NCBI GenBank assembly: GCA_016790815.1
Contig: JAEUOG010000009.1
Coordinates: 1-59,948, forward strand
Origin: Dechloromonas sp.
GTDB taxonomy: Bacteria; Pseudomonadota; Gammaproteobacteria; Burkholderiales; Rhodocyclaceae
Length of the DNA: 59,948 nt
Direction of reading: 5' to 3'
Part shown: in pieces, positions 1-59,948 of the stretch
How positions within the stretch are numbered: position 1 is the first letter of the stretch
Layout of the letters: each line of letters begins with the position of its first letter
The notes under the pieces: generated by a model
Told to the model about the DNA's origin: nothing
The model's input: the letters and a program-made list of their open reading frames with translations, nothing else
Databases searched by the model: none
Program-made: the position numbers and the translations under genes

Positions 1-277
1 CAAGCTCGGTGCGGCCCTTGGTGCAAGCCGTGCCGCCGTCGATGCCGGCTTCGTGCCGAACGACTACCAGGTCGGTCAGACCGGCAAGATCGTCGCGCCG
101 CAGCTTTACATCGCGGTCGGCATCTCGGGTGCGATCCAGCACCTGGCCGGGATGAAGGAGTCGAAAGTCATCGTCGCGATCAACAAGGATCCGGATGCGC
201 CGATCTTCCAGGTGGCGGATTACGGGCTCGTGGCTGACCTGTTCGAAACCATTCCGGCCCTCGCCGCCGCCGTCTAA
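1..277 (+). CDS. etfA: Electron transfer flavoprotein alpha subunit, C-terminal part
   Basis: This is the 3' end of a gene that begins before the window; the frame is open from base 2 and stops with TAA at 275-277. The 91 visible residues include the FAD-binding end of Etf[21 protein letters not shown] followed by [15 protein letters not shown], then [19 protein letters not shown]. EtfA with EtfB accepts electrons from acyl-CoA dehydrogenases in the cytoplasm and passes them to ETF-quinone oxidoreductase, encoded at 2082-3725. The dehydrogenase at 301 follows after 23 bases, so the three genes are probably one operon. Identification is secure; only the N-terminal domain is missing. Confidence 0.95.
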
Positions 278-300
278 TCAAGAAATACGGAGAGAAACCC

Positions 301-2079
301 ATGAGCACCTACATCGCCCCGATTCGCGACATGCAGTTCGTCCTCAACGAAGTCGCCGGCCTCGAAGAGATCTGCGCCCTGCCTGGTAATGAGGAATGTT
401 CCGTCGATCTCGTCGAGTCCATTCTCGACGAAGCGTCCAAGTTCGCTACCGGCGTACTTGACCCGATCAACAGCGTCGGTGACCGCGTCGGTCACGTCTG
501 CAAGGACGGCGTCGTCACCACGGCGCCTGGCTTCAAGGAAGCCTACAAGCTGTTTGCCGAAACCGGCTGGAATTCCATGCCTTTCGATCCGGAATATGGC
601 GGTCAGGGTCTGCCTGCCGTCGTTTCGATGGCGGTCAATGAAATGTGGAAGGGCGCCAACATGGCCTTCGGCTTGTGCCCTATGCTGACTGGTGGCGCCA
701 TCGAAGCCATTGCTCACCACGCTTCCGACGAACTCAAGCAGAAATACCTGCCGAAGATGATCGAAGGCACGTGGACCGGCACGATGAACCTGACCGAGCC
801 GAACGCCGGCTCCGATCTGGCGGCTATCTCCAGCAAGGCCAAGGCCGTTGGCGACGGCAGCTATCTGGTCAGCGGCACCAAGATCTTCATCACCTGGGGC
901 GAGCATGACGTCGCCGAGAACATCATCCACCTCGTGCTGGCCCGCCTGCCGGATGCGCCGCCGGGACTGAAGGGCATCTCGCTCTTCCTCGTGCCGAAAT
1001 TCCTGGTCAATGACGACGGTTCGCTGGGCAAGCGCAATGACCTGATCTGCGCTTCCATCGAACACAAGCTCGGCATCCATGGCAGCCCGACCGCCGTCAT
1101 GTCCTACGGCGAGAACGAAGGCGCCGTCGGCTACCTGATTGGCGACGAGAACAAGGGCATCGGCTACATGTTCACCATGATGAACCACGCCCGCGTCAAC
1201 GTCGGCCTCGAAGGCGTCGGTATCGCCGAGCGCGCCTACCAGCACGCACTGTGGTATGCCCGCGAACGCGTGCAGGGCAAGATCATCGGCGACAAGTCCG
1301 ACGAGAAGAAGACCATCCTGCATCACCCGGATGTCCGCCGCATGCTGATGGACGTCAAGTCGCGCACCGAAGCCATGCGCACGCTGGCCTACTACGCCGC
1401 CGCTAACATCGACCGCGCTCATGCCGGCGATGCCGCTGCGCAATCCCGCGTCGATCTGCTGACCCCGGTCGTCAAGGGCTGGAGCACGGAACAGGGTGTT
1501 GAACTGTCCTCAACCGCATTGCAGGTGTTCGGTGGCGTTGGTTTCGTCGAGGAAACCGGTGCTGCGCAGTATTACCGCGATTCGCGCATCACGACCATCT
1601 ACGAAGGCACGACGGCCATTCAGGCCAACGACCTGGTCGGCCGCAAGTTGGCCCGCGAAAAGGTGCCGGGCGCCGCCATGAAGGCGCTGATTGCTGAAAT
1701 GACGGCCGATGCCGAAGTCTTCGCCGGCAATGCCCAGTTGGGGGGCATCGCTACCCATTTGAAAAATGGCATCAAATCCCTGTCGACCGCAGCAGACTGG
1801 ATCGTTGCCAATTACGAAGCCAATCCGCAGGCCGTCCATGCCGGTTCCGTACCCTTCCTCAAGCTGACCGGCATCGTGGTCGGCGGCTGGCTCATGGCCA
1901 AGTCGGCGGCGATTGCCGTCCGCCACATCGCCGCCGGCAGCAGCGACGATTTCTACAAATCCAAGCTGGCCACCGCCAACTACTTCGCCGCCCACCAGCT
2001 GCCGTTCGCCGCTGCCTACTCGGCCGAAATGACCGGTGGCGCCGACTCGGTCTTCGCCTTGCCGGAAAGCCTGTTCTAA
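301..2079 (+). CDS. Acyl-CoA dehydrogenase, large type with C-terminal domain
   Basis: A 592-residue flavoenzyme that oxidises an acyl-CoA to the 2-enoyl-CoA and hands electrons to ETF. It starts [17 protein letters not shown], typical of the roughly 590-residue bacterial subfamily (DmdC-like) with an N-terminal extension and an extra C-terminal domain. Visible family motifs are [14 protein letters not shown] (FAD/substrate region, about residue 160-175), FITWGEHD and [15 protein letters not shown], in which the Glu near residue 435 is the expected catalytic base. A GGAGAG ribosome site lies just upstream of the ATG. It sits between etfA and the ETF-quinone oxidoreductase, so enzyme and both electron carriers are encoded together. 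Substrate chain length cannot be read from sequence. A paralogue lies at 20723-22492. Confidence 0.95.
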
Positions 2080-2081
2080 CC

Positions 2082-3725
2082 ATGAGCGCGCGCACCGATC
2101 GCGATGCGATGGAATACGATGTCGTGATCATCGGCGGCGGCCCTTCGGGGCTGTCCACGGCGATCCGCATCAAACAGCTGGCCGAGCAGAACGGCAAGGA
2201 AGTGTCGGTTTGCCTACTGGAGAAGGGCTCGGAAATCGGCGCCCACATCCTGTCCGGCGCCGTCATCGAACCGCATGCGCTGGCCGAACTTTTCCCCGAC
2301 TGGCAGGATCGCGGTGCGCCGCTCAACACGCCGGCTGGTGAGGACAAGCTGCTCTATCTGACCGCCACCGGCTCGTACAAGCTGCCGACGCCGCCGCAGA
2401 TGGGCAACCACGGCAACTACATCATCAGCCTGGGCAATCTGGCCCGCTGGCTCGGTGAGCAGGCCGAGGCCCTCGGCGTCGAAATCTATCCCGGTTTCGC
2501 CGCCGCCGAAGTGCTCTATCACGAAGATGGTTCCGTCAAGGGTGTGGCGACTGGCGACCTCGGCATCGGCAAGGATGGCCAGCCCGGCCACAACTTCCAG
2601 CCGGGCATGGAACTGCACGCCAAACAGACCATCTTTGCCGAAGGCTGCCGCGGTTCGCTGACCAAGGAGCTGTTCGCCAAATTCAATCTGCGCGACGGCG
2701 TCGATCCACAAACCTACGGCATCGGCATCAAGGAGCTGTGGGAAATCGATCCGGCCAAGCACCAGCCGGGACTGATCGTGCACACCGTCGGCTGGCCGCT
2801 GCAATCGGACACCTACGGCGGCTCCTTCCTTTATCACCTGGAAAACAACCTCGTCGCCATCGGCATGGTCGTCGGCCTGGATTACAAGAATCCCTGGCTG
2901 TCGCCCTACGAGGAATTCCAGCGCTACAAGACGCACCCGGCGATTCGTGGTTTCTTCGAAGGTGGCCGACGCATTTCCTACGGCGCCCGCGCCCTGTCCG
3001 AGGGCGGCTACCAGTCCGTTCCCAAACTGACCTTCCCGGGCGGCCTGCTCATCGGCGACACCGCCGGCTTCCTCAATGTGCCCAAGATCAAAGGTACGCA
3101 CATGGCGATGAAGTCGGGCATGGTCGCGGCCGAAGCCGTTTTCGAGCATCTCGCCAAGGACAACGCGGGGGCGGAAGCCACCGAGTACGCGGAGCAGATC
3201 AAGAAAAGCTGGCTGTGGGACGAGCTCTATCAGGTGCGCAACATCCGTCCGGCCTTCAAGTGGGGACTGTGGGGCGCGCTGGCCTACGGCGCTATCGACA
3301 CCTACGTCTTCAAGGGCAAGGCGCCGTGGACACTGCATCACCACGACGACCACAGCCAGCTGGGCGACAAGAACAGTCATCCGAAGATTGCCTATCCGAA
3401 ACCGGACGGCCAGCTGACTTTTGACCGTCTTTCATCGGTCTTCCTCTCTGCCACCAACCATGAGGAAAACCAGCAGACGCATTTGCGCCTCAAGAATGAA
3501 AGCGTCGCCATCAGCGTCAACTACGCCAAGTACGGTTCGCCAGAAACGCGTTACTGCCCGGCCGGCGTGTACGAAATCCTTGGCGAGGAGGAAGGCAAGC
3601 CGCGCCTCCAGATCAACGGGCAGAACTGCCTGCACTGCAAGACCTGCGACATCAAGGACCCGACCCAGAACATCAACTGGACGGTACCGGAAGGTGGCGG
3701 TGGGCCGAACTATCCAAATATGTAG
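2082..3725 (+). CDS. Electron transfer flavoprotein-ubiquinone oxidoreductase
   Basis: A 547-residue membrane-associated FAD and 4Fe-4S enzyme that oxidises reduced ETF and reduces ubiquinone. The N-terminus carries the dinucleotide-binding motif [18 protein letters not shown] (about residues 9-26), and the conserved segment [19 protein letters not shown] is present. The C-terminus has the ETF-QO ferredoxin-like cluster region, with RYCPAGVYE followed by [17 protein letters not shown] and the typical ending [10 protein letters not shown]. Length matches bacterial ETF-QO. The ATG is 2 bases after the preceding stop, so translation is probably coupled to the acyl-CoA dehydrogenase. The order etfA, dehydrogenase, ETF-QO forms a complete path from acyl-CoA to the quinone pool. 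Confidence 0.97.
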
Positions 3726-3732
3726 CAAATGA

Positions 3733-3799
3733 CCGGTTTACCGTGGCAACTCCATACCCCAAGGGTACTTCCTGCGGGGCGCGGTCAACCGGAAAAAAA
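3733..3799. repeat. Inverted pair of the dispersed CCGGTTGACCG element
   Basis: Directly after the ETF-QO stop lies CCGGTTTACCGTGGC (3733-3747), one base different from the copy at 38694-38708. It is followed by an opposite-strand copy, GCGCGGTCAACCGG (3779-3792), flanked by an A7 run (T7 when read on the minus strand). The two arms can pair imperfectly across a loop of about 31 bases, so the element could terminate the ETF-QO transcript. Other members are at 10915, 24761, 38680, 44570 and 50046. Confidence 0.6.
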
Positions 3800-3854
3800 T
3801 AAAAAACGAGAACAGCACAGCAACACCAATTTTTCGGAGTTTCCAGGAGGTTTC

Positions 3855-4169
3855 ATGTCAAAAGAAAGTATCCAGGCAAAGATTCGGAGCAATCCGAAAT
3901 TTGCCGAACTGGTCGGCAAGCGCACCCGCTTCGCCATCATCCTCTCGCTGGTCGTGTTGGTGCCGTACTACACCTTCATGTTCCTCGTTTCCACGCAGCC
4001 GCAGATTTTCGCCGCCAAGATTGCCGAAGGTAGCGTCATCACCATCGGCTGGCCGATTGCTGCCCTGTTCGTGATTGGTGGCTGGCTGCTGACCGGTATT
4101 TACGTCAGCCGTGCCAACGGTGAGTTCGACAGAATTACCGAAGAAGTACTGAAGGAGGCCCGCAAATGA
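3855..4169 (+). CDS. yjcH: DUF485 inner-membrane protein, ActP partner
   Basis: A 104-residue protein beginning [20 protein letters not shown]. It has a short cytoplasmic N-terminus and two hydrophobic segments (about residues 25-47 and 60-85) ending with charged KEARK, the layout of DUF485/YjcH proteins. These are almost always encoded upstream of a cation/acetate symporter, and here the stop overlaps the actP start by 4 bases (ATGA). The open frame extends upstream to 3729, but the ATG at 3855 is chosen because AGGAGG lies 4 bases before it and the family N-terminus begins there. Its molecular role is not established; a subunit or assembly role for ActP is inferred. Confidence 0.92.
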
Positions 4170-5839
4170 AGCGCTCCCTCACCGCATTGATTGCCGGTAG
4201 CCTGCTCGCCGTATCCTTCGCCGTCTTTGCCGGCCCGGGCGCCATCGAAGGCGTACAGAAGCAGCCGGTGAATTTCAGCGCCATCGCCATGTTCATGATT
4301 TTCGTCATCGCCACGCTCGGCATCACCAAATGGGCGGCTGGCAAGACCAAGACGACGGCCGACTTCTACACCGCTGGTGGCGGCATCACCGGCTTCCAGA
4401 ACGGCCTGGCCATCGCCGGCGACTATATGTCCGCTGCAACCCTGCTCGGTCTGACCTCGATGGTCTACTTCAAGGGCTACGACGGTTTCATCTATGCCGT
4501 GTGTTTCTATATTGGCTGGCCGATCATCCTGTTCCTGATCGCCGAACGCTTGCGCAACCTCGGCAAGTTTACCTTCGCCGACATCGCTTCCTACCGCCTC
4601 GACCAGAACCGTATCCGCACCTTCGCGGCGATCGGTTCTCTGACCGTCGTCTGCTTTTACCTGATCGTCCAGATGGTCGGTGCAGGTCAGTTGATCCAGT
4701 TGCTCTTCGGGTTGGAGTACAACTACGCCGTGGTGGTGGTCGGTGCGCTGATGATGATCTATGTGACCTTTGGCGGCATGACGGCGACGACCTGGGTGCA
4801 GATCATCAAGGCTTGCCTGCTGCTCGGTGGTGGCATCACGCTGATGTTGCTGACGCTTTCCCAGTTCGGCTGGTCGCTGGATAACCTGTTTGCCAAGGCG
4901 GTGGAGTCGCACAAGGCTGCTGAGAAGATCATGGTGCCCGGCTCGCTGATGGCCGATCCAATTTCGGCTTTCTCCTTGACGCTTGGCCTGGTCTTCGGCA
5001 CTGCCGGCCTGCCGCACATCATGATGCGCTTTTTCACCGTGCCGAACGCCAAGGAAGCCCGCAAGTCGGTTTTCTATGCCACCGGCTTCATCGGTCTGTT
5101 CTTCCTGGTGACCATCATCCTTGGTGCCGGTGCCATTACCATCGTCGGCACCAATCCGGCCTTCTTCGAGGGTGGTCAGCTCGGCGGCAAGGTGATCGGT
5201 GGCGGCAACATGCCGGTCATGCACCTGGCCAAGGCAGTCGGCGGCGACATCTTCCTCGGCTTCCTGTCGGCGGTCGCCTTCGCCACCATCCTGGCCGTTG
5301 TTTCCGGTCTGGCCTTGGCTGGTGCATCGGCCATCTCGCACGACTTGTATGCCCGCGTTATCAAGAAGGGTACGGCTTCCAGCCAGGACGAGCTGAAGGT
5401 CACCCGCTTTGCTTCAGTCGGCCTTGGTATCACCGCCATCCTGCTCGGCATCGCCTTCAAGGACCAGAACGTGCTGTTCCTTGTCGCGCTGGCTTTCGGT
5501 GTCGCTTCCTCGGTCAACTTCCCTGTCCTGATCCTGTCGATGTACTGGAAAGGCTTGACCACGCGTGGCGCGCTGTGGGGCGGCATTGCCGGTCTGGTCT
5601 CGTCGGTCGGGCTGGTTATCTTGTCGCCCACTGTTTGGGTCAAGATCCTCGGCAACAAGGCCGCCATCTTCCCGTACGACCACCCGGCCATCGTCTCGAT
5701 GACGCTCGCCTTCTTCGTCACCTGGCTGCTCTCAGTCACCGACAAGAGCGTCCGTGCCGACAAGGAAAAGGAAGCTTTCGAAGAGCAGTACATCCGCGCC
5801 CAGACCGGTCTCGGTGCTGCCGGGGCACACGATCACTAG
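4166..5839 (+). CDS. actP: Cation/acetate symporter ActP (SSS family)
   Basis: A 557-residue sodium:solute symporter family permease expected to import acetate and related short carboxylates. It begins with a cleavable-looking signal ([23 protein letters not shown]), as E. coli ActP does, followed by about 13 membrane segments. Recognisable SSS/ActP segments include [31 protein letters not shown] and [17 protein letters not shown]. It overlaps the DUF485 gene by 4 bases and is followed by a strong terminator at 5889-5912. Acetate entering here would be activated to acetyl-CoA, linking it to the acyl-CoA metabolism in the window. Confidence 0.95.
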
Positions 5840-5888
5840 CCTCTGCGGGTGAGACTTCGGAGAACAGCCCCGTCGTCTCGTTCCTTTC

Positions 5889-5912
5889 GGGAGCCTTCGG
5901 GCTCCCTTTTTT
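5889..5912 (+). terminator. Rho-independent terminator after actP
   Basis: GGGAGCC (5889-5895), loop TTCG, GGCTCCC (5900-5906), then six T. A 7-bp stem with a UUCG tetraloop and T run is a textbook intrinsic terminator. It ends only 13 bases before the ATG of the following kinase. Confidence 0.9.
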
Positions 5913-5925
5913 CTTGGGGTGCAAG

Positions 5926-6960
5926 ATGGAGAACGAATTCGATATTCCCTTCCGTGGCATCGTCGAGCAGTCTCTGGCTGGCATGTATGTGATCCAGGAC
6001 GAAGTCTTCCAATATGTGAATGCCACGTTTGCCGGCATGCTGGGTTACACGTCGGAGGAAATGACCGGCATGCATTTGCGTCAGGCCGTCGCCCCGGAAA
6101 TGCAGGAGGCGACCATTGCCAATTTTCACCGTCGTGTCAGTGGAGAGGTTCCCAGCATCCGCTATACGACCATCGGCAGGCACCGGACTGGCGAATTGGT
6201 GCACCTCGAGGTGCATGGGTCCAGCGTGCTGTTTCGAGGTCGGCCAGCGGTGGTCGGCGTCGGCATCAATATCACCGAGCAGTTGCAGCAACAGGAAGCA
6301 CTGCGCCAATCCCGCGAACGCCTGCGCGAACTCGCGGCCTACATCAATACCGTACGCGAGGAGCAGCGCACACGTATCGCCCGTGAACTGCATGATGTCG
6401 TCGGCGGCATGCTGACTTCGATGAAGCTGGATATTCAGCGAATTAACCGGCGGACAGGCGATCCGGAGATGAAGACCATCGTCGGCGATCTGTTGCTCCT
6501 TGCGCAGGAAAGCATCGACACCGTGCGCAACATTTCCGAGGATTTGCGGCCTGGCGCACTCGATCACCTTGGTCTGGGTTCGGCCTTGCAGGCCATGCTG
6601 CACCAGTTTTCGGAGCGCACTGAGGTGATTTGCCAGTTGCGGGCCGAGGGCTTCGATGTGCAGCTATCGCAGGCACGGGCAACGGCGGTATATCGGATTT
6701 GTCAGGAGGCACTGACCAACATCGCTCGCCATGCTGGTGCCACGCAGGTAATCGTGCGCCTGGAAAGCAGTGCGGGCTGGCTGACGGTCGAAATTGAGGA
6801 TAACGGGCGCGGCTTCACCAGCCTGACACCCACCGGCAAGAGCATCGGCCTGGTCAGCATGGCCGAGCGCGCCCGCGAGTTCGGCGGCAGTCTGGCGTCG
6901 CGGCCGGGCGCGACGGGCGGCATCTGCCTGATTCTCTGCCTGCCGCTGGAGGATCATTGA
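5926..6960 (+). CDS. PAS-domain sensor histidine kinase, NarL-type (HisKA_3)
   Basis: A 344-residue kinase without membrane segments. A PAS domain covers about residues 8-120 (GIVEQSLAGMYVIQDEVFQYVN). A HisKA_3 dimerisation domain follows, with the phosphoacceptor motif ARELHDVVGGML (His near residue 155), then a HATPase domain with EALTNIARHAG, the DNGRGF nucleotide-binding motif and GLVSMAERARE. It presumably phosphorylates the overlapping response regulator. The ATG at 5926 is preferred because the PAS domain starts close to it; GGGGTG upstream could serve as ribosome site. Location after actP suggests a role in sensing a carbon source or redox state, but the ligand is unknown. Confidence 0.92.
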   Translation: MENEFDIPFRGIVEQSLAGMYVIQDEVFQYVNATFAGMLGYTSEEMTGMHLRQAVAPEMQEATIANFHRRVSGEVPSIRYTTIGRHRTGELVHLEVHGSSVLFRGRPAVVGVGINITEQLQQQEALRQSRERLRELAAYINTVREEQRTRIARELHDVVGGMLTSMKLDIQRINRRTGDPEMKTIVGDLLLLAQESIDTVRNISEDLRPGALDHLGLGSALQAMLHQFSERTEVICQLRAEGFDVQLSQARATAVYRICQEALTNIARHAGATQVIVRLESSAGWLTVEIEDNGRGFTSLTPTGKSIGLVSMAERAREFGGSLASRPGATGGICLILCLPLEDH

Positions 6961-7583
6961 TGATCGAAATCCTGATGGTGGACGATCACACCATCTTTCG
7001 CACCGGTATCCGCCGTCTGCTTACGGATGAAAACGATATGCGCATCGTGGCCGAAGCCGGGAATGGCCATGAGGCAATCGAACATCTGCGTCGCCGCGCC
7101 TTCGATCTGGTTCTGCTTGACGTCAATATGGGTGGTCGCAGTGGTCTTGACACCATGCGCCGCATACGTGAAGAGTGGCCGCGCTTGCCAGTGATCATGC
7201 TGTCGATGTACCCGGAGGAACAGTACGCCCCCATGGCTTTCGCGCTGGGCGCCAACGGCTATTTGTCCAAGGATCGCGACGCCGAGCAGTTGGTCGCGAC
7301 GATCCGCGGGACCACCGGCGGCGGCTGCTATCTGCCGCCGGGCATGCAGCGAAGTGTCATGCGTCAGGGTGGCGGCGCGCCCTTGCATCAGCGCCTGACC
7401 GAGCGTGAGTGGGAAATCCTGCGACTGATCATCCAGGGCGTTTCGCTGACCGAAATCGGGGTGCGCCTGTCCCTGAGCGTCAAGACTATCAGCACCTACC
7501 GGACACGCCTGCTGGCCAAGCTGAATCTGGCGAGCAATGCCGAACTGGTGCGCTATTGTCTGGAGCAGGGGATTAGCGACTGA
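6960..7583 (+). CDS. Response regulator, NarL/LuxR family
   Basis: A 207-residue two-domain regulator. The receiver domain (residues 1-120) has the acidic pair D8-D9, phosphoacceptor D54 in LVLLDVNMGG and Lys in YLSKDRD. The C-terminal LuxR-type helix-turn-helix (about residues 145-205) reads LTEREWEILRLIIQGVSLTE and ends with SVKTISTYRTRLLAKL. The ATG at 6960 shares its A with the stop codon of the kinase gene, which fixes the pair as translationally coupled partners. Target genes are unknown; actP just upstream is a reasonable candidate. Confidence 0.94.
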   Translation: MIEILMVDDHTIFRTGIRRLLTDENDMRIVAEAGNGHEAIEHLRRRAFDLVLLDVNMGGRSGLDTMRRIREEWPRLPVIMLSMYPEEQYAPMAFALGANGYLSKDRDAEQLVATIRGTTGGGCYLPPGMQRSVMRQGGGAPLHQRLTEREWEILRLIIQGVSLTEIGVRLSLSVKTISTYRTRLLAKLNLASNAELVRYCLEQGISD

Positions 7584-7591
7584 AAACCGTT

Positions 7592-7623
7592 GTTGCGGCT
7601 GGCACTATGGCGCCAGCCGCAAC
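7592..7623. terminator. Hairpin between convergent genes
   Basis: GTTGCGGCTGGC (7592-7603) and GCCAGCCGCAAC (7612-7623) form a perfect 12-bp stem with an 8-base loop. It lies between the convergent response regulator and CoA-transferase genes. T runs are short, so bidirectional termination is likely but not certain. Confidence 0.6.
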
Positions 7624-7630
7624 TTGTGGG

Positions 7631-8926
7631 CTACAGCAGGTTCATCTTTTTCGCTGCTTCCCGAAGTTCACTGCGGAAGTCAGGATGGGCGATGCTGATC
7701 AGCGCTGCGGCGCGCTGTTTGGCCGTTTTCCCCCGGAGCTGGGCAACGCCGTACTCGGTGACGACGTAGTTGATGTCGTTCTTGCTGGTGCTGACATGGG
7801 TGCCCGGTGCCAGGGTTGGCACAATGCGTGAGATGCTGGTGCCCTTGGCAGTCGACGGCACGACGATGAACGCTTTGCCACCATTCGAACGATTCGCCGC
7901 CCGCACGAAGTCGGACTGTCCGCCGGTGCCGGATATTGGCGAGAAGCCCAGTGTTTCCGAACCGCACTGGCCGATCAGGTCAACCTGCATGGTAGCGTTG
8001 ATGGCGATCAGGTTGTCATTCTGGCCAGCCAGATACGGGTCATTGGTGAAACTGGAGGGATGGAGTTCGAGCGCCGGATTGCGGTGCATGAACTGGTAGA
8101 GTTTCTTTGAGCCCATGGCGAACGTGGCCAGGATCTTCCCGGGGTGATAGTTCTTGCGGCGATTGGTGACCGCGCCCGATTCGACCAGTGTCATGATGCC
8201 GTCGCCGAGCATTTCGGTGTGGATGCCAAGGTCGCGCTTGTGAGTCAGTTGCATGACGACTGCGTCAGGAATGCCACCGTAGCCGATCTGCAAGGTGGCG
8301 CCATCCGGGATCATGTCGGCCACGTATTTACCGATAGCTTCGTGTACCGGGCCGATGGTCGGCAAGCCCACTTCGGGAATCGGTTGCTCACTCTCGACAA
8401 TGCCTGCCACCTGCGAGATATGCACGTGGCAGTCGCCATGTGAAAAGGGTACGCCCGGATTGACTTCAAGGATGACGGCGCGCGCCTTGCTGACTGCCGC
8501 CATGGTGTAATCGGCTGCCAGCCCGAGCGAAAAATAGCCGTGCTCGTCCATTGGTGAGGCGACGCTGAAAACCACATCGGCCGGACTGAGCCCCTGTTTG
8601 ATCAAGCCGGGCAGTTCGGAAAAGTAGGCTGGCAGATAGTCGTTCCAGCCCTCTTGGCCGCCGGGCCGTGAGGCCGGACCGAAGAAATAGGCGACGTGGC
8701 GGACGTGCCGGGTGGTTTCCGGGTCGAAATAGGCGTGCTTCTTGATCGGCAGAATCTGGGCGACCTTGACGTCGTTGAAGTCACGGCGCTGCTCTGAAAG
8801 GGCAGCCAGTAACAAGGGCGTTTCTGCCGGTCCGGTCGGTACGACGATGGTGTCGCCATCACGCACCAGTCGAACGGCGTCATCGGCGGACAGGCGTTTT
8901 TCACGATAGAGTTGATCGAACTGCAT
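7631..8926 (-). CDS. Acetyl-CoA hydrolase/transferase family CoA-transferase
   Basis: A 431-residue class I-type CoA-transferase starting MQFDQLYREKRLSADDAVRL, with the family segments DGDTIVVPTGPAETPLLLAAL, LQIGYGGIPDAVV and AINATMQVDLIGQ followed by CGSETLG. Relatives include acetyl-CoA hydrolases and acetate- or 4-hydroxybutyrate CoA-transferases, which move CoA between acyl-CoA and a free acid; the exact acids cannot be decided. It is the last gene of a six-gene minus-strand operon for acyl-CoA breakdown and could either activate the incoming acid with acetyl-CoA or recover CoA from the products. RBS GGGAGA precedes the ATG. Confidence 0.88.
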   Translation of the reverse strand: MQFDQLYREKRLSADDAVRLVRDGDTIVVPTGPAETPLLLAALSEQRRDFNDVKVAQILPIKKHAYFDPETTRHVRHVAYFFGPASRPGGQEGWNDYLPAYFSELPGLIKQGLSPADVVFSVASPMDEHGYFSLGLAADYTMAAVSKARAVILEVNPGVPFSHGDCHVHISQVAGIVESEQPIPEVGLPTIGPVHEAIGKYVADMIPDGATLQIGYGGIPDAVVMQLTHKRDLGIHTEMLGDGIMTLVESGAVTNRRKNYHPGKILATFAMGSKKLYQFMHRNPALELHPSSFTNDPYLAGQNDNLIAINATMQVDLIGQCGSETLGFSPISGTGGQSDFVRAANRSNGGKAFIVVPSTAKGTSISRIVPTLAPGTHVSTSKNDINYVVTEYGVAQLRGKTAKQRAAALISIAHPDFRSELREAAKKMNLL

Positions 8927-8947
8927 GGTGTCTCCCTTTTGTTTTGA

Positions 8948-9727
8948 TTAACGATTCTTGAAAGCCGGTTTGCGCTTCTCGACAAAGGCAGCCATGCCTT
9001 CCGTCTGGTCTTCCAGAGCGAAAGCCGAGTGAAATACCCGGCGCTCAAAGAGCAGGCCTTCATTGAGGCCCGATTCATAGGCGCGGTTGACGCATTCCTT
9101 GATCATCATGGCGACGGGCAAGGAGTAGCTGGCGATCTTCTCGGCAGCGGCGAGCGTTTCGGCCAGCAGGTCGGCAGCCGGAATGACGCGGGCGACGAGA
9201 CCGGCGCGTTCGGCTTCGCTGGCATCCATCATGCGAGCGGTCAGGCACATGTCCATGGCCTTGGCTTTGCTGATGGCGCGCGGCAGGCGCTGGGTGCCGC
9301 CGGCGCCGGGGAGGATGCCGAGCTTGATTTCGGGCTGGCCGAACTGGGCGGTATCGGCCGCGAAAATCATGTCGCACATCATCGCCAGTTCGCAGCCGCC
9401 ACCTAGCGCGAAGCCGGCAACTGCCGCAATCACCGGCTTGCGGCAAGTCTTGACGCGCTCCCAGTTGCGCGTGATGTAGTCGCCGCGATAGGCGTCCATA
9501 TAACTGAAGGTGGCCATCGCACCGATGTCGGCGCCGGCGGCGAAGGCTTTTTCCGAGCCGGTGATGACAATACAGCCGATGTTGTCGTCAGCTTCGAAGG
9601 CATCGAGCGCAGCGCCCAGTTCGCTCATCAGCTGGTCGTTCAGGGCGTTCAGCTGTTTCGGGCGATTGAGGCTGATCAGGCCAACTTTGCCGATGGTTTC
9701 GGCGAGTATCAATTCGAAATTATTCAT
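8948..9727 (-). CDS. Enoyl-CoA hydratase
   Basis: A 259-residue crotonase-fold hydratase. Its start is placed at the ATG giving [20 protein letters not shown] because CGGAGA lies just upstream; the open frame extends 8 codons further. Motifs: [12 protein letters not shown] (oxyanion hole), [14 protein letters not shown] with the first catalytic Glu region, and [20 protein letters not shown] with the second Glu and the CoA-binding loop. These agree with a true 2-enoyl-CoA hydratase of the FadB/ECHS1 type rather than an isomerase. It hydrates the enoyl-CoA produced by the dehydrogenase encoded at 10972-12108 in the same operon. Confidence 0.93.
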
Positions 9728-9754
9728 GTTGTCTCCGGGGGGTTGGGTCAAGCG

Positions 9755-10897
<1,143 letters not shown>

Positions 10898-10914
10898 GGT
10901 TTGTCTCCTCTATT

Positions 10915-10964
10915 TGTTACGGTCGACCTGATTTTTTGGCTGTTTTTTCCGGTCGACCGTAACA
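10915..10964. repeat. Perfect inverted pair of the dispersed GGTCGACCG element
   Basis: TGTTACGGTCGACC (10915-10928) and GGTCGACCGTAACA (10951-10964) are exact reverse complements, 14 bp each, around a loop containing T6 runs. It lies in the 74-base gap between the acyl-CoA dehydrogenase stop and the racemase start, both on the minus strand. It can form a strong hairpin that may weaken downstream transcription. The right arm with its T runs (TTTTTTCCGGTCGACCG) is the same element seen at 24761, 38680 and 50046. Confidence 0.8.
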
Positions 10965-10971
10965 GGTTGAA

Positions 10972-12108
10972 TTACTCGTTGGCGATGCTGCGCCCAATCA
11001 CCAGCCGCTGGATGTCGTTCGCCCCTTCGTAGATCTGGGTGATGCGCACATCGCGGTAGATGCGTTCAACCGGGAAGTCCGAGGTGTAACCAACCCCGCC
11101 GTGGATCTGGATGGCGTCGGAAGCAATCTTCTCGGCCGCTTCGGAAGCGAACATCTTGGCCATCGAGGCTTCCTTCAAACACGGCTTGCCGGCATCCTTC
11201 AGCGTCGCAGCGCGCCAGGTCATCAGGCGAGCGGCATCGAGCAGGGTGTTCATGTCGGCCAGGCGAAACGAAACTGCCTGGTGATCGATGATCGGCACGC
11301 CGAAAGTGACACGTTCCTTGGCGTAGCGGATGGCTGCCTCAAACGCAGCGCGGGCCATGCCAACCGACTGTGCGGCAATGCCGATTCGGCCCGCTTCCAG
11401 ATTGGAGAGAGCGATCTTGTAGCCTTCGCCTTCCTTGCCGAGCAGCGCTGAAGCCGGCACGCGACAGTTCTCGAGGATGATCTGCACCGTATCGGAGGCG
11501 TGCTGGCCCATTTTTTCTTCAGTGCGGCCAACGATGAAGCCGGGTGTGGCCGTCGGCACCAGAAAGCAGGAAATTCCTTTCTTGCCGGCTGTCTTGTCGG
11601 TGACGGCGAAGACAATCGCCATCTGGGCGTGCTTGCCGGTGGTGATGAATTGTTTGACACCATTGAGCACGAAAGAATCACCATCGCGGTCAGCACGCGT
11701 GGTGATGGCCGAAGCGTCGGAGCCGGTATGCGGCTCGGTCAGGCAGAAGCAGCCAAGTTTGTCGCCGCGGGCCAAAGGCTTCAGCCATTCCTCCTTTTGT
11801 GCATCGGTGCCGTATTTCATGGTGATGCCGCAGGCCAGAGAGTTCTGGACCGAAATGACGGTCGAGGTGGAAGCATCGCCAGCGGCGATTTCTTCCAGCA
11901 TCAGGACCAGCGACATGTAATCCATACCTGCGCCGTCCCACTCTTCGGGCACGACCATGCCAAGGGCACCAAGAGCGCCCAGTTCCTTGAGCGCTTCGGC
12001 CGGGAAGGTGTGGTTCCTGTCCCATTCGGCGGCAAAGGGCGCCAGGCGTTCCTGTGCGAAGGCGCGCATGGTGTCGCGGATCATTTCCTGTTCTTGGGTA
12101 AGTATCAT
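10972..12108 (-). CDS. Short/branched-chain-type acyl-CoA dehydrogenase
   Basis: A 378-residue acyl-CoA dehydrogenase of the butyryl/short-branched-chain size class, starting MILTQEQEMIRDTMRAFAQE. Motifs include CFCLTEPHTGSDASAI, QFITTGKHA, the FAD/tetramer segment IQIHGGVGYTSDFPVERIYR and IYEGANDIQRLVIGR, whose Glu is the catalytic base position of this class. It makes the 2-enoyl-CoA for the hydratase in the operon and passes electrons to ETF (etfA at the window start). Substrate is not decidable from sequence; the neighbouring racemase suggests a 2-methylacyl-CoA. Confidence 0.93.
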   Translation of the reverse strand: MILTQEQEMIRDTMRAFAQERLAPFAAEWDRNHTFPAEALKELGALGALGMVVPEEWDGAGMDYMSLVLMLEEIAAGDASTSTVISVQNSLACGITMKYGTDAQKEEWLKPLARGDKLGCFCLTEPHTGSDASAITTRADRDGDSFVLNGVKQFITTGKHAQMAIVFAVTDKTAGKKGISCFLVPTATPGFIVGRTEEKMGQHASDTVQIILENCRVPASALLGKEGEGYKIALSNLEAGRIGIAAQSVGMARAAFEAAIRYAKERVTFGVPIIDHQAVSFRLADMNTLLDAARLMTWRAATLKDAGKPCLKEASMAKMFASEAAEKIASDAIQIHGGVGYTSDFPVERIYRDVRITQIYEGANDIQRLVIGRSIANE

Positions 12109-12119
12109 GATGGTTCCGT

Positions 12120-13301
12120 TCAGAGCATTTCAACGGCGACTGCAGTCGCTTCGCCGCCACCGATGCACAGCGAGGCCATGCCGCGCTTGAGACCGCGCTT
12201 TTTCAGAGCGCCCAGCAAGGTGACGATGATGCGGGCACCGGAGGCGCCAACTGGATGCCCCAGTGCGCAGGCACCGCCATGGACATTGACGATCTCGTGC
12301 GGCAGGTTGAATTCGCTCATGGCAGCCATGGTGACGGCAGCGAACGCTTCATTGACTTCCCACAGATCGACGTCGGATGCTTGCCAGCCGGCACGGGCCA
12401 AAGCCTTGCGAATGGAGCCGGCCGGTGCCGTGCTGAACCAGGCGGGTGCCTGGGCGAACACGGCATGGCTGGCGATGCGGGCAATCGGCGTCAGGCCATG
12501 GCTGCGCGCGGTCGATTCGCGCATCAGCATCAGTACGGCTGCGCCGTCGGAGATGCTGCTCGCGTTGGCGGCGGTGATCGTGCCATCCTTCTTGAAAGCT
12601 GGTTTCAGGCCGCGAATCTTGTCGAGCTTGGCCTTGAACGGCTGTTCATCGAACTTGATGACGGTGTCGCCATTCTTGCCCGGCAGCGTAACCGGGGCCA
12701 TTTCCCAATCGAAACTGCCATCTTCGTTGGCCGTCTTGGCGCGGGTTGTCGAGGCGATGGCGAAGTCATCCTGCGCTTCGCGGGTGAAGCCAAATTTCTC
12801 GACACAGGATTCGGCGAAAACGCCCATCGCTTTGCCACGCTCGTAGGCATCTTCCAGGCCGTCCAATGCCATGTGGTCGTACATCTGCGTGGCACCGTAT
12901 TTGACGCCTTTCCGGGCGAACATCAGGTGCGGCGCATTGGTCATGCTCTCCATGCCGCCGGCGATCACCACGTCAGCACTGCCGGCGAGCAGCATGTCGT
13001 GAGCGAACATGGTCGCTCGCATGCCGGAGCCGCACATCTTGCTCATCGTGACGGCCCCTGCCGATTGCGGCAGGCCCGCCTTCAGGGCTGCCTGGCGCGC
13101 CGGCGCCTGGCCCTGGCCAGCCATCAGGCAACAGCCGAGCAGCACTTCGTCAATGGCATCAGTGGGAACGCCAGCACGTTCGACGGCGGCACGAATGGCT
13201 ACTGCGCCCAGTTCCCAGGCAGTCAAGCCGGAGAAATCACCGAGCAGGCCACCAATGGGGGTGCGAGTGGCGGAAACGATAACTACAGGATCTTTGGACA
13301 T
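12120..13301 (-). CDS. Acetyl-CoA C-acetyltransferase (thiolase)
   Basis: A 393-residue thiolase beginning MSKDPVVIVSATRTPIGGLL. The nucleophilic Cys is in KMCGSGMRATMFAHD, the His in GGACALGHPVGASGARI and the second Cys in CIGGGEATAVAVEML. All three catalytic sites are intact. It cleaves 3-ketoacyl-CoA (or 2-methyl-3-ketoacyl-CoA) with CoA to release acetyl-CoA or propionyl-CoA, the last step of the operon's beta-oxidation round. It lies 11 bases before the dehydrogenase and 18 bases after the SDR gene, so cotranscription is very likely. Confidence 0.94.
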   Translation of the reverse strand: MSKDPVVIVSATRTPIGGLLGDFSGLTAWELGAVAIRAAVERAGVPTDAIDEVLLGCCLMAGQGQAPARQAALKAGLPQSAGAVTMSKMCGSGMRATMFAHDMLLAGSADVVIAGGMESMTNAPHLMFARKGVKYGATQMYDHMALDGLEDAYERGKAMGVFAESCVEKFGFTREAQDDFAIASTTRAKTANEDGSFDWEMAPVTLPGKNGDTVIKFDEQPFKAKLDKIRGLKPAFKKDGTITAANASSISDGAAVLMLMRESTARSHGLTPIARIASHAVFAQAPAWFSTAPAGSIRKALARAGWQASDVDLWEVNEAFAAVTMAAMSEFNLPHEIVNVHGGACALGHPVGASGARIIVTLLGALKKRGLKRGMASLCIGGGEATAVAVEML

Positions 13302-13319
13302 GTCGATATTCCTTGTGAA

Positions 13320-14084
13320 TTACTTGGCGGCCATGCGGATAGCGCCATCCATGCGGATGACCTCACCATTCAGGTACTGGTTGCTGAAAATGTGTTCAAC
13401 GAGAGCGGCGTACTCGGATGCCTTGCCCATACGCGAAGGGAAGGGAACCATCTTGCCGAGGGCGTCCTGCACTTCGGCCGGCATGCCCATCAGCATCGGC
13501 GTTTCCATGATCCCCGGCGCGATGGTCATGACGCGGATGCCGGCACGGGCCAGTTCGCGGGCAATGGGCAGGGTCATGGCGACGACGCCACCCTTGGAGG
13601 CGGCATAGGCGGCCTGGCCGAGCTGGCCGTCAAAGGCAGCAACGGAAGCGGTGCTGACGATGACGCCGCGCTCGCCGGTTTCATCCGGGGTGCTGGCGCT
13701 CATGATTTCGGCAGCGAGGCGGATCATGTTGAAGCTGCCAATCAGGTTGATGGTGATGGTGCGGGTGAAGGAGTCGAGTTTGTGCGCACCTTCCTTGCCG
13801 ACCACTTTCTCGGCCGGGGCGACACCGGCGCAATTGACCAGGCCGCGCAACTGACCCATCGACTGGGCAACGGCAAACGCATTGCGGGCACTTTCGTCGC
13901 TGGTCACATCTGTCTGCACGAAACGGGAATTGGCGCCGAGTTCGGCTTCGACCTTGGCGCCGGCTTCCGGATTGACGTCGACCAATACGGCCTTGCCGCC
14001 GCGTTCGACGATCATTTTGGCAGTGGCCGCGCCGAGGCCGGAAGCGCCGCCGGTAACGACGAAAACATTATCTTTGATCTGCAT
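13320..14084 (-). CDS. SDR-family 3-hydroxyacyl-CoA dehydrogenase (HSD17B10-like)
   Basis: A 254-residue short-chain dehydrogenase, first gene of the minus-strand operon. The N-terminal cofactor motif is [15 protein letters not shown] with the acidic VDVN that selects NAD; the catalytic motif is YAASKGG with Ser in [11 protein letters not shown] upstream. The sequence resembles type 2 3-hydroxyacyl-CoA dehydrogenase (HSD17B10), which oxidises 3-hydroxyacyl-CoA and 2-methyl-3-hydroxybutyryl-CoA. Combined with the racemase, this supports a branched-chain acyl-CoA pathway such as isoleucine or methyl-branched fatty acid breakdown. Confidence 0.9.
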
Positions 14085-14159
14085 CTTGTCTCTCCATGTT
14101 GGACTGGTTAGCCGGGCGAACTGCCCGTTATGGGTGGATGTATTTCAGCCAGCAATTAT

Positions 14160-14194
14160 GCGAATCCGGCGCGCGGTGCCGATGCCGGATTCGC
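14160..14194. promoter_or_regulatory. Inverted repeat in the SDR/AraC divergent region, candidate operator
   Basis: GCGAATCCGGC (14160-14170) and GCCGGATTCGC (14184-14194) are perfect 11-bp inverted repeats 24 bp apart centre to centre. They sit between the divergent minus-strand acyl-CoA operon and the plus-strand AraC-type regulator. A TAGAAT hexamer at 14208-14213 could be a -10 for the regulator. A binding site for the adjacent regulator is inferred. Confidence 0.5.
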
Positions 14195-14234
14195 TCAACT
14201 TGAATGCTAGAATTTGCAACTACCCCAAGCTGGC

Positions 14235-15275
14235 ATGCCGGATATGGACGCAAATAACACCGAAAAAGGCACCATATCGATCTGCTTCGTCGAGGAGGCG
14301 TTGCGCGGCATTCGCCAGCTCGGTTTCGATTGCAATGCGCTGCTGCTCCAGGCCGGCATCTCTCCGGAGTTGTTGAGTTCGCCGCAGGCGCGGGTGTCAT
14401 CGACGCACTACGGCCAGCTCTGGCATGGCATCGCCCAGACGCTCGACGACGAGTTCTTCGGCATGGATAGCCATCGGATGAAGGCAGGCAGTTTTACCCT
14501 GCTTTGCCACACACTGATTCATAGCGACAGCCTTGAACGTGCGCTGCGTCGCGCCTTGCGCTTTTTGGGGCTGGTGCTCGATGACATGGCCGGTGAATTG
14601 CATTGTGAAGCGGGTGTTGCGCGTATCGTGCTCAGGGATGCTGGGGCGGCGGCGCCCAAGCGCGCCTTTGCCTACGGCACGTATCTGCTGATATTGCACG
14701 GGCTGGCCTGCTGGCTGGTTGGGCGACGGATTCCCGTGTTGAGGGCCGATTTTCGTTGCCCTGAACCCGGGTTCAGCAGCGAGTGGCGGATTCTCTTTGC
14801 GCAGGAACTGGGTTTCGACCAGCCGCATTCCGGCATTTCCTTTCCGCTTGAATATCTGGCCATGCCGAATATTCAGAATGAGCGGACGATGAAGGAATTC
14901 CTGCGCAGCGCCCCCGCCAATTTTTTGGTGAAATACAAGAACAGCACCAGCCTGACGGCGAAAATTCGTCGTCGTCTGCGCGAAATGCCGCCGTCCGCCT
15001 GGCCTGATTTTGCGACGCTGGCCCAGCAGTTTCATGCCTCTGCGGCGACCCTGCGCCGGCGTCTGGACGACGAAGGGCAATCCTACCGTTCCATTCTTGA
15101 CGATTTGCGCCGCGATCTGGCGATCACCCTGCTCAGCGATACGCAGCAGGGAATCAGCGAAATCGCCGAGGCGCTGGGTTTTGCCGAACCCAGCGCTTTT
15201 CACCGGGCCTTCAAGAAATGGACTGGCGCTCGGCCGGGCGAATACCGCTGCGCGATCGGCATCCGACAAACATAG
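14235..15275 (+). CDS. AraC-family transcriptional regulator (Arabinose_bd + HTH_18)
   Basis: About 346 residues. The N-terminal two thirds match the Arabinose_bd-type domain of OruR-like AraC regulators (GMDSHRMKAGSFTLLCHTLI), and the C-terminus is an AraC helix-turn-helix pair, with ISEIAEALGFAEPSAFHRAF as the second HTH. It lies between two divergent acyl-CoA gene clusters and is therefore the likely regulator of one or both, responding to an acid or CoA ester. The start is uncertain: ATG at 14235 or 14244, neither with a convincing ribosome site; a TTG at 14214 also keeps the frame open. The inverted repeat at 14160-14194 is a candidate target. Confidence 0.88.
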   Translation: MPDMDANNTEKGTISICFVEEALRGIRQLGFDCNALLLQAGISPELLSSPQARVSSTHYGQLWHGIAQTLDDEFFGMDSHRMKAGSFTLLCHTLIHSDSLERALRRALRFLGLVLDDMAGELHCEAGVARIVLRDAGAAAPKRAFAYGTYLLILHGLACWLVGRRIPVLRADFRCPEPGFSSEWRILFAQELGFDQPHSGISFPLEYLAMPNIQNERTMKEFLRSAPANFLVKYKNSTSLTAKIRRRLREMPPSAWPDFATLAQQFHASAATLRRRLDDEGQSYRSILDDLRRDLAITLLSDTQQGISEIAEALGFAEPSAFHRAFKKWTGARPGEYRCAIGIRQT

Positions 15276-15286
15276 GAATATTCCTA
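15273..15286. promoter_or_regulatory. 14-bp palindrome before the acyl-CoA ligase operon
   Basis: TAGGAATATTCCTA is a perfect palindrome overlapping the stop codon of the AraC-type gene and lying 85 bases before the ligase start. Its position suits an operator for the plus-strand operon. No sequence match to a known regulator site is claimed. Confidence 0.4.
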
Positions 15287-15370
15287 CAGCGTTTGCAGAA
15301 ATATCCGGCTTTTCCGGGCGCCTGAAGCGGCTAGTCTCCTTCTTCTAAATCAATAACGAAGGAGACCAAC

Positions 15371-17008
15371 ATGCCCTTGCATGCCATCGACGTTACCCCG
15401 TCGGCCTACGCCTATCCGCTGCTGATCAAGCAACTATTGCATTCTGCCCGGGCTACGGCAGGCGAGCAGGAAGTCGTTTATCGCGACCAGTCCCGCTACA
15501 GCTATCGCCAGTTCTTTGAGCGTATTTCCCGCCTGGCCAATGCGCTGTCCGGGCTCGACGTCGGGCCGGGCAGCACGGTGGCGGTCATGGACTGGGACAG
15601 CCATCGCTATCTGGAAGCCTTCTTCGCCGTGCCGATGATGGGCGCGGTGCTGCAAACGGTGAATGTGCGCCTCTCGCCGGAACAGATCCTGTACACGCTG
15701 AATCATGCCAAGGCCGACATTGTTGCGGTCAACGTCGAATTCATCCCGATTCTGGCGATCATCAAGGATCAGCTCGAGACAGTGAAGAAGTTCATCCTGA
15801 TCACCGACGATGGTTCGACGATGAGCAGCTTCAAGGTGCCCTACGCCGGCGAGTACGAAGCCCTGCTGGCAGCGGCGCCGGCCAGCTACGACTTCCCTGA
15901 TTTCGACGAAAACACCCGCGCCACGACCTTCTACACCACCGGCACCACCGGTCTGCCGAAGGGCGTCTATTTCAGCCACCGCCAACTCGTGCTGCACACG
16001 CTGGGCGTGGCGACGGCGCTTGGCACCTCAGCCGGGCAGGGAAGACTGCATCGCGACGACGTCTATATGCCGATCACGCCGATGTTCCACGTACACGCCT
16101 GGGGCATGCCGTATGTCGCCACCATGCTCGGGCTGAAGCAGGTCTATCCCGGCCGCTACACGCCGGACATGCTGCTGCAGCTGATCGACAAGGAAAGCGT
16201 CACTTTCACGCATTGCGTGCCGACCATCCTGCACATGCTCCTGAGCAACAAGGCCGGCGAGAACGTCGACCTGTCGCGCTGCAAGATGATCATCGGCGGC
16301 GCCGCCTTCCCCAAGGGCTTGGCAGCGGCCGCGCTGGCCCGCGGGATGGATGTCTTCACCGGCTACGGCATGTCGGAAACCTGCCCGATCCTGACCATCG
16401 CCCATGTTCGCGAGGAGTTGCCGGATGCCGACGCCCAGGCAGCCGAACGCATCAAGACCGGCTACACCATTCCGCTCGTCGATCTGCATACGGTCGATGC
16501 CGAGATGCTTGACGTCGAGCGCGACGGCAAGGCGACCGGCGAGATCGTCGTCCGTGCCCCGTGGCTGACCCAGGGCTACCTGCACAATCCGGCGGCGTCG
16601 GAGGAATTGTGGGAAGGCGGCTACCTGCACACCGGCGACATCGGCACCATCGACCCGCGCGGCATGCTGACGGTGACCGACCGGCTGAAGGACGTCATCA
16701 AGACCGGGGGCGAATGGGTCTCCTCGCTCGAACTGGAAAGCGTCATTTCGCAGCACCCGGCGGTCAACGAAGTCGCCGTCATCGGCATCAAGGACGACAA
16801 GTGGGGCGAGCGGCCGCTGGCCATGATCGTCCTGCGCGCCGAGCACACGGCGACAGTCGACGACATCAAGCAGCACGTCCTGCGCTTCGCCGAGGAAGGC
16901 CATATTTCCAAATTTGCCGTGCCCGAGCAGGTTCGTTTTGTCGACAGCCTGGCCCGGACCAGCGTCGGCAAGCTCAACAAGAAGGCCATGCGCGAGCAAC
17001 TGGCCTGA
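15371..17008 (+). CDS. Fatty acid--CoA ligase (AMP-binding)
   Basis: A 545-residue acyl-adenylate-forming enzyme that activates a free fatty acid with ATP and CoA. Motifs: the P-loop-like TFYTTGTTGLPKGVYFSH (near residue 185), GYGMSETCP, YLHTGDIGTIDPRGMLTVTD, DRLKDVIKTGGEWVSSLELE and the C-terminal Lys in TSVGKLNKKAMRE. Length and motifs fit medium/long-chain acyl-CoA ligases. It has an AAGGAG ribosome site and starts a plus-strand operon with hydroxyacyl-CoA dehydrogenase/hydratase, thiolase and acyl-CoA dehydrogenase, so ligase plus these enzymes make a full beta-oxidation set. Confidence 0.93.
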   Translation: MPLHAIDVTPSAYAYPLLIKQLLHSARATAGEQEVVYRDQSRYSYRQFFERISRLANALSGLDVGPGSTVAVMDWDSHRYLEAFFAVPMMGAVLQTVNVRLSPEQILYTLNHAKADIVAVNVEFIPILAIIKDQLETVKKFILITDDGSTMSSFKVPYAGEYEALLAAAPASYDFPDFDENTRATTFYTTGTTGLPKGVYFSHRQLVLHTLGVATALGTSAGQGRLHRDDVYMPITPMFHVHAWGMPYVATMLGLKQVYPGRYTPDMLLQLIDKESVTFTHCVPTILHMLLSNKAGENVDLSRCKMIIGGAAFPKGLAAAALARGMDVFTGYGMSETCPILTIAHVREELPDADAQAAERIKTGYTIPLVDLHTVDAEMLDVERDGKATGEIVVRAPWLTQGYLHNPAASEELWEGGYLHTGDIGTIDPRGMLTVTDRLKDVIKTGGEWVSSLELESVISQHPAVNEVAVIGIKDDKWGERPLAMIVLRAEHTATVDDIKQHVLRFAEEGHISKFAVPEQVRFVDSLARTSVGKLNKKAMREQLA

Positions 17009-17032
17009 TAACGCGATTCAGGAGAATCAGCA

Positions 17033-19429
17033 ATGAAACTAGTGGTCAATAAAGCGGCCGTTCTCGGTGCTGGCGTCATGGGGGCGCAGATTGCCGCCCA
17101 CCTCGCCAACGCCAACGTGCCGGTGGTGCTGTTCGACCTGCCGGCCAAGGAGGGCGACAAGAACGGCGTCGTCAAGAAGGCGCTCGATGGCCTCAAGCGC
17201 CTGCAACCGTCGCCGCTGGTGACGCGCGACAAGCTGCAATACATCGACGCCGCCAACTACGAGGAACATCTGGAACTGCTTTCCGGCTGCGATCTGGTCA
17301 TCGAAGCCATTGCCGAGCGGATGGACTGGAAGAACGATCTGTATTCCAGAATTGCCCCGTTTTTGCCGTCGACCGCAGTCATCGCCTCCAACACCTCCGG
17401 CCTGTCGATCAATGCACTGGCCGACGGCTTGCCGGAGGCGCTGCGCCCGAACTTCTGCGGCATCCACTTCTTCAACCCGCCGCGCTACATGCCGCTGGTC
17501 GAAATCATCGCCACCCTCGGCACCGATCCGGCCACGCTTGATGGTCTCGAAAGCTGGCTGACCTCGCGCCTCGGCAAGGGCGTTGTCCGTGCCCTTGATA
17601 CGCCGAACTTCGTGGCCAATCGCATCGGCGTCTTCTCGATTCTGGCGGTCATGCATCACACCACGGCCTTCGGACTCGGTCTGGATACCGTCGACGGCCT
17701 GACCGGCCCGAAGATCGGGCGCCCGAAAAGCGCCACCTACCGGACCGGCGATGTCGTTGGCCTCGACACCCTGGCCCATGTCGTCAAGACCATGCGCGAC
17801 ACCCTGCCGGGCGATCCCTGGCATGGCTACTTCAATGTTCCGGCCTGGCTCGACGGCCTGATCGCCAAGGGCGCGCTCGGCCAGAAAACCAAGGGCGGCA
17901 TCTTCTGCAAGCAGGGCAAGGAGATCCAGGTCTTCGACCCAGCGACCGGCAAATATCGCCAGAGTAACGACGGCCTGGCCGTTGAAGTAGACGCCATGCT
18001 CAAGATGAGCGATCCGGCGGCCCGCCTGAGTGCGCTGCGTACCTCCAATCATCCGCAGGCCAAGTTCCTGTGGGCGATCTTCCGCGATCTGTTCCACTAC
18101 TGTGCGGTGCAACTCGAAAATGTTGCCGACAACGCCCGCGATGTTGATTTCGCGCTGCGCTGGGGCTTCGGCTGGGCGCAGGGGCCGTTCGAACTCTGGC
18201 AGGCCGCCGGCTGGGCCGAAACGGCGCAGGCGATTGTCGCCGACATCGCCGCCGGCAAGGCCATGAGCAGCGTGCCGCTGCCGGCCTGGGTGATGACCAA
18301 GGGGCGCAGTGGTGTGCATGGCTCGGCCGGTGCGTGGTCGGCCAGCCGTCAAGGCAATGTGCCGCGCTCGACCCTGCCGGTCTATGGCCGCCAGCTCTTC
18401 CCGGAACTGCTGTTGGGTGAAACCCTGGCCCAACCGGAAAAGAGCGGCAAAACCCTGTTCGAAAACGACGGTGTCCGCTTGTGGACGCTGCCGGCGGTCG
18501 ACGCCGGGATTGGCATCATTTCCTTCAAGTCCAAAATGCACGCCATCGGTGACGAAGTGCTCGAAGGCGTGCTGGCTGCCCTCAAGCAGGCGGCCGGCAG
18601 TCTGGATGGCCTGGTCATTTGGCACGATGCGCCATTTGCCGTCGGCGCCAATCTCAAACAGATCAGCGATGCCTGTGTTGCCGGTGATTTCGACCGGCTC
18701 GAACAGACGGTAGCCAAATTCCAGCAAGCGACGATGGCGGTCAAGTACGCCCCAATACCTGTGGTGGCTGCCGTGCAGGGCATGGCGCTGGGTGGCGGTT
18801 GCGAGTTCGCCATGCACGCCGCCAAGCGCGTGCTGGCACTGGAAAGCTATCTCGGTCTGGTCGAAGTCGGCGTCGGTCTGATCCCGGCCGGCGGCGGCTG
18901 CAAGGAGCTGGCGCTGCGCGCGGCCCGCTGGGCGGCACAATCCGGCGCTTCGGGCGAAGTGCTCGGCAACCTGTCGCCAACCTTCATGACCGTGGCCATG
19001 GGCAAGATGAGCAAGAGCGCCCATGAAGCAATCGGTCTCGGTTTCGGCAAGACTGGCGACACGATCCTGTTCAATGCCCGCGAGCTGCTCTTCGTCGCCC
19101 TCAAGGAAGCCCGCCTGCTGGCCGATGCCGGTTATGTCCCGCCGGTCCCGGCGCGTGGCGTGCCAGTCGCAGGTCGGGCCGGTATTGCCAGCATGGAAAT
19201 GACGCTGGTGAACATGCGCGAAGGCGGCATGATCTCGGCCCACGACTATCGCGTTTCCCGTGCCGTGGCCGTTGCCCTGTGTGGCGGCGAAATTGAATAC
19301 GGCAGCCTGGTCGACGAAGCTTGGCTGCTGGCCGTCGAACGCCGGCAATTCCTCGAACTCCTCAAAACCCCGGAAACCCAGGCGCGCATCAAGCACATGC
19401 TGGACACCGGCAAACCCCTGAGGAACTAG
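17033..19429 (+). CDS. 3-hydroxyacyl-CoA dehydrogenase / enoyl-CoA hydratase fusion
   Basis: A 798-residue bifunctional beta-oxidation enzyme. The order is dehydrogenase first: NAD-binding AAVLGAGVMGAQIAAHLANA at about residues 7-26, then HFFNPPRYMPLVEII and the 3HCDH C-terminal domains. A crotonase-type hydratase domain follows near residues 480-720 (VQGMALGGGCEFAMHA and VEVGVGLIPAGGGC). This order matches FadN-type proteins rather than E. coli FadB, in which the hydratase comes first. RBS CAGGAGA lies before the ATG. It works with the thiolase at 19513 and the acyl-CoA dehydrogenase at 20723. Confidence 0.94.
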   Translation: MKLVVNKAAVLGAGVMGAQIAAHLANANVPVVLFDLPAKEGDKNGVVKKALDGLKRLQPSPLVTRDKLQYIDAANYEEHLELLSGCDLVIEAIAERMDWKNDLYSRIAPFLPSTAVIASNTSGLSINALADGLPEALRPNFCGIHFFNPPRYMPLVEIIATLGTDPATLDGLESWLTSRLGKGVVRALDTPNFVANRIGVFSILAVMHHTTAFGLGLDTVDGLTGPKIGRPKSATYRTGDVVGLDTLAHVVKTMRDTLPGDPWHGYFNVPAWLDGLIAKGALGQKTKGGIFCKQGKEIQVFDPATGKYRQSNDGLAVEVDAMLKMSDPAARLSALRTSNHPQAKFLWAIFRDLFHYCAVQLENVADNARDVDFALRWGFGWAQGPFELWQAAGWAETAQAIVADIAAGKAMSSVPLPAWVMTKGRSGVHGSAGAWSASRQGNVPRSTLPVYGRQLFPELLLGETLAQPEKSGKTLFENDGVRLWTLPAVDAGIGIISFKSKMHAIGDEVLEGVLAALKQAAGSLDGLVIWHDAPFAVGANLKQISDACVAGDFDRLEQTVAKFQQATMAVKYAPIPVVAAVQGMALGGGCEFAMHAAKRVLALESYLGLVEVGVGLIPAGGGCKELALRAARWAAQSGASGEVLGNLSPTFMTVAMGKMSKSAHEAIGLGFGKTGDTILFNARELLFVALKEARLLADAGYVPPVPARGVPVAGRAGIASMEMTLVNMREGGMISAHDYRVSRAVAVALCGGEIEYGSLVDEAWLLAVERRQFLELLKTPETQARIKHMLDTGKPLRN

Positions 19430-19450
19430 TTACCCAGGATCGAGGATCGA

Positions 19451-19490
19451 GTTGCCTAGGGGGTTGCTAACAGCTCAAGCCCCTAACAAC
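19451..19490 (+). other. Hairpin in the gap before the thiolase gene
   Basis: In the 83-base gap, TAGGGG (19457-19462) can pair with CCCCTA (19480-19485), extended by GTTG and CAAC at the outer ends. GGATCGA is also directly repeated at 19438-19451. No T run follows, so an RNA-processing or stabilising hairpin is more likely than a terminator. Confidence 0.35.
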
Positions 19491-19512
19491 TAATAGCTAA
19501 AAAGGAATTCAA

Positions 19513-20712
19513 ATGAGCAATCAAATCCAGGACGCCTACATCGTCGCCGTGACCCGTACCCCGGTCGCCAAGCGCAAGGGCATGTATCGCAACGTGCGGC
19601 CGGATGACCTGCTGGCCCACGTCCTCAAGAGCGTCATGGCACAGGCGCCGGGGCTGGACCCGGCGCTGATCGGCGACGTCATTGTCGGTTGCGCCATGCC
19701 GGAAGCTGAGCAGGGCATGAACGTCGCCCGCATCGGTGTCTTGCTGGCCGGGCTGCCCAACAACGTGCCGGGCATCACCATCAACCGCTTCTGCTCATCC
19801 GGTTCACAGGCGGTGGCCGATGCAGCCAACCAGATCCGCCTCGGCCAGGCCGACGTGATGATCGCCGCCGGCACCGAGTCGATGACCGTCATGACCAACA
19901 TGATGGGCAACAAGGTGGTGGTCAATCCGGCCGTGTTCGCTCACGACGAGCAGCGGGCCATCGCCTTCGGCATGGGCCTGACCGCCGAAAAGGTGGCCGA
20001 GCAATGGCACATCAGCCGCGAAGAACAGGACGCCTTCGCCTACGCGTCGCACCAGAAGGCCTGTGCTGCCATCGATGCCGGCCATTTCAAGGCCGAGATC
20101 ACGCCCTATCTGGTCGACGAATATCTGCCTGACCTGAAAACCGGCGAGGTGAAGCATCGCCAGCGTCTGGCCGAGAACGACGAAGGGGCGCGCGCCGACG
20201 TGACGGTGCAGAGCCTGGCCAAGCTGAAGCCGGTCTTCCACGCCAAAGGTTCGGTGACGCCCGGCAACGCCTCGCAGATGTCGGACGGTGCGGCAGCGGT
20301 GCTGCTTGTTTCGGAAAAGATTCTCAAACAGTTCAACCTGGTGCCGCTGGCGCGCTTCTGCAGCTTTGCCGTGGCTGGCGTGCCGCCGGAAATCATGGGC
20401 ATCGGCCCGGTGGCGGCGATTCCCAAGGCGCTCAAGCTGGCCGGCATCGCCGAACACCAACTGGACTGGATCGAACTCAACGAGGCCTTCGCCGCACAGG
20501 CGCTGGCCGTGTTGAAGGATGTGCCGCTCGACCCGAGCAAGATCAACCCGCTCGGCGGCGCCATCGCACTGGGCCATCCGCTCGGCGCCACCGGTGCCAT
20601 CCGCACCGCCACGCTGGTGCATGGCATGCAGCGCACCGGCGGCAAGTACGGCATGGTCAGCATGTGTATTGGTACCGGCATGGGTGCCGCCGGCATCTTC
20701 GAGCGGCTGTGA
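19513..20712 (+). CDS. Acetyl-CoA C-acyltransferase (3-ketoacyl-CoA thiolase)
   Basis: A 399-residue FadA/FadI-type thiolase, MSNQIQDAYIVAVTRTPVAK. The catalytic Cys lies in INRFCSSGSQAVADAA, the His in GGAIALGHPLGATGAIRTAT and the second Cys in VSMCIGTGMGAAGIF. AAGGAA precedes the ATG. It cleaves longer 3-ketoacyl-CoAs and pairs with the upstream dehydrogenase/hydratase fusion, as in classical fatty acid oxidation complexes. Its sequence differs clearly from the minus-strand thiolase at 12120-13301, suggesting separate substrate ranges. Confidence 0.94.
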   Translation: MSNQIQDAYIVAVTRTPVAKRKGMYRNVRPDDLLAHVLKSVMAQAPGLDPALIGDVIVGCAMPEAEQGMNVARIGVLLAGLPNNVPGITINRFCSSGSQAVADAANQIRLGQADVMIAAGTESMTVMTNMMGNKVVVNPAVFAHDEQRAIAFGMGLTAEKVAEQWHISREEQDAFAYASHQKACAAIDAGHFKAEITPYLVDEYLPDLKTGEVKHRQRLAENDEGARADVTVQSLAKLKPVFHAKGSVTPGNASQMSDGAAAVLLVSEKILKQFNLVPLARFCSFAVAGVPPEIMGIGPVAAIPKALKLAGIAEHQLDWIELNEAFAAQALAVLKDVPLDPSKINPLGGAIALGHPLGATGAIRTATLVHGMQRTGGKYGMVSMCIGTGMGAAGIFERL

Positions 20713-20722
20713 GGGGGCGAGC

Positions 20723-22492
20723 ATGAGCGACTATCGCGCCCCGATTGAAGACATGCGCTTCGTCATGGACGAGCTGGCCGATCTGCCCGGCATCGCCCGT
20801 CTGCCCGGTTTCGAGGAGGCGACGCCCGACATGGCCGACGCCATTCTCGAAGAAGCGGCCAAATTCACCGGCGGAGTGCTGGCCCCGCTGAATGCCGTCG
20901 GTGACCGTGAGGGTTGCCACTGGCAGGATGGTGCGGTGAGCACACCGCCGGGCTGGAAGGAAGCCTATCGCCAGTATTGCGAGGGCGGCTGGAACGGCAT
21001 CGCCTGTTCGCCGGCGTTTGGCGGGCAGGGCCTGCCCGGCGCGCTCGCGGTGGCGGTCAAGGAAATGGTCTGTTCGGCCAATCTGGCCTTTTCGGTCTGC
21101 CCGCTGCTGACTACCGGCGCCATCGAAGCCTTGATGACCTGTGCCAGCGGCGAGCTGATCGAGACCTATCTGGCCAAAATGATCAGCGGCGAATGGACCG
21201 GAACCATGAACCTGACCGAGCCGCAGGCCGGTTCCGATCTGGCGCTGTTGCGCAGCCGGGCCGAGCCGCAGGCCGATGGCACCTACCGTATCTTCGGGCA
21301 GAAAATCTTCATCAGCTACGGCGAGCACGACATGGTCGACAACATCGTGCATCTGGTGCTGGCCCGCCTGCCCGATGCGCCGGCCGGCGTGAAGGGAATC
21401 TCCCTGTTCCTGGTGCCCAAGGTTCTGGTCAATGCGGACGGTTCGCTGGGCGCTCGCAACGACGTGGCCTGTGCCTCGATCGAGCACAAGCTGGGCATCC
21501 ACGGCAGTCCGACCTGCGTCATGGCCTTCGGCGAGCAGGGCGGGGCGGTCGGCTATCTGCTCGGCCAGGCCAATCGCGGTCTCGAATACATGTTCGTGAT
21601 GATGAACGAGGCACGCCACGGCGTGGGCCTGCAGGGCGTGGCGCTGGGCGAGCGGGCCTACCAGCATGCGCTGGCCTATGCCGCCGAGCGCAAGCAGGGC
21701 CGCGATGCGGTGACCGGCGAGGCGCTGGTCACCATCGATCGCCATCCCGACGTCAAACGCATGCTGATGCTGATGAAGAGTCGGGTCGAAGCGGCGCGGG
21801 CATTGGCTTACTACACCGCAGGGCTGCTCGATCGGTCGCATGCGGAGAGTGACGAGGATGTGCGTCAGCAGCAGCTGTTCCTGGCCGAATTCCTGATCCC
21901 TCTGGTCAAGGGCGGCGGGACCGAGATGGGCATCGATGTCACCTCGCTCGGCATCCAGATACATGGCGGCATGGGCTTCATCGAAGAAACCGGCGCCGCA
22001 CAGTTCTGGCGCGATGCACGGATTACCACGATCTACGAAGGCACGACCGGCATCCAGGCCAACGACCTGATCTTCCGCAAATTGATGCACGACCGCGGCG
22101 CGACGGCAAAACGCCTGTTTGCCGAAATCGACGTGACGGTAGCTGCGCTGTTGCAGCATGGCGATCCGTCGATGAAACGCGTTGGTCGGGGCTTGCAGGA
22201 TGGCCTTGCGCAATGGCGCGAGACTACCGAACCCCTGCTGCTTGCCGCAAAAAATCAGCCCGAAGCTGTGTTGACCGCAGCCGTGCCGTATCTCGGCCTG
22301 GCGGTGACAGTTAGCAACGCCTGGCTGATGGGGCGCGCCGCGCTGGTCGCTGACCAGCGGCTCGCGCTCGGCGATCAGGCCACTGAGTTTCTGAACGGCA
22401 AGCGCCATAGCGCGCGATTTTTTGCCGATCACGTGCTGCCGCAGGCCAGTGCTTTCGCTGCCACGGTACGGGCTTGTCTGGATAAAACCTGA
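20723..22492 (+). CDS. Acyl-CoA dehydrogenase, large type with C-terminal domain
   Basis: A 589-residue paralogue of the dehydrogenase at 301-2079, sharing [34 protein letters not shown] and [20 protein letters not shown] with the catalytic Glu. The ATG at 20723 is chosen because GAGGGGG lies just upstream and the family N-terminus starts there, although the frame is open further upstream inside the thiolase gene. It is the last enzyme of the plus-strand beta-oxidation operon. After its TGA the same frame stays open for 66 more codons (see the feature at 22493). Confidence 0.94.
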   Translation: MSDYRAPIEDMRFVMDELADLPGIARLPGFEEATPDMADAILEEAAKFTGGVLAPLNAVGDREGCHWQDGAVSTPPGWKEAYRQYCEGGWNGIACSPAFGGQGLPGALAVAVKEMVCSANLAFSVCPLLTTGAIEALMTCASGELIETYLAKMISGEWTGTMNLTEPQAGSDLALLRSRAEPQADGTYRIFGQKIFISYGEHDMVDNIVHLVLARLPDAPAGVKGISLFLVPKVLVNADGSLGARNDVACASIEHKLGIHGSPTCVMAFGEQGGAVGYLLGQANRGLEYMFVMMNEARHGVGLQGVALGERAYQHALAYAAERKQGRDAVTGEALVTIDRHPDVKRMLMLMKSRVEAARALAYYTAGLLDRSHAESDEDVRQQQLFLAEFLIPLVKGGGTEMGIDVTSLGIQIHGGMGFIEETGAAQFWRDARITTIYEGTTGIQANDLIFRKLMHDRGATAKRLFAEIDVTVAALLQHGDPSMKRVGRGLQDGLAQWRETTEPLLLAAKNQPEAVLTAAVPYLGLAVTVSNAWLMGRAALVADQRLALGDQATEFLNGKRHSARFFADHVLPQASAFAATVRACLDKT

Positions 22493-22693
22493 AAGTCTCA
22501 AGGCACTTTCGACACCACTTTTGAAAGGGGGCGAGCAGGGATCGCGCGGTCAGCCGCGTCCGTATTCAGGGCTGAGGCAGAGGAAAAACTTGAAGAAATG
22601 ATCAAGGCGCTCAATGGTTGCGCGTCATTGATTGCTGGTGTCGAGAGACAGGCCAAGGTGGCCAAGTTGAGAAACCATATCGAGGAGGAGTAA
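22493..22693 (+). other. Open frame without a start, in frame with the preceding gene; gap before the porin
   Basis: The 204-base gap between the dehydrogenase stop and the porin ATG contains 66 sense codons in the same frame as the dehydrogenase, ending at TAA 22691-22693. The second half would encode a charged helical stretch, RAEAEEKLEEMIKAL then GVERQAKVAKLRNHIEEE. The only ATG is at 22599. It may be a gene remnant, a tiny gene of 31 codons, or chance. I do not recognise it. Confidence 0.3.
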
Positions 22694-22696
22694 TAA

Positions 22697-24052
22697 ATGA
22701 CCAATAAAAAATATCAGGCCAATCGCAAGCGATTCCTGGCTGGTGCGTTGACCGCGGCGTTCGGCTGTGTCGGTTCAATGCCGGCGCTTGCCGATTCGGA
22801 AATCGAAGCGCTTAAACGGGAGTTGGCCGAACAGAGGCAGTTGATCGGCAAGCTTATGGCTGGGCAAGAAGCTCAGAAACAAGTCAACGCGAAGGTGGAG
22901 GCGCAGGCAGCTGCGAAGGAGACTGCGACGGCGGATAAGGCTGCGTCCGGCATTTCGGTGTATGGGGTTGCCGACGTTAGCGTCAGCAGCATGAATAGTG
23001 GCGCCGGTCACAAGATGAGTTTTGGCTCTGGCGGTCTTTCGTCGTCCCGTATCGGGGTCAAGGGGGAGCGATCCCTTGGTGGCGACCTGAAGGCAATTGG
23101 CCTGGCGGAGGCCGGGATCCTGCTGGATACTGGCAACACCGGGAATGCCAACGTTGTGCCCGGCATCAACAATTCGGCTGCTTCGTCGGGTGGCCAGGCC
23201 GGTACAGGTTCCCAGTTGTTTTCGCGCCAGATTTATGCAGGCCTGGCATCGGGTCGTTACGGCTCGGCAACCATTGGCCGCCAATACGCTGGCTCCTACC
23301 TCGCAGCAGCCGTTACCGGCAATGCGATGGGCGTGGGGCTCTACGGCTATTCGGGTTCGATTTTGCCGTTGGCGGGCATGCCGACCCGGGTGAATAACTC
23401 GCTGGTATACCTGACGCCGAATTTCTACGGATTGAGTGCTCACCTGACCTACACGACGGGCAGTGAGAACAACGTCGTCAGCGATACGGTTGTTTCCGGA
23501 ACGACCAAGACCAACGACAAGGCCGGCCAAGGGTACGACTTGGCCTTGTTTTACAGAAATGCGTCATTCAATGCTGCTGCTACCGCTTGGAATATTTACA
23601 ACGCCAGCTATGCGTCTGCCGGCGAAGTCGGATTGGCCAGAAAAACCGGATGGCAGCTTGCAGCGAATTATGATTTTGGCGTTGTAAAGGTTTACGGCAC
23701 TGTCGTCGGGGGCAAGATATCCGGCGGGAACTATGAAACTGTGACGAAGTCCTTGTCGAAGTCATCGGGCTGGAGCGTCAGCGCCGTCGTGCCCATCGGC
23801 AGTCACCGAATTTACACCAGCTATACCAACTTCAATGATCGGTCGGCACTCAACAAGGATGCGAGACTGTTCGGCCTAGGCTACACCTACGATCTCTACA
23901 CGAATACAAAACTGTATGCATCATGGGGCAAGATGTTGAACAACCAGAATGCGACGTACAGTCTGGCCGATGGCGGCAATCTGGTCGGCAATGTGATCAC
24001 AACCGGATTTGATCCTGAGGGCTATATGACAGGCCTCAATTATTCGTTCTAA
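22697..24052 (+). CDS. Outer-membrane porin (Gram-negative porin family)
   Basis: A 451-residue beta-barrel protein. A long signal peptide ends near PALADS; a charged helical stretch (EIEALKRELAEQRQLIGKL) follows before the barrel begins with SGISVYGVADVSVSSM, the usual first strand of betaproteobacterial porins. Other family marks are RIGVKGERSLGGDLKAIG, FSRQIYAGLASGRYGSATIG and the terminal strand ending in YSF with a C-terminal Phe for BAM recognition. GAGGAGG precedes the ATG and a terminator follows at 24078. It probably supplies outer-membrane entry for acids used by the upstream operon. The N-terminal coiled coil is less usual and might contact peptidoglycan or form trimers. Confidence 0.92.
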   Translation: MTNKKYQANRKRFLAGALTAAFGCVGSMPALADSEIEALKRELAEQRQLIGKLMAGQEAQKQVNAKVEAQAAAKETATADKAASGISVYGVADVSVSSMNSGAGHKMSFGSGGLSSSRIGVKGERSLGGDLKAIGLAEAGILLDTGNTGNANVVPGINNSAASSGGQAGTGSQLFSRQIYAGLASGRYGSATIGRQYAGSYLAAAVTGNAMGVGLYGYSGSILPLAGMPTRVNNSLVYLTPNFYGLSAHLTYTTGSENNVVSDTVVSGTTKTNDKAGQGYDLALFYRNASFNAAATAWNIYNASYASAGEVGLARKTGWQLAANYDFGVVKVYGTVVGGKISGGNYETVTKSLSKSSGWSVSAVVPIGSHRIYTSYTNFNDRSALNKDARLFGLGYTYDLYTNTKLYASWGKMLNNQNATYSLADGGNLVGNVITTGFDPEGYMTGLNYSF

Positions 24053-24077
24053 TACGACCGTTTTTCCTTGCGTCTTC

Positions 24078-24098
24078 GGGCCTTCGGGCCCTTTTTTT
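24078..24098 (+). terminator. Rho-independent terminator after the porin gene
   Basis: GGGCC (24078-24082), loop TTCG, GGCCC (24087-24091), then seven T. It ends the porin transcript. Confidence 0.88.
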
Positions 24099-24128
24099 GC
24101 TGCTCAGTTGGCGGATGGAAAGACCATA

Positions 24129-24740
24129 ATGCGGACAGGCTATTTTTTATGGTTTTCCTCTATCAGTCCCATGTCCGTCTTCTCCCCACCCGATCCGCAA
24201 GACCGAAACTCCCGCTGGCTGACCTACGGCTTGGCGGCGCTGGCTCTGTTGATCTGTTTCGGCGTGGCTTCGTTTCTGTTCGGGCGGCTGATTGGCTTTG
24301 TCGTCTGCGTGCCGATTCTGGGCGCCTTTGCGGCTCGGTTGATCGTCAATCATGGTTCGGCCGGCTATCGAGGTTTTCGCTGGCTGGCGCTGCACGAATT
24401 CAATGGCAACTACCATGCGTTCAACGACCTGCAGGTGCGGGTTGAGCGGGATGTTGACCAATGTCGGGTGATGGCCAAAGACGTGTTCAACGTCATGCGT
24501 GAACGGCCGGATGCCAAGGCTCGGCGCCGGATGTGCTTGGCTTATGGCGAGCACGGGTTTTTTCAGGACGAGCGCGGGGTCTGGTGGTTCGGCGAGGCGG
24601 CGGTGTTGGCGTGGCTGAGTCAGCGCGCCCACAAGTTTGATGAGCGGGCGCAGCGCTTTCATCGCTGGTTTGAGCGGGATGTCTTTCCGCCGATGAACAA
24701 GAAGGCGGAGCTCCGGGCGCAGGGCCCGGGAGTGGATTAA
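24129..24740 (+). CDS. Unknown membrane-anchored protein
   Basis: About 203 residues, not recognised. The N-terminal half has two adjacent hydrophobic segments (LTYGLAALALLICFGVASFL and IGFVVCVPILGAFAARLIV). The C-terminal half is soluble and charged, with DVFNVMRERPDAKARRRMC, GFFQDERGVWWFGEAAVLAW and FHRWFERDVFPPMNKK. The WWFGEAAVLAWL stretch and spaced aromatic residues suggest a small globular domain. ATG 24129 is chosen because GGAAAG lies 7 bases upstream; ATG 24171 is the alternative. It converges on the ClpX-like gene, with a dispersed repeat between them. Confidence 0.6.
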   Translation: MRTGYFLWFSSISPMSVFSPPDPQDRNSRWLTYGLAALALLICFGVASFLFGRLIGFVVCVPILGAFAARLIVNHGSAGYRGFRWLALHEFNGNYHAFNDLQVRVERDVDQCRVMAKDVFNVMRERPDAKARRRMCLAYGEHGFFQDERGVWWFGEAAVLAWLSQRAHKFDERAQRFHRWFERDVFPPMNKKAELRAQGPGVD

Positions 24741-24760
24741 TCAGAGCCGAAAAATTTCAA

Positions 24761-24789
24761 TTTTGAGCGTTTTTTCCAGTTGACCGCAG
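24761..24789 (+). repeat. Dispersed T-tract/TTGACCGCAG element
   Basis: TTTTGAGCG, then T6, CCAG and TTGACCGCAG (24780-24789), in the gap between two convergent genes. It matches the copy at 50046-50075 in T-tract spacing and core. Confidence 0.7.
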
Positions 24790-24805
24790 GCGCCTAACTT
24801 ATTGT

Positions 24806-25804
24806 TCAGATCGAGGAAATCTCGGCACGCTCGAACAGCGAGCGAATCACCACGCGGCGGATGCCCGGATTGTCCGGCACGGCGTACATCACGTCGGTCA
24901 TCATTTCTTCGAATATGCCGCGCAGGCTGCGCGCCCCGGCCTTGTATTCGATGGCCAGCTCGGCCATCTGCTGGAAGACGGTCGGCTCAATTTGCAGCTC
25001 GACACCGTCGGCCGCCAGCATGGCGCGGAACTGGCGGTAGATGGCGTTCTTCGGTTCGGTCAGGATGCGCACCAGCATGTCCTGCGTCAGATCATGCAGG
25101 CGGGTGACGATGGGCAGGCGGCCGGCGAATTCGGGGATCAGGCCGAATTCGAGGAGGTCGGTTGGTTTGACCCGCGCGTTGAGGCGTTCGAGGATTTTCT
25201 GGTCGTCGCCCTCGTTGGTCGAAATGAAGCCGAAGGTGTGCGTCTTGGTCAGGATGTGGTCGAGGCCGACGAAAGCGCCGCCGCAGATAAACAGGATGTT
25301 CGTTGTGTCGATATGGCGCCCGTCCTTGAGCCGCACCGGCGCACCTTCCATGATCTTGAGCAGGGCATGCTGGACGCTTTCGCCCGAGGTGGCACGGGCC
25401 TGACCGCCCACGGCCTTGAGCTTGTCGACTTCATCGACGAAAACGATGCCGCGCTGGGCGCGCTCCAGGTCGCCGTTGGCGCGGTCGAGCAGGCGATGCA
25501 GGATGGCCTCGATCTCGTCGCCGACAAACTGAGTCTGCGCCAGCGAAGTGGCGTCGGCCGTCACGAAGGGCACGTCGAGAATGCGCGCCAGCGTTTCGCA
25601 GAGCAGGGTCTTGCCGGTGCCGGTCGGGCCGATGAGCAGGATGTTGCTTTTGGTCAGTTCGACGCTGTCGACCGCAGCACTCGCTGCCATGCGCTTGTAG
25701 TGGGCATAGATGGCGACGGCGACTGTGCGCTTGGCCTCTTCCTGACCAATGACGTGCTCGGAAAGCTGGCGGACGATTTCACTGGGTCTGAGCTGGGCTG
25801 ACAT
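24806..25804 (-). CDS. ClpX-like AAA+ ATPase lacking the zinc-binding domain
   Basis: A 332-residue AAA+ protein clearly related to ClpX: VIGQEEAKRTVAVAIYAHYKR, Walker A GPTGTGKT, Walker B IVFVDEVDK, ILFICGGAFVGLD, LLEFGLIPEFAGRLPIVTRL and the sensor-2 region KAGARSLRGIFEE. It lacks the N-terminal four-Cys zinc domain of ClpX (usual length about 420). The pore loop GYVG is QFVG here. The RKH loop is shortened around KDGRHID, and the ClpP-docking IGF region reads THTFGFISTN. It is therefore a paralogue that may not work with ClpP or the usual adaptors. ATG 25804 is used; a TTG at 25825 is the only longer option. It lies 82 bases downstream of the CheB-CheR-GGDEF-EAL gene on the same strand. 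Confidence 0.88.
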   Translation of the reverse strand: MSAQLRPSEIVRQLSEHVIGQEEAKRTVAVAIYAHYKRMAASAAVDSVELTKSNILLIGPTGTGKTLLCETLARILDVPFVTADATSLAQTQFVGDEIEAILHRLLDRANGDLERAQRGIVFVDEVDKLKAVGGQARATSGESVQHALLKIMEGAPVRLKDGRHIDTTNILFICGGAFVGLDHILTKTHTFGFISTNEGDDQKILERLNARVKPTDLLEFGLIPEFAGRLPIVTRLHDLTQDMLVRILTEPKNAIYRQFRAMLAADGVELQIEPTVFQQMAELAIEYKAGARSLRGIFEEMMTDVMYAVPDNPGIRRVVIRSLFERAEISSI

Positions 25805-25886
25805 CGGGTTTTTCTGGCTGAACAAGATAGATCGATGCTATTCCGGTTCGCCCTTCAAGGCAAAGACCTGATGAGAGTGGAGCGGA

Positions 25887-28800
25887 CTATTCGAAGCAAA
25901 TGGTACGGGCGGCCAGGTCTTCGGTGAGCAAGGCACCGAAAGCATCGGCATCGAGCGGCCGGTGGAAATAATAGCCCTGAACGATATCACAGCCGAGCGC
26001 AACCAGAGGCTCGACGTGGCTTGCCCGTTCTACCCCTTCGGCGACGACCATCAGCCCGAGCGCATGGGCCAGATCAATGACAGCCTTGGTGATCGCCAGA
26101 TCGTTCGCATCGGAATCCAGGTTCGCGATGAAACTCTTGTCGACTTTTACTTCGGCCAGCGGTAGCTGCTTGAGATAGGCCAGCGACGAATAGCCGGTGC
26201 CAAAGTCGTCTATGCTGATCGATAGGCCGAGTTGTGTCAGGTGGTCGAGAATCTGGCGGGATGTCTCGATGTCCTGCATAAGCGCACTTTCGGTGATCTC
26301 GATGCACAGACGGTTGGCCGGGATGCCACTTTTTTTGACTAATTCTTCCAGGCGTGCAGAAAATTCGCGGTTGCGCAGCTGATGGCTGGAAACGTTGATC
26401 GAAATGGGCAACAGTGCCAGCCCGCTGTCCTGCCAGTCGCGCATGTGGCCGAGGACGAGTTCCAGCGCGCGATCGCCGATCAAGTTGATCAGGCCGCAAT
26501 GCTCGGCAACCGGGATGAACTGGCTGGGCGAAACGGCGTCCAGGCTGACGTCGTGCCAGCGCAACAGGGCTTCGGCGCTGACCACCCGGCGGCTGTGCAA
26601 TTCCACCTTGGGCTGAAAGACCACCGAAAAATGCCCGGCATCAAGCGCCACACGCAAACCGCTTTCCAGCGTCATGCGCTGCAGCGCGATGACTTTCATC
26701 TCATCGGCAAAAAACTGGAACTGGTTCTTGCCCCGCTCCTTGGCGCGGTACATCGCGGTGTCGGCATTCTTGAGCAGCGAGGTGCTGTCGGTGCCGTCGT
26801 TGGGATAGATCGAAATCCCGATGCTGGCCGAGACGAAGAGGTTGCGTTGAAAAATCAGGAAGGAGGCCGACAGGAAATCGATGATCCGCGTGGCGACTTG
26901 GCGAATGCGTTCGAAATCGACGTCGATCAGCAGGGCGACAAACTCGTCGCCACCCAGGCGGGCCAGCGTGTCGGCATCACGAACGCAGGACTGCAGGCGC
27001 CGGGCGGCCTCCTTCAGCAGTTCGTCGCCTGCATCGTGCCCCAGGCTGTCGTTTATGTGCTTGAAATTATCGAGGTCGATGAACAAGATGGCGAGCGAGC
27101 TCTTCTGGCGCTGGGCCTGGGCAATGCTGTGCTTGAGCCGGTCGATAAGCAGGTTTCGGTTGGGGAGCGTCGTCAATTCGTCGTGGGTCGCCATGAACTC
27201 GATGCGCCGATGGCTGGTTTTGATCGCGCTGATGTCGCTGAATATGGCCACGTAGTTGTGAACCCGGCCGTCGCTCCCGGTGACCGAATTGATGGTCAAC
27301 CACTCCGGAAAAATTTCGCCGTTTTTCCGTTTGTTGAGTATCTCGCCCTGCCAGAAGCCGTTTTCTGCCAGGGAGTGCCACATCGCCTCGTAAAATGCCT
27401 TGTCGTGATGGCCGGATTGGAGAATTGTCGGCTTCTTGCCGACCACCTCTTCCAGCGTGAATCCAGTGATCTGCGTAAAAGCCGCATTGACTGTGATGAT
27501 TTTTCCCTCGGCGTCGGTCACGGAGATAGCCTCGCCAGCCCGGTCGAAGACTTTGGCCGCCAGGCGTAACTGCTCCTCGGCGTGCTGCTTGTGTGTGACG
27601 TCGACAGCCTGGGTGCAAATGAATTGCACGCTGCCGTCGATGGCAAAGATCGGAAAGCTGACTGTCTGGAAAAAGCGCTTGTCAGTATCCAGCGTAAATT
27701 CCAGCAGTGCCTCGTTGCTGCCCAATTCGCTCATTACTGTCAAATCGCGTTCGCGCAGTTGCCTGGCGATTTCTCCCGGCAGCAACTGGGCATCGGTCCG
27801 GCCCATGATGGCTTCGCCATCAAGGCCGAAAACCTTGCACCAGCGCGGATTGGCAAAATGATATCGCCCCGCCGTATCCTTCAGGCAGACCAGCGACGGA
27901 GAGTGATTCATGATGGCCAGTAATTCTTCCTGGCTCTGGCGAAGCCGCGCCTCAATGCGCGCCAGCTGGCTGTGATCAATCACGACCAGAACGAGGCTCT
28001 GGGGCGTGCCGGCACTGTTCAGCGCTGGGGTGATGAAGACTTGCCAGCTGTTTTCCCCTTCGGAAACCGAGTAGCTTTCCTTGCGTTGTTCGTTGAGTAC
28101 TCGCTGCATGCGTTGCGGCAGATCGCGCAGCAAATCTGGCAGGCGTAGGAGGCCCAGGTGCTGCCCGGCAATTCCGTCGGGCAGGTCGAAGCGGCGGGTG
28201 GCCGAGACATTGACGCGCTTGATGAACAGGTCGACATCAAACACGATGACCGGGAAATCCAGCGTGTTGTACACGCTCTCGAAGTCGGCATTGACGGCGG
28301 CCAGCTCGGCCGATTTGACGACGCTCTCATCGTTGACCGCAACCAGTTCTTCGTTGGATGCCTGCAGTTCCTCGTTGGCCGCTTCAAGTTCTTCGTTGGT
28401 CGCCTGCACTTCTTCGTTCAGCGCTTGCATTTCCTCGTTGGTGGCTGCCATTTCTTCGATCAGGACATGCAGATGCTCCCTAGTCGCAGCCAGCTCGTCA
28501 TCATCGGCTGGTTCCTGCGGCGTGCCGTCGCTTGACAGCGGCGATGCTTCAAAGACGATCAGGAAATTCCCGGGGCCGGGATCTTCGGTGCGAACGGGGT
28601 AGGCGGTCAGTTGCCAGCAGTCGCCCTGATCCCGAAGAATACGCCGGCGCCGGCTGCGGGCAGGCTGGTTGTTGCGCCTGGCACGATTGACCGTAGTGGC
28701 AAGTTCACCACGAAATTCCTGGGTGATGATCTGAGCCAGATTCATCTGCGGACTGCCTTGCGGCAGATCGATGAAGGGTGTTAGGTTGCCTCGCGAATAA

Positions 28801-30410
28801 AGGATATTGAAGGCCTGATCGATCAGCACCGCCTGACGAGCATAGACTTGCCCGACGGCGTCGGCGAAGCGTTGTTCGACAGCGGACGGCTGCTTGGGCG
28901 CGCGCCGGGCCACGTTTCTGGCCAAGGTGCCGCGGACAACCTGGGCAATGTCGACGGATCGTTCGACGGAGCGACGCTTGTATAGTCGATTGCGCCGGTC
29001 CGCCGGAACGAAAAGTTCGTCCGGGTGGTTGGCGTGTTCGGAACGGCCGAGAAAGAGCAGGCCATCATCGCGTAGGCCGTAGCGGATGGTGGCGAGTGCC
29101 CGGGACTGCAGTTCCGGGGTGAAGTAAATTAGCACATTGCGGCAGGTCACCAAATCCAGGCGCAGGAATGGCGGGTCGGCGATCAGGTTCTGGCGGGCGA
29201 ACGTGATGCATTCCCGCAACGAACGGGTTACCTGCATGCCGCCGTCGACAGGCTGGAAAAATTTACTTAGCAAGTCGGCCGGCAGTTCGTTGAGTGCCGC
29301 GCTGGAATAGATGGCCCGACGGGCAACCGATAGCGCCACCTCGTCGATGTCGGTGGCGAATATCTGCAGCGTGCGCTTGGACAGGCGCTGGCCCAGAGCC
29401 TCGGCAAAGAGGATGGCGATGGAATAGACTTCTTCGCCGGTCGCGCAGCCGATGACCCACACCCGACATTCTTCAGTCGCACCCTTTGCGGTGACGATCT
29501 CGTTGATGCGGATGGCAAGCGCCCGGAAGGCGTCTCGATCCCGGAAAAACTCGGTCACCGAGATCAGCGTTTCCCGCGCCAGGGTATCGAGCTCTTCCGG
29601 GTTTTCTTCGCACAGCCGGAGATACTCGGCCGTATTCCGGCAGTGAGTTGCGGCCAGGCGGCGCTGCAGGCGACGCAGCACCGTGGACATCTTGTAACCG
29701 GAAAAGTCGATCCGGGTGCGCTCTTCGACCTGTGCGAAGAGCTGGTCAATCTCCGGGGAGTGTGCTGCCTCTTGGGCTTCGGGCGTCAATTCGCCGGCGC
29801 ACTCGATCAGTTGCGCCAGTTCCGGCCCGATCTGTTCCGGGTCGAGAATGCGATCGACGACGCCCGCATTGATCGCCGACAGCGGCATGGCATTGTATTT
29901 CGCGCTGTTCGGGTTTTGCGCGATGCCGATGCCGCCGGCGACCTTGATCGCCCTCAGCCCGCTGGTGCCGTCGCTTCCCGTTCCCGAGAGGACGATGCCG
30001 ATCGCGTGTTCGCCGACATTGTCGGCCAGCGACTGAAACAGCAGGTTGATCGAGGGCTTCGGCGATATTTCCGGGGAGGTTGGGGTGAGCGAGAGTCGGC
30101 CATCGCGCAAGACGAGATTTTGGCCCGGGGGAACGACGTAGATATGGTCGGATTTGGGTCGCGTGCCGGAAATGGCCTCGCAGACCGGCATGTTGGTTTC
30201 CCGGCCGAGAATTTCCGCCATCAGGCTGCGGTGGCCGGGCGAGATGTGCTGTGCAACGATGAACACGCAGCGGGCGTGTCGTGGCAGATGCGCCACGCAG
30301 TGCATCAAGGCATCAAGACCGCCAGCGGAAGCACCCAGGCCGACCCAGTAGAGCGGGCTGGTTGCGGGACCGGGTTCCGGGGCGCCGGATGTTGATTCCT
30401 GCTCAGACAT
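25887..30410 (-). CDS. CheB-CheR-PAS-GGDEF-EAL multidomain signalling protein
   Basis: A 1507-residue protein without membrane segments. Domains in order: CheB methylesterase (about 20-205; Ser in GASAGGLDAL, His in AQHIS, Asp in LSGTGSDG); CheR methyltransferase (225-480; GCATGEEVYSIAI, TCRNVLIYF); a degenerate PAS region; a coiled coil of NEEL-type heptads (640-700); three PAS domains (about 705-1070); GGDEF (near 1150; ARLGGDEF with an RxxD inhibitory site, RDAD, five residues before it); and EAL (about 1250-1495; EALLRW, EITES, DDFGTGYSSL, KVDKSF, EGVE). All cyclase and phosphodiesterase signature residues are intact, so both c-di-GMP synthesis and breakdown are possible. No receiver domain precedes CheB. 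No chemoreceptor gene is nearby, so its methylation target is unknown. Confidence 0.93.
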   Translation of the reverse strand: MSEQESTSGAPEPGPATSPLYWVGLGASAGGLDALMHCVAHLPRHARCVFIVAQHISPGHRSLMAEILGRETNMPVCEAISGTRPKSDHIYVVPPGQNLVLRDGRLSLTPTSPEISPKPSINLLFQSLADNVGEHAIGIVLSGTGSDGTSGLRAIKVAGGIGIAQNPNSAKYNAMPLSAINAGVVDRILDPEQIGPELAQLIECAGELTPEAQEAAHSPEIDQLFAQVEERTRIDFSGYKMSTVLRRLQRRLAATHCRNTAEYLRLCEENPEELDTLARETLISVTEFFRDRDAFRALAIRINEIVTAKGATEECRVWVIGCATGEEVYSIAILFAEALGQRLSKRTLQIFATDIDEVALSVARRAIYSSAALNELPADLLSKFFQPVDGGMQVTRSLRECITFARQNLIADPPFLRLDLVTCRNVLIYFTPELQSRALATIRYGLRDDGLLFLGRSEHANHPDELFVPADRRNRLYKRRSVERSVDIAQVVRGTLARNVARRAPKQPSAVEQRFADAVGQVYARQAVLIDQAFNILYSRGNLTPFIDLPQGSPQMNLAQIITQEFRGELATTVNRARRNNQPARSRRRRILRDQGDCWQLTAYPVRTEDPGPGNFLIVFEASPLSSDGTPQEPADDDELAATREHLHVLIEEMAATNEEMQALNEEVQATNEELEAANEELQASNEELVAVNDESVVKSAELAAVNADFESVYNTLDFPVIVFDVDLFIKRVNVSATRRFDLPDGIAGQHLGLLRLPDLLRDLPQRMQRVLNEQRKESYSVSEGENSWQVFITPALNSAGTPQSLVLVVIDHSQLARIEARLRQSQEELLAIMNHSPSLVCLKDTAGRYHFANPRWCKVFGLDGEAIMGRTDAQLLPGEIARQLRERDLTVMSELGSNEALLEFTLDTDKRFFQTVSFPIFAIDGSVQFICTQAVDVTHKQHAEEQLRLAAKVFDRAGEAISVTDAEGKIITVNAAFTQITGFTLEEVVGKKPTILQSGHHDKAFYEAMWHSLAENGFWQGEILNKRKNGEIFPEWLTINSVTGSDGRVHNYVAIFSDISAIKTSHRRIEFMATHDELTTLPNRNLLIDRLKHSIAQAQRQKSSLAILFIDLDNFKHINDSLGHDAGDELLKEAARRLQSCVRDADTLARLGGDEFVALLIDVDFERIRQVATRIIDFLSASFLIFQRNLFVSASIGISIYPNDGTDSTSLLKNADTAMYRAKERGKNQFQFFADEMKVIALQRMTLESGLRVALDAGHFSVVFQPKVELHSRRVVSAEALLRWHDVSLDAVSPSQFIPVAEHCGLINLIGDRALELVLGHMRDWQDSGLALLPISINVSSHQLRNREFSARLEELVKKSGIPANRLCIEITESALMQDIETSRQILDHLTQLGLSISIDDFGTGYSSLAYLKQLPLAEVKVDKSFIANLDSDANDLAITKAVIDLAHALGLMVVAEGVERASHVEPLVALGCDIVQGYYFHRPLDADAFGALLTEDLAARTICFE
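28340..28442 (-). repeat. Tandem 21-bp units coding coiled-coil heptads
   Basis: About five imperfect 21-bp units encode heptads such as NEELQAS and NEELEAA within the CheB-CheR-GGDEF-EAL gene. The same unit is repeated at 34438-34582 in the other CheB-CheR gene. Confidence 0.75.
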
Positions 30411-30484
30411 TTCGAACTCCGCGTCTCCCGCTCACGTGCGCTTCGGGAGCCAGGCAAGGGACTTGCGAAAGCCTATGGTAAAAG

Positions 30485-30508
30485 ACCCCGGCCAGCTGTG
30501 ACCGGGGT
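30485..30508 (-). terminator. Hairpin downstream of the phasin gene
   Basis: ACCCCGG (30485-30491) pairs with CCGGGGT (30502-30508) around a 10-base loop. Read on the minus strand it is followed by CTTTTACC. It separates the phasin from the 1507-residue signalling gene. Confidence 0.65.
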
Positions 30509-30536
30509 TCCGATAGGGTTGGGTATGCTTTTTTTA

Positions 30537-31103
30537 TCAGGCGGCGACGGCGTTGTTGCGACGCTTGGCGGTGGCAGTGCGGGCTGCCTGGGCAGTCAGC
30601 GCAGCCAGTGCCTTGCCGCCCATGTCGCTGGCGGTTTCAAGGTTTTTCTGCCAGGCATTGACTTGTTCAAAGCTCTTTTCGGTAGCCGAGGTCCAGGAAC
30701 GCAGTGTCATGTCCAGGATTTCCTTGCCGGCCGGATGCGGTGCCTTGATCTCGGCGACGCTGTCGGTGATGGCTGCGCCCAGCATCCGGGTTTGGGCTTC
30801 AAGTGCTTCCTGGGCTTGGCGCTGGAACTCCACGGTCAGTGCCTTGCCGCCTTGCATGTACTCGCCCCAGATCTGGCCAAATTCGCGAACAGCCGCCGAA
30901 ATCGGCTGCAGATCCAGGCTGGTGGATTGGGTCGACAATAGTTGTTCGCTGTGGCTGGCAAAAAAGCCCATGAACTGACGAATGCTGGCCGTCTGGAATT
31001 CAAAAATCTGCTGGGTGTTGTCGAGGCTGGTGCCGAGCAGATCCAGCGCGTTATCGGCCTGTTGTTTGGTGATCGACGGCAGCTTGGCAAACGGATTGGT
31101 CAT
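30537..31103 (-). CDS. Phasin family protein
   Basis: A 188-residue helical protein, MTNPFAKLPSITKQQADNAL, with the phasin pattern of amphipathic helices (FEFQTASIRQFMGFFASHSE, FEQVNAWQKNLETASDMGG) and an Ala/Lys/Arg-rich tail (ARTATAKRRNNAVAA). Phasins coat polyhydroxyalkanoate granules and control their size. It lies 87 bases downstream of the FixJ-type regulator on the same strand and may belong to that operon. AGGGGA lies before the ATG. A second, different phasin is at 39637-40152. Confidence 0.88.
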   Translation of the reverse strand: MTNPFAKLPSITKQQADNALDLLGTSLDNTQQIFEFQTASIRQFMGFFASHSEQLLSTQSTSLDLQPISAAVREFGQIWGEYMQGGKALTVEFQRQAQEALEAQTRMLGAAITDSVAEIKAPHPAGKEILDMTLRSWTSATEKSFEQVNAWQKNLETASDMGGKALAALTAQAARTATAKRRNNAVAA

Positions 31104-31190
31104 AGTGTATTCCCCTTAAATGATGGTGAGCCATTGTGTGAGTTTTGTCATAACGGGTAAATCGGTGGTATCCCTGCGCGTTTGCGGGGT

Positions 31191-31817
31191 TTACCCGGCT
31201 TCCGGGCGGGATGGCGGTGCGACGAAAATAAAAAGATCGGCTAGATTCTTCGCGCCTAGTTTTTGCATCGCCCTGGCGCGATGTTGCTCGACAGTCTTGA
31301 TGCTGATGTCCAGCTTGCTGGCAATGCGCTTGTTGGGCAGTCCGGCCAGAATGCCATCCAGAACGTCGCGTTCGCGCGGTGTCAGGCTGGCCAGCCTGAC
31401 TTCGATATCGTGGCGCTTGCTGGCTTCGGATTTGCGTTGCTTGCACAGCGAGATGGCCTTTTGAACGCGGTCGAGCAGCAGTTGTTCGTTGAACGGCTTC
31501 TGCATGAAATCCACGGCGCCTTTGCGCATCGCCTCGACGGCCAGTGGAATGTCGCCATGCCCGGAGATGAAAATGATCGGCAAGTAGGCCAGGCTTTCGC
31601 GAAGGATGTCCTGCAACACGGTGCCGCTGATGCCTGGCATGCGGACGTCGAGGATCAGGCATTCGCAGCTGTGCAGTTCGGGGGCATTCAGGAAGCTGTG
31701 GCAGTCGGGAAAGGCCGAACATCGCATGCCCAATGTTTCGAGCAACATGCGAAGTGATTCACGAACCATGATGTCGTCGTCAACGACGCAAACAAGGGCG
31801 TTGGGTAGCGTGGTCAT
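31191..31817 (-). CDS. Response regulator, FixJ/LuxR family
   Basis: A 208-residue regulator. The receiver domain has acidic residues D13-D15, phosphoacceptor D57 in LILDVRMPGISG and Lys in FMQKPFNEQLLLDRV. The FixJ-type HTH is at about 140-205 (LTPRERDVLDGILAGLPNKR, then IKTVEQHRARAMQKLG). Its ATG overlaps the stop of the PAS kinase gene by 4 bases, so they are cognate partners. FixJ-type regulators usually activate transcription when phosphorylated; the phasin just downstream is the nearest possible target. Confidence 0.94.
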   Translation of the reverse strand: MTTLPNALVCVVDDDIMVRESLRMLLETLGMRCSAFPDCHSFLNAPELHSCECLILDVRMPGISGTVLQDILRESLAYLPIIFISGHGDIPLAVEAMRKGAVDFMQKPFNEQLLLDRVQKAISLCKQRKSEASKRHDIEVRLASLTPRERDVLDGILAGLPNKRIASKLDISIKTVEQHRARAMQKLGAKNLADLFIFVAPPSRPEAG

Positions 31818-33670
31818 GGGGATGGGCGCAGGGTCGATAGCGTGAAACAGAAGGTGGTTCCTCCGTCAGGCCCGGGCTGCGCCCAAAACCGGCCGCTGTG
31901 GTTTTCAATGATCGATCGGCAAATCGAAAGCCCCATGCCCAGCCCTTCCTCCTTGCTTGAACAGAATGGCGCCCAGGTGCCTTTGAGCATTTTTTCCGGC
32001 AGACCACAGCCTAGATCCGTGACTTCGACCCGAATCAGTTCGCAGCTTTCGAGGCCGGCGCGTAATGTGAGCAGGCGTGGACCGCTGCTTTGCCGCATGG
32101 CTTCGAAGCCGTTGCGGATCAGGTTGAGCAAAAGCTGTTCGATCTGCACCTGGTCGGCCATGACGTCGGGAAGCGACGGCTCGATGTCGACGGTCATGGC
32201 CGCATCGAAAGCTTTGGCCTGCATGCCGGCCAGGGGAAGGACGCCGGCGATGAGCTTTTCGATGGAGAGCGGACGGAGGTTGGTTTTGCCCTTTTTGACG
32301 AAGCTGCGAATCTGATGCGTGATTTGCCCTGCGCGCATGGCTTGTTCGGAGATGGTTTGCAGCAGCCCGCCCAATTCGTCTTTGGGGGCATCTGCACGCA
32401 GTTTGTGCAGCGCGACGGCGGTGAAGTTGCAGATTGCCGTCAGTGGCTGATTGACCTCATGGGCGAGGGCCGAGGCGATTTCGCCGACGCTGACCATTCG
32501 TGCGGTGTGCAGCATTTGCTCCTGCCGGCTTTGCTCCAGTTCGGCTCGGCGTTTTTCTTCCTCGATATCTCGAACGCTGCCGACAATGCGGGCCGCCCGT
32601 CCCTGGAGGGTCCATTCCATGACCTTTCCACGCAGTGCCACCCAGCGGAAATCGCCATTTTTCCAGCGCACGCGCAACTGGTGTTCGAGCAGCGACGTCG
32701 TGCCTTTCAGCAGATTGGCAAAGGCCTGCTCAAGAGACAAGCGGTCGCTCGACAGGATGCGTTCCGTCCAGGCATTCAGGTTGTCCCTCCCGGTGCCAGG
32801 GGGGAAGCCCAAGGCATCCCGGAAATCGTCGGAAACTGTCAGCTCATCGCTTTCGATATTCCAGTCCCACAGGCCGTCCCCTTGCCCTTCCAGGGCGAAT
32901 CGCCATCGTTCCTCGCTGGCCTTGAGGCGGTCGAGCAGGGCGCGTTCTTCGGTGATGTCGCGTACGGTGACGAGCGTTTGCGCACCGCCCGCATCCTGCT
33001 GGCGGGAGAGAAGGATGTCGGCGAGAAAAAGTTGGCCATCCCGGCGCCGGTGCCATTGCGCCGATAGAAAGCTATGTCGCGACAGGTAGTAGCGGGGTGC
33101 CTGCTGGTCGTCGGCCAAAAAGGTCGCCACGTGCTGGCCCTGCATGTCCGTGGCTTCGCAGCCGTAGCGTTCCAGTGCAGCGGTATTCGCCTCGATGATG
33201 ACGCCGCGATTGTTCAGCAGGTAGAGCGGGTAGGGGGCTGAGCGGAACAGCGCCTGGTAGCGCTGGTCTTCATCCCGGTCTTGCCGCTCGCGCCGGAACT
33301 GATCGGAAACATTGCGGATGGCAACAAAGGCATACTCATCGGTATCGGCTCCCGCCCAGCGCAGGTTAAGTTCAACCGGAAAATGGGTGCCGTCGGCCCG
33401 GCGATGGTAGCGCAGAGGGACGTGCTCGCGGCGCTCGTTGAAGATGGTGAATACACTTTTCGCTTCGGTGGCGAGATCTGGGTAGCGCATCTGCTGAAGA
33501 ATCAGACGAGGATAGCCGTACATCCGGCAAGCCGCCGCATTTACCGCAAGCAGACGACCGCTCTCCCGATGAACGATGATCACTGCCTGGGGAACGACTT
33601 CCAGCAGGTGATCAAAATTCTCGGCACTGAGCGCGAGCGCACGGGGAGCAGTCGGCATGCCGGGGGTCAT
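31814..33670 (-). CDS. Multi-PAS sensor histidine kinase (FixL-like)
   Basis: A 618-residue soluble kinase. Three PAS domains cover about residues 15-385 (FDHLLEVVPQAVIIVHRESG, YPLYLLNNRGVIIEANTAAL, and a third with WRFALEGQGDGLWDWNIESD). A HisKA domain with phosphoacceptor His in SALAHEVNQPLTAICNF (near residue 402) follows, then a HATPase domain (NLIRNGFEAM, VTDLGCGLPEKM, GLGMGLSICRSIIENHSG). No haem-binding His of classical FixL was identified, so the signal is unknown. It overlaps by 4 bases with the gene on each side, so the CheB-CheR protein, kinase and regulator are made as a unit. Confidence 0.93.
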   Translation of the reverse strand: MTPGMPTAPRALALSAENFDHLLEVVPQAVIIVHRESGRLLAVNAAACRMYGYPRLILQQMRYPDLATEAKSVFTIFNERREHVPLRYHRRADGTHFPVELNLRWAGADTDEYAFVAIRNVSDQFRRERQDRDEDQRYQALFRSAPYPLYLLNNRGVIIEANTAALERYGCEATDMQGQHVATFLADDQQAPRYYLSRHSFLSAQWHRRRDGQLFLADILLSRQQDAGGAQTLVTVRDITEERALLDRLKASEERWRFALEGQGDGLWDWNIESDELTVSDDFRDALGFPPGTGRDNLNAWTERILSSDRLSLEQAFANLLKGTTSLLEHQLRVRWKNGDFRWVALRGKVMEWTLQGRAARIVGSVRDIEEEKRRAELEQSRQEQMLHTARMVSVGEIASALAHEVNQPLTAICNFTAVALHKLRADAPKDELGGLLQTISEQAMRAGQITHQIRSFVKKGKTNLRPLSIEKLIAGVLPLAGMQAKAFDAAMTVDIEPSLPDVMADQVQIEQLLLNLIRNGFEAMRQSSGPRLLTLRAGLESCELIRVEVTDLGCGLPEKMLKGTWAPFCSSKEEGLGMGLSICRSIIENHSGRFWAQPGPDGGTTFCFTLSTLRPSP

Positions 33671-36636
33671 AGCGCTTCATCGGCCAGCAGCAAGTGATAG
33701 CCGGTCAGGTCGGTGAGCAGCGTTCCGACAGCGAATAGTGTTCCCTGTTCATCGATCAGCGGGAAATGCACAGCCAGGAAATTGTGTCGGCCATCCGGCA
33801 GCATCAGACGCTCTTCTTCCTGCAGGGATGAATTCCGGCGCATGACTTCAATGTCGCGGGTACGGAAGCGTTGGGCGGTGTCGGCGTCGAGGATCTGGGC
33901 GTCGGTGCGGCCCAGGATGTTTTCCGGCATGCTCCCGCTTACCGCTTCCACCAAGGTGGCAAAACGTGGGTTGAAAAATTCATAGCGGCCGGCTGTATCC
34001 TTGACGGTCATAATGATCTCGGCGTTATCCATGAAAGCCGACAGGCGGTGCTGGCTCTCGCGGGACAGCCGTTGGGCGGCGAATAGTGCCGTTTCATCGG
34101 TCAGACTGATCACGCAGCCATGCATCTCGCCGGTGCTGGTCTGGCGGGGCATGCCGCGCAGGACGAAGTGCCGGCCATTGTGTTCGATGGCTTGTTCGCT
34201 GGGCGATTGCGTGCGGCTGACGGTGTCTACGATATCGACCAGCATCCCCAACGGGTGCCCGGCAAAAACATCGCGGATGCTATTGCCCTGGCGGCTGTGA
34301 TTGAGATCGAGAAGCCTGGCGGCGCCGTCGTTGAAGCGTTGAACCCGGTACTGTTCGCTCACCACCAGGATGGCGCAGTCCAGGCTATTCTGGATGCTTT
34401 CGAGATCGGCGTTAGCCTCGCCCAGTTCGGCGGTCTTGACCTGCAACTCCTCGTTGACCGTCGTCAGCTCTTCGTTGGTCGATTGCAGTTCTTCGTTGGA
34501 TGCCTGCAATTCCTCGTTGGCTGCCTGCAGTTCTTCGTTGGAGGCTTGCAGCTCTTCGTTTAGGGCCTGAGTTTCCTCGTTGGCCGTTTCCAGTTCCTCG
34601 ATTACCGTTTGCAGGTGCTCCCGGGTGGCGACAAGTTCTTCTTCAATTTCCTGGGAGGGGACGCCGCTGGCGCGCGTGATGTGATTCGTGTCGCCCAGCT
34701 TGTCTTCTGGAATCGGTTCGAAGCTGACAAGGGCGGCCAGTTCGCCGTAGTCACCGGTGATCGGATGCAACGCCAGGCGGCAGTCGGGTTTGCCTTTGCC
34801 GTTGGCTTGGAAGCGCCCCAGCACTGTAGCCCGCTTGTGCTGCATCTGATGCAGGAGGGTCTGGACCTCGGTGCGCCAGGGGCGCTCGATCATGTTGAGC
34901 AAGTTGAAGTCGACGCGGCCTGTCGGTATCTTGAGAAACGGGCTGACGTCACCGAAAACGTGCAGGACGTCGAGTTGGGCGTTCACCATCACGCTCGGCG
35001 GAACGTAGGCCTCGAAGGCGGCGTCGACAAAGCGTTCTTCGACCGTCCGCTGGCGCCTGACCGGGGCCCTGCTGATTGTCGATAGATCCACGCTGAGCGG
35101 TACGAAAGCCGGGGCGCCGGTGGTCAGCTCCTTGCGGCGGAACAGCTTGTGCTGGCGGCCAATGGGTTCGAACAAGCCTTCGCGCTGATAGACGCTTTCG
35201 GATTTGCCGAGGAACAGCAGGCCGCCGCGGGAGAGCGCGTAATGGAAGGTGTCGAGGACTTTTTCCTGCAGATTGTTCTGGAAATAGATCAGCAAATTGC
35301 GGCAGCTGATCAGGTCAAGCCGCAGGAAGGGCGGGTCCTGCAGGACGTTTTGGCGAGCAAAGACGACCGCTTCGCGCAGCGGTTTGATGACTTCGTAGGC
35401 GTCGCCCTGGGGATGGAAATAGCGGCTGATCAACTCCGTCGACATGGCGCTCAGGCTCGACTCGGCATACAGGCCGCGCCGGGCGTTGGCCATTGCGGCA
35501 AGGTCGAGGTCGGTGGCGAAGATCTGTATCTTGCGCTCGTTTCGTTTGTCACCGAGCAGTTCGAAAAGTACGATGGCGATGGTATAGGCTTCTTCGCCGG
35601 TTGCGCATCCGGGGACCCAGATGCGGATTTCATCGCGGGCGGGTTTGCTTTCCAGCAATTCGCCCAGTGACTCCTTGAGCGCATCGAAGGCGAGCGGGTC
35701 ACGGAAGAAGGCGGTGACCGAAATCAGGATTTCCTTGCAGAGCTGGTTGTATTCCTCGGGGTTGCGCTCGGCGAGTATCAGGTACTCATCCATGTCATGC
35801 ACCCGGTTGGCGGCCATTCTGCGCAGGATGCGTCGCCACACGGTGGCCTCCTTGTAGCCCGAGAAGTCGACCTGAGTGTGACGCTGCACCTTGTAGAGCA
35901 GGGCTTTCAAGGTGGTCGGGCTGGCTGAGGGCGGTTCGCTGTGGAGTACGGAGCCGCGGTTTTTGACGATCAGGCTGATTTCGTTGGCGATTTCCGGCGG
36001 CGAGAGCACCCAGTCCGCGCAGCCGGTATCGATGGCGGCCTGCGGCATGCCGGAATATTTGGCAGACAGCGGATCCTGGGCGAAAACGAGGCCGCCGCCG
36101 GCCTTGATGGCACGCGCACCGGAAGCGCCGTCGCTGCCGGTGCCGGACAAAATGACGGCGATCGCATCCTCGCCGCGGCTTTCGGCCAGCGAATGCAAAA
36201 AGGTATTGACCGACGGCTTGGGCAGCACCTCGATGCCGGGTTCAACCAGCTGGAAACGCTCGTTATCCAGGATCAGATTGCGGTTGGGCGGTGTGATGTA
36301 GATGCGGTTGGGCAGTGGGATGCTGCCGTCTTCAACTTCGCGCACTTCCAGTTCCGTGGTGCGGGCGAGCAGTTGCACCATCATGCTCCGATAGTTCGGC
36401 GACAAGTGCTGGAGAATGACGAACGGAACGTTGAGGTCCGTTGGCAGGTTTGAAATCATCGCTGTCAGGGCTTCGAGCCCACCGGCAGAGGCGCCTATCG
36501 CGACGATGAATTGCCGCTCAATCAGCGCTGGCGTTTCGGCGCTGTTGGTGTTTTCCGGAACCAGATCGGCCTGTGTTTCAGAAATTTTGTCGCTTGAAGA
36601 ACTCCCTGGTACACGTTTTTTAGCTGTCTTTTTCAT
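33667..36636 (-). CDS. CheB-CheR-PAS fusion protein
   Basis: A 989-residue protein with CheB (about 40-225; [37 protein letters not shown]), CheR (about 245-500; [29 protein letters not shown]), a PAS-like region, a long coiled coil of NEELQAS-type heptads (about 670-735) and two PAS domains. Catalytic Ser-His-Asp of CheB and the SAM motif of CheR appear intact, so both methyl addition and removal activities are possible. The ATG at 36636 ([20 protein letters not shown]) is preferred; the frame is open 71 codons further upstream but has no family similarity there. It is the first gene of an overlapping operon with a PAS kinase and a FixJ-type regulator. Confidence 0.92.
34438..34582 (-). repeat. 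Tandem 21-bp units coding coiled-coil heptads
   Basis: Seven near-identical 21-bp units encode [28 protein letters not shown] and similar heptads. Each unit carries CTCGTT or TTCGTT at the Asn-Glu-Glu position on the plus strand. Equivalent units occur at 28340-28442. Confidence 0.8.
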
Positions 36637-36983
36637 CCCTGTTCTCTCGTCGCGTTGAGCTACAAAAGTTTTCGGCGAACTATACGTCAAGCCATCGAAC
36701 GTCAATATCCGGGTAACTACCGTAACGATGTCCCCGGCGTAACGCCTTTGATTCTGACGCCTTCGCCGTGTTCCCGATGTGCGGCACGATTGGTTAAATA
36801 AATTTTGACTTGCACAGCACACTTGTCGCCAAAGGGAGCCGAGTGTCAACGGGAGCCTTACCGGGTAGACATGCCGCAGGCTGCCGCCGTGCGTTGGTTC
36901 AAAGTAAAATGGCCGCTATGCGTCGGCGCTGCTGACTTTGTTCTGATGGCGACTTGTTCGCTTTATCCTTCGTTGGAATATCC
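36637..36983. other. Divergent intergenic region
   Basis: This 347-base gap separates the minus-strand CheB-CheR operon from gpmI and must hold both promoters. On the minus strand TTGACG and TATAGT occur near 36683-36710 with a short 15-base spacing. GGCGTAACGCC is a short palindrome near 36739. No gene, RNA or repeat element was recognised. Confidence 0.5.
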
Positions 36984-38624
36984 ATGCTCGAAAAATGCTC
37001 GTACTTTTCTGGTGTCCCGGGGCCCGTCGTCATAATCGTGATGGACGGCTACGGCCTGCCGAAGACCGACGTCGGCAGCGCCATCGCTGCCGCCAAAAAG
37101 CCGACGCTCGACTGCCTCTTCGCCGATTACCCCAATATTCGCCTTCGTGCCCACGGCACGGCCGTCGGCATGCCGTCCGACGACGATATGGGTAATTCGG
37201 AAGTCGGTCACAACGCCATCGGCGCTGGCCAGGTCTATAGCCAGGGTGCCTCGCTGGTCTCGAATGCAATTGCCTCCGGCGCTATCTGGCAGGGTGAGGC
37301 ATGGCAGCAGATTGTTGCCGGCGCCAAGGCCGGTCGCGGCGTTGTGCATCTGATCGGCCTGTTCTCTGACGGCAATGTGCATAGCCACATCGATCACCTC
37401 AAGGCCATGGTCGTCCAGGCCAAGGCCGAGGGCCTCAAGACCGTGCGCATCCACGCCCTGCTCGACGGCCGGGACGTGCCCGAAACCAGTGCACTCGAAT
37501 ACGTCGTGCCGTTTGAGGCCTTTCTCGCCGAGATCAGCAACGATGGTTTTGATGCACGCATCGCCTCGGGCGGCGGCCGCCAGTACATCACCATGGATCG
37601 CTACGACGCCAACTGGGCGATGGTCGAAAAGGGCTGGAAGACGCACGTGCTCGGCCTCGGCACGCAGTTCCCGAACGCCACTGCTGCGGTCAACGGCCTG
37701 CGCGAGCAGAATCCGGGCACCATCGACCAGGATTTGCCGGAGTTCGTCATCGCCGACAACGGCAAGGCCATCGGCACCATCGAGGACGGCGATTCGGTTG
37801 TCTTCTTCAACTTCCGTGGCGACCGCGCCATCGAAATTACGCGCGCCTTCGAGGAAGCTGGTTTCGACAAGTTTGACCGCGTCCGTGCGCCGAAGGTGAC
37901 CTACGCCGGCATGCTGCAATACGACGGCGACCTCAAGCTGCCGGCCCGTTTCCTCGTCGCGCCACCGGCGATCAAGGACACCACGGGCGAATGGTTTGCC
38001 AAATCGGGCATTGCCCAGTTCGCCTGCTCGGAAACGCAGAAATTCGGCCACGTGACCTATTTCTGGAATGGCAACCGCTCCGGCAAGTTCGAGGGTGAAA
38101 GCTGGCAGGAAGTCCCGAGCGACGTCGTGCCTTTCGAGCAGCGCCCGTGGATGAAGGCCGCCGAAATCGCAGACGCAATGATCGCCGCCATCCAGTCCGG
38201 CCGGTACCGGACGCTACGTTGCAATTTTGCCAACGGCGACATGGTCGGCCATACCGGCAACTTCTATGCCGCGACGCTGGCTGTCGAAGCGGTCGACCTT
38301 TCGCTCGCCCGTGTCCTGCAGGCCGTTGATGCGGCCGGCGGCGTGGCACTGATTACGGCCGACCACGGCAACGCCGACGAAATGTTCGAGCTGGACAAGA
38401 AGACCAAGCAGCCGGCGTTGAACAAGGATGGTTCGTTCAAGGCCAAGACAGCGCACACGCTGAACCCCGTGCCGCTTATCCTTTACGACAACGTGAGCGG
38501 CGGCAAGCTGGGCCTGAAGCAGACTGAAAAGGCTGGCTTGTCGAATATCGCCGCCACCGTCGCCAACCTGCTCGGGCTGGAAAAGCATGCGGCCTGGGAC
38601 GAGAGTGTGCTCGACATCAAATAA
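36984..38624 (+). CDS. gpmI: 2,3-bisphosphoglycerate-independent phosphoglycerate mutase
   Basis: A 546-residue metalloenzyme that interconverts 3- and 2-phosphoglycerate in glycolysis and gluconeogenesis. Motifs: metal site VIIVMDGYGL, phosphoserine loop DMGNSEVGHNAIGAG, GLFSDGNVHSHIDHL, ALLDGRDVPETSALEY, FNFRGDRAIEITRAF, NGDMVGHTGN and TADHGNADEMFE. It is slightly longer than typical GpmI (about 515). ATG 36984 is used because the frame upstream only offers TTG 36954; the ribosome site is weak. Under growth on acetate or fatty acids it would act in the gluconeogenic direction. A strong terminator follows. Confidence 0.95.
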   Translation: MLEKCSYFSGVPGPVVIIVMDGYGLPKTDVGSAIAAAKKPTLDCLFADYPNIRLRAHGTAVGMPSDDDMGNSEVGHNAIGAGQVYSQGASLVSNAIASGAIWQGEAWQQIVAGAKAGRGVVHLIGLFSDGNVHSHIDHLKAMVVQAKAEGLKTVRIHALLDGRDVPETSALEYVVPFEAFLAEISNDGFDARIASGGGRQYITMDRYDANWAMVEKGWKTHVLGLGTQFPNATAAVNGLREQNPGTIDQDLPEFVIADNGKAIGTIEDGDSVVFFNFRGDRAIEITRAFEEAGFDKFDRVRAPKVTYAGMLQYDGDLKLPARFLVAPPAIKDTTGEWFAKSGIAQFACSETQKFGHVTYFWNGNRSGKFEGESWQEVPSDVVPFEQRPWMKAAEIADAMIAAIQSGRYRTLRCNFANGDMVGHTGNFYAATLAVEAVDLSLARVLQAVDAAGGVALITADHGNADEMFELDKKTKQPALNKDGSFKAKTAHTLNPVPLILYDNVSGGKLGLKQTEKAGLSNIAATVANLLGLEKHAAWDESVLDIK

Positions 38625-38642
38625 GCAACCCAGCTCAAGAAA

Positions 38643-38680
38643 ATGGGCGTCCTGCCGTGCGGCAGACGCCCATCTCATTT
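38643..38680 (+). terminator. Rho-independent terminator after gpmI
   Basis: ATGGGCGTC and CTGCCG pair with CGGCAG and ACGCCCAT around a TG loop (38643-38673), followed by CTCATTTTTT. A long stable stem with a T run. Confidence 0.88.
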
Positions 38681-38707
38681 TTTGCTGCTTTTTCCGGTTG
38701 ACCGTGG
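38680..38707 (+). repeat. Dispersed T-tract/TTGACCG element
   Basis: T tract, GCTGC, T5, CCGG and TTGACCGTGG (38698-38707), directly after the gpmI terminator and before a convergent gene. It shares CCGGTTGACCG with the copies at 3779 (minus) and 50046. Confidence 0.65.
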
Positions 38708-38730
38708 CAAACCGCGCTCCAGTCAGGGAA

Positions 38731-38937
38731 TCAGCTTTCCGACTTGCCCTGAGCCTTGTCGATCTCTGCCAGCAAGCGCAGCGCCCGCTCCCGATTTTTT
38801 TCCCGTGCGGCAGCGCGCTCATCCACTTTGGCGGCTTCATCTCGTGATGCCTTGAGCAGCGCCTCGTGAGGCGTCAGGCCACCCAGCGCAGCGTTGAGCA
38901 TGCGCTCGGCTTTGTCGTCCAGCTCTTTTTCCGACAT
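38731..38937 (-). CDS. Small charged protein of unknown function
   Basis: 68 residues, MSEKELDDKAERMLNAALGG, then a highly charged helix (DEAAKVDERAAAREKNRERA). Start at 38937 is chosen because GGAG lies 6 bases upstream; the ATG at 38949 is less likely. No domain recognised. The composition suggests a single long helix, perhaps an accessory or nucleic-acid-associated protein. Confidence 0.65.
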   Translation of the reverse strand: MSEKELDDKAERMLNAALGGLTPHEALLKASRDEAAKVDERAAAREKNRERALRLLAEIDKAQGKSES

Positions 38938-39009
38938 CGGAATCTCCATTCGAATCTGCTGCGGATCTGGCCGTTTATCCTGCGTGGAACAAAAGCCAGA
39001 TCCCCGTTG

Positions 39010-39258
39010 TTACTTGACGCCTGGTTTCCGGCCGGGCGCTGGGCGTGGAATATACCCTGAAACCCGGCACTGAAAACCTTCGATCACTTTGCCTTTTACG
39101 TAGCTGGTGACGCTGCAGCGCGAAATGTCGCCGCGGGCAGATAGCTCCGTCAGCGAGGCGCGAACCTGATCAAGGGGCATGTTGATCGCCGCTGCGATAT
39201 CGAAATCGAGGAGTTGGCCATGCTTCTTCAGGTGTTCGAGAACCTTTGTGGCGTGCAT
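39010..39258 (-). CDS. Small winged-helix-like protein
   Basis: 82 residues. HATKVLEHLKKHGQLLDFDI followed by AAAINMPLDQVRASLTELSA resembles a winged helix-turn-helix (helix, turn, recognition helix, then a beta wing around GDISRCSVTSYVKGK). A basic, Pro-rich tail follows (RPAPGRKPGVK). Start 39258 is supported by AAAGGAA upstream. A DNA-binding role is inferred from fold only; no family was recognised. It lies downstream of the candidate small RNA and its terminator. Confidence 0.65.
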   Translation of the reverse strand: MHATKVLEHLKKHGQLLDFDIAAAINMPLDQVRASLTELSARGDISRCSVTSYVKGKVIEGFQCRVSGYIPRPAPGRKPGVK

Positions 39259-39390
39259 CAGGATTCCTTTCAATGACGGGCCTAGTTCCACAACTGCTGC
39301 GAAAACGGGCCGGTTTCCAACAATAGAACAAACTCCGCCTCTCTTTGTACCGATGGGCAGAGATCAGCAAGATCCGGCGCTCGGCATGAC

Positions 39391-39478
39391 AAAAAAAGAA
39401 GCCCGCACTGGGCGGGCTTAAATCCATTTCTTGGAGGAGATGGAGGAGACAGAAATGATTATGCCTAGAAATATTGTG
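39391..39478 (-). ncRNA. Candidate small RNA with two CUCCUCC anti-Shine-Dalgarno motifs
   Basis: On the minus strand a promoter-like TTGACA (39513-39508), a 17-base spacer and TATGTT (39490-39485) predict a start near 39478. About 88 bases later a strong terminator ends the unit: AAGCCCGC pairs with GCGGGCTT (39419-39412 and 39406-39399), followed by a U-rich tail (A7 at 39391-39397 on the plus strand). Between them the RNA would carry CUCCUCC twice, at 39448-39442 and 39439-39433, separated by AU. Such C/U-rich single strands pair with ribosome sites, as in CCUCCUCCC-motif sRNAs of proteobacteria. The region contains no convincing gene. Confidence 0.6.
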
Positions 39479-39583
39479 CACCGCAACATATTTAATGTAA
39501 TCAATTGTGTCAACGGTATATCAGGAATTTCAGAATCGATTATTTGCCAGACTGGATAAGCATTTCAGCGATTTAACGTGGAC

Positions 39584-39613
39584 AAAAAAGCCCCGCGACA
39601 CGCGCGGGGCTTT
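39584..39613 (-). terminator. Rho-independent terminator of the second phasin
   Basis: AAAGCCCCGCG (39587-39597) and CGCGGGGCTTT (39603-39613) form an 11-bp stem with a 5-base loop; the A run at 39584-39589 gives a U tail on the minus strand. Confidence 0.9.
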
Positions 39614-39636
39614 CCATTTCGGGAGGCCCGAAAGAC

Positions 39637-40152
39637 TTACTTGGACTTCTTGGTGACGGCAGCCATGTTGGCTTGGGCCGCGTCAGCAAATTGCTTGGCA
39701 ACGCTGTTCATGTTGCCGAAAGCGGAGTTGGCAGCAGCGATGGCGCTCTGGATTGCAGCGACAGCACCTTCGGAACCGGCCGGAGCGGACTTGGTGGCGG
39801 TTTCAACCATGGTGGCAACCGACTTCTGGAAGTCGCCGAACTGGGCTTCGACCATCTTGGCCAGATCCTGCTGGGTCTGGGCGGTGATTTCATACACCGA
39901 GCGCGAGTAGGCAACAGCCTTGTCGACAGCCGGCTTGGCCAGGGCGGTCTGGGCATCAAGAGCAGCCTTCGGATCCTTGGCTTCCATGACCGACTTGACG
40001 CCGGAAACGGTGTCTTCCAGAGCGGCGCGGGCGGTGTTCAGATTCAGGGCGGCGATGCGCTCGGCAGATGCCAGGGCGGTGTTGGCAACAGACAGCAGGG
40101 AGTCAACGGTAGCTTTGTTGGCAGCGACGAATTGTTCAGGATTGATGGACAT
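39637..40152 (-). CDS. phaP: Phasin family protein (PhaP)
   Basis: A 171-residue phasin, MSINPEQFVAANKATVDSLL, with the typical PhaP helices: LNLNTARAALEDTVSGVKSV, KPAVDKAVAYSRSVYEITAQ, KMVEAQFGDFQKSVATMVE, and a Lys-rich end. It coats PHA granules. ATG 40152 is chosen because CTGGAGA lies upstream and the family starts there. It has its own terminator and a TATACT-like -10 near 40201-40196 preceded by a TGCTGCAGTGCA site, a likely regulatory signal. Length and composition fit betaproteobacterial PhaP better than the phasin at 30537. Confidence 0.93.
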   Translation of the reverse strand: MSINPEQFVAANKATVDSLLSVANTALASAERIAALNLNTARAALEDTVSGVKSVMEAKDPKAALDAQTALAKPAVDKAVAYSRSVYEITAQTQQDLAKMVEAQFGDFQKSVATMVETATKSAPAGSEGAVAAIQSAIAAANSAFGNMNSVAKQFADAAQANMAAVTKKSK

Positions 40153-40218
40153 TTGGTTTCTCCAGAGGAAAAGGTTTTCGGTGTGTTCAGAAACGAGTAT
40201 AGCGCACCGAATCATGAA

Positions 40219-40238
40219 ATGGTGCACTGCAGCAAAAT
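40219..40238 (-). promoter_or_regulatory. Candidate PhaR-type operator at the phaP promoter
   Basis: On the minus strand TTTTGCTGCAGTGCACCA lies where the -35 of the phaP promoter should be; TATACT at 40201-40196 would be the -10. TGC/GCA-rich sites of this kind bind the PHA-responsive repressor PhaR in other bacteria. Match to PhaR is from memory of its TGC-rich targets, so moderate only. Confidence 0.4.
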
Positions 40239-40305
40239 TAAATTGTTGCTAATTCAAGTGGCTAGCCGAGGTCGGTTTTGACACCGAGGCCGCTGCCCTT
40301 TCCGT

Positions 40306-40572
40306 TCACTTTCGCTTTCGCACTGTGCCTTGCCAATACTGGAATTCCGGCTCATGAGTCTCGATATCCAGTTCCATGACTCTGGCTTGCAACCGGCTTT
40401 GTACGTCCGCCACGGCCTGGTTCTAAACGACCGGCGCAATCTCTTTAAGGAAAAATCCCAGCAAGGCGCCGGCGCCCAGGTTGCCGATTTCCTCATCCAT
40501 GTTCTCGTCAAAATATCGCTGAATTGAAGCGATGGCCGCCGTGCTGGCTTCCTTGGGTATTTCGATGCTCAT
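40306..40572 (-). pseudogene. DUF2164 family gene interrupted by an in-frame TAG
   Basis: Reading on the minus strand from ATG 40572, the first 49 codons give MSIEIPKEASTAAIASIQRY, then FDENMDEEIGNLGAGALLGF and FLKEIAPVV, the start of a DUF2164 protein. Codon 50 is TAG (40425-40423). The same frame then continues NQAVADVQSRLQARVMELDI and ETHEPEFQYWQGTVRKRK before TGA at 40306, which is the rest of the family; the TAG replaces the conserved Tyr before NQAV. The gene overlaps the phosphatase stop by ATGA, so it is the second gene of an operon. Either it is a fresh nonsense mutation, a sequencing error, or the stop is read through. Confidence 0.85.
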
Positions 40573-41099
40573 CGTAGTGCAGTTCCTTTCAATGCACCCT
40601 CTTTAGTGCTGGCGGTCGGGCCGAACTGGCGTTTGAGTTCGTCGACCAAGCCGCCCGCAGCATCCTCGATCATGTCGAGAACCCTTTCGAAACGCTCGCC
40701 GAGGGTCAAATAGGGGTCCGGTACCTCGTCCTCGGAGAATCGCGTGGCGTAGTCCATGATCAATCGGATTCGCATCAATTGGTCCTCGGTCGCCATGCGG
40801 CGCAGGTTGGAGAGGTTGCTACGGTCCATGGCCAGAATCAGGTCGAAATACTCCAGATCCTGCCAGCCAATGCGCCTGGCACGGATTTGAGAAAGATCGT
40901 AACCGCGCGCAGCGGCCACGCGCTGGCTGTTGGGATCGCAGGCGTCGCCGGCGCGATAGCCGTGGGTGCCGGCCGAACACACCTCCACGCTGTCAGCCAG
41001 GCCATTCCGTTCCAACAGTTTGCGCAGGACAGCCTCTGCGGTGGGTGAGCGGCAAACATTGCTCATGCAGACGCAGAGGATGCGGAAGGTGGTTGTCAT
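40569..41099 (-). CDS. Low-molecular-weight protein tyrosine phosphatase
   Basis: A 176-residue cytoplasmic phosphatase. The signature CX5R is CMSNVCR (Cys11 to Arg17) followed by SPTAEAVLRKLL; the catalytic acid is in VPDPYLTLGERFERVLD. LDLILAMD-type motif appears as FDLILAMDRSNLSNLRRM. These hydrolyse phosphotyrosine, often on tyrosine kinases controlling exopolysaccharide export, although no such kinase is in this window. The C-terminus is extended by about 20 residues beyond the usual 155. Its stop overlaps the start of the DUF2164 frame. Confidence 0.93.
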   Translation of the reverse strand: MTTTFRILCVCMSNVCRSPTAEAVLRKLLERNGLADSVEVCSAGTHGYRAGDACDPNSQRVAAARGYDLSQIRARRIGWQDLEYFDLILAMDRSNLSNLRRMATEDQLMRIRLIMDYATRFSEDEVPDPYLTLGERFERVLDMIEDAAGGLVDELKRQFGPTASTKEGALKGTALR

Positions 41100-41110
41100 C
41101 GGCCCGTGGC

Positions 41111-41470
41111 TTACTTCAGGTTTCTTTCCCGTACGATCGGTGGAACGTACTTGACGGAAAAACGCCAGCCGTCGACGCTGGCTTTCAGAATCAGTGATTT
41201 GGATTTCGCACCGGCCTCGAACGCCGGCTCATCACCTAGTAATTCGATGGCGCCAATGCCCTTTATGACGCAGGCGCCAGGTAGTGTGACGAAAGCGGAT
41301 TCGGCGGCAACCAGCACAAACTGTCCTGCATGCGATTCCGAGCACGATAGACCTTTGGGGATGGATGAGGGGGCCTGTTTCCAGGCAAAACGCAGTGCAT
41401 CCAGCACCTTGCTGAGCTCGTCCGTGATTTTTGCGGCGAGGGTCACTTCGCGCGACTTGGCGTGGTTCAT
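41111..41470 (-). CDS. Conserved-looking hypothetical protein
   Basis: 119 residues, MNHAKSREVTLAAKITDELS, mixed alpha/beta with no signal or membrane segment. Segments such as FVLVAAESAFVTLPGACVIK and ILKASVDGWRFSVKYVPPIV suggest a compact globular protein. It is 11 bases upstream of the phosphatase gene on the same strand and probably cotranscribed. I do not recognise the family. Confidence 0.6.
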   Translation of the reverse strand: MNHAKSREVTLAAKITDELSKVLDALRFAWKQAPSSIPKGLSCSESHAGQFVLVAAESAFVTLPGACVIKGIGAIELLGDEPAFEAGAKSKSLILKASVDGWRFSVKYVPPIVRERNLK

Positions 41471-41498
41471 GCTCTTTCTCTCTGGTTGCGCTATTCGT

Positions 41499-41921
41499 CT
41501 ATAGCCATGCTAGCCAGCGCCCGAGGGGTAGCATGAGGAGCATCGGTAGATAAGGAAAAGCCACCGTCGGCCGGAGGGCGCTGGTGATGTAGCCGGTGAT
41601 CAGGGCGCCGCCGCCGGGTCGGCTGGAGGCCCACTCGGCGTGAAGCTGCATGGGCGGTTCTGTGGGCTCGGTCTGCCCGAGCAGGCTCTCTATTTTCAGG
41701 AGGCGATCAGACAATCGGGCCTGATAGGTCTTGAAGATGCCTTCCTGAATCCAGCAAAGCAGAATCGTGAAAGCGATCCAGCTCAACGCCAATCCGCCCG
41801 CCAGCCCGGCGATGCTCAGGGCAAGACAGCTCACCTTGATCAGCAGGGCATTCTGCTCGTGCCGCTCGTGATTTTCCTGCAGGGTTTGCCATTCCAGGCC
41901 CAGCAAGCTGGAACTCTCCAT
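41499..41921 (-). CDS. Hypothetical membrane protein
   Basis: 140 residues, MESSSLLGLEWQTLQENHER, with a hydrophobic double segment (IKVSCLALSIAGLAGGLALS then IAFTILLCWIQEG) and a C-terminal hydrophobic stretch (FPYLPMLLMLPLGRWLAWL). The middle is soluble with a short coiled-coil-like part (ARLSDRLLKIESLLGQ). The start at 41921 has AAAGGAG upstream; the frame is open for 10 more codons. No family recognised. Confidence 0.65.
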   Translation of the reverse strand: MESSSLLGLEWQTLQENHERHEQNALLIKVSCLALSIAGLAGGLALSWIAFTILLCWIQEGIFKTYQARLSDRLLKIESLLGQTEPTEPPMQLHAEWASSRPGGGALITGYITSALRPTVAFPYLPMLLMLPLGRWLAWL

Positions 41922-42151
41922 CCGTATTCTCCTTTGGTGCAGTGGGTACATGGTCGCTAGGATAGTCTCTGGCAGTGCAAACCGGTGTAAATGCGCGTCA
42001 GATTGAGAATATCGGCGTGTGAAAGGCCTGTTTTTCGCAATTTCGGTCTGAACGCTTCGGTTTTTTCGAAATGTTGTTGCGGTGCTCGGGATGGTTTGAG
42101 CCGCGCCGTCACCCTACAATGTGCCCCTCGTCAATCGTCTGCCGTGCCCCC

Positions 42152-42910
42152 ATGCCCGAATTCCTGCTCTCCCCTGAAATCTGGATCGCCTTTTTTACGC
42201 TGACTGCGCTGGAACTCGTACTTGGCATCGACAACATCATTTTCATTTCAATCCTGGTCGACAAGCTGCCCAAGGAAAAGCAGGAGGTAGCCCGCAAGAT
42301 CGGCCTGTTCCTGGCCATGTTCATGCGTATCGGCCTGTTGCTGCTGTTGTCTTGGATCGTCGGTTTGACCGAGCCTCTGCTGACGTTGTTTGGCTACGGT
42401 ATCTCGGGGCGCGACATGATATTGATCGCTGGTGGCCTGTTCCTGATCTGGAAGAGTACTGGCGAGGTACACCAGTTGCTGGAGGGGGAGGAGGGCAGCG
42501 AATCGGCCAAGGTGGCGTCGAGTTTTGCCGGCGTGATTGCGCAGATCATCGTCATTGACCTCGTGTTTTCGCTCGATTCGATCATTACGGCCGTCGGCAT
42601 GGTCAGCGAAGTTGGCGTGATGATTGCCGCCGTCGTCGCTTCGGTTGGCCTGATGATGCTGTTCGCCCGCTCTATCGGCGAATTCGTCTCGAATCACCCG
42701 ACGATCAAGATGCTGGCCCTGTCCTTCCTGGTTGTTGTCGGCGTCGTTCTGATTGCCGATGGCTTCGGCCACCACGTGCCTAAGGGTTACATCTACTTCG
42801 CCATGGCTTTCTCGGTCGGTGTCGAGATGCTCAACATCCGCATGCGCAAGAAGGCAATCAAGCCGGTCGATCTGCGTGAGCCGTATGCCCGGGAACTCGG
42901 CTCGGACTGA
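42152..42910 (+). CDS. TerC family integral membrane protein
   Basis: 252 residues with about seven membrane segments. It shows the two acidic TerC signature repeats LELVLGIDNIIFISILVDKL and VIDLVFSLDSIITAVGM, whose Asp residues are thought to bind metal, plus the ending YFAMAFSVGVEMLNIRMRKK. Bacterial relatives export manganese or are linked to tellurite and metal stress. ATG 42152 is chosen since the family begins MPEFLLSPEIW; there is no strong ribosome site. I looked for a manganese riboswitch in the 200 bases upstream and saw none. Confidence 0.92.
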   Translation: MPEFLLSPEIWIAFFTLTALELVLGIDNIIFISILVDKLPKEKQEVARKIGLFLAMFMRIGLLLLLSWIVGLTEPLLTLFGYGISGRDMILIAGGLFLIWKSTGEVHQLLEGEEGSESAKVASSFAGVIAQIIVIDLVFSLDSIITAVGMVSEVGVMIAAVVASVGLMMLFARSIGEFVSNHPTIKMLALSFLVVVGVVLIADGFGHHVPKGYIYFAMAFSVGVEMLNIRMRKKAIKPVDLREPYARELGSD

Positions 42911-42912
42911 TT

Positions 42913-43476
42913 TTATACAGGCGACAGGATGGCGGCGACACGCCCCGGCTCGATTCGGATCGAGCGGAGCAGCCAGCGCGCCGCCTTTTCCTGTGCGGAG
43001 CCGTCTTCGCGCAGTACATAAACCGGCTTGTTGCGGAAGTAGGCGGTCATCATCTGTGTGATGGCCTGCCGGGCGATCGGCTCTGCTTCGCGCGGGATGG
43101 CCATTGACTGCACGGAATTGGCCGCCGGCTTGTCCAGGTAAAAACCCTTGGTATTGTCGTCATAGCGCACTCCCGAGGTACCCTCGAAAGCGACAGGCAC
43201 GGGCGGGCTGCCCAGCCACGAAACGTTGATGCGGGCCAATAACGTAGCTTTGTCGGCCGGTGTCCCGAGGATGATTTTGGGTGGCTCGATCAACGAGACG
43301 ACCACCATGCCGTTGCCGTAGCTTTTCTGAATCGTGCCGCTCTTTTCTACCTGCGCCTGAATGTCGGCTTCGGAGAAGTAAATTTCCTTTTCGAGGAAAC
43401 CGGCGCTCCAGGCCAGGGTGCTGCCGATCAGCGCCCAGGCGGTCAGGGCGGATTTCAGCGTGAGTGTCATTTTCAT
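42913..43476 (-). CDS. DUF1439-like periplasmic protein
   Basis: 187 residues with an N-terminal signal peptide (MKMTLTLKSALTAWALIGST, cleavage near AWSAG). The mature part begins FLEKEIYFSEADIQAQVEKS, followed by VSLIEPPKIILGTPADKATL, resembling DUF1439/YceB, which folds like lipid-binding proteins. No lipobox Cys is present, so it should be a soluble periplasmic form rather than a lipoprotein. It converges with terC with a 2-base gap. Assignment to DUF1439 is probable, function unknown. Confidence 0.65.
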   Translation of the reverse strand: MKMTLTLKSALTAWALIGSTLAWSAGFLEKEIYFSEADIQAQVEKSGTIQKSYGNGMVVVSLIEPPKIILGTPADKATLLARINVSWLGSPPVPVAFEGTSGVRYDDNTKGFYLDKPAANSVQSMAIPREAEPIARQAITQMMTAYFRNKPVYVLREDGSAQEKAARWLLRSIRIEPGRVAAILSPV

Positions 43477-43494
43477 GCGTGTCCTTCGCTGAGG

Positions 43495-44565
43495 TCAGGC
43501 GGATTTACCTGCCCACTTACGTCGGTAGTGTACTGGCGCCATACCCGTCCATTCGACAAACGCACGATAAAAGGCAGAGGTGTCGGCATAGCCGAGGTCG
43601 GCGGCGACCTGCGAGATGGCGTCACGGGTCTTGGTCAGGCGGGCCAGCGCCATGTCGCGGCGCAGGGCATCCTTGATGGCTCGGAAGCTGGAGCCTTCTT
43701 CTTCGAGGCGGCGATGGATGGTGCGTGGGGAGAGGTGGAGGCGGTCGGCGATATCGTCCAGGCTCTGGGTGGCGGGCAGGGCTGCGCGAAGCAGGTCGCG
43801 GACACGGATGACCATTTCACGGTCGCGACGATAGAGTGTCGTGATCTTGCCCGGGGCGCCTTCAAGAAAGGTGGCCAGCGCCGCCTCGTCGCGACGGATC
43901 GGCAGGTCGAGCAGGTTGGCGTTGAAACTGGCGACCAGCGTGCCAGTGCCGCCCGGGACAGTCGGTGCGAAGCGTGAGTCTTCGGTGAAGATGAGCGGGT
44001 AGTCGGCCGAGTGGGCAGGCCTGCGGTAGGGGAAGATCACGTGGTCGAGCGCGATGCCGCGCCCGGCCAGCCAGCACGAGAGGCCATGCAGTAGGCGCAA
44101 CAGCCATTCAAAGGCGAAGACGCGGCCGGGGTCGTCCGGGTCATCGGCCAGCTTGCGGGTTTCGGCAATGACCAGTTCGGCCCGGCCGTGCGAACGTCGT
44201 ACGCTGATGGCAAGGTCGGGCAGCACGATGTGCAGGAAGCGGCTGGCCCGGCTCAGTGCCTCGGCCAGCGTGGGGGCGCTGAGGCAGCCGCGGCACAGGA
44301 ATTCGAAACTGCCGGTGCGCATGGGCTGGGAAAATAGTCCAAAACCTTCATCGTCCAGTTCGCGGTTGAGGCAGTTATAGAGCGCGGCGTAGCGGTCGAT
44401 GGGGATTCGGCTGGCGATGTCTGCAATATCAATATCGGTGGCAGCCAGCAGCTTGCCCGGATCAATTTGGCGACGCGCCAGTCCGGCCAGCATCCCGGTA
44501 ACAAATCCCATGGCAACAGTGGCTTGCGTACGGCTTGGGGAACCTTGGTTTGTGCGATGCAGCAT
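43495..44565 (-). CDS. AraC-family transcriptional regulator (Arabinose_bd + HTH_18)
   Basis: 356 residues. The N-terminal Arabinose_bd-type domain ([40 protein letters not shown]) precedes a C-terminal AraC HTH ([53 protein letters not shown]). Same architecture as the regulator at 14235. It is divergent from icmF with a 141-base gap, so it is the likely regulator of that mutase. A second in-frame ATG lies 18 codons in, giving a shorter start that may be the real one. Confidence 0.9.
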
Positions 44566-44569
44566 TTTC

Positions 44570-44594
44570 GGCCATTTTTCGACGTCGACCGCAG
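44570..44594 (+). repeat. Dispersed T-tract/TCGACCGCAG element
   Basis: CCATTTTTCGACG followed by TCGACCGCAG (44585-44594), just upstream of the AraC-type gene in the divergent region before icmF. Same core as nine other exact copies in the window. Confidence 0.6.
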
Positions 44595-44706
44595 TACTCT
44601 ATCACCTTGGCGGAATTTGCACGATCTTCGTCATTCGCAACAATGGCGGCGGGGTAAAAGCGGCCTAACATGGGCGCCTTTCCCTCTTTTCGATAAGGCT
44701 GGCGTC

Positions 44707-47700
44707 ATGACCGATCTATCCGTTGCGAAGAAGCTGTCTCCCTATAAGCCCAAGCACAAGGTCCGTTTCGTGACCGCTGCGTCGCTGTTCGACGGCCACG
44801 ATGCCTCCATCAACATCATGCGCCGCATTCTGCAATCGACCGGCTCTGAAGTGATCCACCTCGGCCACAACCGCTCGGTGCAGGAAATCGTCAACGCCGC
44901 GTTGCAGGAAGATGTGCAGGGCATTTGCATCACGTCGTATCAGGGCGGCCATGTCGAGTTCTTCAAGTACATGATCGATCTGCTCAAGGCCAACGGCGGT
45001 GAAAACATCAAGGTCTTCGGTGGCGGCGGCGGGGTGATCGTGCCGTCCGAAATCAAGGAGCTGCATGCTTACGGCGTGACCCGCATCTACGCCCCGGAAG
45101 ACGGCGTGCACATGGGGCTGCAGGGCATGATCAACGAAGTGGTGCAGAACGCCGACTTCGACGTCGCCGACGAGGGCGTGCCGACTGTCGAGCAGGCGCT
45201 GGCCGGTTTGCAGGCGGGCGACAAGCGACTGCTGGCTCGACTGATTACGCTGCTTGAGAACGGTGAGGCGCCGGCACTCAAGGAGCCGCTGCTCAAGGCC
45301 GCGGCCGCGCTCGACACCCCGGTTCTCGGGATTACCGGTACCGGCGGTGCCGGCAAGTCGTCGCTGACCGACGAAATTGTCCGTCGCTTCCGCCTCGATC
45401 AGGGCGATACGGTCAAGATCGGCCTGATCTCGATCGACCCCTCGCGCAAGCGTACCGGCGGCGCGCTGCTCGGCGACCGCATCCGCATGAACGCCATCGA
45501 ACATCCGAACATCTTCATGCGTTCGCTGGCCACCCGCGATACGGGTTCCGAGATTTCCGTCGCGCTGCCCGAGGTCATTGCCGCCTGCAAGCTGGCCGGT
45601 TTTGATCTGGTGGTCGTTGAAACCTCCGGCATCGGCCAGGGCAATGCGGCCATCGTGCCTTTTGTCGATCTGTCGCTGTACGTGATGACGCCAGAATTCG
45701 GTGCCGCTTCGCAGCTGGAGAAAATCGACATGCTCGACTTCGCAGATTTCGTGGCGATCAACAAGTTCGACCGCAAGGGCGCCGAGGATGCGCTGCGCGA
45801 CGTGCGCAAGCAGTATCAGCGCAATCGTGAAGCCTTCTCGACGCCGACCGACGAAATGCCGGTGTTCGGCACACAGGCTGCCCGTTTCAACGATGACGGC
45901 GTCACCGCCTTGTATCAGGCGCTGGTCCCCGCATTGGCGGAGAAGGGGCTGAAGTTGAAGCCGGGTCAGTTGCCCGTCGTCAGCGTCAAGCAGTCCTCGA
46001 CCCAGCGCGCCATCGTGCCGGCGCAGCGCGTCCGTTATCTGGCGGAAATCGCCGACACTGTGCGTGGCTATCACGCTCATACCGCCGAACAGGTGAAGAT
46101 CGCCCGCGAACGCCAGTCGCTGAGAATTTCAAAGGGCATTTTTGCCGGTTGCGACAAGTCGACCGCAGATTTCGACGAATTGCAGGCGTTCAAGGACAGC
46201 CAGCAGGATCCCAAGGCCAAGAAGTTGCTCGACATGTGGCCGGCGACCGTTGAAGCGTATTCTGGCGACGAATACGTCGTCAAAATCCGCGACAAGGAAA
46301 TCCGCACCAAGCTGGTATCCGAGTCGCTGTCCGGCACCAAGATCCGGAAGGTCATCCTGCCGAAAATCGGCGATGACGGCGAGATCCTGCGCTTCCTGAT
46401 GCGCGAGAATGTCCCCGGCTCTTTCCCCTATACGGCTGGCGTTTTCGCTTTCAAGCGCGAGGGCGAGGACCCGACCCGCATGTTCGCCGGCGAGGGCGAT
46501 GCCTTCCGAACCAATCGCCGCTTCAAGCGCGTTTCCGAAGGCATGCCGGCGCACCGCCTCTCCACCGCCTTCGATTCGGTCACACTGTATGGTTGCGACC
46601 CCGACGAGCGTCCGGACATCTACGGCAAGATCGGCAACTCCGGTGTGTCGATCGCCACGCTCGACGACCTGAAAGTACTCTACGACGGCTTCGATCTGCT
46701 CTGTCCGACCACCTCGGTTTCGATGACGATCAACGGCCCGGCACCGATCATCCTCGCCTGCTTCTTCAATACCGCCATTGATCAGCAGATGGCCAAGTTC
46801 GAAAAAGAAAACGGCCGCCAGCCGACCGAGGACGAAGCCCAGAAGATCCGCGAGTGGGTACTCAAGTCCGTGCGCGGCACCGTGCAGGCCGACATCCTGA
46901 AAGAAGACCAGGGGCAGAATACCTGCATCTTCTCAACTGAATTCGCGCTGAAGATGATGGGCGACATCCAGGAATTCTTCGTCCATAACCAGGTGCAGAA
47001 TTTCTACTCGGTGTCGATCTCCGGGTATCACATCGCCGAAGCCGGTGCCAATCCGATTTCCCAGCTGGCCTTCACGCTGTCCAACGGCTTCACCTACGTC
47101 GAGAGCTACCTGGCGCGCGGCATGCACATCGATGATTTCGCGCCCAACCTGTCGTTCTTCTTCTCGAACGGCATGGACCCGGAATATTCGGTGATCGGAC
47201 GCGTTGCCCGCCGCATCTGGGCGCTGGCGATGAAGAACAAATATGGCGCCAACGAGCGCAGCCAGAAGCTCAAGTACCATATTCAGACAAGTGGGCGCTC
47301 ACTGCACGCGCAGGAGATGGATTTCAACGACATCCGCACGACGCTGCAGGCACTGATTGCCATCTACGACAACTGCAACTCGCTGCACACCAACGCGTAC
47401 GACGAAGCGATCACGACGCCGACCGAAGAGTCCGTGCGCCGCGCCATGGCTATCCAGCTCATTATTAACCGCGAGTGGGGCGTCGCCAAGAACGAAAACC
47501 CGAACCAGGGTGCTTTCGTCATCGACGAACTGACCGATCTGGTCGAGGAGGCCGTGCTCAAGGAATTCGAAGCTATCGCCTCGCGCGGCGGCGTGCTCGG
47601 CGCCATGGAAACCGGCTACCAGCGCGGCAAGATCCAGGAAGAGTCAATGTACTACGAGCACAAGAAGCACGACGGCTCCTACCCGATCATCGGCGTCAAT

Positions 47701-47970
47701 ACCTTCCTGAATCCGAAGGGCATGGCGCAGCAGGAAATCGAGCTGGCGCGTTCGAGCGAGGAAGAAAAGCAGTCGCAGATCAAGCGTTTGCGCGACTTCC
47801 AGGCACGCAATGCCGACAAGGCACCGGAAATGCTGGCCAAGCTCAAGCAGACTGTCATCGAAGACGGCAATGTTTTCGCCGTGCTGGTCGATGCCGTGAA
47901 GTCATGCTCGTTGGGCCAGATCAGCTCGGCGCTCTACGAAGTGGGTGGGCAGTACCGGCGCAGCATGTAA
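44707..47970 (+). CDS. icmF: Fused isobutyryl-CoA mutase IcmF
   Basis: A 1087-residue adenosylcobalamin enzyme combining all parts of an acyl-CoA mutase. The N-terminal B12-binding domain has [14 protein letters not shown], the His being the lower cobalt ligand. A G-protein chaperone domain follows from about residue 200 (Walker [15 protein letters not shown], switch [25 protein letters not shown]), then the mutase barrel from about residue 560. Mutase motifs [19 protein letters not shown] and [20 protein letters not shown] carry Phe and Gln where methylmalonyl-CoA mutase has Tyr and Arg for the carboxylate. The substrate should therefore be a neutral acyl-CoA (isobutyryl/butyryl or isovaleryl/pivalyl-CoA). 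The ATG at 44707 gives the expected IcmF N-terminus. Confidence 0.95.
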
Positions 47971-48025
47971 GACAAAAAAGGAGAACTGCGAGCCCAATCC
48001 CGACGGGATGGAGGAGCAAAACAAT

Positions 48026-48053
48026 ACGGCGAGGCTATGTACCTCGCCGTTTT
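48026..48053. terminator. Bidirectional terminator between icmF and the convergent gene
   Basis: ACGGCGAGG (48026-48034) and CCTCGCCGT (48042-48050) form a 9-bp stem with a 7-base loop; T4 follows on the plus strand and an A run (48018-48021) precedes it, giving a U tail on the minus strand too. Confidence 0.85.
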
Positions 48054-48057
48054 ACGT

Positions 48058-48489
48058 CTACTTCGCGGGTGCGGCCGGTATCGCCGCCGGTGGCGTCAAG
48101 GGCGGGGCAACGGCAGGGGCAGTCGACACCGGTTGCTCGCCAACGGCCCGTGCGTCAGTGACAAAGTACTCTGTTTCGCCAAAGCAATTGGTTGGAACGA
48201 ATTTGTGCTGCTCGTAGATCAGTACGACACGCTGGCCGGCCATGGCGTTGATTTTCGCCGCGACGGCGTCATCGCGTATCGAAAACTCGAAACGGTCGGG
48301 GATGGCACCGGGCATGGTGACCATGGCAACTTCTCCTTCCCAAGTCTTGCATAACCAGCCTTTGTGCGACAGCTTCTGGACATAGCCGGCACGCTCGCCT
48401 TCAGAGTAGCTCCAGGTCAGGGTAAGCCAGACCCACGCGGCTGAGGCGAGCAGGACCAGAACGATAAAGAATATGGCAGAACGGATCAT
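48058..48489 (-). CDS. Small membrane-anchored protein of unknown function
   Basis: 143 residues. One N-terminal membrane anchor (MIRSAIFFIVLVLLASAAWV) is followed by WSYSEGERAGYVQKLSHKGW, then LCKTWEGEVAMVTMPG, VVLIYEQHKFVPTNCFGETE and a Pro/Ala-rich tail. The conserved-looking WSYSEGERAG and CKTWEGE segments occur in small betaproteobacterial proteins that databases sometimes mislabel as 6-phosphogluconate dehydrogenase; nothing here supports that activity. Start 48489 has GGGAAAG upstream. Likely periplasmic domain with two Cys that could form a disulfide. Confidence 0.7.
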   Translation of the reverse strand: MIRSAIFFIVLVLLASAAWVWLTLTWSYSEGERAGYVQKLSHKGWLCKTWEGEVAMVTMPGAIPDRFEFSIRDDAVAAKINAMAGQRVVLIYEQHKFVPTNCFGETEYFVTDARAVGEQPVSTAPAVAPPLTPPAAIPAAPAK

Positions 48490-48714
48490 CAACTTTCCCG
48501 GAAATTTGTCAGTCAGTTTGCCATTATGACAAAGGGAGGGGCTGGCGCGAAATTGCTGCAGGCAAAAGGGCTGCAAGGCGCTCCGGGGGGCTGGCTGGAT
48601 TCACGCAACGCATGGAAAGGTGACGCCGCCAATTTTTGTGTGTTTGACGCTAGCTCTTCGTTCCGGTTTTGGCGCAAAATCAGAATATCCCCATGTCTTT
48701 ATCCGGAGTCTACG

Positions 48715-50040
48715 ATGAACCATCAAGAGCTTGCCAACAGCCTGAAGCTGAATCGCATTACCCGTCGCCAGATGCTCTGGTTGCTGGGCGCCAGCGCCCT
48801 GTCGGGTTGTGCCAGTTCGCCCGTCGGCGGAGGCTCGATTCTGGTCGGGATGAGCGAGGATGAGGAGAAGGCTGTCGACAAGCAGGTTTCGCCGCAGCAG
48901 TTTTCGCAGGACCTTGGCCCTGTACAGGATGGGGCTGTCAACCAGTATCTGACCGATGTCGGTCGTCGAATCGACGCCAAAACACATCGGCCTCAAATGC
49001 CGTATTCCTATCGCGTGCTGAATGCCAACTACGTCAATGCCTACACTTTTCCGGGTGGGGCGATGGGTGTGACGCGCGGCATTCTGGTCGATCTTGACGA
49101 TGAAGCGGAGCTGGCTGCGCTGCTTGGCCACGAACTGGGGCATGTCAATGCCCGTCATGCCGCGCAGCGGCAAGGGCAGGCGATGGTGGCGCAGGTGGCT
49201 GTGACTGGTGCCAGCATCATCGGGCAGGCAACTGGCTATGGTGGCCTGGTCGATATTGGCAGCCAGTTGGGTGCCAGCGTTCTGCTGTCCAGCTATTCGC
49301 GCGAAAACGAGCGCGAGGCGGATGCGCTCGGGCAGGAATACATGGTGCGAGCGGGCTATCCGGCGAAGGGCATGGTCGGGCTGCAACAGTTGCTCGTCGA
49401 TCAGCAGAAGGAGTCGCCGGGAATGTTGCAAACCATGTTCTCGACGCACCCGATGAGCGTCGAGCGTCGTGATACCGCGAAGCAACTGGCCGAGAGCAAA
49501 TACGCGGCGAGCAATACGCGTGACGTTGGCCGCGAACGTTTCATGGACAACACGGCGTCACTGCGCCGGATCAAGCCGACCATCGATGCCTGCCAGAAAG
49601 GCGAAGTGGCAATGGCGGGCAAGGAGTACGGCAAGGCCGAAGAGCGCTTCCGCACTGCGTTGAAGGCGACGCCACGCGATTACGCAGCCAACGTGTTGAT
49701 GGCGAAATGCCTCTCCGAGCAGGACAAGGATGCGCAGGCGATGGAATACGCCCAGGCAGCGACCAAGATCTACCCGCAGGAAGCCCAGGCGCACAAGTTG
49801 ACGGGCGTGCTGGCGCTGGGCGAGAAGGATCCCGGCAAAGCCTTCGAGCACCTTGATCGTTACGATCGCCTGTTACCGGGTGACGCCGGCGTGACTTTCC
49901 TGAAGGGCGTTTCGCTCGAAGGCATGGGCAAGCGCCCGGAGGCAGCCAAACAATATGCGGCCTACCTGAAACGCAGCCAGCAGGGCAAGGCGGCAGAGTA
50001 TTCGATGAGCCGCCTGCAGAGTTGGGGCTATCTGAAGTGA
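48715..50040 (+). CDS. M48 family metalloprotease with TPR repeats (BepA-like lipoprotein)
   Basis: 441 residues. A twin-Arg-containing signal with lipobox (TRRQMLWLLGASALSGC) suggests a lipoprotein exported to the periplasm. The M48 catalytic domain has the zinc motif HELGH (near residue 138) in LLGHELGHVNARHAAQRQ and the third ligand region YSRENEREADALGQEYM. TPR-like helices follow from about residue 290 (KAEERFRTALKATPRDYAAN and two later repeats). This is the arrangement of BepA/YfgC, which checks outer-membrane protein assembly. GGAG precedes ATG 48715. Substrates here are unknown. Confidence 0.9.
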   Translation: MNHQELANSLKLNRITRRQMLWLLGASALSGCASSPVGGGSILVGMSEDEEKAVDKQVSPQQFSQDLGPVQDGAVNQYLTDVGRRIDAKTHRPQMPYSYRVLNANYVNAYTFPGGAMGVTRGILVDLDDEAELAALLGHELGHVNARHAAQRQGQAMVAQVAVTGASIIGQATGYGGLVDIGSQLGASVLLSSYSRENEREADALGQEYMVRAGYPAKGMVGLQQLLVDQQKESPGMLQTMFSTHPMSVERRDTAKQLAESKYAASNTRDVGRERFMDNTASLRRIKPTIDACQKGEVAMAGKEYGKAEERFRTALKATPRDYAANVLMAKCLSEQDKDAQAMEYAQAATKIYPQEAQAHKLTGVLALGEKDPGKAFEHLDRYDRLLPGDAGVTFLKGVSLEGMGKRPEAAKQYAAYLKRSQQGKAAEYSMSRLQSWGYLK

Positions 50041-50045
50041 ATTCG

Positions 50046-50075
50046 ATTTTGGCTGTTTTTTCCGGTTGACCGCAG
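50046..50075 (+). repeat. Dispersed T-tract/TTGACCGCAG element
   Basis: ATTTTGGCTG, T6, CCGG and TTGACCGCAG (50066-50075), right after the protease stop. With its two T tracts one helical turn apart and intact core it is the best full-length example in the window. Confidence 0.75.
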
Positions 50076-50191
50076 CAGGCTCGCTCTCTTCCGGAACGAA
50101 TGGTGTCGGATTGTTTTACAGTTTGGCTCCAGGCCAATTTGTCACGCTGTTTAAACCCTTATTATTCAATTTGTTAGTATTTATTTTGTGG

Positions 50192-50208
50192 TTGGTATGG
50201 ATCATGCT
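50192..50208 (+). promoter_or_regulatory. Sigma-54-like promoter of the PEP-CTERM gene
   Basis: TTGGTATGGATCATGCT has the invariant GG and GC of -24/-12 promoters spaced by 10 bases and 10 of 13 specified consensus positions. It lies about 75 bases before the PEP-CTERM gene start. PEP-CTERM genes in related floc-forming bacteria are controlled by RpoN with the PrsK/PrsR system, which makes the assignment plausible. Confidence 0.55.
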
Positions 50209-50212
50209 AAAA

Positions 50213-50232
50213 GTGTTTCAAGCGTGAAACAC
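50213..50232. promoter_or_regulatory. Inverted repeat spanning the expected start site
   Basis: GTGTTTCA (50213-50220) and TGAAACAC (50225-50232) are a perfect 8-bp inverted repeat with a 4-base gap, just downstream of the sigma-54-like -12. It could be an operator or a 5' hairpin of the messenger. Confidence 0.5.
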
Positions 50233-50281
50233 TCATGCGATCTTTCTAGCGCATTTAGTAAATTCTATGAAGGGAATTCAA

Positions 50282-51196
50282 ATGGCCTCAATTCTGGCTT
50301 TCCGTAAAGCTGCCACAGTGACCGCTTGTGCAGCGGTTTTGGGCATGGTCTCGCCGATGGCTTCTGCGGCACTGACCATTAACACGATCAACACCACCGT
50401 CGGTATCGCTACAACCCTTACCGCAGCCGTCCAGGCTTCTGGCAGTGGCATCAACGTGGTTTCCGGTTCGGAAGCCTATCAGGGCACCAATACGGCCACA
50501 TTCCAGCAGTCAGGTACGTACAGCGGCTTCAATCTGGCCCCTTCGTCGGGTTCCACTGCGACGCTGACGACAGCGGATGGTATTTTCCTCACCTCGGGTA
50601 ACGCCAATATTCCGCTAACCAACACCTCGAACAGCTTTAGCGGTGGTCCGGGCAGCGGCACGAATGCATTGTTGGACACGCTTACTGGCAGTTCGGTTAA
50701 CGATGCGAACGCTCTGACTTTTGATTTCACTGTTGCGTCCGGGATCAATGCGGTTACCGCCAAGTTCATCTTCGGCACGGATGAGTTCCCGACCCAGTCG
50801 GTGACCGACATCTTCGGTTTCTTTGTCGATGGCGTGAACTACGCCCAATTCCCGAGCGGTGAACTGATTTCGAACACGCCGGGTAATCCGACGAACTTCA
50901 TTTTGAATCCGGTTGGCAGTGGCCTTTATGGCATCGAGTACAACGGTTTGACAAAAGAATTCACCATCACGGCAGCGCTAAACGTATCACTCTCTACTCA
51001 TACGATCTCGATCGCCATTGCGGACACCTCAGATACCATTTATGACAGCGGCGTGTTTGTAAATAGCCTGGCTGCTACAACCACGACCGGCTGTACGGGC
51101 ATTGGCTGTAACAACAACAATGTTCCGGAACCGGGTTCGCTTGCGCTGGTTGCCCTGGGCATGATGGGTCTTTACCGCGCCCGTCGTCGCGCTTAA
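50282..51196 (+). CDS. PEP-CTERM sorting-domain protein with choice-of-anchor L-like domain
   Basis: 304 residues. A Sec signal peptide (KAATVTACAAVLGMVSPMAS) is followed by a Ser/Thr/Gly-rich secreted domain with FDFTVASGINAVTAKFIFGT, DIFGFFVDGVNYAQFPSG and the choice-of-anchor L style TISIAIADTSDTIYDSGVF. The C-terminus is a PEP-CTERM signal, VPEPGSLALVALGMMGLYRA with RRRA, recognised by exosortase. Such proteins are exported to the surface or matrix and are linked to exopolysaccharide and floc formation. ATG 50282 is preferred over 50267 because AAGGGA lies 8 bases before it. No exosortase gene is in the window. Confidence 0.92.
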   Translation: MASILAFRKAATVTACAAVLGMVSPMASAALTINTINTTVGIATTLTAAVQASGSGINVVSGSEAYQGTNTATFQQSGTYSGFNLAPSSGSTATLTTADGIFLTSGNANIPLTNTSNSFSGGPGSGTNALLDTLTGSSVNDANALTFDFTVASGINAVTAKFIFGTDEFPTQSVTDIFGFFVDGVNYAQFPSGELISNTPGNPTNFILNPVGSGLYGIEYNGLTKEFTITAALNVSLSTHTISIAIADTSDTIYDSGVFVNSLAATTTTGCTGIGCNNNNVPEPGSLALVALGMMGLYRARRRA

Positions 51197-51214
51197 GTTC
51201 ATGCCTCAATGAAA

Positions 51215-51238
51215 ACGGAGCTTCGGCTCCGTTTTTTT
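51215..51238 (+). terminator. Rho-independent terminator after the PEP-CTERM gene
   Basis: ACGGAGC (51215-51221), loop TTCG, GCTCCGT (51226-51232), followed by T6. Confidence 0.9.
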
Positions 51239-51338
51239 GTTTGTGCACTCCGGTGCTGCCCCCTGATCGTCTAGAATTTGCCGTTGATTTGGCCGATTCT
51301 TCCTCTTTGCTGCTGTTTCCTTTTTGCCGAGCGACATC

Positions 51339-54128
51339 ATGCGTTCATCAAGCTTCAGTTTTCGCCGTTTCATTTGGCAGGGTATTTCCGTTATCTCGAT
51401 AGCGATAGGCTTGGTGGCGTGCGGCGGGGATTCCTACGAAAGTTACATCAGTTCAGCCAAGGGCTTCATGGAGAAGAGCGACCATGTCGCTGCGGCCATC
51501 CAACTGCGGAATGCAATCGCCGAGAAGCCGAATTCAGGCGAAGCCCGCTTTTTGCTCGGAAAAGCCTTGCTGTCTGGGGGGGACTTTGCAGGCGCAGCCA
51601 TCGAGCTTACCAAGGCAGCTGACAATGAGTATCCGAAAGAGCAAGTTGCCCCCTTACTCGCGCGTTTGCTGCTGGCAGACGAGCAACCAAAGTTGCTTAT
51701 CGACCGCTATTCGAAGGTCAGTCTGGATTCGCCGCAGGCGGATGCCGACCTGCAGACATCGCTCTCGGCCGCTTACGAGATGCTCGGGAATAGTAGCCGC
51801 TCCAGACAGGTTCTCGATTCGGTGCTAAACAAGCAGCCTGATTTCCCTCCGGCATTGCTACTCAAAAGCCGTTTTGCCGCACGCGAAGGACAGCTTCAGG
51901 AGGCGCTGGGATTGGTCGAGAAGACCTTGACTGCCGATCCGAGGTCCGCCGAGGGTTGGCGGCTGAAGGGCGACTATTTGGTGAATGCAAAGGCGCCAGT
52001 TTCGGAGGCCATGGCGGCATATCGAAAAGCAATTGAAGTAAAAAACACTGACGCAGGGGCGTACCGCGGCATCCTCGATCTATTGATTGCGGCTCAGGAC
52101 TTCGATGCGCTGCGCGCCGAAATCGAGAGCATGCGAAAAGTGTTGGCTGGGCACCCGGAAACGCTTCGCGGAGAGCTCTGGCTAGCCCATCGTGATCGCG
52201 ATTTCCAAAAGGCCAGGGAGATCGCACAACACTTGCTGAAGCTGAAACCCAATCATGTGCAGGGGCAGTTCCTGGCAGGTGCAGCGGAATTTGAGCTCCG
52301 CTCGTTCGCCAAGGCCGAGGACCATCTGAGCAAGGCGCTCAGCATGGCGCCGTCCATGGTCTCGGCCAGGCAGCTGCTGGCGCAAACCTACCTCAGTTCA
52401 GGCCAGCCTGCCAAAGCCGTGAGTTTGCTGGCACCTTGGACTCAAGGGCCAAACATCAGTCCCGACGTCCTTGCGCTGGCAGCTGAAGCTCATCTGCAGT
52501 CAGGGGATTTGAAGCAAGCGGAGAAACTGTTCAAACAGGCGAGCGCCAAGGACTCTACGCTTGTCCGCGGAAAGGTCGTTCAGGCAATGGTGGCCATACA
52601 TGGTGGCAAATCCCAGGAAGGGATTGACCAATTGCATTCGGTTGTTGCTCAGGACAAGGGCAGCAGTGCAGATCTGGCGTTGATTCGTACGCATATGCAA
52701 CGCAAGGAATTCGACAAGGCCTTGGCGGCAATTGACGGTCTGGAGCGCAAAACGACAGGCCAGCCTTTTGCGGAAAATCTCAGGGGGTTGGTCTCGCTGG
52801 CAAGGAACAACGTTGCAGATGCCCGTCGTCGTTTCGAGCGTGCCCTGGAGATGGATCCCGCCTATTTTCCGGCAGCGGCGACGCTGTCAACGCTCGACCT
52901 TGCGGAGCGCAAGTACGAGTTGGCTGCCAGCAGATTCAACGGAGTCCTCGCGAAAGACCCGAAAAACCATCGCGCAATGCTCGCCAAGGCGGAAATACGC
53001 GAAAAAGCGGGTGCGCCAGCGAACGAGGTGCTGGAGCTCTTGCGTGCTGCGGTCGCTGCGAATCCAGATGCACCCCAGTCCAGAATTGCGCTGTTTCAAT
53101 ATCATTTGCGAAACAACGATCTGAAGTCGGCAACAACTGTGGCGCAGGAGGCGTCTACAAGGCTGCCTGACAGTCCTGAGGCGCTAGATGCGCTTGGGCA
53201 AATTCAATTGTTGAACGGATCGGCAAATCAGGCAGTGCAAACTTATTTACGGATGGTTGAGCGTGCCGATCGATCACCGGTTTCTTTGTTGCGTCTGGCA
53301 GAGGCCTATGTCAAAACCAACAATCTGAAGGCCGCGGAATTGAGTGTTCGGCAGGCACTCGAATTGGCGCCGACGTATGTCGTTGCTCTAAGACGGCATG
53401 CCGAGTTATTGATGGGACTGAAGCGGCCGAGAGAGGCGATGGCCAGCGTTCGCTCTCTCCAGAAAAGTCACCCGGATGATTCTGTGGGCGATTTGCTCGA
53501 AGGAGACATTCATGCGGCGGAGAAAAATTGGGTTGCTGCGGCGAAGTCCTACCGGACAGGGCTGAACAAGCTTCCAACGACAGAGTTGGCAACGCGACTG
53601 CACGTCGCGCTTAGGGCGACGGGTGATTCAACGGGGGCGGAAAGAATGGCCGCGGAGTGGAAGAAGGCCCATGCTGAGGATCTGGCGTTTCTGATTCACG
53701 TCGGAGACGATGCGGCAGTAAGGGGTGATTTCAAGATGGCTGAATCAAGTTATCTTCAGGTGATCAACAAGCGTCCACGGGATGCGCAGGTGCTCAACAA
53801 TCTCGCTTGGGTGACACATAAACAGGCACGTCCAGACGCTTTGGGTTTTGCCGAAAAGGCAGTTTCGATCGATCCGGGTAACCCTGGATATCTTGATACC
53901 CTGGCCGCTATTCTGGATGGTGAATCCCAGCTTAAGCGAGCCATCGAGGTACAGCGCAAGGCGGTCGATTTATTGCCGACCAATCCTGTGTTGAGACTTC
54001 GGCTGGCGAAACTGTTTGCGAAAGCCGGCGATAAGCAGAACGCGCGAGTCAATCTCGAGGAGTTGTTGCAATTCAAGGATCCGTTTCCAGGCGATTCGGA
54101 AATTCAACCGTTGTTGAGACAGCTCTGA
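51339..54128 (+). CDS. prsT: PEP-CTERM system TPR-repeat lipoprotein PrsT
   Basis: 929 residues. The signal peptide ends in a lipobox (SIAIGLVACGGDSYESYISS), with Cys near residue 28, followed by some 20 TPR-type helix pairs over the whole length (for example AAIQLRNAIAEKPNSGEARF, AEDHLSKALSMAPSMVSARQ, ADARRRFERALEMDPAYFPA). Start, length and the CGGDSYESYI beginning match the PrsT family of exosortase/PEP-CTERM systems. It is probably an outer-membrane-anchored periplasmic scaffold for polysaccharide or protein export. ATG 51339 is used; an in-frame ATG 5 codons earlier lacks a ribosome site. It follows a PEP-CTERM substrate gene but is separated by a terminator. Confidence 0.9.
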   Translation: MRSSSFSFRRFIWQGISVISIAIGLVACGGDSYESYISSAKGFMEKSDHVAAAIQLRNAIAEKPNSGEARFLLGKALLSGGDFAGAAIELTKAADNEYPKEQVAPLLARLLLADEQPKLLIDRYSKVSLDSPQADADLQTSLSAAYEMLGNSSRSRQVLDSVLNKQPDFPPALLLKSRFAAREGQLQEALGLVEKTLTADPRSAEGWRLKGDYLVNAKAPVSEAMAAYRKAIEVKNTDAGAYRGILDLLIAAQDFDALRAEIESMRKVLAGHPETLRGELWLAHRDRDFQKAREIAQHLLKLKPNHVQGQFLAGAAEFELRSFAKAEDHLSKALSMAPSMVSARQLLAQTYLSSGQPAKAVSLLAPWTQGPNISPDVLALAAEAHLQSGDLKQAEKLFKQASAKDSTLVRGKVVQAMVAIHGGKSQEGIDQLHSVVAQDKGSSADLALIRTHMQRKEFDKALAAIDGLERKTTGQPFAENLRGLVSLARNNVADARRRFERALEMDPAYFPAAATLSTLDLAERKYELAASRFNGVLAKDPKNHRAMLAKAEIREKAGAPANEVLELLRAAVAANPDAPQSRIALFQYHLRNNDLKSATTVAQEASTRLPDSPEALDALGQIQLLNGSANQAVQTYLRMVERADRSPVSLLRLAEAYVKTNNLKAAELSVRQALELAPTYVVALRRHAELLMGLKRPREAMASVRSLQKSHPDDSVGDLLEGDIHAAEKNWVAAAKSYRTGLNKLPTTELATRLHVALRATGDSTGAERMAAEWKKAHAEDLAFLIHVGDDAAVRGDFKMAESSYLQVINKRPRDAQVLNNLAWVTHKQARPDALGFAEKAVSIDPGNPGYLDTLAAILDGESQLKRAIEVQRKAVDLLPTNPVLRLRLAKLFAKAGDKQNARVNLEELLQFKDPFPGDSEIQPLLRQL

Positions 54129-54187
54129 CGACCGGTGCCGTATTCGGGTGTCGACGGTATTGCGATTGAGCACCAACTACGCTGGGG

Positions 54188-54862
54188 TTAGTCTCCGAAA
54201 CTGCGCAGCCCCTCGAGATCGAGGATATTGATCCCGCCATACTCGCTGCGCACCAGGCCGGCATCCTCGAGCACCTTGAGCGCCTGATTGGCGCGCTGGC
54301 GTGAAACGCCGGCCAGGTAGCCGAGCTCTTCCTGCGAAATCTGCAGCAGGCGGTGGGTGCCGGGGTAGAGGACGGGGTTGAATAGCGCAGCCAGGCCGCG
54401 GGCGATCCGGGCGTCGGTGTCGAGCATGCGCTCGTTTTCGATCATGCCGATGAACTGGCCGAGGCGCTCGTTGAGCTGCGCGATCATGTAGCGGTTGAAC
54501 GGAATGCTGTGGTCGAGCAACCAAAGGAAGGTGGCGCGGCTCATGAAGGCGACGCGCGTTTCGCGCAGCGCCATGACGTCATAACGGCGTGCCTCGCTTT
54601 TGAGCAGTGAGCCTTCCCCGAACCAACCGCCGGTGCTGATGCCGGTCAGCGAGGTTGTCTTGCCGGTCGTCCAGTGGCTAGCCATCTTGCCGAGTCCGTC
54701 GATGATGCCCATCCAGTAGTCGACTGGCTCGCCCTTCATGCAGATGAAGGCGCCAGGGGCGAAGCTTCGTTCGAAGGTGCCGGCCAGCGCCTTGGTCATT
54801 TCCTCGGCGGTGAGCGACGGCCCCCAGACGGAGGTGCGCAGCAGTTCTTCGGCGTTTTTCAA
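54188..54862 (-). CDS. Crp/Fnr family transcriptional regulator
   Basis: About 224 residues. The cyclic-nucleotide-binding-type domain (about 15-130) has RSFAPGAFICMKGEPVDYWM and STGGWFGEGSLLKSEARRYD; a dimerisation helix and a Crp-type HTH follow (ISQEELGYLAGVSRQRANQA then LKVLEDAGLVRSEYGGINIL). No four-Cys cluster of Fnr is seen. The start is uncertain. TTG 54862 has GGAAATAAA upstream and lies after a TATAAT at 54898-54893; ATG 54928 and ATG 54991 would extend into what looks like promoter DNA. It is divergent from the acyl-CoA ligase/ABC transporter operon and may control it. Confidence 0.85.
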   Translation of the reverse strand: MKNAEELLRTSVWGPSLTAEEMTKALAGTFERSFAPGAFICMKGEPVDYWMGIIDGLGKMASHWTTGKTTSLTGISTGGWFGEGSLLKSEARRYDVMALRETRVAFMSRATFLWLLDHSIPFNRYMIAQLNERLGQFIGMIENERMLDTDARIARGLAALFNPVLYPGTHRLLQISQEELGYLAGVSRQRANQALKVLEDAGLVRSEYGGINILDLEGLRSFGD

Positions 54863-55038
54863 TTTATTTCCTGGATTGTCTGCCGGACGACAATTATAAG
54901 GCTGGCGTCCGCATACACTGCGATGCATCAGTGAGAGATTGTTCGTCTGCTGCAAGGTCTGTGTAAGCGAGCGATTCCCACAATGATTCAAACGAACGTT
55001 AGACCGCGAACAATGAGTCGCGGCGGAGGAGACGAGAA

Positions 55039-57006
55039 ATGCCCAAGCAGGCGAATTTCGCCGCGGTGGACGGTTTGCATACCTTCCCGCGCTTGTTGTT
55101 TCATCATGCTCAAGTGCGCCCCAGTGAGCCGGCCATGCGCGAGAAGCATCTCGGCATCTGGCAGACCTGGAGCTGGCTGGATGTGGCCGAGCGGGTGCGT
55201 GCGCTGGCCTGTGGTCTTGCTTCGCTTGGCTTCAAGCGCGGCGACAACCTGGCCATCATCGGCGACAACCGGCCGCATCTTTACATGATGATGAGCGCCG
55301 CCCAGTGTCTGGGTGGGGTGCCGGTGCCGCTTTACCAGGACGCTGTGGCCAACGAGATGCTGTTCGTGTTGCAGGACGCGGGGATCAGGTTCGCCTTGGT
55401 CGAGGATCAGGAGCAGGTCGACAAGCTGCTCGAGATCAAGGATCAGCTGCCGTCGCTCGAGCACATCGCCTATGACGACTCGCGCGGCATGCGTCACTAC
55501 ACCCAGCCTTTCCTGCACGACGTGCATGAGCTGATGGAGATGGGGCGCATTCACGATCGCAATCACTCGGATTTCCTGAATGAAGAGGTTGAAAAAGGGC
55601 ACTTCGACGATGTCTCGGTGATGCTCTATACCTCCGGTACGACAGGCAAGCCCAAGGGCGTCTGCCAGACCCACGCTGCGTTCATTGCCGCGGCGCAGGG
55701 TGGGGCGCAGGTCGACAATCTGGGTGCCGATGGCGACATCCTGTCCTACCTGCCGATGGCCTGGGTTGGCGATCACCTCTTTTCCTTTGCGCAGTCGCTG
55801 GTTTGTGGTTTCACCATCAACTGCCCGGAATCGGGCGAAACGGTGATGACTGACCTGCGCGAGATCGGCCCGACCAACTACTTTGCGCCGCCACGGGTGT
55901 TCGAGAGCCTGCTGACTTCGGTGCAGATCCGCATGGAAGATGCAGGGCAGTTCAAACAAAAAATGTTTCACCATTTCATGGCGGTGGCCAAGCGTTGCGG
56001 CGGTTCCATTTTGGACGGAAAAACCGTGTCGACCGCAGATCGCTTCCAGTACTGGCTCGGTAACTTGCTGATCTACGGCCCGCTGCGCAACGTGCTCGGC
56101 ATGAGCCGGATCAAGGTCGCCTACACTGCCGGCGCCGCGATCGGCCCCGAGTTGTTCAGCTTCTACCGTTCCATCGGCATCAATCTCAAGCAGCTTTACG
56201 GCCAGACCGAAACCTGCGCCTACGTTTGTCTGCAGCCGGATGGTCAGGTCAAGGCCGACACCGTAGGTGCGCCGGCGCCCGGCGTCGAGATCAAGATCGC
56301 CGACAATGGCGAGGTGCTGGTCAAGGGCGCCATGCTGCTCAAGGAGTACTACAAGCGGCCGGATGCAACCGCTGAGTCGATCAATGCCGAAGGGTATTTC
56401 ATGACAGGCGATGCTGGCTTCCTCGACGAAGATGGCCACCTCAAGATTATCGACCGCGCCAAGGATGTCGGCAAACTGTCCAACGGCGCGATGTTTGCCC
56501 CGAACTACATCGAGAACAAGCTGAAGTTCTTCCCGTTCGTGAAAGAGGCCGTCTGCTTTGGGCACGATCGCGACATGGTCTGCGCCTTCATCAATATCGA
56601 CGTTGGCGCCGCAGGCAACTGGGCCGAGCGCCGCAACATCGCCTATTCGGGCTACACCGATCTGGCCGGCAAGGCGCAGGTAATCGAGATGATCAAGACC
56701 TGCATCGAGGAGGTTAACGCTTCGCTTGCCCACGACAGCATGGTGGCCGATTCCCAGATTCACCGTTTCCTTGTCCTGCACAAGGAACTGGACCCTGACG
56801 ACGACGAGCTGACCCGTACCCGCAAGGTGCGCCGCAATTTCATCGCAGAGAAATACAAGGTACTGATCGACGCGCTGTACGAAGGCAAGGGCAACCAGTA
56901 CATCGAAACCGAGGTCAAGTTCGAGGATGGGCGTCGCGGCAAGGTGTCCGCCGACCTCAAAATCGTCGATGTCAAGACCTTCCCGATCGCCAAAAAAGCG
57001 GCCTGA
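55039..57006 (+). CDS. Long-chain acyl-CoA synthetase-like AMP-binding protein
   Basis: A 655-residue adenylate-forming ligase: YTSGTTGKPKGVCQTHAAF (near residue 196), LSYLPMAWVGDHLFSF, YGQTETCAYVCLQP, YFMTGDAGFLDEDGHLKIID and DVGKLSNGAMFAPNYIENKL. This larger subfamily (about 650 residues) activates long-chain or aromatic/alicyclic acids and is often found with branched-chain amino acid type ABC transporters, as here (57021-59948). ATG 55039 has GGAGGAGACGAGAA upstream. The arrangement implies that the transporter imports an acid that this enzyme converts to its CoA ester. Substrate unknown. Confidence 0.9.
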   Translation: MPKQANFAAVDGLHTFPRLLFHHAQVRPSEPAMREKHLGIWQTWSWLDVAERVRALACGLASLGFKRGDNLAIIGDNRPHLYMMMSAAQCLGGVPVPLYQDAVANEMLFVLQDAGIRFALVEDQEQVDKLLEIKDQLPSLEHIAYDDSRGMRHYTQPFLHDVHELMEMGRIHDRNHSDFLNEEVEKGHFDDVSVMLYTSGTTGKPKGVCQTHAAFIAAAQGGAQVDNLGADGDILSYLPMAWVGDHLFSFAQSLVCGFTINCPESGETVMTDLREIGPTNYFAPPRVFESLLTSVQIRMEDAGQFKQKMFHHFMAVAKRCGGSILDGKTVSTADRFQYWLGNLLIYGPLRNVLGMSRIKVAYTAGAAIGPELFSFYRSIGINLKQLYGQTETCAYVCLQPDGQVKADTVGAPAPGVEIKIADNGEVLVKGAMLLKEYYKRPDATAESINAEGYFMTGDAGFLDEDGHLKIIDRAKDVGKLSNGAMFAPNYIENKLKFFPFVKEAVCFGHDRDMVCAFINIDVGAAGNWAERRNIAYSGYTDLAGKAQVIEMIKTCIEEVNASLAHDSMVADSQIHRFLVLHKELDPDDDELTRTRKVRRNFIAEKYKVLIDALYEGKGNQYIETEVKFEDGRRGKVSADLKIVDVKTFPIAKKAA

Positions 57007-57020
57007 AGGGAGAGAGAACA

Positions 57021-57803
57021 ATGAGCAGAAAAATCGGCGATGTCATCCTTGATTTGCAGAACATTTCGCTGCGCTTCGGCGGCGTCAAGGCACTGACAGA
57101 CATTTCATTCGATATCCGCGAGCACGAAGTGCGCGCCATCATCGGCCCCAACGGCGCAGGCAAGAGCTCCATGCTCAACGTCATCAATGGCGTCTACCAC
57201 CCGCAGGACGGCAAGATCATGTTCCGTGGTCAGGAACGCAAGAAGATGGAGCCGCACCTGGCGGCCAAGCAGGGCATCTCACGCACCTTCCAGAATATCG
57301 CGCTGTTCAAGGGCATGAGCGTGCTAGACAACATCATGACCGGCCGCACGCTCAAGATTAAGAGCAACCTGTTGCTGCAGGCACTGTGGATTGGCCCGGC
57401 GCGCAATGAGGAAATCGAGCACCGGCGCAAGGTTGAGGAGATCATCGATTTCCTGGAAATCCAGCATATCCGCAAGACCCCGGTGGGGCGACTGCCCTAC
57501 GGCCTGCAAAAGCGCGTCGACCTCGGTCGGGCGCTGGCGATGGAGCCGCAGATCCTGCTTCTCGACGAGCCGATGGCCGGCATGAACGTCGAGGAAAAAC
57601 AGGACATGTGCCGTTTCATTCTCGACGTCAATGACCATTTCGGCACCACCATCGTGCTCATCGAGCACGACATGGGCGTCGTCATGGATATTTCCGACCG
57701 CGTAGTCGTGCTCGACTACGGAAAGAAGATCGGCGACGGCCTCCCCGACGAGGTGCGTGCCAGCCCCGAGGTCATCAAGGCCTATCTGGGCGCCGGACAC
57801 TAA
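57021..57803 (+). CDS. ABC transporter ATP-binding protein, LivG type
   Basis: A 260-residue ATPase. Walker A is GPNGAGKSSMLNVINGVYHP, the Q-loop region ISRTFQNIALFKGMSVLDNI, the signature YGLQKRVDLGRALAMEPQIL, Walker B LLLDEPMAGMNVEEK and the switch His VLIEHDMGVV. It is of the LivG branch of HAAT (branched-chain amino acid type) transporters; the signature is LPYGLQKR instead of the usual LSGGQ, common in this branch. It would pair with LivF, presumably beyond the window, to drive LivH/LivM encoded next. AGGGAGAG precedes the ATG. Confidence 0.93.
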   Translation: MSRKIGDVILDLQNISLRFGGVKALTDISFDIREHEVRAIIGPNGAGKSSMLNVINGVYHPQDGKIMFRGQERKKMEPHLAAKQGISRTFQNIALFKGMSVLDNIMTGRTLKIKSNLLLQALWIGPARNEEIEHRRKVEEIIDFLEIQHIRKTPVGRLPYGLQKRVDLGRALAMEPQILLLDEPMAGMNVEEKQDMCRFILDVNDHFGTTIVLIEHDMGVVMDISDRVVVLDYGKKIGDGLPDEVRASPEVIKAYLGAGH

Positions 57804-57815
57804 GCGGAGACGAAC

Positions 57816-58745
57816 ATGGGATTTTTCATCGAAACACTGATCGGCGGCCTCATGGCCGGCATGCTCTACTCGCTGGTGGCACTCGGATTCGTGCTGATCT
57901 TCAAGTCTTCCGGCGTTTTCAACTTCGCGCAGGGGGCGATGGTGCTGTTTGCCGCGCTGGCCATGGCGCGTTTTTCTGAATGGGCGAATGCGGCGCTTGG
58001 TGGCGACAGCCTCTTGCTTGCCAATGTGGTCGCCTTTTTTGGTGCAGGTCTGGCGATGTTGTTCGTGGCCTGGGCAGTAGAGCGCTTCGTGCTGCGCAAA
58101 CTGGTCAACCAGGAGGGGGCAACGCTGCTCATGGTGACGCTGGGTATCACCTACATCCTCGAAGGCGTGGGCCAGACCCTTTTCGGTAGTGAAATCTACA
58201 ATATCGATGTCGGCATGCCAAAAGAGCCGGTGATAATGTTCGAGAGCATGTTCGAAGGCGGTATCCTGATCAACAAGGAAGACTTCATCGCCGCCCTGAT
58301 CGCGGCGATCCTCGTTGGTCTGCTGACCCTGTTTTTTCAGAAGACGCCAGTCGGTCGCGCCCTGCGCGCCGTGGCCGATGATCATCAGGCGGCGCAGTCC
58401 ATCGGCATACCGCTCAATCGCATCTGGGTCATCGTCTGGCTGGTGGCAGGCATTGTCGCCCTGGTGGCCGGCATCATCTGGGGCTCAAAACTGGGCGTTC
58501 AGTTTTCGCTGGCAACCGTGGCGCTACGCGCCTTGCCGGTGGTCATCCTGGGTGGCCTGACCTCGGTGCCGGGCGCCATTGTCGGCGGCCTGATCATCGG
58601 GGTCGGCGAAAAGCTCTCCGAGGTGTACATCGGTCCGATGGTTGGCGGCGGCATAGAAATCTGGTTCGCCTACGTCCTTGCTTTGATCTTCCTGCTGTTC
58701 CGTCCGCAAGGGCTGTTCGGCGAGAAAATCATCAACCGCGTCTGA
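57816..58745 (+). CDS. ABC transporter permease, LivH type
   Basis: A 309-residue inner-membrane permease with about eight membrane segments. Family segments: LIGGLMAGMLYSLVALGFVL, FKSSGVFNFAQGAMVLFAAL (the LivH signature FNFAQG), TLLMVTLGITYILEGVGQ and VILGGLTSVPGAIVGGLIIG (the ATPase-coupling EAA-like region), ending FRPQGLFGEKIINRV. It is 12 bases after livG. With LivM it forms the membrane channel of the importer. Confidence 0.94.
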   Translation: MGFFIETLIGGLMAGMLYSLVALGFVLIFKSSGVFNFAQGAMVLFAALAMARFSEWANAALGGDSLLLANVVAFFGAGLAMLFVAWAVERFVLRKLVNQEGATLLMVTLGITYILEGVGQTLFGSEIYNIDVGMPKEPVIMFESMFEGGILINKEDFIAALIAAILVGLLTLFFQKTPVGRALRAVADDHQAAQSIGIPLNRIWVIVWLVAGIVALVAGIIWGSKLGVQFSLATVALRALPVVILGGLTSVPGAIVGGLIIGVGEKLSEVYIGPMVGGGIEIWFAYVLALIFLLFRPQGLFGEKIINRV

Positions 58746-58763
58746 CCGTCAGGGAGAAACAAC

Positions 58764-59840
58764 GTGCTTTATCGTGAAAACGGCCAGTTCAAGACCACTT
58801 ACGCGGCCGACCAACAGATCTTCACCATCGCGCAGGACCGCTGGTTCGTCATTGGTGTCGTTGCCTTCGCAGCGCTCATCGTGCCCATGCTGGCCGACGA
58901 ATACATGTTCCGCGCCATCCTCATTCCCTTCCTCATCCTGTCGCTGGCAGCACTCGGGGTCAATCTGCTGGTCGGCTTCTGCGGCCAGATTACGCTGGGG
59001 GCGGGCGCCTTCATGGCGGTCGGGGCGTATGCAGCCTACAACTTCCTGATCCGGATCGACGGCATGCCGCTGGTCGGTGCCTTGCTGCTCGGCGGTCTGA
59101 CCTCCGCCGGCATGGGTATCCTCTTCGGTATCCCCAGCCTGCGGGTGCGCGGCCTCTATCTTGCCGTGGCAACACTCGCTGCGCAGTTCTTCTGCGACTG
59201 GGCCTTCCTGCGGATCAAGTGGTTCACCAACGACTCGTCGTCGGGCTCGGTGTCGGTGTCCGATCTGACCATGTTCGGCTGGGTCATCGATTCGCCGGCG
59301 GAAAAATACCTGTTCTGCCTCGGTTTCATCGTGATCTTCGCGCTGATTGCGGCCAACCTGACGCGGGCGACCATCGGCCGGCAGTGGATGGCGATCCGCG
59401 ACATGGATGTGGCTGCGGAAGTGATCGGTATCCGTCCGATGTACTCGAAGCTCTCGGCCTTCGCTGTCAGTTCCTTCTTCGTCGGCGTGGCTGGCGCGCT
59501 GTGGGGCTTCGTGCACCTCGGTTCGTGGGAGCCGGCCGCGTTCTCCGTCGATCGTTCCTTCCAGCTGCTGTTCATGGTCATTATCGGCGGCATGGGCTCG
59601 ATCCTCGGCAGCTTCTTCGGTGCAGCCTTCATCGTCATTCTGCCGATTTTCCTTAACCAGTTCCTGCCGGCGCTCGGCAGCCTTGTCGGGGTCACCATCT
59701 CGACGGCGGCTGTCTCGCACGCGGAACTCATCATCTTCGGTTCGCTGATCGTTTTCTTCCTGATCGTCGAGCCGCACGGCCTGGCGCGCCTCTGGGCGAT
59801 CGCCAAGGAGAAACTGCGTCTGTGGCCCTTCCCGCACTGA
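58764..59840 (+). CDS. ABC transporter permease, LivM type
   Basis: A 358-residue permease with a GTG start (58764) preceded by AGGGAG. About nine membrane segments; LivM marks are LLVGFCGQITLGAGAFMAVG, IPSLRVRGLYLAVATLAAQF, WMAIRDMDVAAEVIGIRP and FQLLFMVIIGGMGSILGSFF. The C-terminus FLIVEPHGLARLWAIAKEKL fits this family. It forms the importer channel together with the LivH-type permease. Confidence 0.94.
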   Translation: MLYRENGQFKTTYAADQQIFTIAQDRWFVIGVVAFAALIVPMLADEYMFRAILIPFLILSLAALGVNLLVGFCGQITLGAGAFMAVGAYAAYNFLIRIDGMPLVGALLLGGLTSAGMGILFGIPSLRVRGLYLAVATLAAQFFCDWAFLRIKWFTNDSSSGSVSVSDLTMFGWVIDSPAEKYLFCLGFIVIFALIAANLTRATIGRQWMAIRDMDVAAEVIGIRPMYSKLSAFAVSSFFVGVAGALWGFVHLGSWEPAAFSVDRSFQLLFMVIIGGMGSILGSFFGAAFIVILPIFLNQFLPALGSLVGVTISTAAVSHAELIIFGSLIVFFLIVEPHGLARLWAIAKEKLRLWPFPH

Positions 59841-59896
59841 CGCGGAGACAGCAAACCTTTCATAGCCATAACCTGATCAACAGGAGGAGACAACCC

Positions 59897-59948
59897 ATGA
59901 AATTTCGCGCTCTCGCACTTGCTGCAGCCATTTCCGCCGTCGGCCTGA
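59897..59948 (+). CDS. Start of an ABC transporter substrate-binding protein (partial)
   Basis: The window ends 52 bases into a gene starting ATG 59897, preceded by AGGAGGAGA. The visible residues MKFRALALAAAISAVGL form the start of a Sec signal peptide. Position after two Liv-type permeases makes a LivK-type periplasmic binding protein very likely, but no binding-domain sequence is visible. Confidence 0.7.
   Translation, partial: MKFRALALAAAISAVGL

What the first reader, a model, noticed from the sequence alone, without database searches (positions are those of the whole stretch)
1783..56038. Dispersed TYGACCGCAG motif resembling a DNA uptake sequence
The 10-mer TYGACCGCAG occurs exactly on the plus strand at 1783, 17369, 22271, 24780, 25668, 44585, 46159, 50066 and 56029, and once on the minus strand at 37693-37684. 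A hand estimate from base composition gives about 0.2 per strand, so ten copies is a large excess. Five copies lie in plus-strand genes of unrelated families, always in the same reading phase (TCG/TTG-ACC-GCA, Ser/Leu-Thr-Ala), using the less common GCA Ala codon. Homology between genes therefore does not explain them. The best intergenic copies read, on the opposite strand, CTGCGGTCAA then CCGG, A6, spacer, A4. That is a GCGGT core followed by two A-tracts one helical turn apart, the architecture of Pasteurellaceae uptake signal sequences (core AAGTGCGGT). Uptake sequences are established only in Pasteurellaceae and Neisseriaceae. The 9:1 strand bias is unlike an uptake sequence and leaves a polar motif (KOPS- or Chi-like) as the main alternative.
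Basis: partly seen in the sequence, partly recalled or inferred. Interest (0 to 1): 0.75.

Follow-up and report, generated by a model that had tools for sequence, protein, structure and literature searches.

The report
DNA uptake signals in Azonexus/Dechloromonas
A group of environmental bacteria appears to mark its own DNA with hundreds of copies of a short signal, much like the self-DNA tags that Haemophilus uses when it takes up DNA, in a family for which I found no report of such tags.

Summary
TYGACCGCAG occurs 10 times in the window (0.45 expected) and 390 times in the 2.54-Mb genome against 12 for the reversed control, 194:196 between strands.

The motif is TGCT-GCGGTCRAC plus two A/T tracts about one helical turn apart. 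It tops the over-represented 10-mers in all seven motif-bearing samples; three motif-poor samples from the same genus have no such motif. With core plus first tract as the pattern, 36 of 76 genus genomes have at least 40 copies, 11 have 9-39 and 29 have at most 8; sampled genomes outside the genus have 0-5.

Copies are enriched between genes, favour certain reading phases, are spaced more evenly than random, and come in species dialects. An rpoB tree suggests ancestral presence and repeated loss.

An uptake signal for natural transformation is the best explanation; KOPS/Chi, repeat-element and codon-bias readings fail. Uptake and receptor are untested. A 2025 paper calls Neisseriaceae and Pasteurellaceae the only families known to do this; this would be a third, with a plan close to Pasteurellaceae signals.

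The parts
1753..1796 (-). uptake-signal-like site; 10-mer at 1783-1792 (+), phase 0 inside acyl-CoA dehydrogenase gene 301-2079
   Evidence: gene context by my gene caller; PWM score 36.1; Pfam
17339..17382 (-). site; 10-mer at 17369-17378, inside 3-hydroxyacyl-CoA dehydrogenase/enoyl-CoA hydratase gene 17033-19429
   Evidence: (35.3)
22271..22280 (+). 10-mer match without the following C or the A/T tracts (acyl-CoA dehydrogenase gene 20723-22492); probably chance
   Evidence: not among the window sites above threshold
24750..24793 (-). strong intergenic site with both tracts, between convergent genes 24171-24740 (+) and 24806-25825 (-)
   Evidence: 40.5
25638..25681 (-). site inside AAA ATPase gene 24806-25825 (-); here the GCGGT strand is the gene's sense strand
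   Evidence: (25.7)
37680..37723 (+). site without clear tracts, reads CTGCGGTCAAC in phosphoglycerate mutase gene 37041-38624
   Evidence: (18.0)
44555..44598 (-). intergenic site with both tracts, between divergent genes 43495-44493 (-) and 44707-47970 (+) as called by my gene caller
   Evidence: 32.6
46129..46172 (-). site inside methylmalonyl-CoA-mutase-type gene 44707-47970
   Evidence: (22.3)
50036..50079 (-). highest-scoring site in the window, just past the stop of M48 peptidase gene 48715-50040; nine of 14 motif-bearing relatives carry own-dialect or variant versions near the same place
   Evidence: (44.5)
55999..56042 (-). site inside AMP-binding enzyme gene 55039-57006
   Evidence: (27.3)
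10913..10966 (.). inverted pair of variant-core sites (ACGGTCGAC), intergenic by my gene caller (10841-10971); folds as a hairpin of -25.8 kcal/mol
   Evidence: 25.1 and 35.8; fold (z -5.75)
15719..15762 (+). site TTGCGGTCAAC inside gene 15371-17008
   Evidence: 30.1
38668..38711 (-). intergenic variant-core site (CCACGGTCAAC) with both tracts
   Evidence: 40.4
28303..28346 (-). weak candidate site inside gene 25887-30266
   Evidence: 16.9
3707..3750 (-). weak candidate site (ACGGTAAAC), intergenic
   Evidence: 20.4

Best explanation
The motif is a self-specific DNA uptake signal sequence for natural transformation in the GTDB genus that holds Azonexus and Dechloromonas. Its consensus in this genome is TGCT-[G/A]CGGTC[A/G]AC, then about 4 bases, an A/T tract, about 6 bases, and a second A/T tract. 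Inferred mechanism: a surface or pilus-tip receptor (probably a type IV minor pilin) recognises the RCGGTCRAC core on extracellular double-stranded DNA; the two A/T tracts, one helical turn apart, help the DNA bend or kink so that pilus retraction can pull it through the secretin; ComEC and DprA complete transformation. Because marked fragments are taken up and recombined preferentially, the motif accumulates by point mutation plus biased recombination wherever sequence tolerates it. Lineages whose receptor specificity changes shift to another dialect, and lineages that lose specificity or competence let the sites decay. Shown: genome-wide over-representation, extended architecture, strand balance, intergenic and phase preference, even spacing, genus restriction in the samples searched, dialects, patchy occurrence, presence of ComEC, DprA and minor-pilin genes. 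Inferred: recognition, uptake, receptor, drive, and the direction of change (loss).
For: 390 copies vs 12 reversed control, strand-balanced. Logo with core plus two tracts and no conservation beyond, so not copies of an element. Single-base variants of the inner core are rare except G-to-A giving ACGGT. Weight matrix: 157 sites in 456 kb of this genome (the sequence it was trained on) and 0 in that sequence reversed; at the same threshold it finds 0 in 200 kb each of two motif-poor relatives of similar GC content. Motif tops all 10-mers under a 4th-order Markov model in 7 of 7 motif-bearing samples, and none of 3 motif-poor samples has a comparable motif. Intergenic 39 of 157 sites vs 10.1% of bases, p=1e-7; genic sites mainly in one sense phase (43 of 54) or one antisense phase (43 of 63); intergenic sites score higher, p=3e-4; gaps more even than random (CV 0.61, KS p=0.003, 57 gaps). 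Core plus first tract at 0-5 copies in all 194 sampled genomes of 67 other genera of the family and all 247 other sampled genomes of the order sample. Dialects: TGCT-, GTT-, YA- and C-GCGGTCRAC. Orthologous intergenic site: 9 of 14 motif-bearing relatives carry it (4 single sites and 3 inverted pairs with exact core, 2 with the ACGGTCAAC core), 0 of 6 motif-poor ones. ComEC in 56 of 60 genomes, PF16732 (ComP-type) pilins in 70 of 76, GspH-type in 69 of 76, DprA in 75 of 76.
Against: No experiment shows uptake preference or transformability in this genus; my two searches for natural competence or transformability with Dechloromonas found no such report. The receptor was not found: ComEC, DprA and both pilin families occur in motif-bearing and motif-poor genomes alike, and minor-pilin C-termini do not discriminate. 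At least 14 motif-poor genomes have an intact-looking ComEC frame, so motif loss is not simply loss of ComEC. At the orthologous site 5 of 14 motif-bearing relatives lack the motif. In motif-poor G497 one of the top ten 10-mers contains GCGGTC (GATGCGGTCG, 13 vs 1.85 expected), though its 13 copies lack the tracts. The bare 10-mer is moderately raised in two genomes outside the genus (G059 96 vs 16, G052 75 vs 25), which have only 1 tract-bearing copy each. Inverted pairs within 30 bases, common in known uptake-sequence genomes, are rare here (wider pairs such as the window's were not counted). Core-to-tract spacing differs from Pasteurellaceae USS. Self/non-self depletion in phages and plasmids was not tested.
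Confidence: 0.8

Rival explanations
1. A polar chromosome motif (FtsK KOPS or RecBCD Chi) that points along the replichores.
For: Short, frequent, 9:1 strand bias inside the window.
Against: 194:196 genome-wide; neighbouring copies on contigs not significantly co-oriented, 47 same vs 37 different, P=0.17; two A/T tracts, dialects and patchy occurrence within a genus are unlike Chi or KOPS as I know them. Replichore position itself was not examined.
Confidence: 0.03
2. Binding site of a chromosome-organising or global regulatory DNA-binding protein whose specificity drifts between species.
For: A-tracts phased at one turn bend DNA (general knowledge); intergenic enrichment; hundreds of sites.
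Against: 117 of 157 sites lie inside genes, and spacing is even; many congeners lack the motif, and three sampled ones have no replacement motif; restriction to one genus in the samples searched. No candidate protein; none was searched for.
Confidence: 0.11
3. A dispersed repetitive element (REP/MITE-like) or transposon end.
For: Hundreds of dispersed copies; inverted pairs at a few places.
Against: Conservation ends about 25 bp from the core and the tracts are degenerate; copies sit in preferred reading phases inside genes; dialects differ between species at an orthologous site.
Confidence: 0.02
4. Codon or amino-acid bias, or a restriction-modification target.
For: Phase preference; the bare core occurs in conserved rpoB codons of motif-poor genomes too; GTCGAC inside one variant is palindromic.
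Against: Motif-poor relatives of similar GC content have far lower counts; a quarter of sites are intergenic and score higher; a modification site would not need two distant A/T tracts (inference).
Confidence: 0.02

Closest known systems
Pasteurellaceae uptake signal sequence (USS), Hin type AAGTGCGGT and Apl type ACAAGCGGT
   Same: GCGGT in the core (GCGG is the part crucial for uptake in H. influenzae, PMC7811141 passage); two AT-rich segments 3' of it, roughly one turn apart; hundreds of copies without orientation bias; subclade dialects that change the bases 5' of GCGGT (PMC1626085 passages). The published Apl construct shares GCGGTCAA with our core.
   Different: Found in Betaproteobacteria; core extends 3' (GCGGTCRAC) rather than ending at GCGGT; by my reading tract centres lie about +11 and +21.5 from the T of GCGGT, against about +6/+17 (Hin) and +4.5/+15.5 (Apl) in the constructs quoted in PMC1626085; about 0.34 matrix sites per kb rather than close to 1; function untested.
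Neisseriaceae DNA uptake sequence (DUS, GCCGTCTGAA)
   Same: Betaproteobacterial; genome-wide without orientation bias; dialects among relatives; ComP-family pilins present here too.
   Different: Unrelated sequence; DUS has no flanking AT motifs (PMC1626085 passage); hairpin pairs in terminators are frequent in Neisseria (PMC1852404 passages) and close pairs are rare here.

Membership tests
DNA uptake sequences (general kind) | Hundreds of copies, far above expectation | tested here: met
   390 vs 12 control; top 10-mer
DNA uptake sequences (general kind) | No orientation bias genome-wide | tested here: met
   194:196; no significant runs
DNA uptake sequences (general kind) | Present in genes and between genes, phase-limited in genes | tested here: met
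DNA uptake sequences (general kind) | Dialects among related species | tested here: met
DNA uptake sequences (general kind) | Host has competence genes | tested here: met
   ComEC, DprA and minor pilins found in this genome and nearly all of the genus; ComEA, PilQ and PilT were not searched; transformability unknown
DNA uptake sequences (general kind) | Inverted pairs serving as terminators (common, not universal) | tested here: inconclusive
   rare within 30 bases in the samples; one hairpin pair in the window and three at the orthologous site
DNA uptake sequences (general kind) | Preferential uptake of DNA bearing the motif | not testable with these tools
   needs an uptake assay
DNA uptake sequences (general kind) | Cognate receptor protein | tested here: inconclusive
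   pilin families present in motif-bearing and motif-poor genomes; FimT C-termini not discriminating in 20 of 30 loci compared
Pasteurellaceae USS | GCGGT core with two AT segments 3', about one turn apart | tested here: met
   against the description in PMC1626085; distance from core to tracts differs
Pasteurellaceae USS | Core AAGTGCGGT or ACAAGCGGT | tested here: not met
   TGCTGCGGTCRAC and other dialects
Pasteurellaceae USS | Found in Pasteurellaceae | tested here: not met
   same genus as D. denitrificans ATCC BAA-841
Neisseriaceae DUS | Core of the GCCGTCTGAA type | tested here: not met
KOPS/Chi polar motifs | Copies co-oriented along a replichore | tested here: not met
   balance and runs within contigs; position relative to ori/ter not tested

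The most novel reading that the evidence does not exclude
Azonexus/Dechloromonas belongs to a third bacterial family with self-specific DNA uptake, and its signal shares the GCGGT-plus-two-AT-tract plan with Pasteurellaceae because both are read by related minor pilins (or because the uptake machine imposes that plan), with receptor specificity drifting into dialects and being lost repeatedly within one environmental genus.
Probability: 0.35. Interest if true: 0.92.

Novelty: new variant of a known kind. Interest (0 to 1): 0.83.

Why it matters
Uptake signals are held to be known only in Pasteurellaceae and Neisseriaceae (PMC12616744, passage). A third case in environmental Betaproteobacteria, with sister species that keep, change or lack the signal, would give a natural experiment for open questions: what receptor reads the signal, why two AT tracts recur, whether the plan is convergent or ancient, and what selection or molecular drive maintains uptake signals. 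Cultured motif-bearing species exist, so the idea is directly testable.

Tried and rejected
Rejected: polar motif, repeat element, codon bias. Receptor by presence/absence: PF16732 and PF12019 pilins are nearly universal in the genus. The C-terminal GRxR motif of FimT (recalled, from no call) appeared in 2 of 20 compared sequences, both from genomes with few copies (my extraction failed for 10 of 30 loci).

ComEC integrity: five low-motif genomes have a disrupted comEC (G017, G028, G034, G043, G088). Among genomes with a match, low (at most 8 copies) 5 of 20 disrupted against high (at least 40) 0 of 24, p=0.014, or 1 of 25 if G007 counts as broken, p=0.074. Left out of that count: G005 (match at a contig edge), G018 and G086 (fragmented), the 4 genomes with no match (G008, G020, G032, G037), and the 8 intermediate genomes, of which G002 (split) and G004 (538-aa frame) also look disrupted. 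Only the five and G007 were read; the others are judged by frame length, and G035 (554-aa frame) was counted as undisrupted. Suggestive only. Two of the seven reference frames (G083, G041) appear to be wrong-strand frames and their rows are ignored.

rpoB loci were uninformative for turnover. One search's tree had four wrong reading frames and was redone. In notes (context) I recorded a contig-length match between this genome and Dechloromonas sp. UBA6271; sequence comparison did not bear it out, so I do not name the window's species. The 5 IMG/VR contigs were not pursued. Paper searches gave no report of uptake sequences in this group in their listings.
Full report
Observation. The genome holding the window (2.54 Mb in 81 contigs, 76% complete) has 194 forward and 196 reverse copies against 5 and 7 for the reversed pattern. 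The 9:1 bias in the window is local, and neighbouring copies on contigs are not significantly co-oriented (P=0.17, 99 listed copies).

What the motif is. From 76 sites in 456 kb of the genome (window plus 20 stretches), the logo read on the other strand is TGCTGCGGTCRAC, about four free bases, an A/T tract centred about +11 from the T of GCGGT, about six free bases, and a second A/T tract centred about +21.5; conservation then fades. Single-base changes of the inner core are nearly absent apart from G-to-A. An iterated weight matrix finds 157 sites in these 456 kb (its own training sequence) and none in the reversed sequence, about 0.34 per kb; the cores GCGGTCRAC (93) and ACGGTCRAC (47) dominate. 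Nine of the window's ten 10-mers reach the threshold; 22271 does not; six further sites appear, two of them weak.

Distribution in the genome. With my own simple gene caller (437 genes, 89.9% coding), 39 of 157 sites are intergenic (p=1e-7 against 10.1% of bases), 117 genic and 1 at an edge; intergenic sites score higher (p=3e-4). Genic sites favour one sense phase (43 of 54) and one antisense phase (43 of 63, with 17 in a second). Gaps on the first 79-80 kb of two contigs are more even than random (57 gaps, CV 0.61, KS p=0.003 with the mean estimated from the data). One inverted pair in the window folds to -25.8 kcal/mol, z -5.75, but inverted pairs within 30 bases are rare in the sampled genomes. 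In the window the genic sites lie in genes of several Pfam families, two of the ten 10-mers in acyl-CoA dehydrogenases at non-corresponding positions.

Distribution among genomes. In one search, TYGACCGCAG was strongly raised in some same-genus genomes and near background in others; two genomes of other families were moderately raised (G059 96 vs 16, G052 75 vs 25) but have one tract-bearing copy each. A looser pattern showed that several apparent negatives carry the same core with other 5' bases. Dialects seen: TGCT- (this genome; TGCT/TCCT- in D. denitrificans ATCC BAA-841, whose identity with G091 rests on a full 31-mer match to L035), GTT- (G019, G089), YA- with the first tract shifted by one (G038), and a mixed C/T- form with a weak first tract (G029). 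With GCGGTCRACN5AAA, 36 of 76 genus genomes have at least 40 copies, 11 have 9-39 and 29 have at most 8. In a family sample (199 genomes, 68 genera) and an order sample (250 genomes), the sampled genomes outside this genus have 0-5.

Controls. [quoted passage not shown] the motif-poor samples G497, G043 and G034 have top z of 7.8, 7.3 and 5.1 with unrelated words (only 60 kb each for G042 and G034). In G497 one of the top ten words, GATGCGGTCG (13 vs 1.85), contains GCGGTC, but its copies lack the tracts. This genome's matrix finds nothing above threshold 14 in 200 kb each of G497 and G043; a dialect of their own was looked for only through the word counts.

History. An rpoB nucleotide tree of 27 genomes (18 with at least 40 copies, 9 with fewer), midpoint-rooted without an outgroup, reconstructs presence at the root with seven changes; several nodes are weakly supported, so ancestral presence and the number of losses are provisional. 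Just downstream of the M48 peptidase gene (window 50066), 14 motif-bearing relatives were compared: seven carry an exact GCGGTCRAC core (G033, G040, G020, G503 as single sites; G007, G082, G029 as inverted pairs), two an ACGGTCAAC core (G042, G507), five none (G089, G038, G498, G009, G023); none of six motif-poor relatives carries either core. By hand, if 9 of 20 genomes have the site, the chance that none of the six is among them is 0.012. The locus was chosen because this genome has a strong site there.

Machinery. ComEC is found in 56 of 60 genus genomes, DprA in 75 of 76, PF16732 (ComP-type) pilins in 70 of 76, GspH/FimT-type pilins in 69 of 76. Five motif-poor genomes have a disrupted comEC; the association with low motif count is suggestive (p=0.014 or 0.074 depending on one genome), and at least 14 of 20 motif-poor genomes have an intact-looking frame. 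No receptor was identified.

Interpretation. The sequence-level hallmarks of an uptake signal tested here are met, except that close inverted pairs are rare; uptake is not testable here and the receptor search was inconclusive. In Pasteurellaceae the USS is AAGTGCGGT or ACAAGCGGT with two AT segments 3' of it, roughly one helical turn apart (PMC1626085, passages), and GCGG is the crucial part for uptake (PMC7811141, passages). The present motif shares GCGGT and the two 3' tracts, but the core runs on as CRAC and the tracts sit about half a turn further out (my own reading of the two published constructs). The Apl construct reads GCGGTCAA at the same place. Whether this is convergence or common ancestry is open; PMC12616744 (passages) itself raises deep common roots for DUS and USS receptors.

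Novelty. [quoted passage not shown] My full-text searches pairing uptake-sequence terms with Rhodocyclales, Azonexus, Dechloromonas and Rhodocyclaceae returned no paper; Dechloromonas with natural competence returned one whose abstract is about another subject, and with naturally transformable none. Broader searches listed no paper on this group; one search listed 25 of 62. The library holds open-licence papers only and no preprints, so an unseen report is possible.

Noticed in passing
window 10913-10966: Inverted pair of variant-core sites forming a strong hairpin between two minus-strand genes; terminator-like placement but no clear U-run.
   Followed up: partly
window 50267-51196 and 51468-54128: Protein ending in a PEP-CTERM-like sorting tail (recalled signature; no Pfam hit at 1e-10), followed by a long TPR protein; may be an exosortase-linked pair.
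   Followed up: no
window 25887-30266 and 33667-36636: Two very large proteins that look by eye like CheB-CheR-PAS sensory fusions, the first ending in a GGDEF/EAL-like part. Not searched.
   Followed up: no
G002:C33:109525-144033 and G043:C1:2218607-2251879: comEC appears split by roughly 33 kb in two genomes of the genus, suggesting an element inserted in the same gene.
   Followed up: partly
IMG/VR loci L141-L145: Five viral contigs carry the extended motif; they may be phages or proviruses of these hosts, host DNA, or chance.
   Followed up: no
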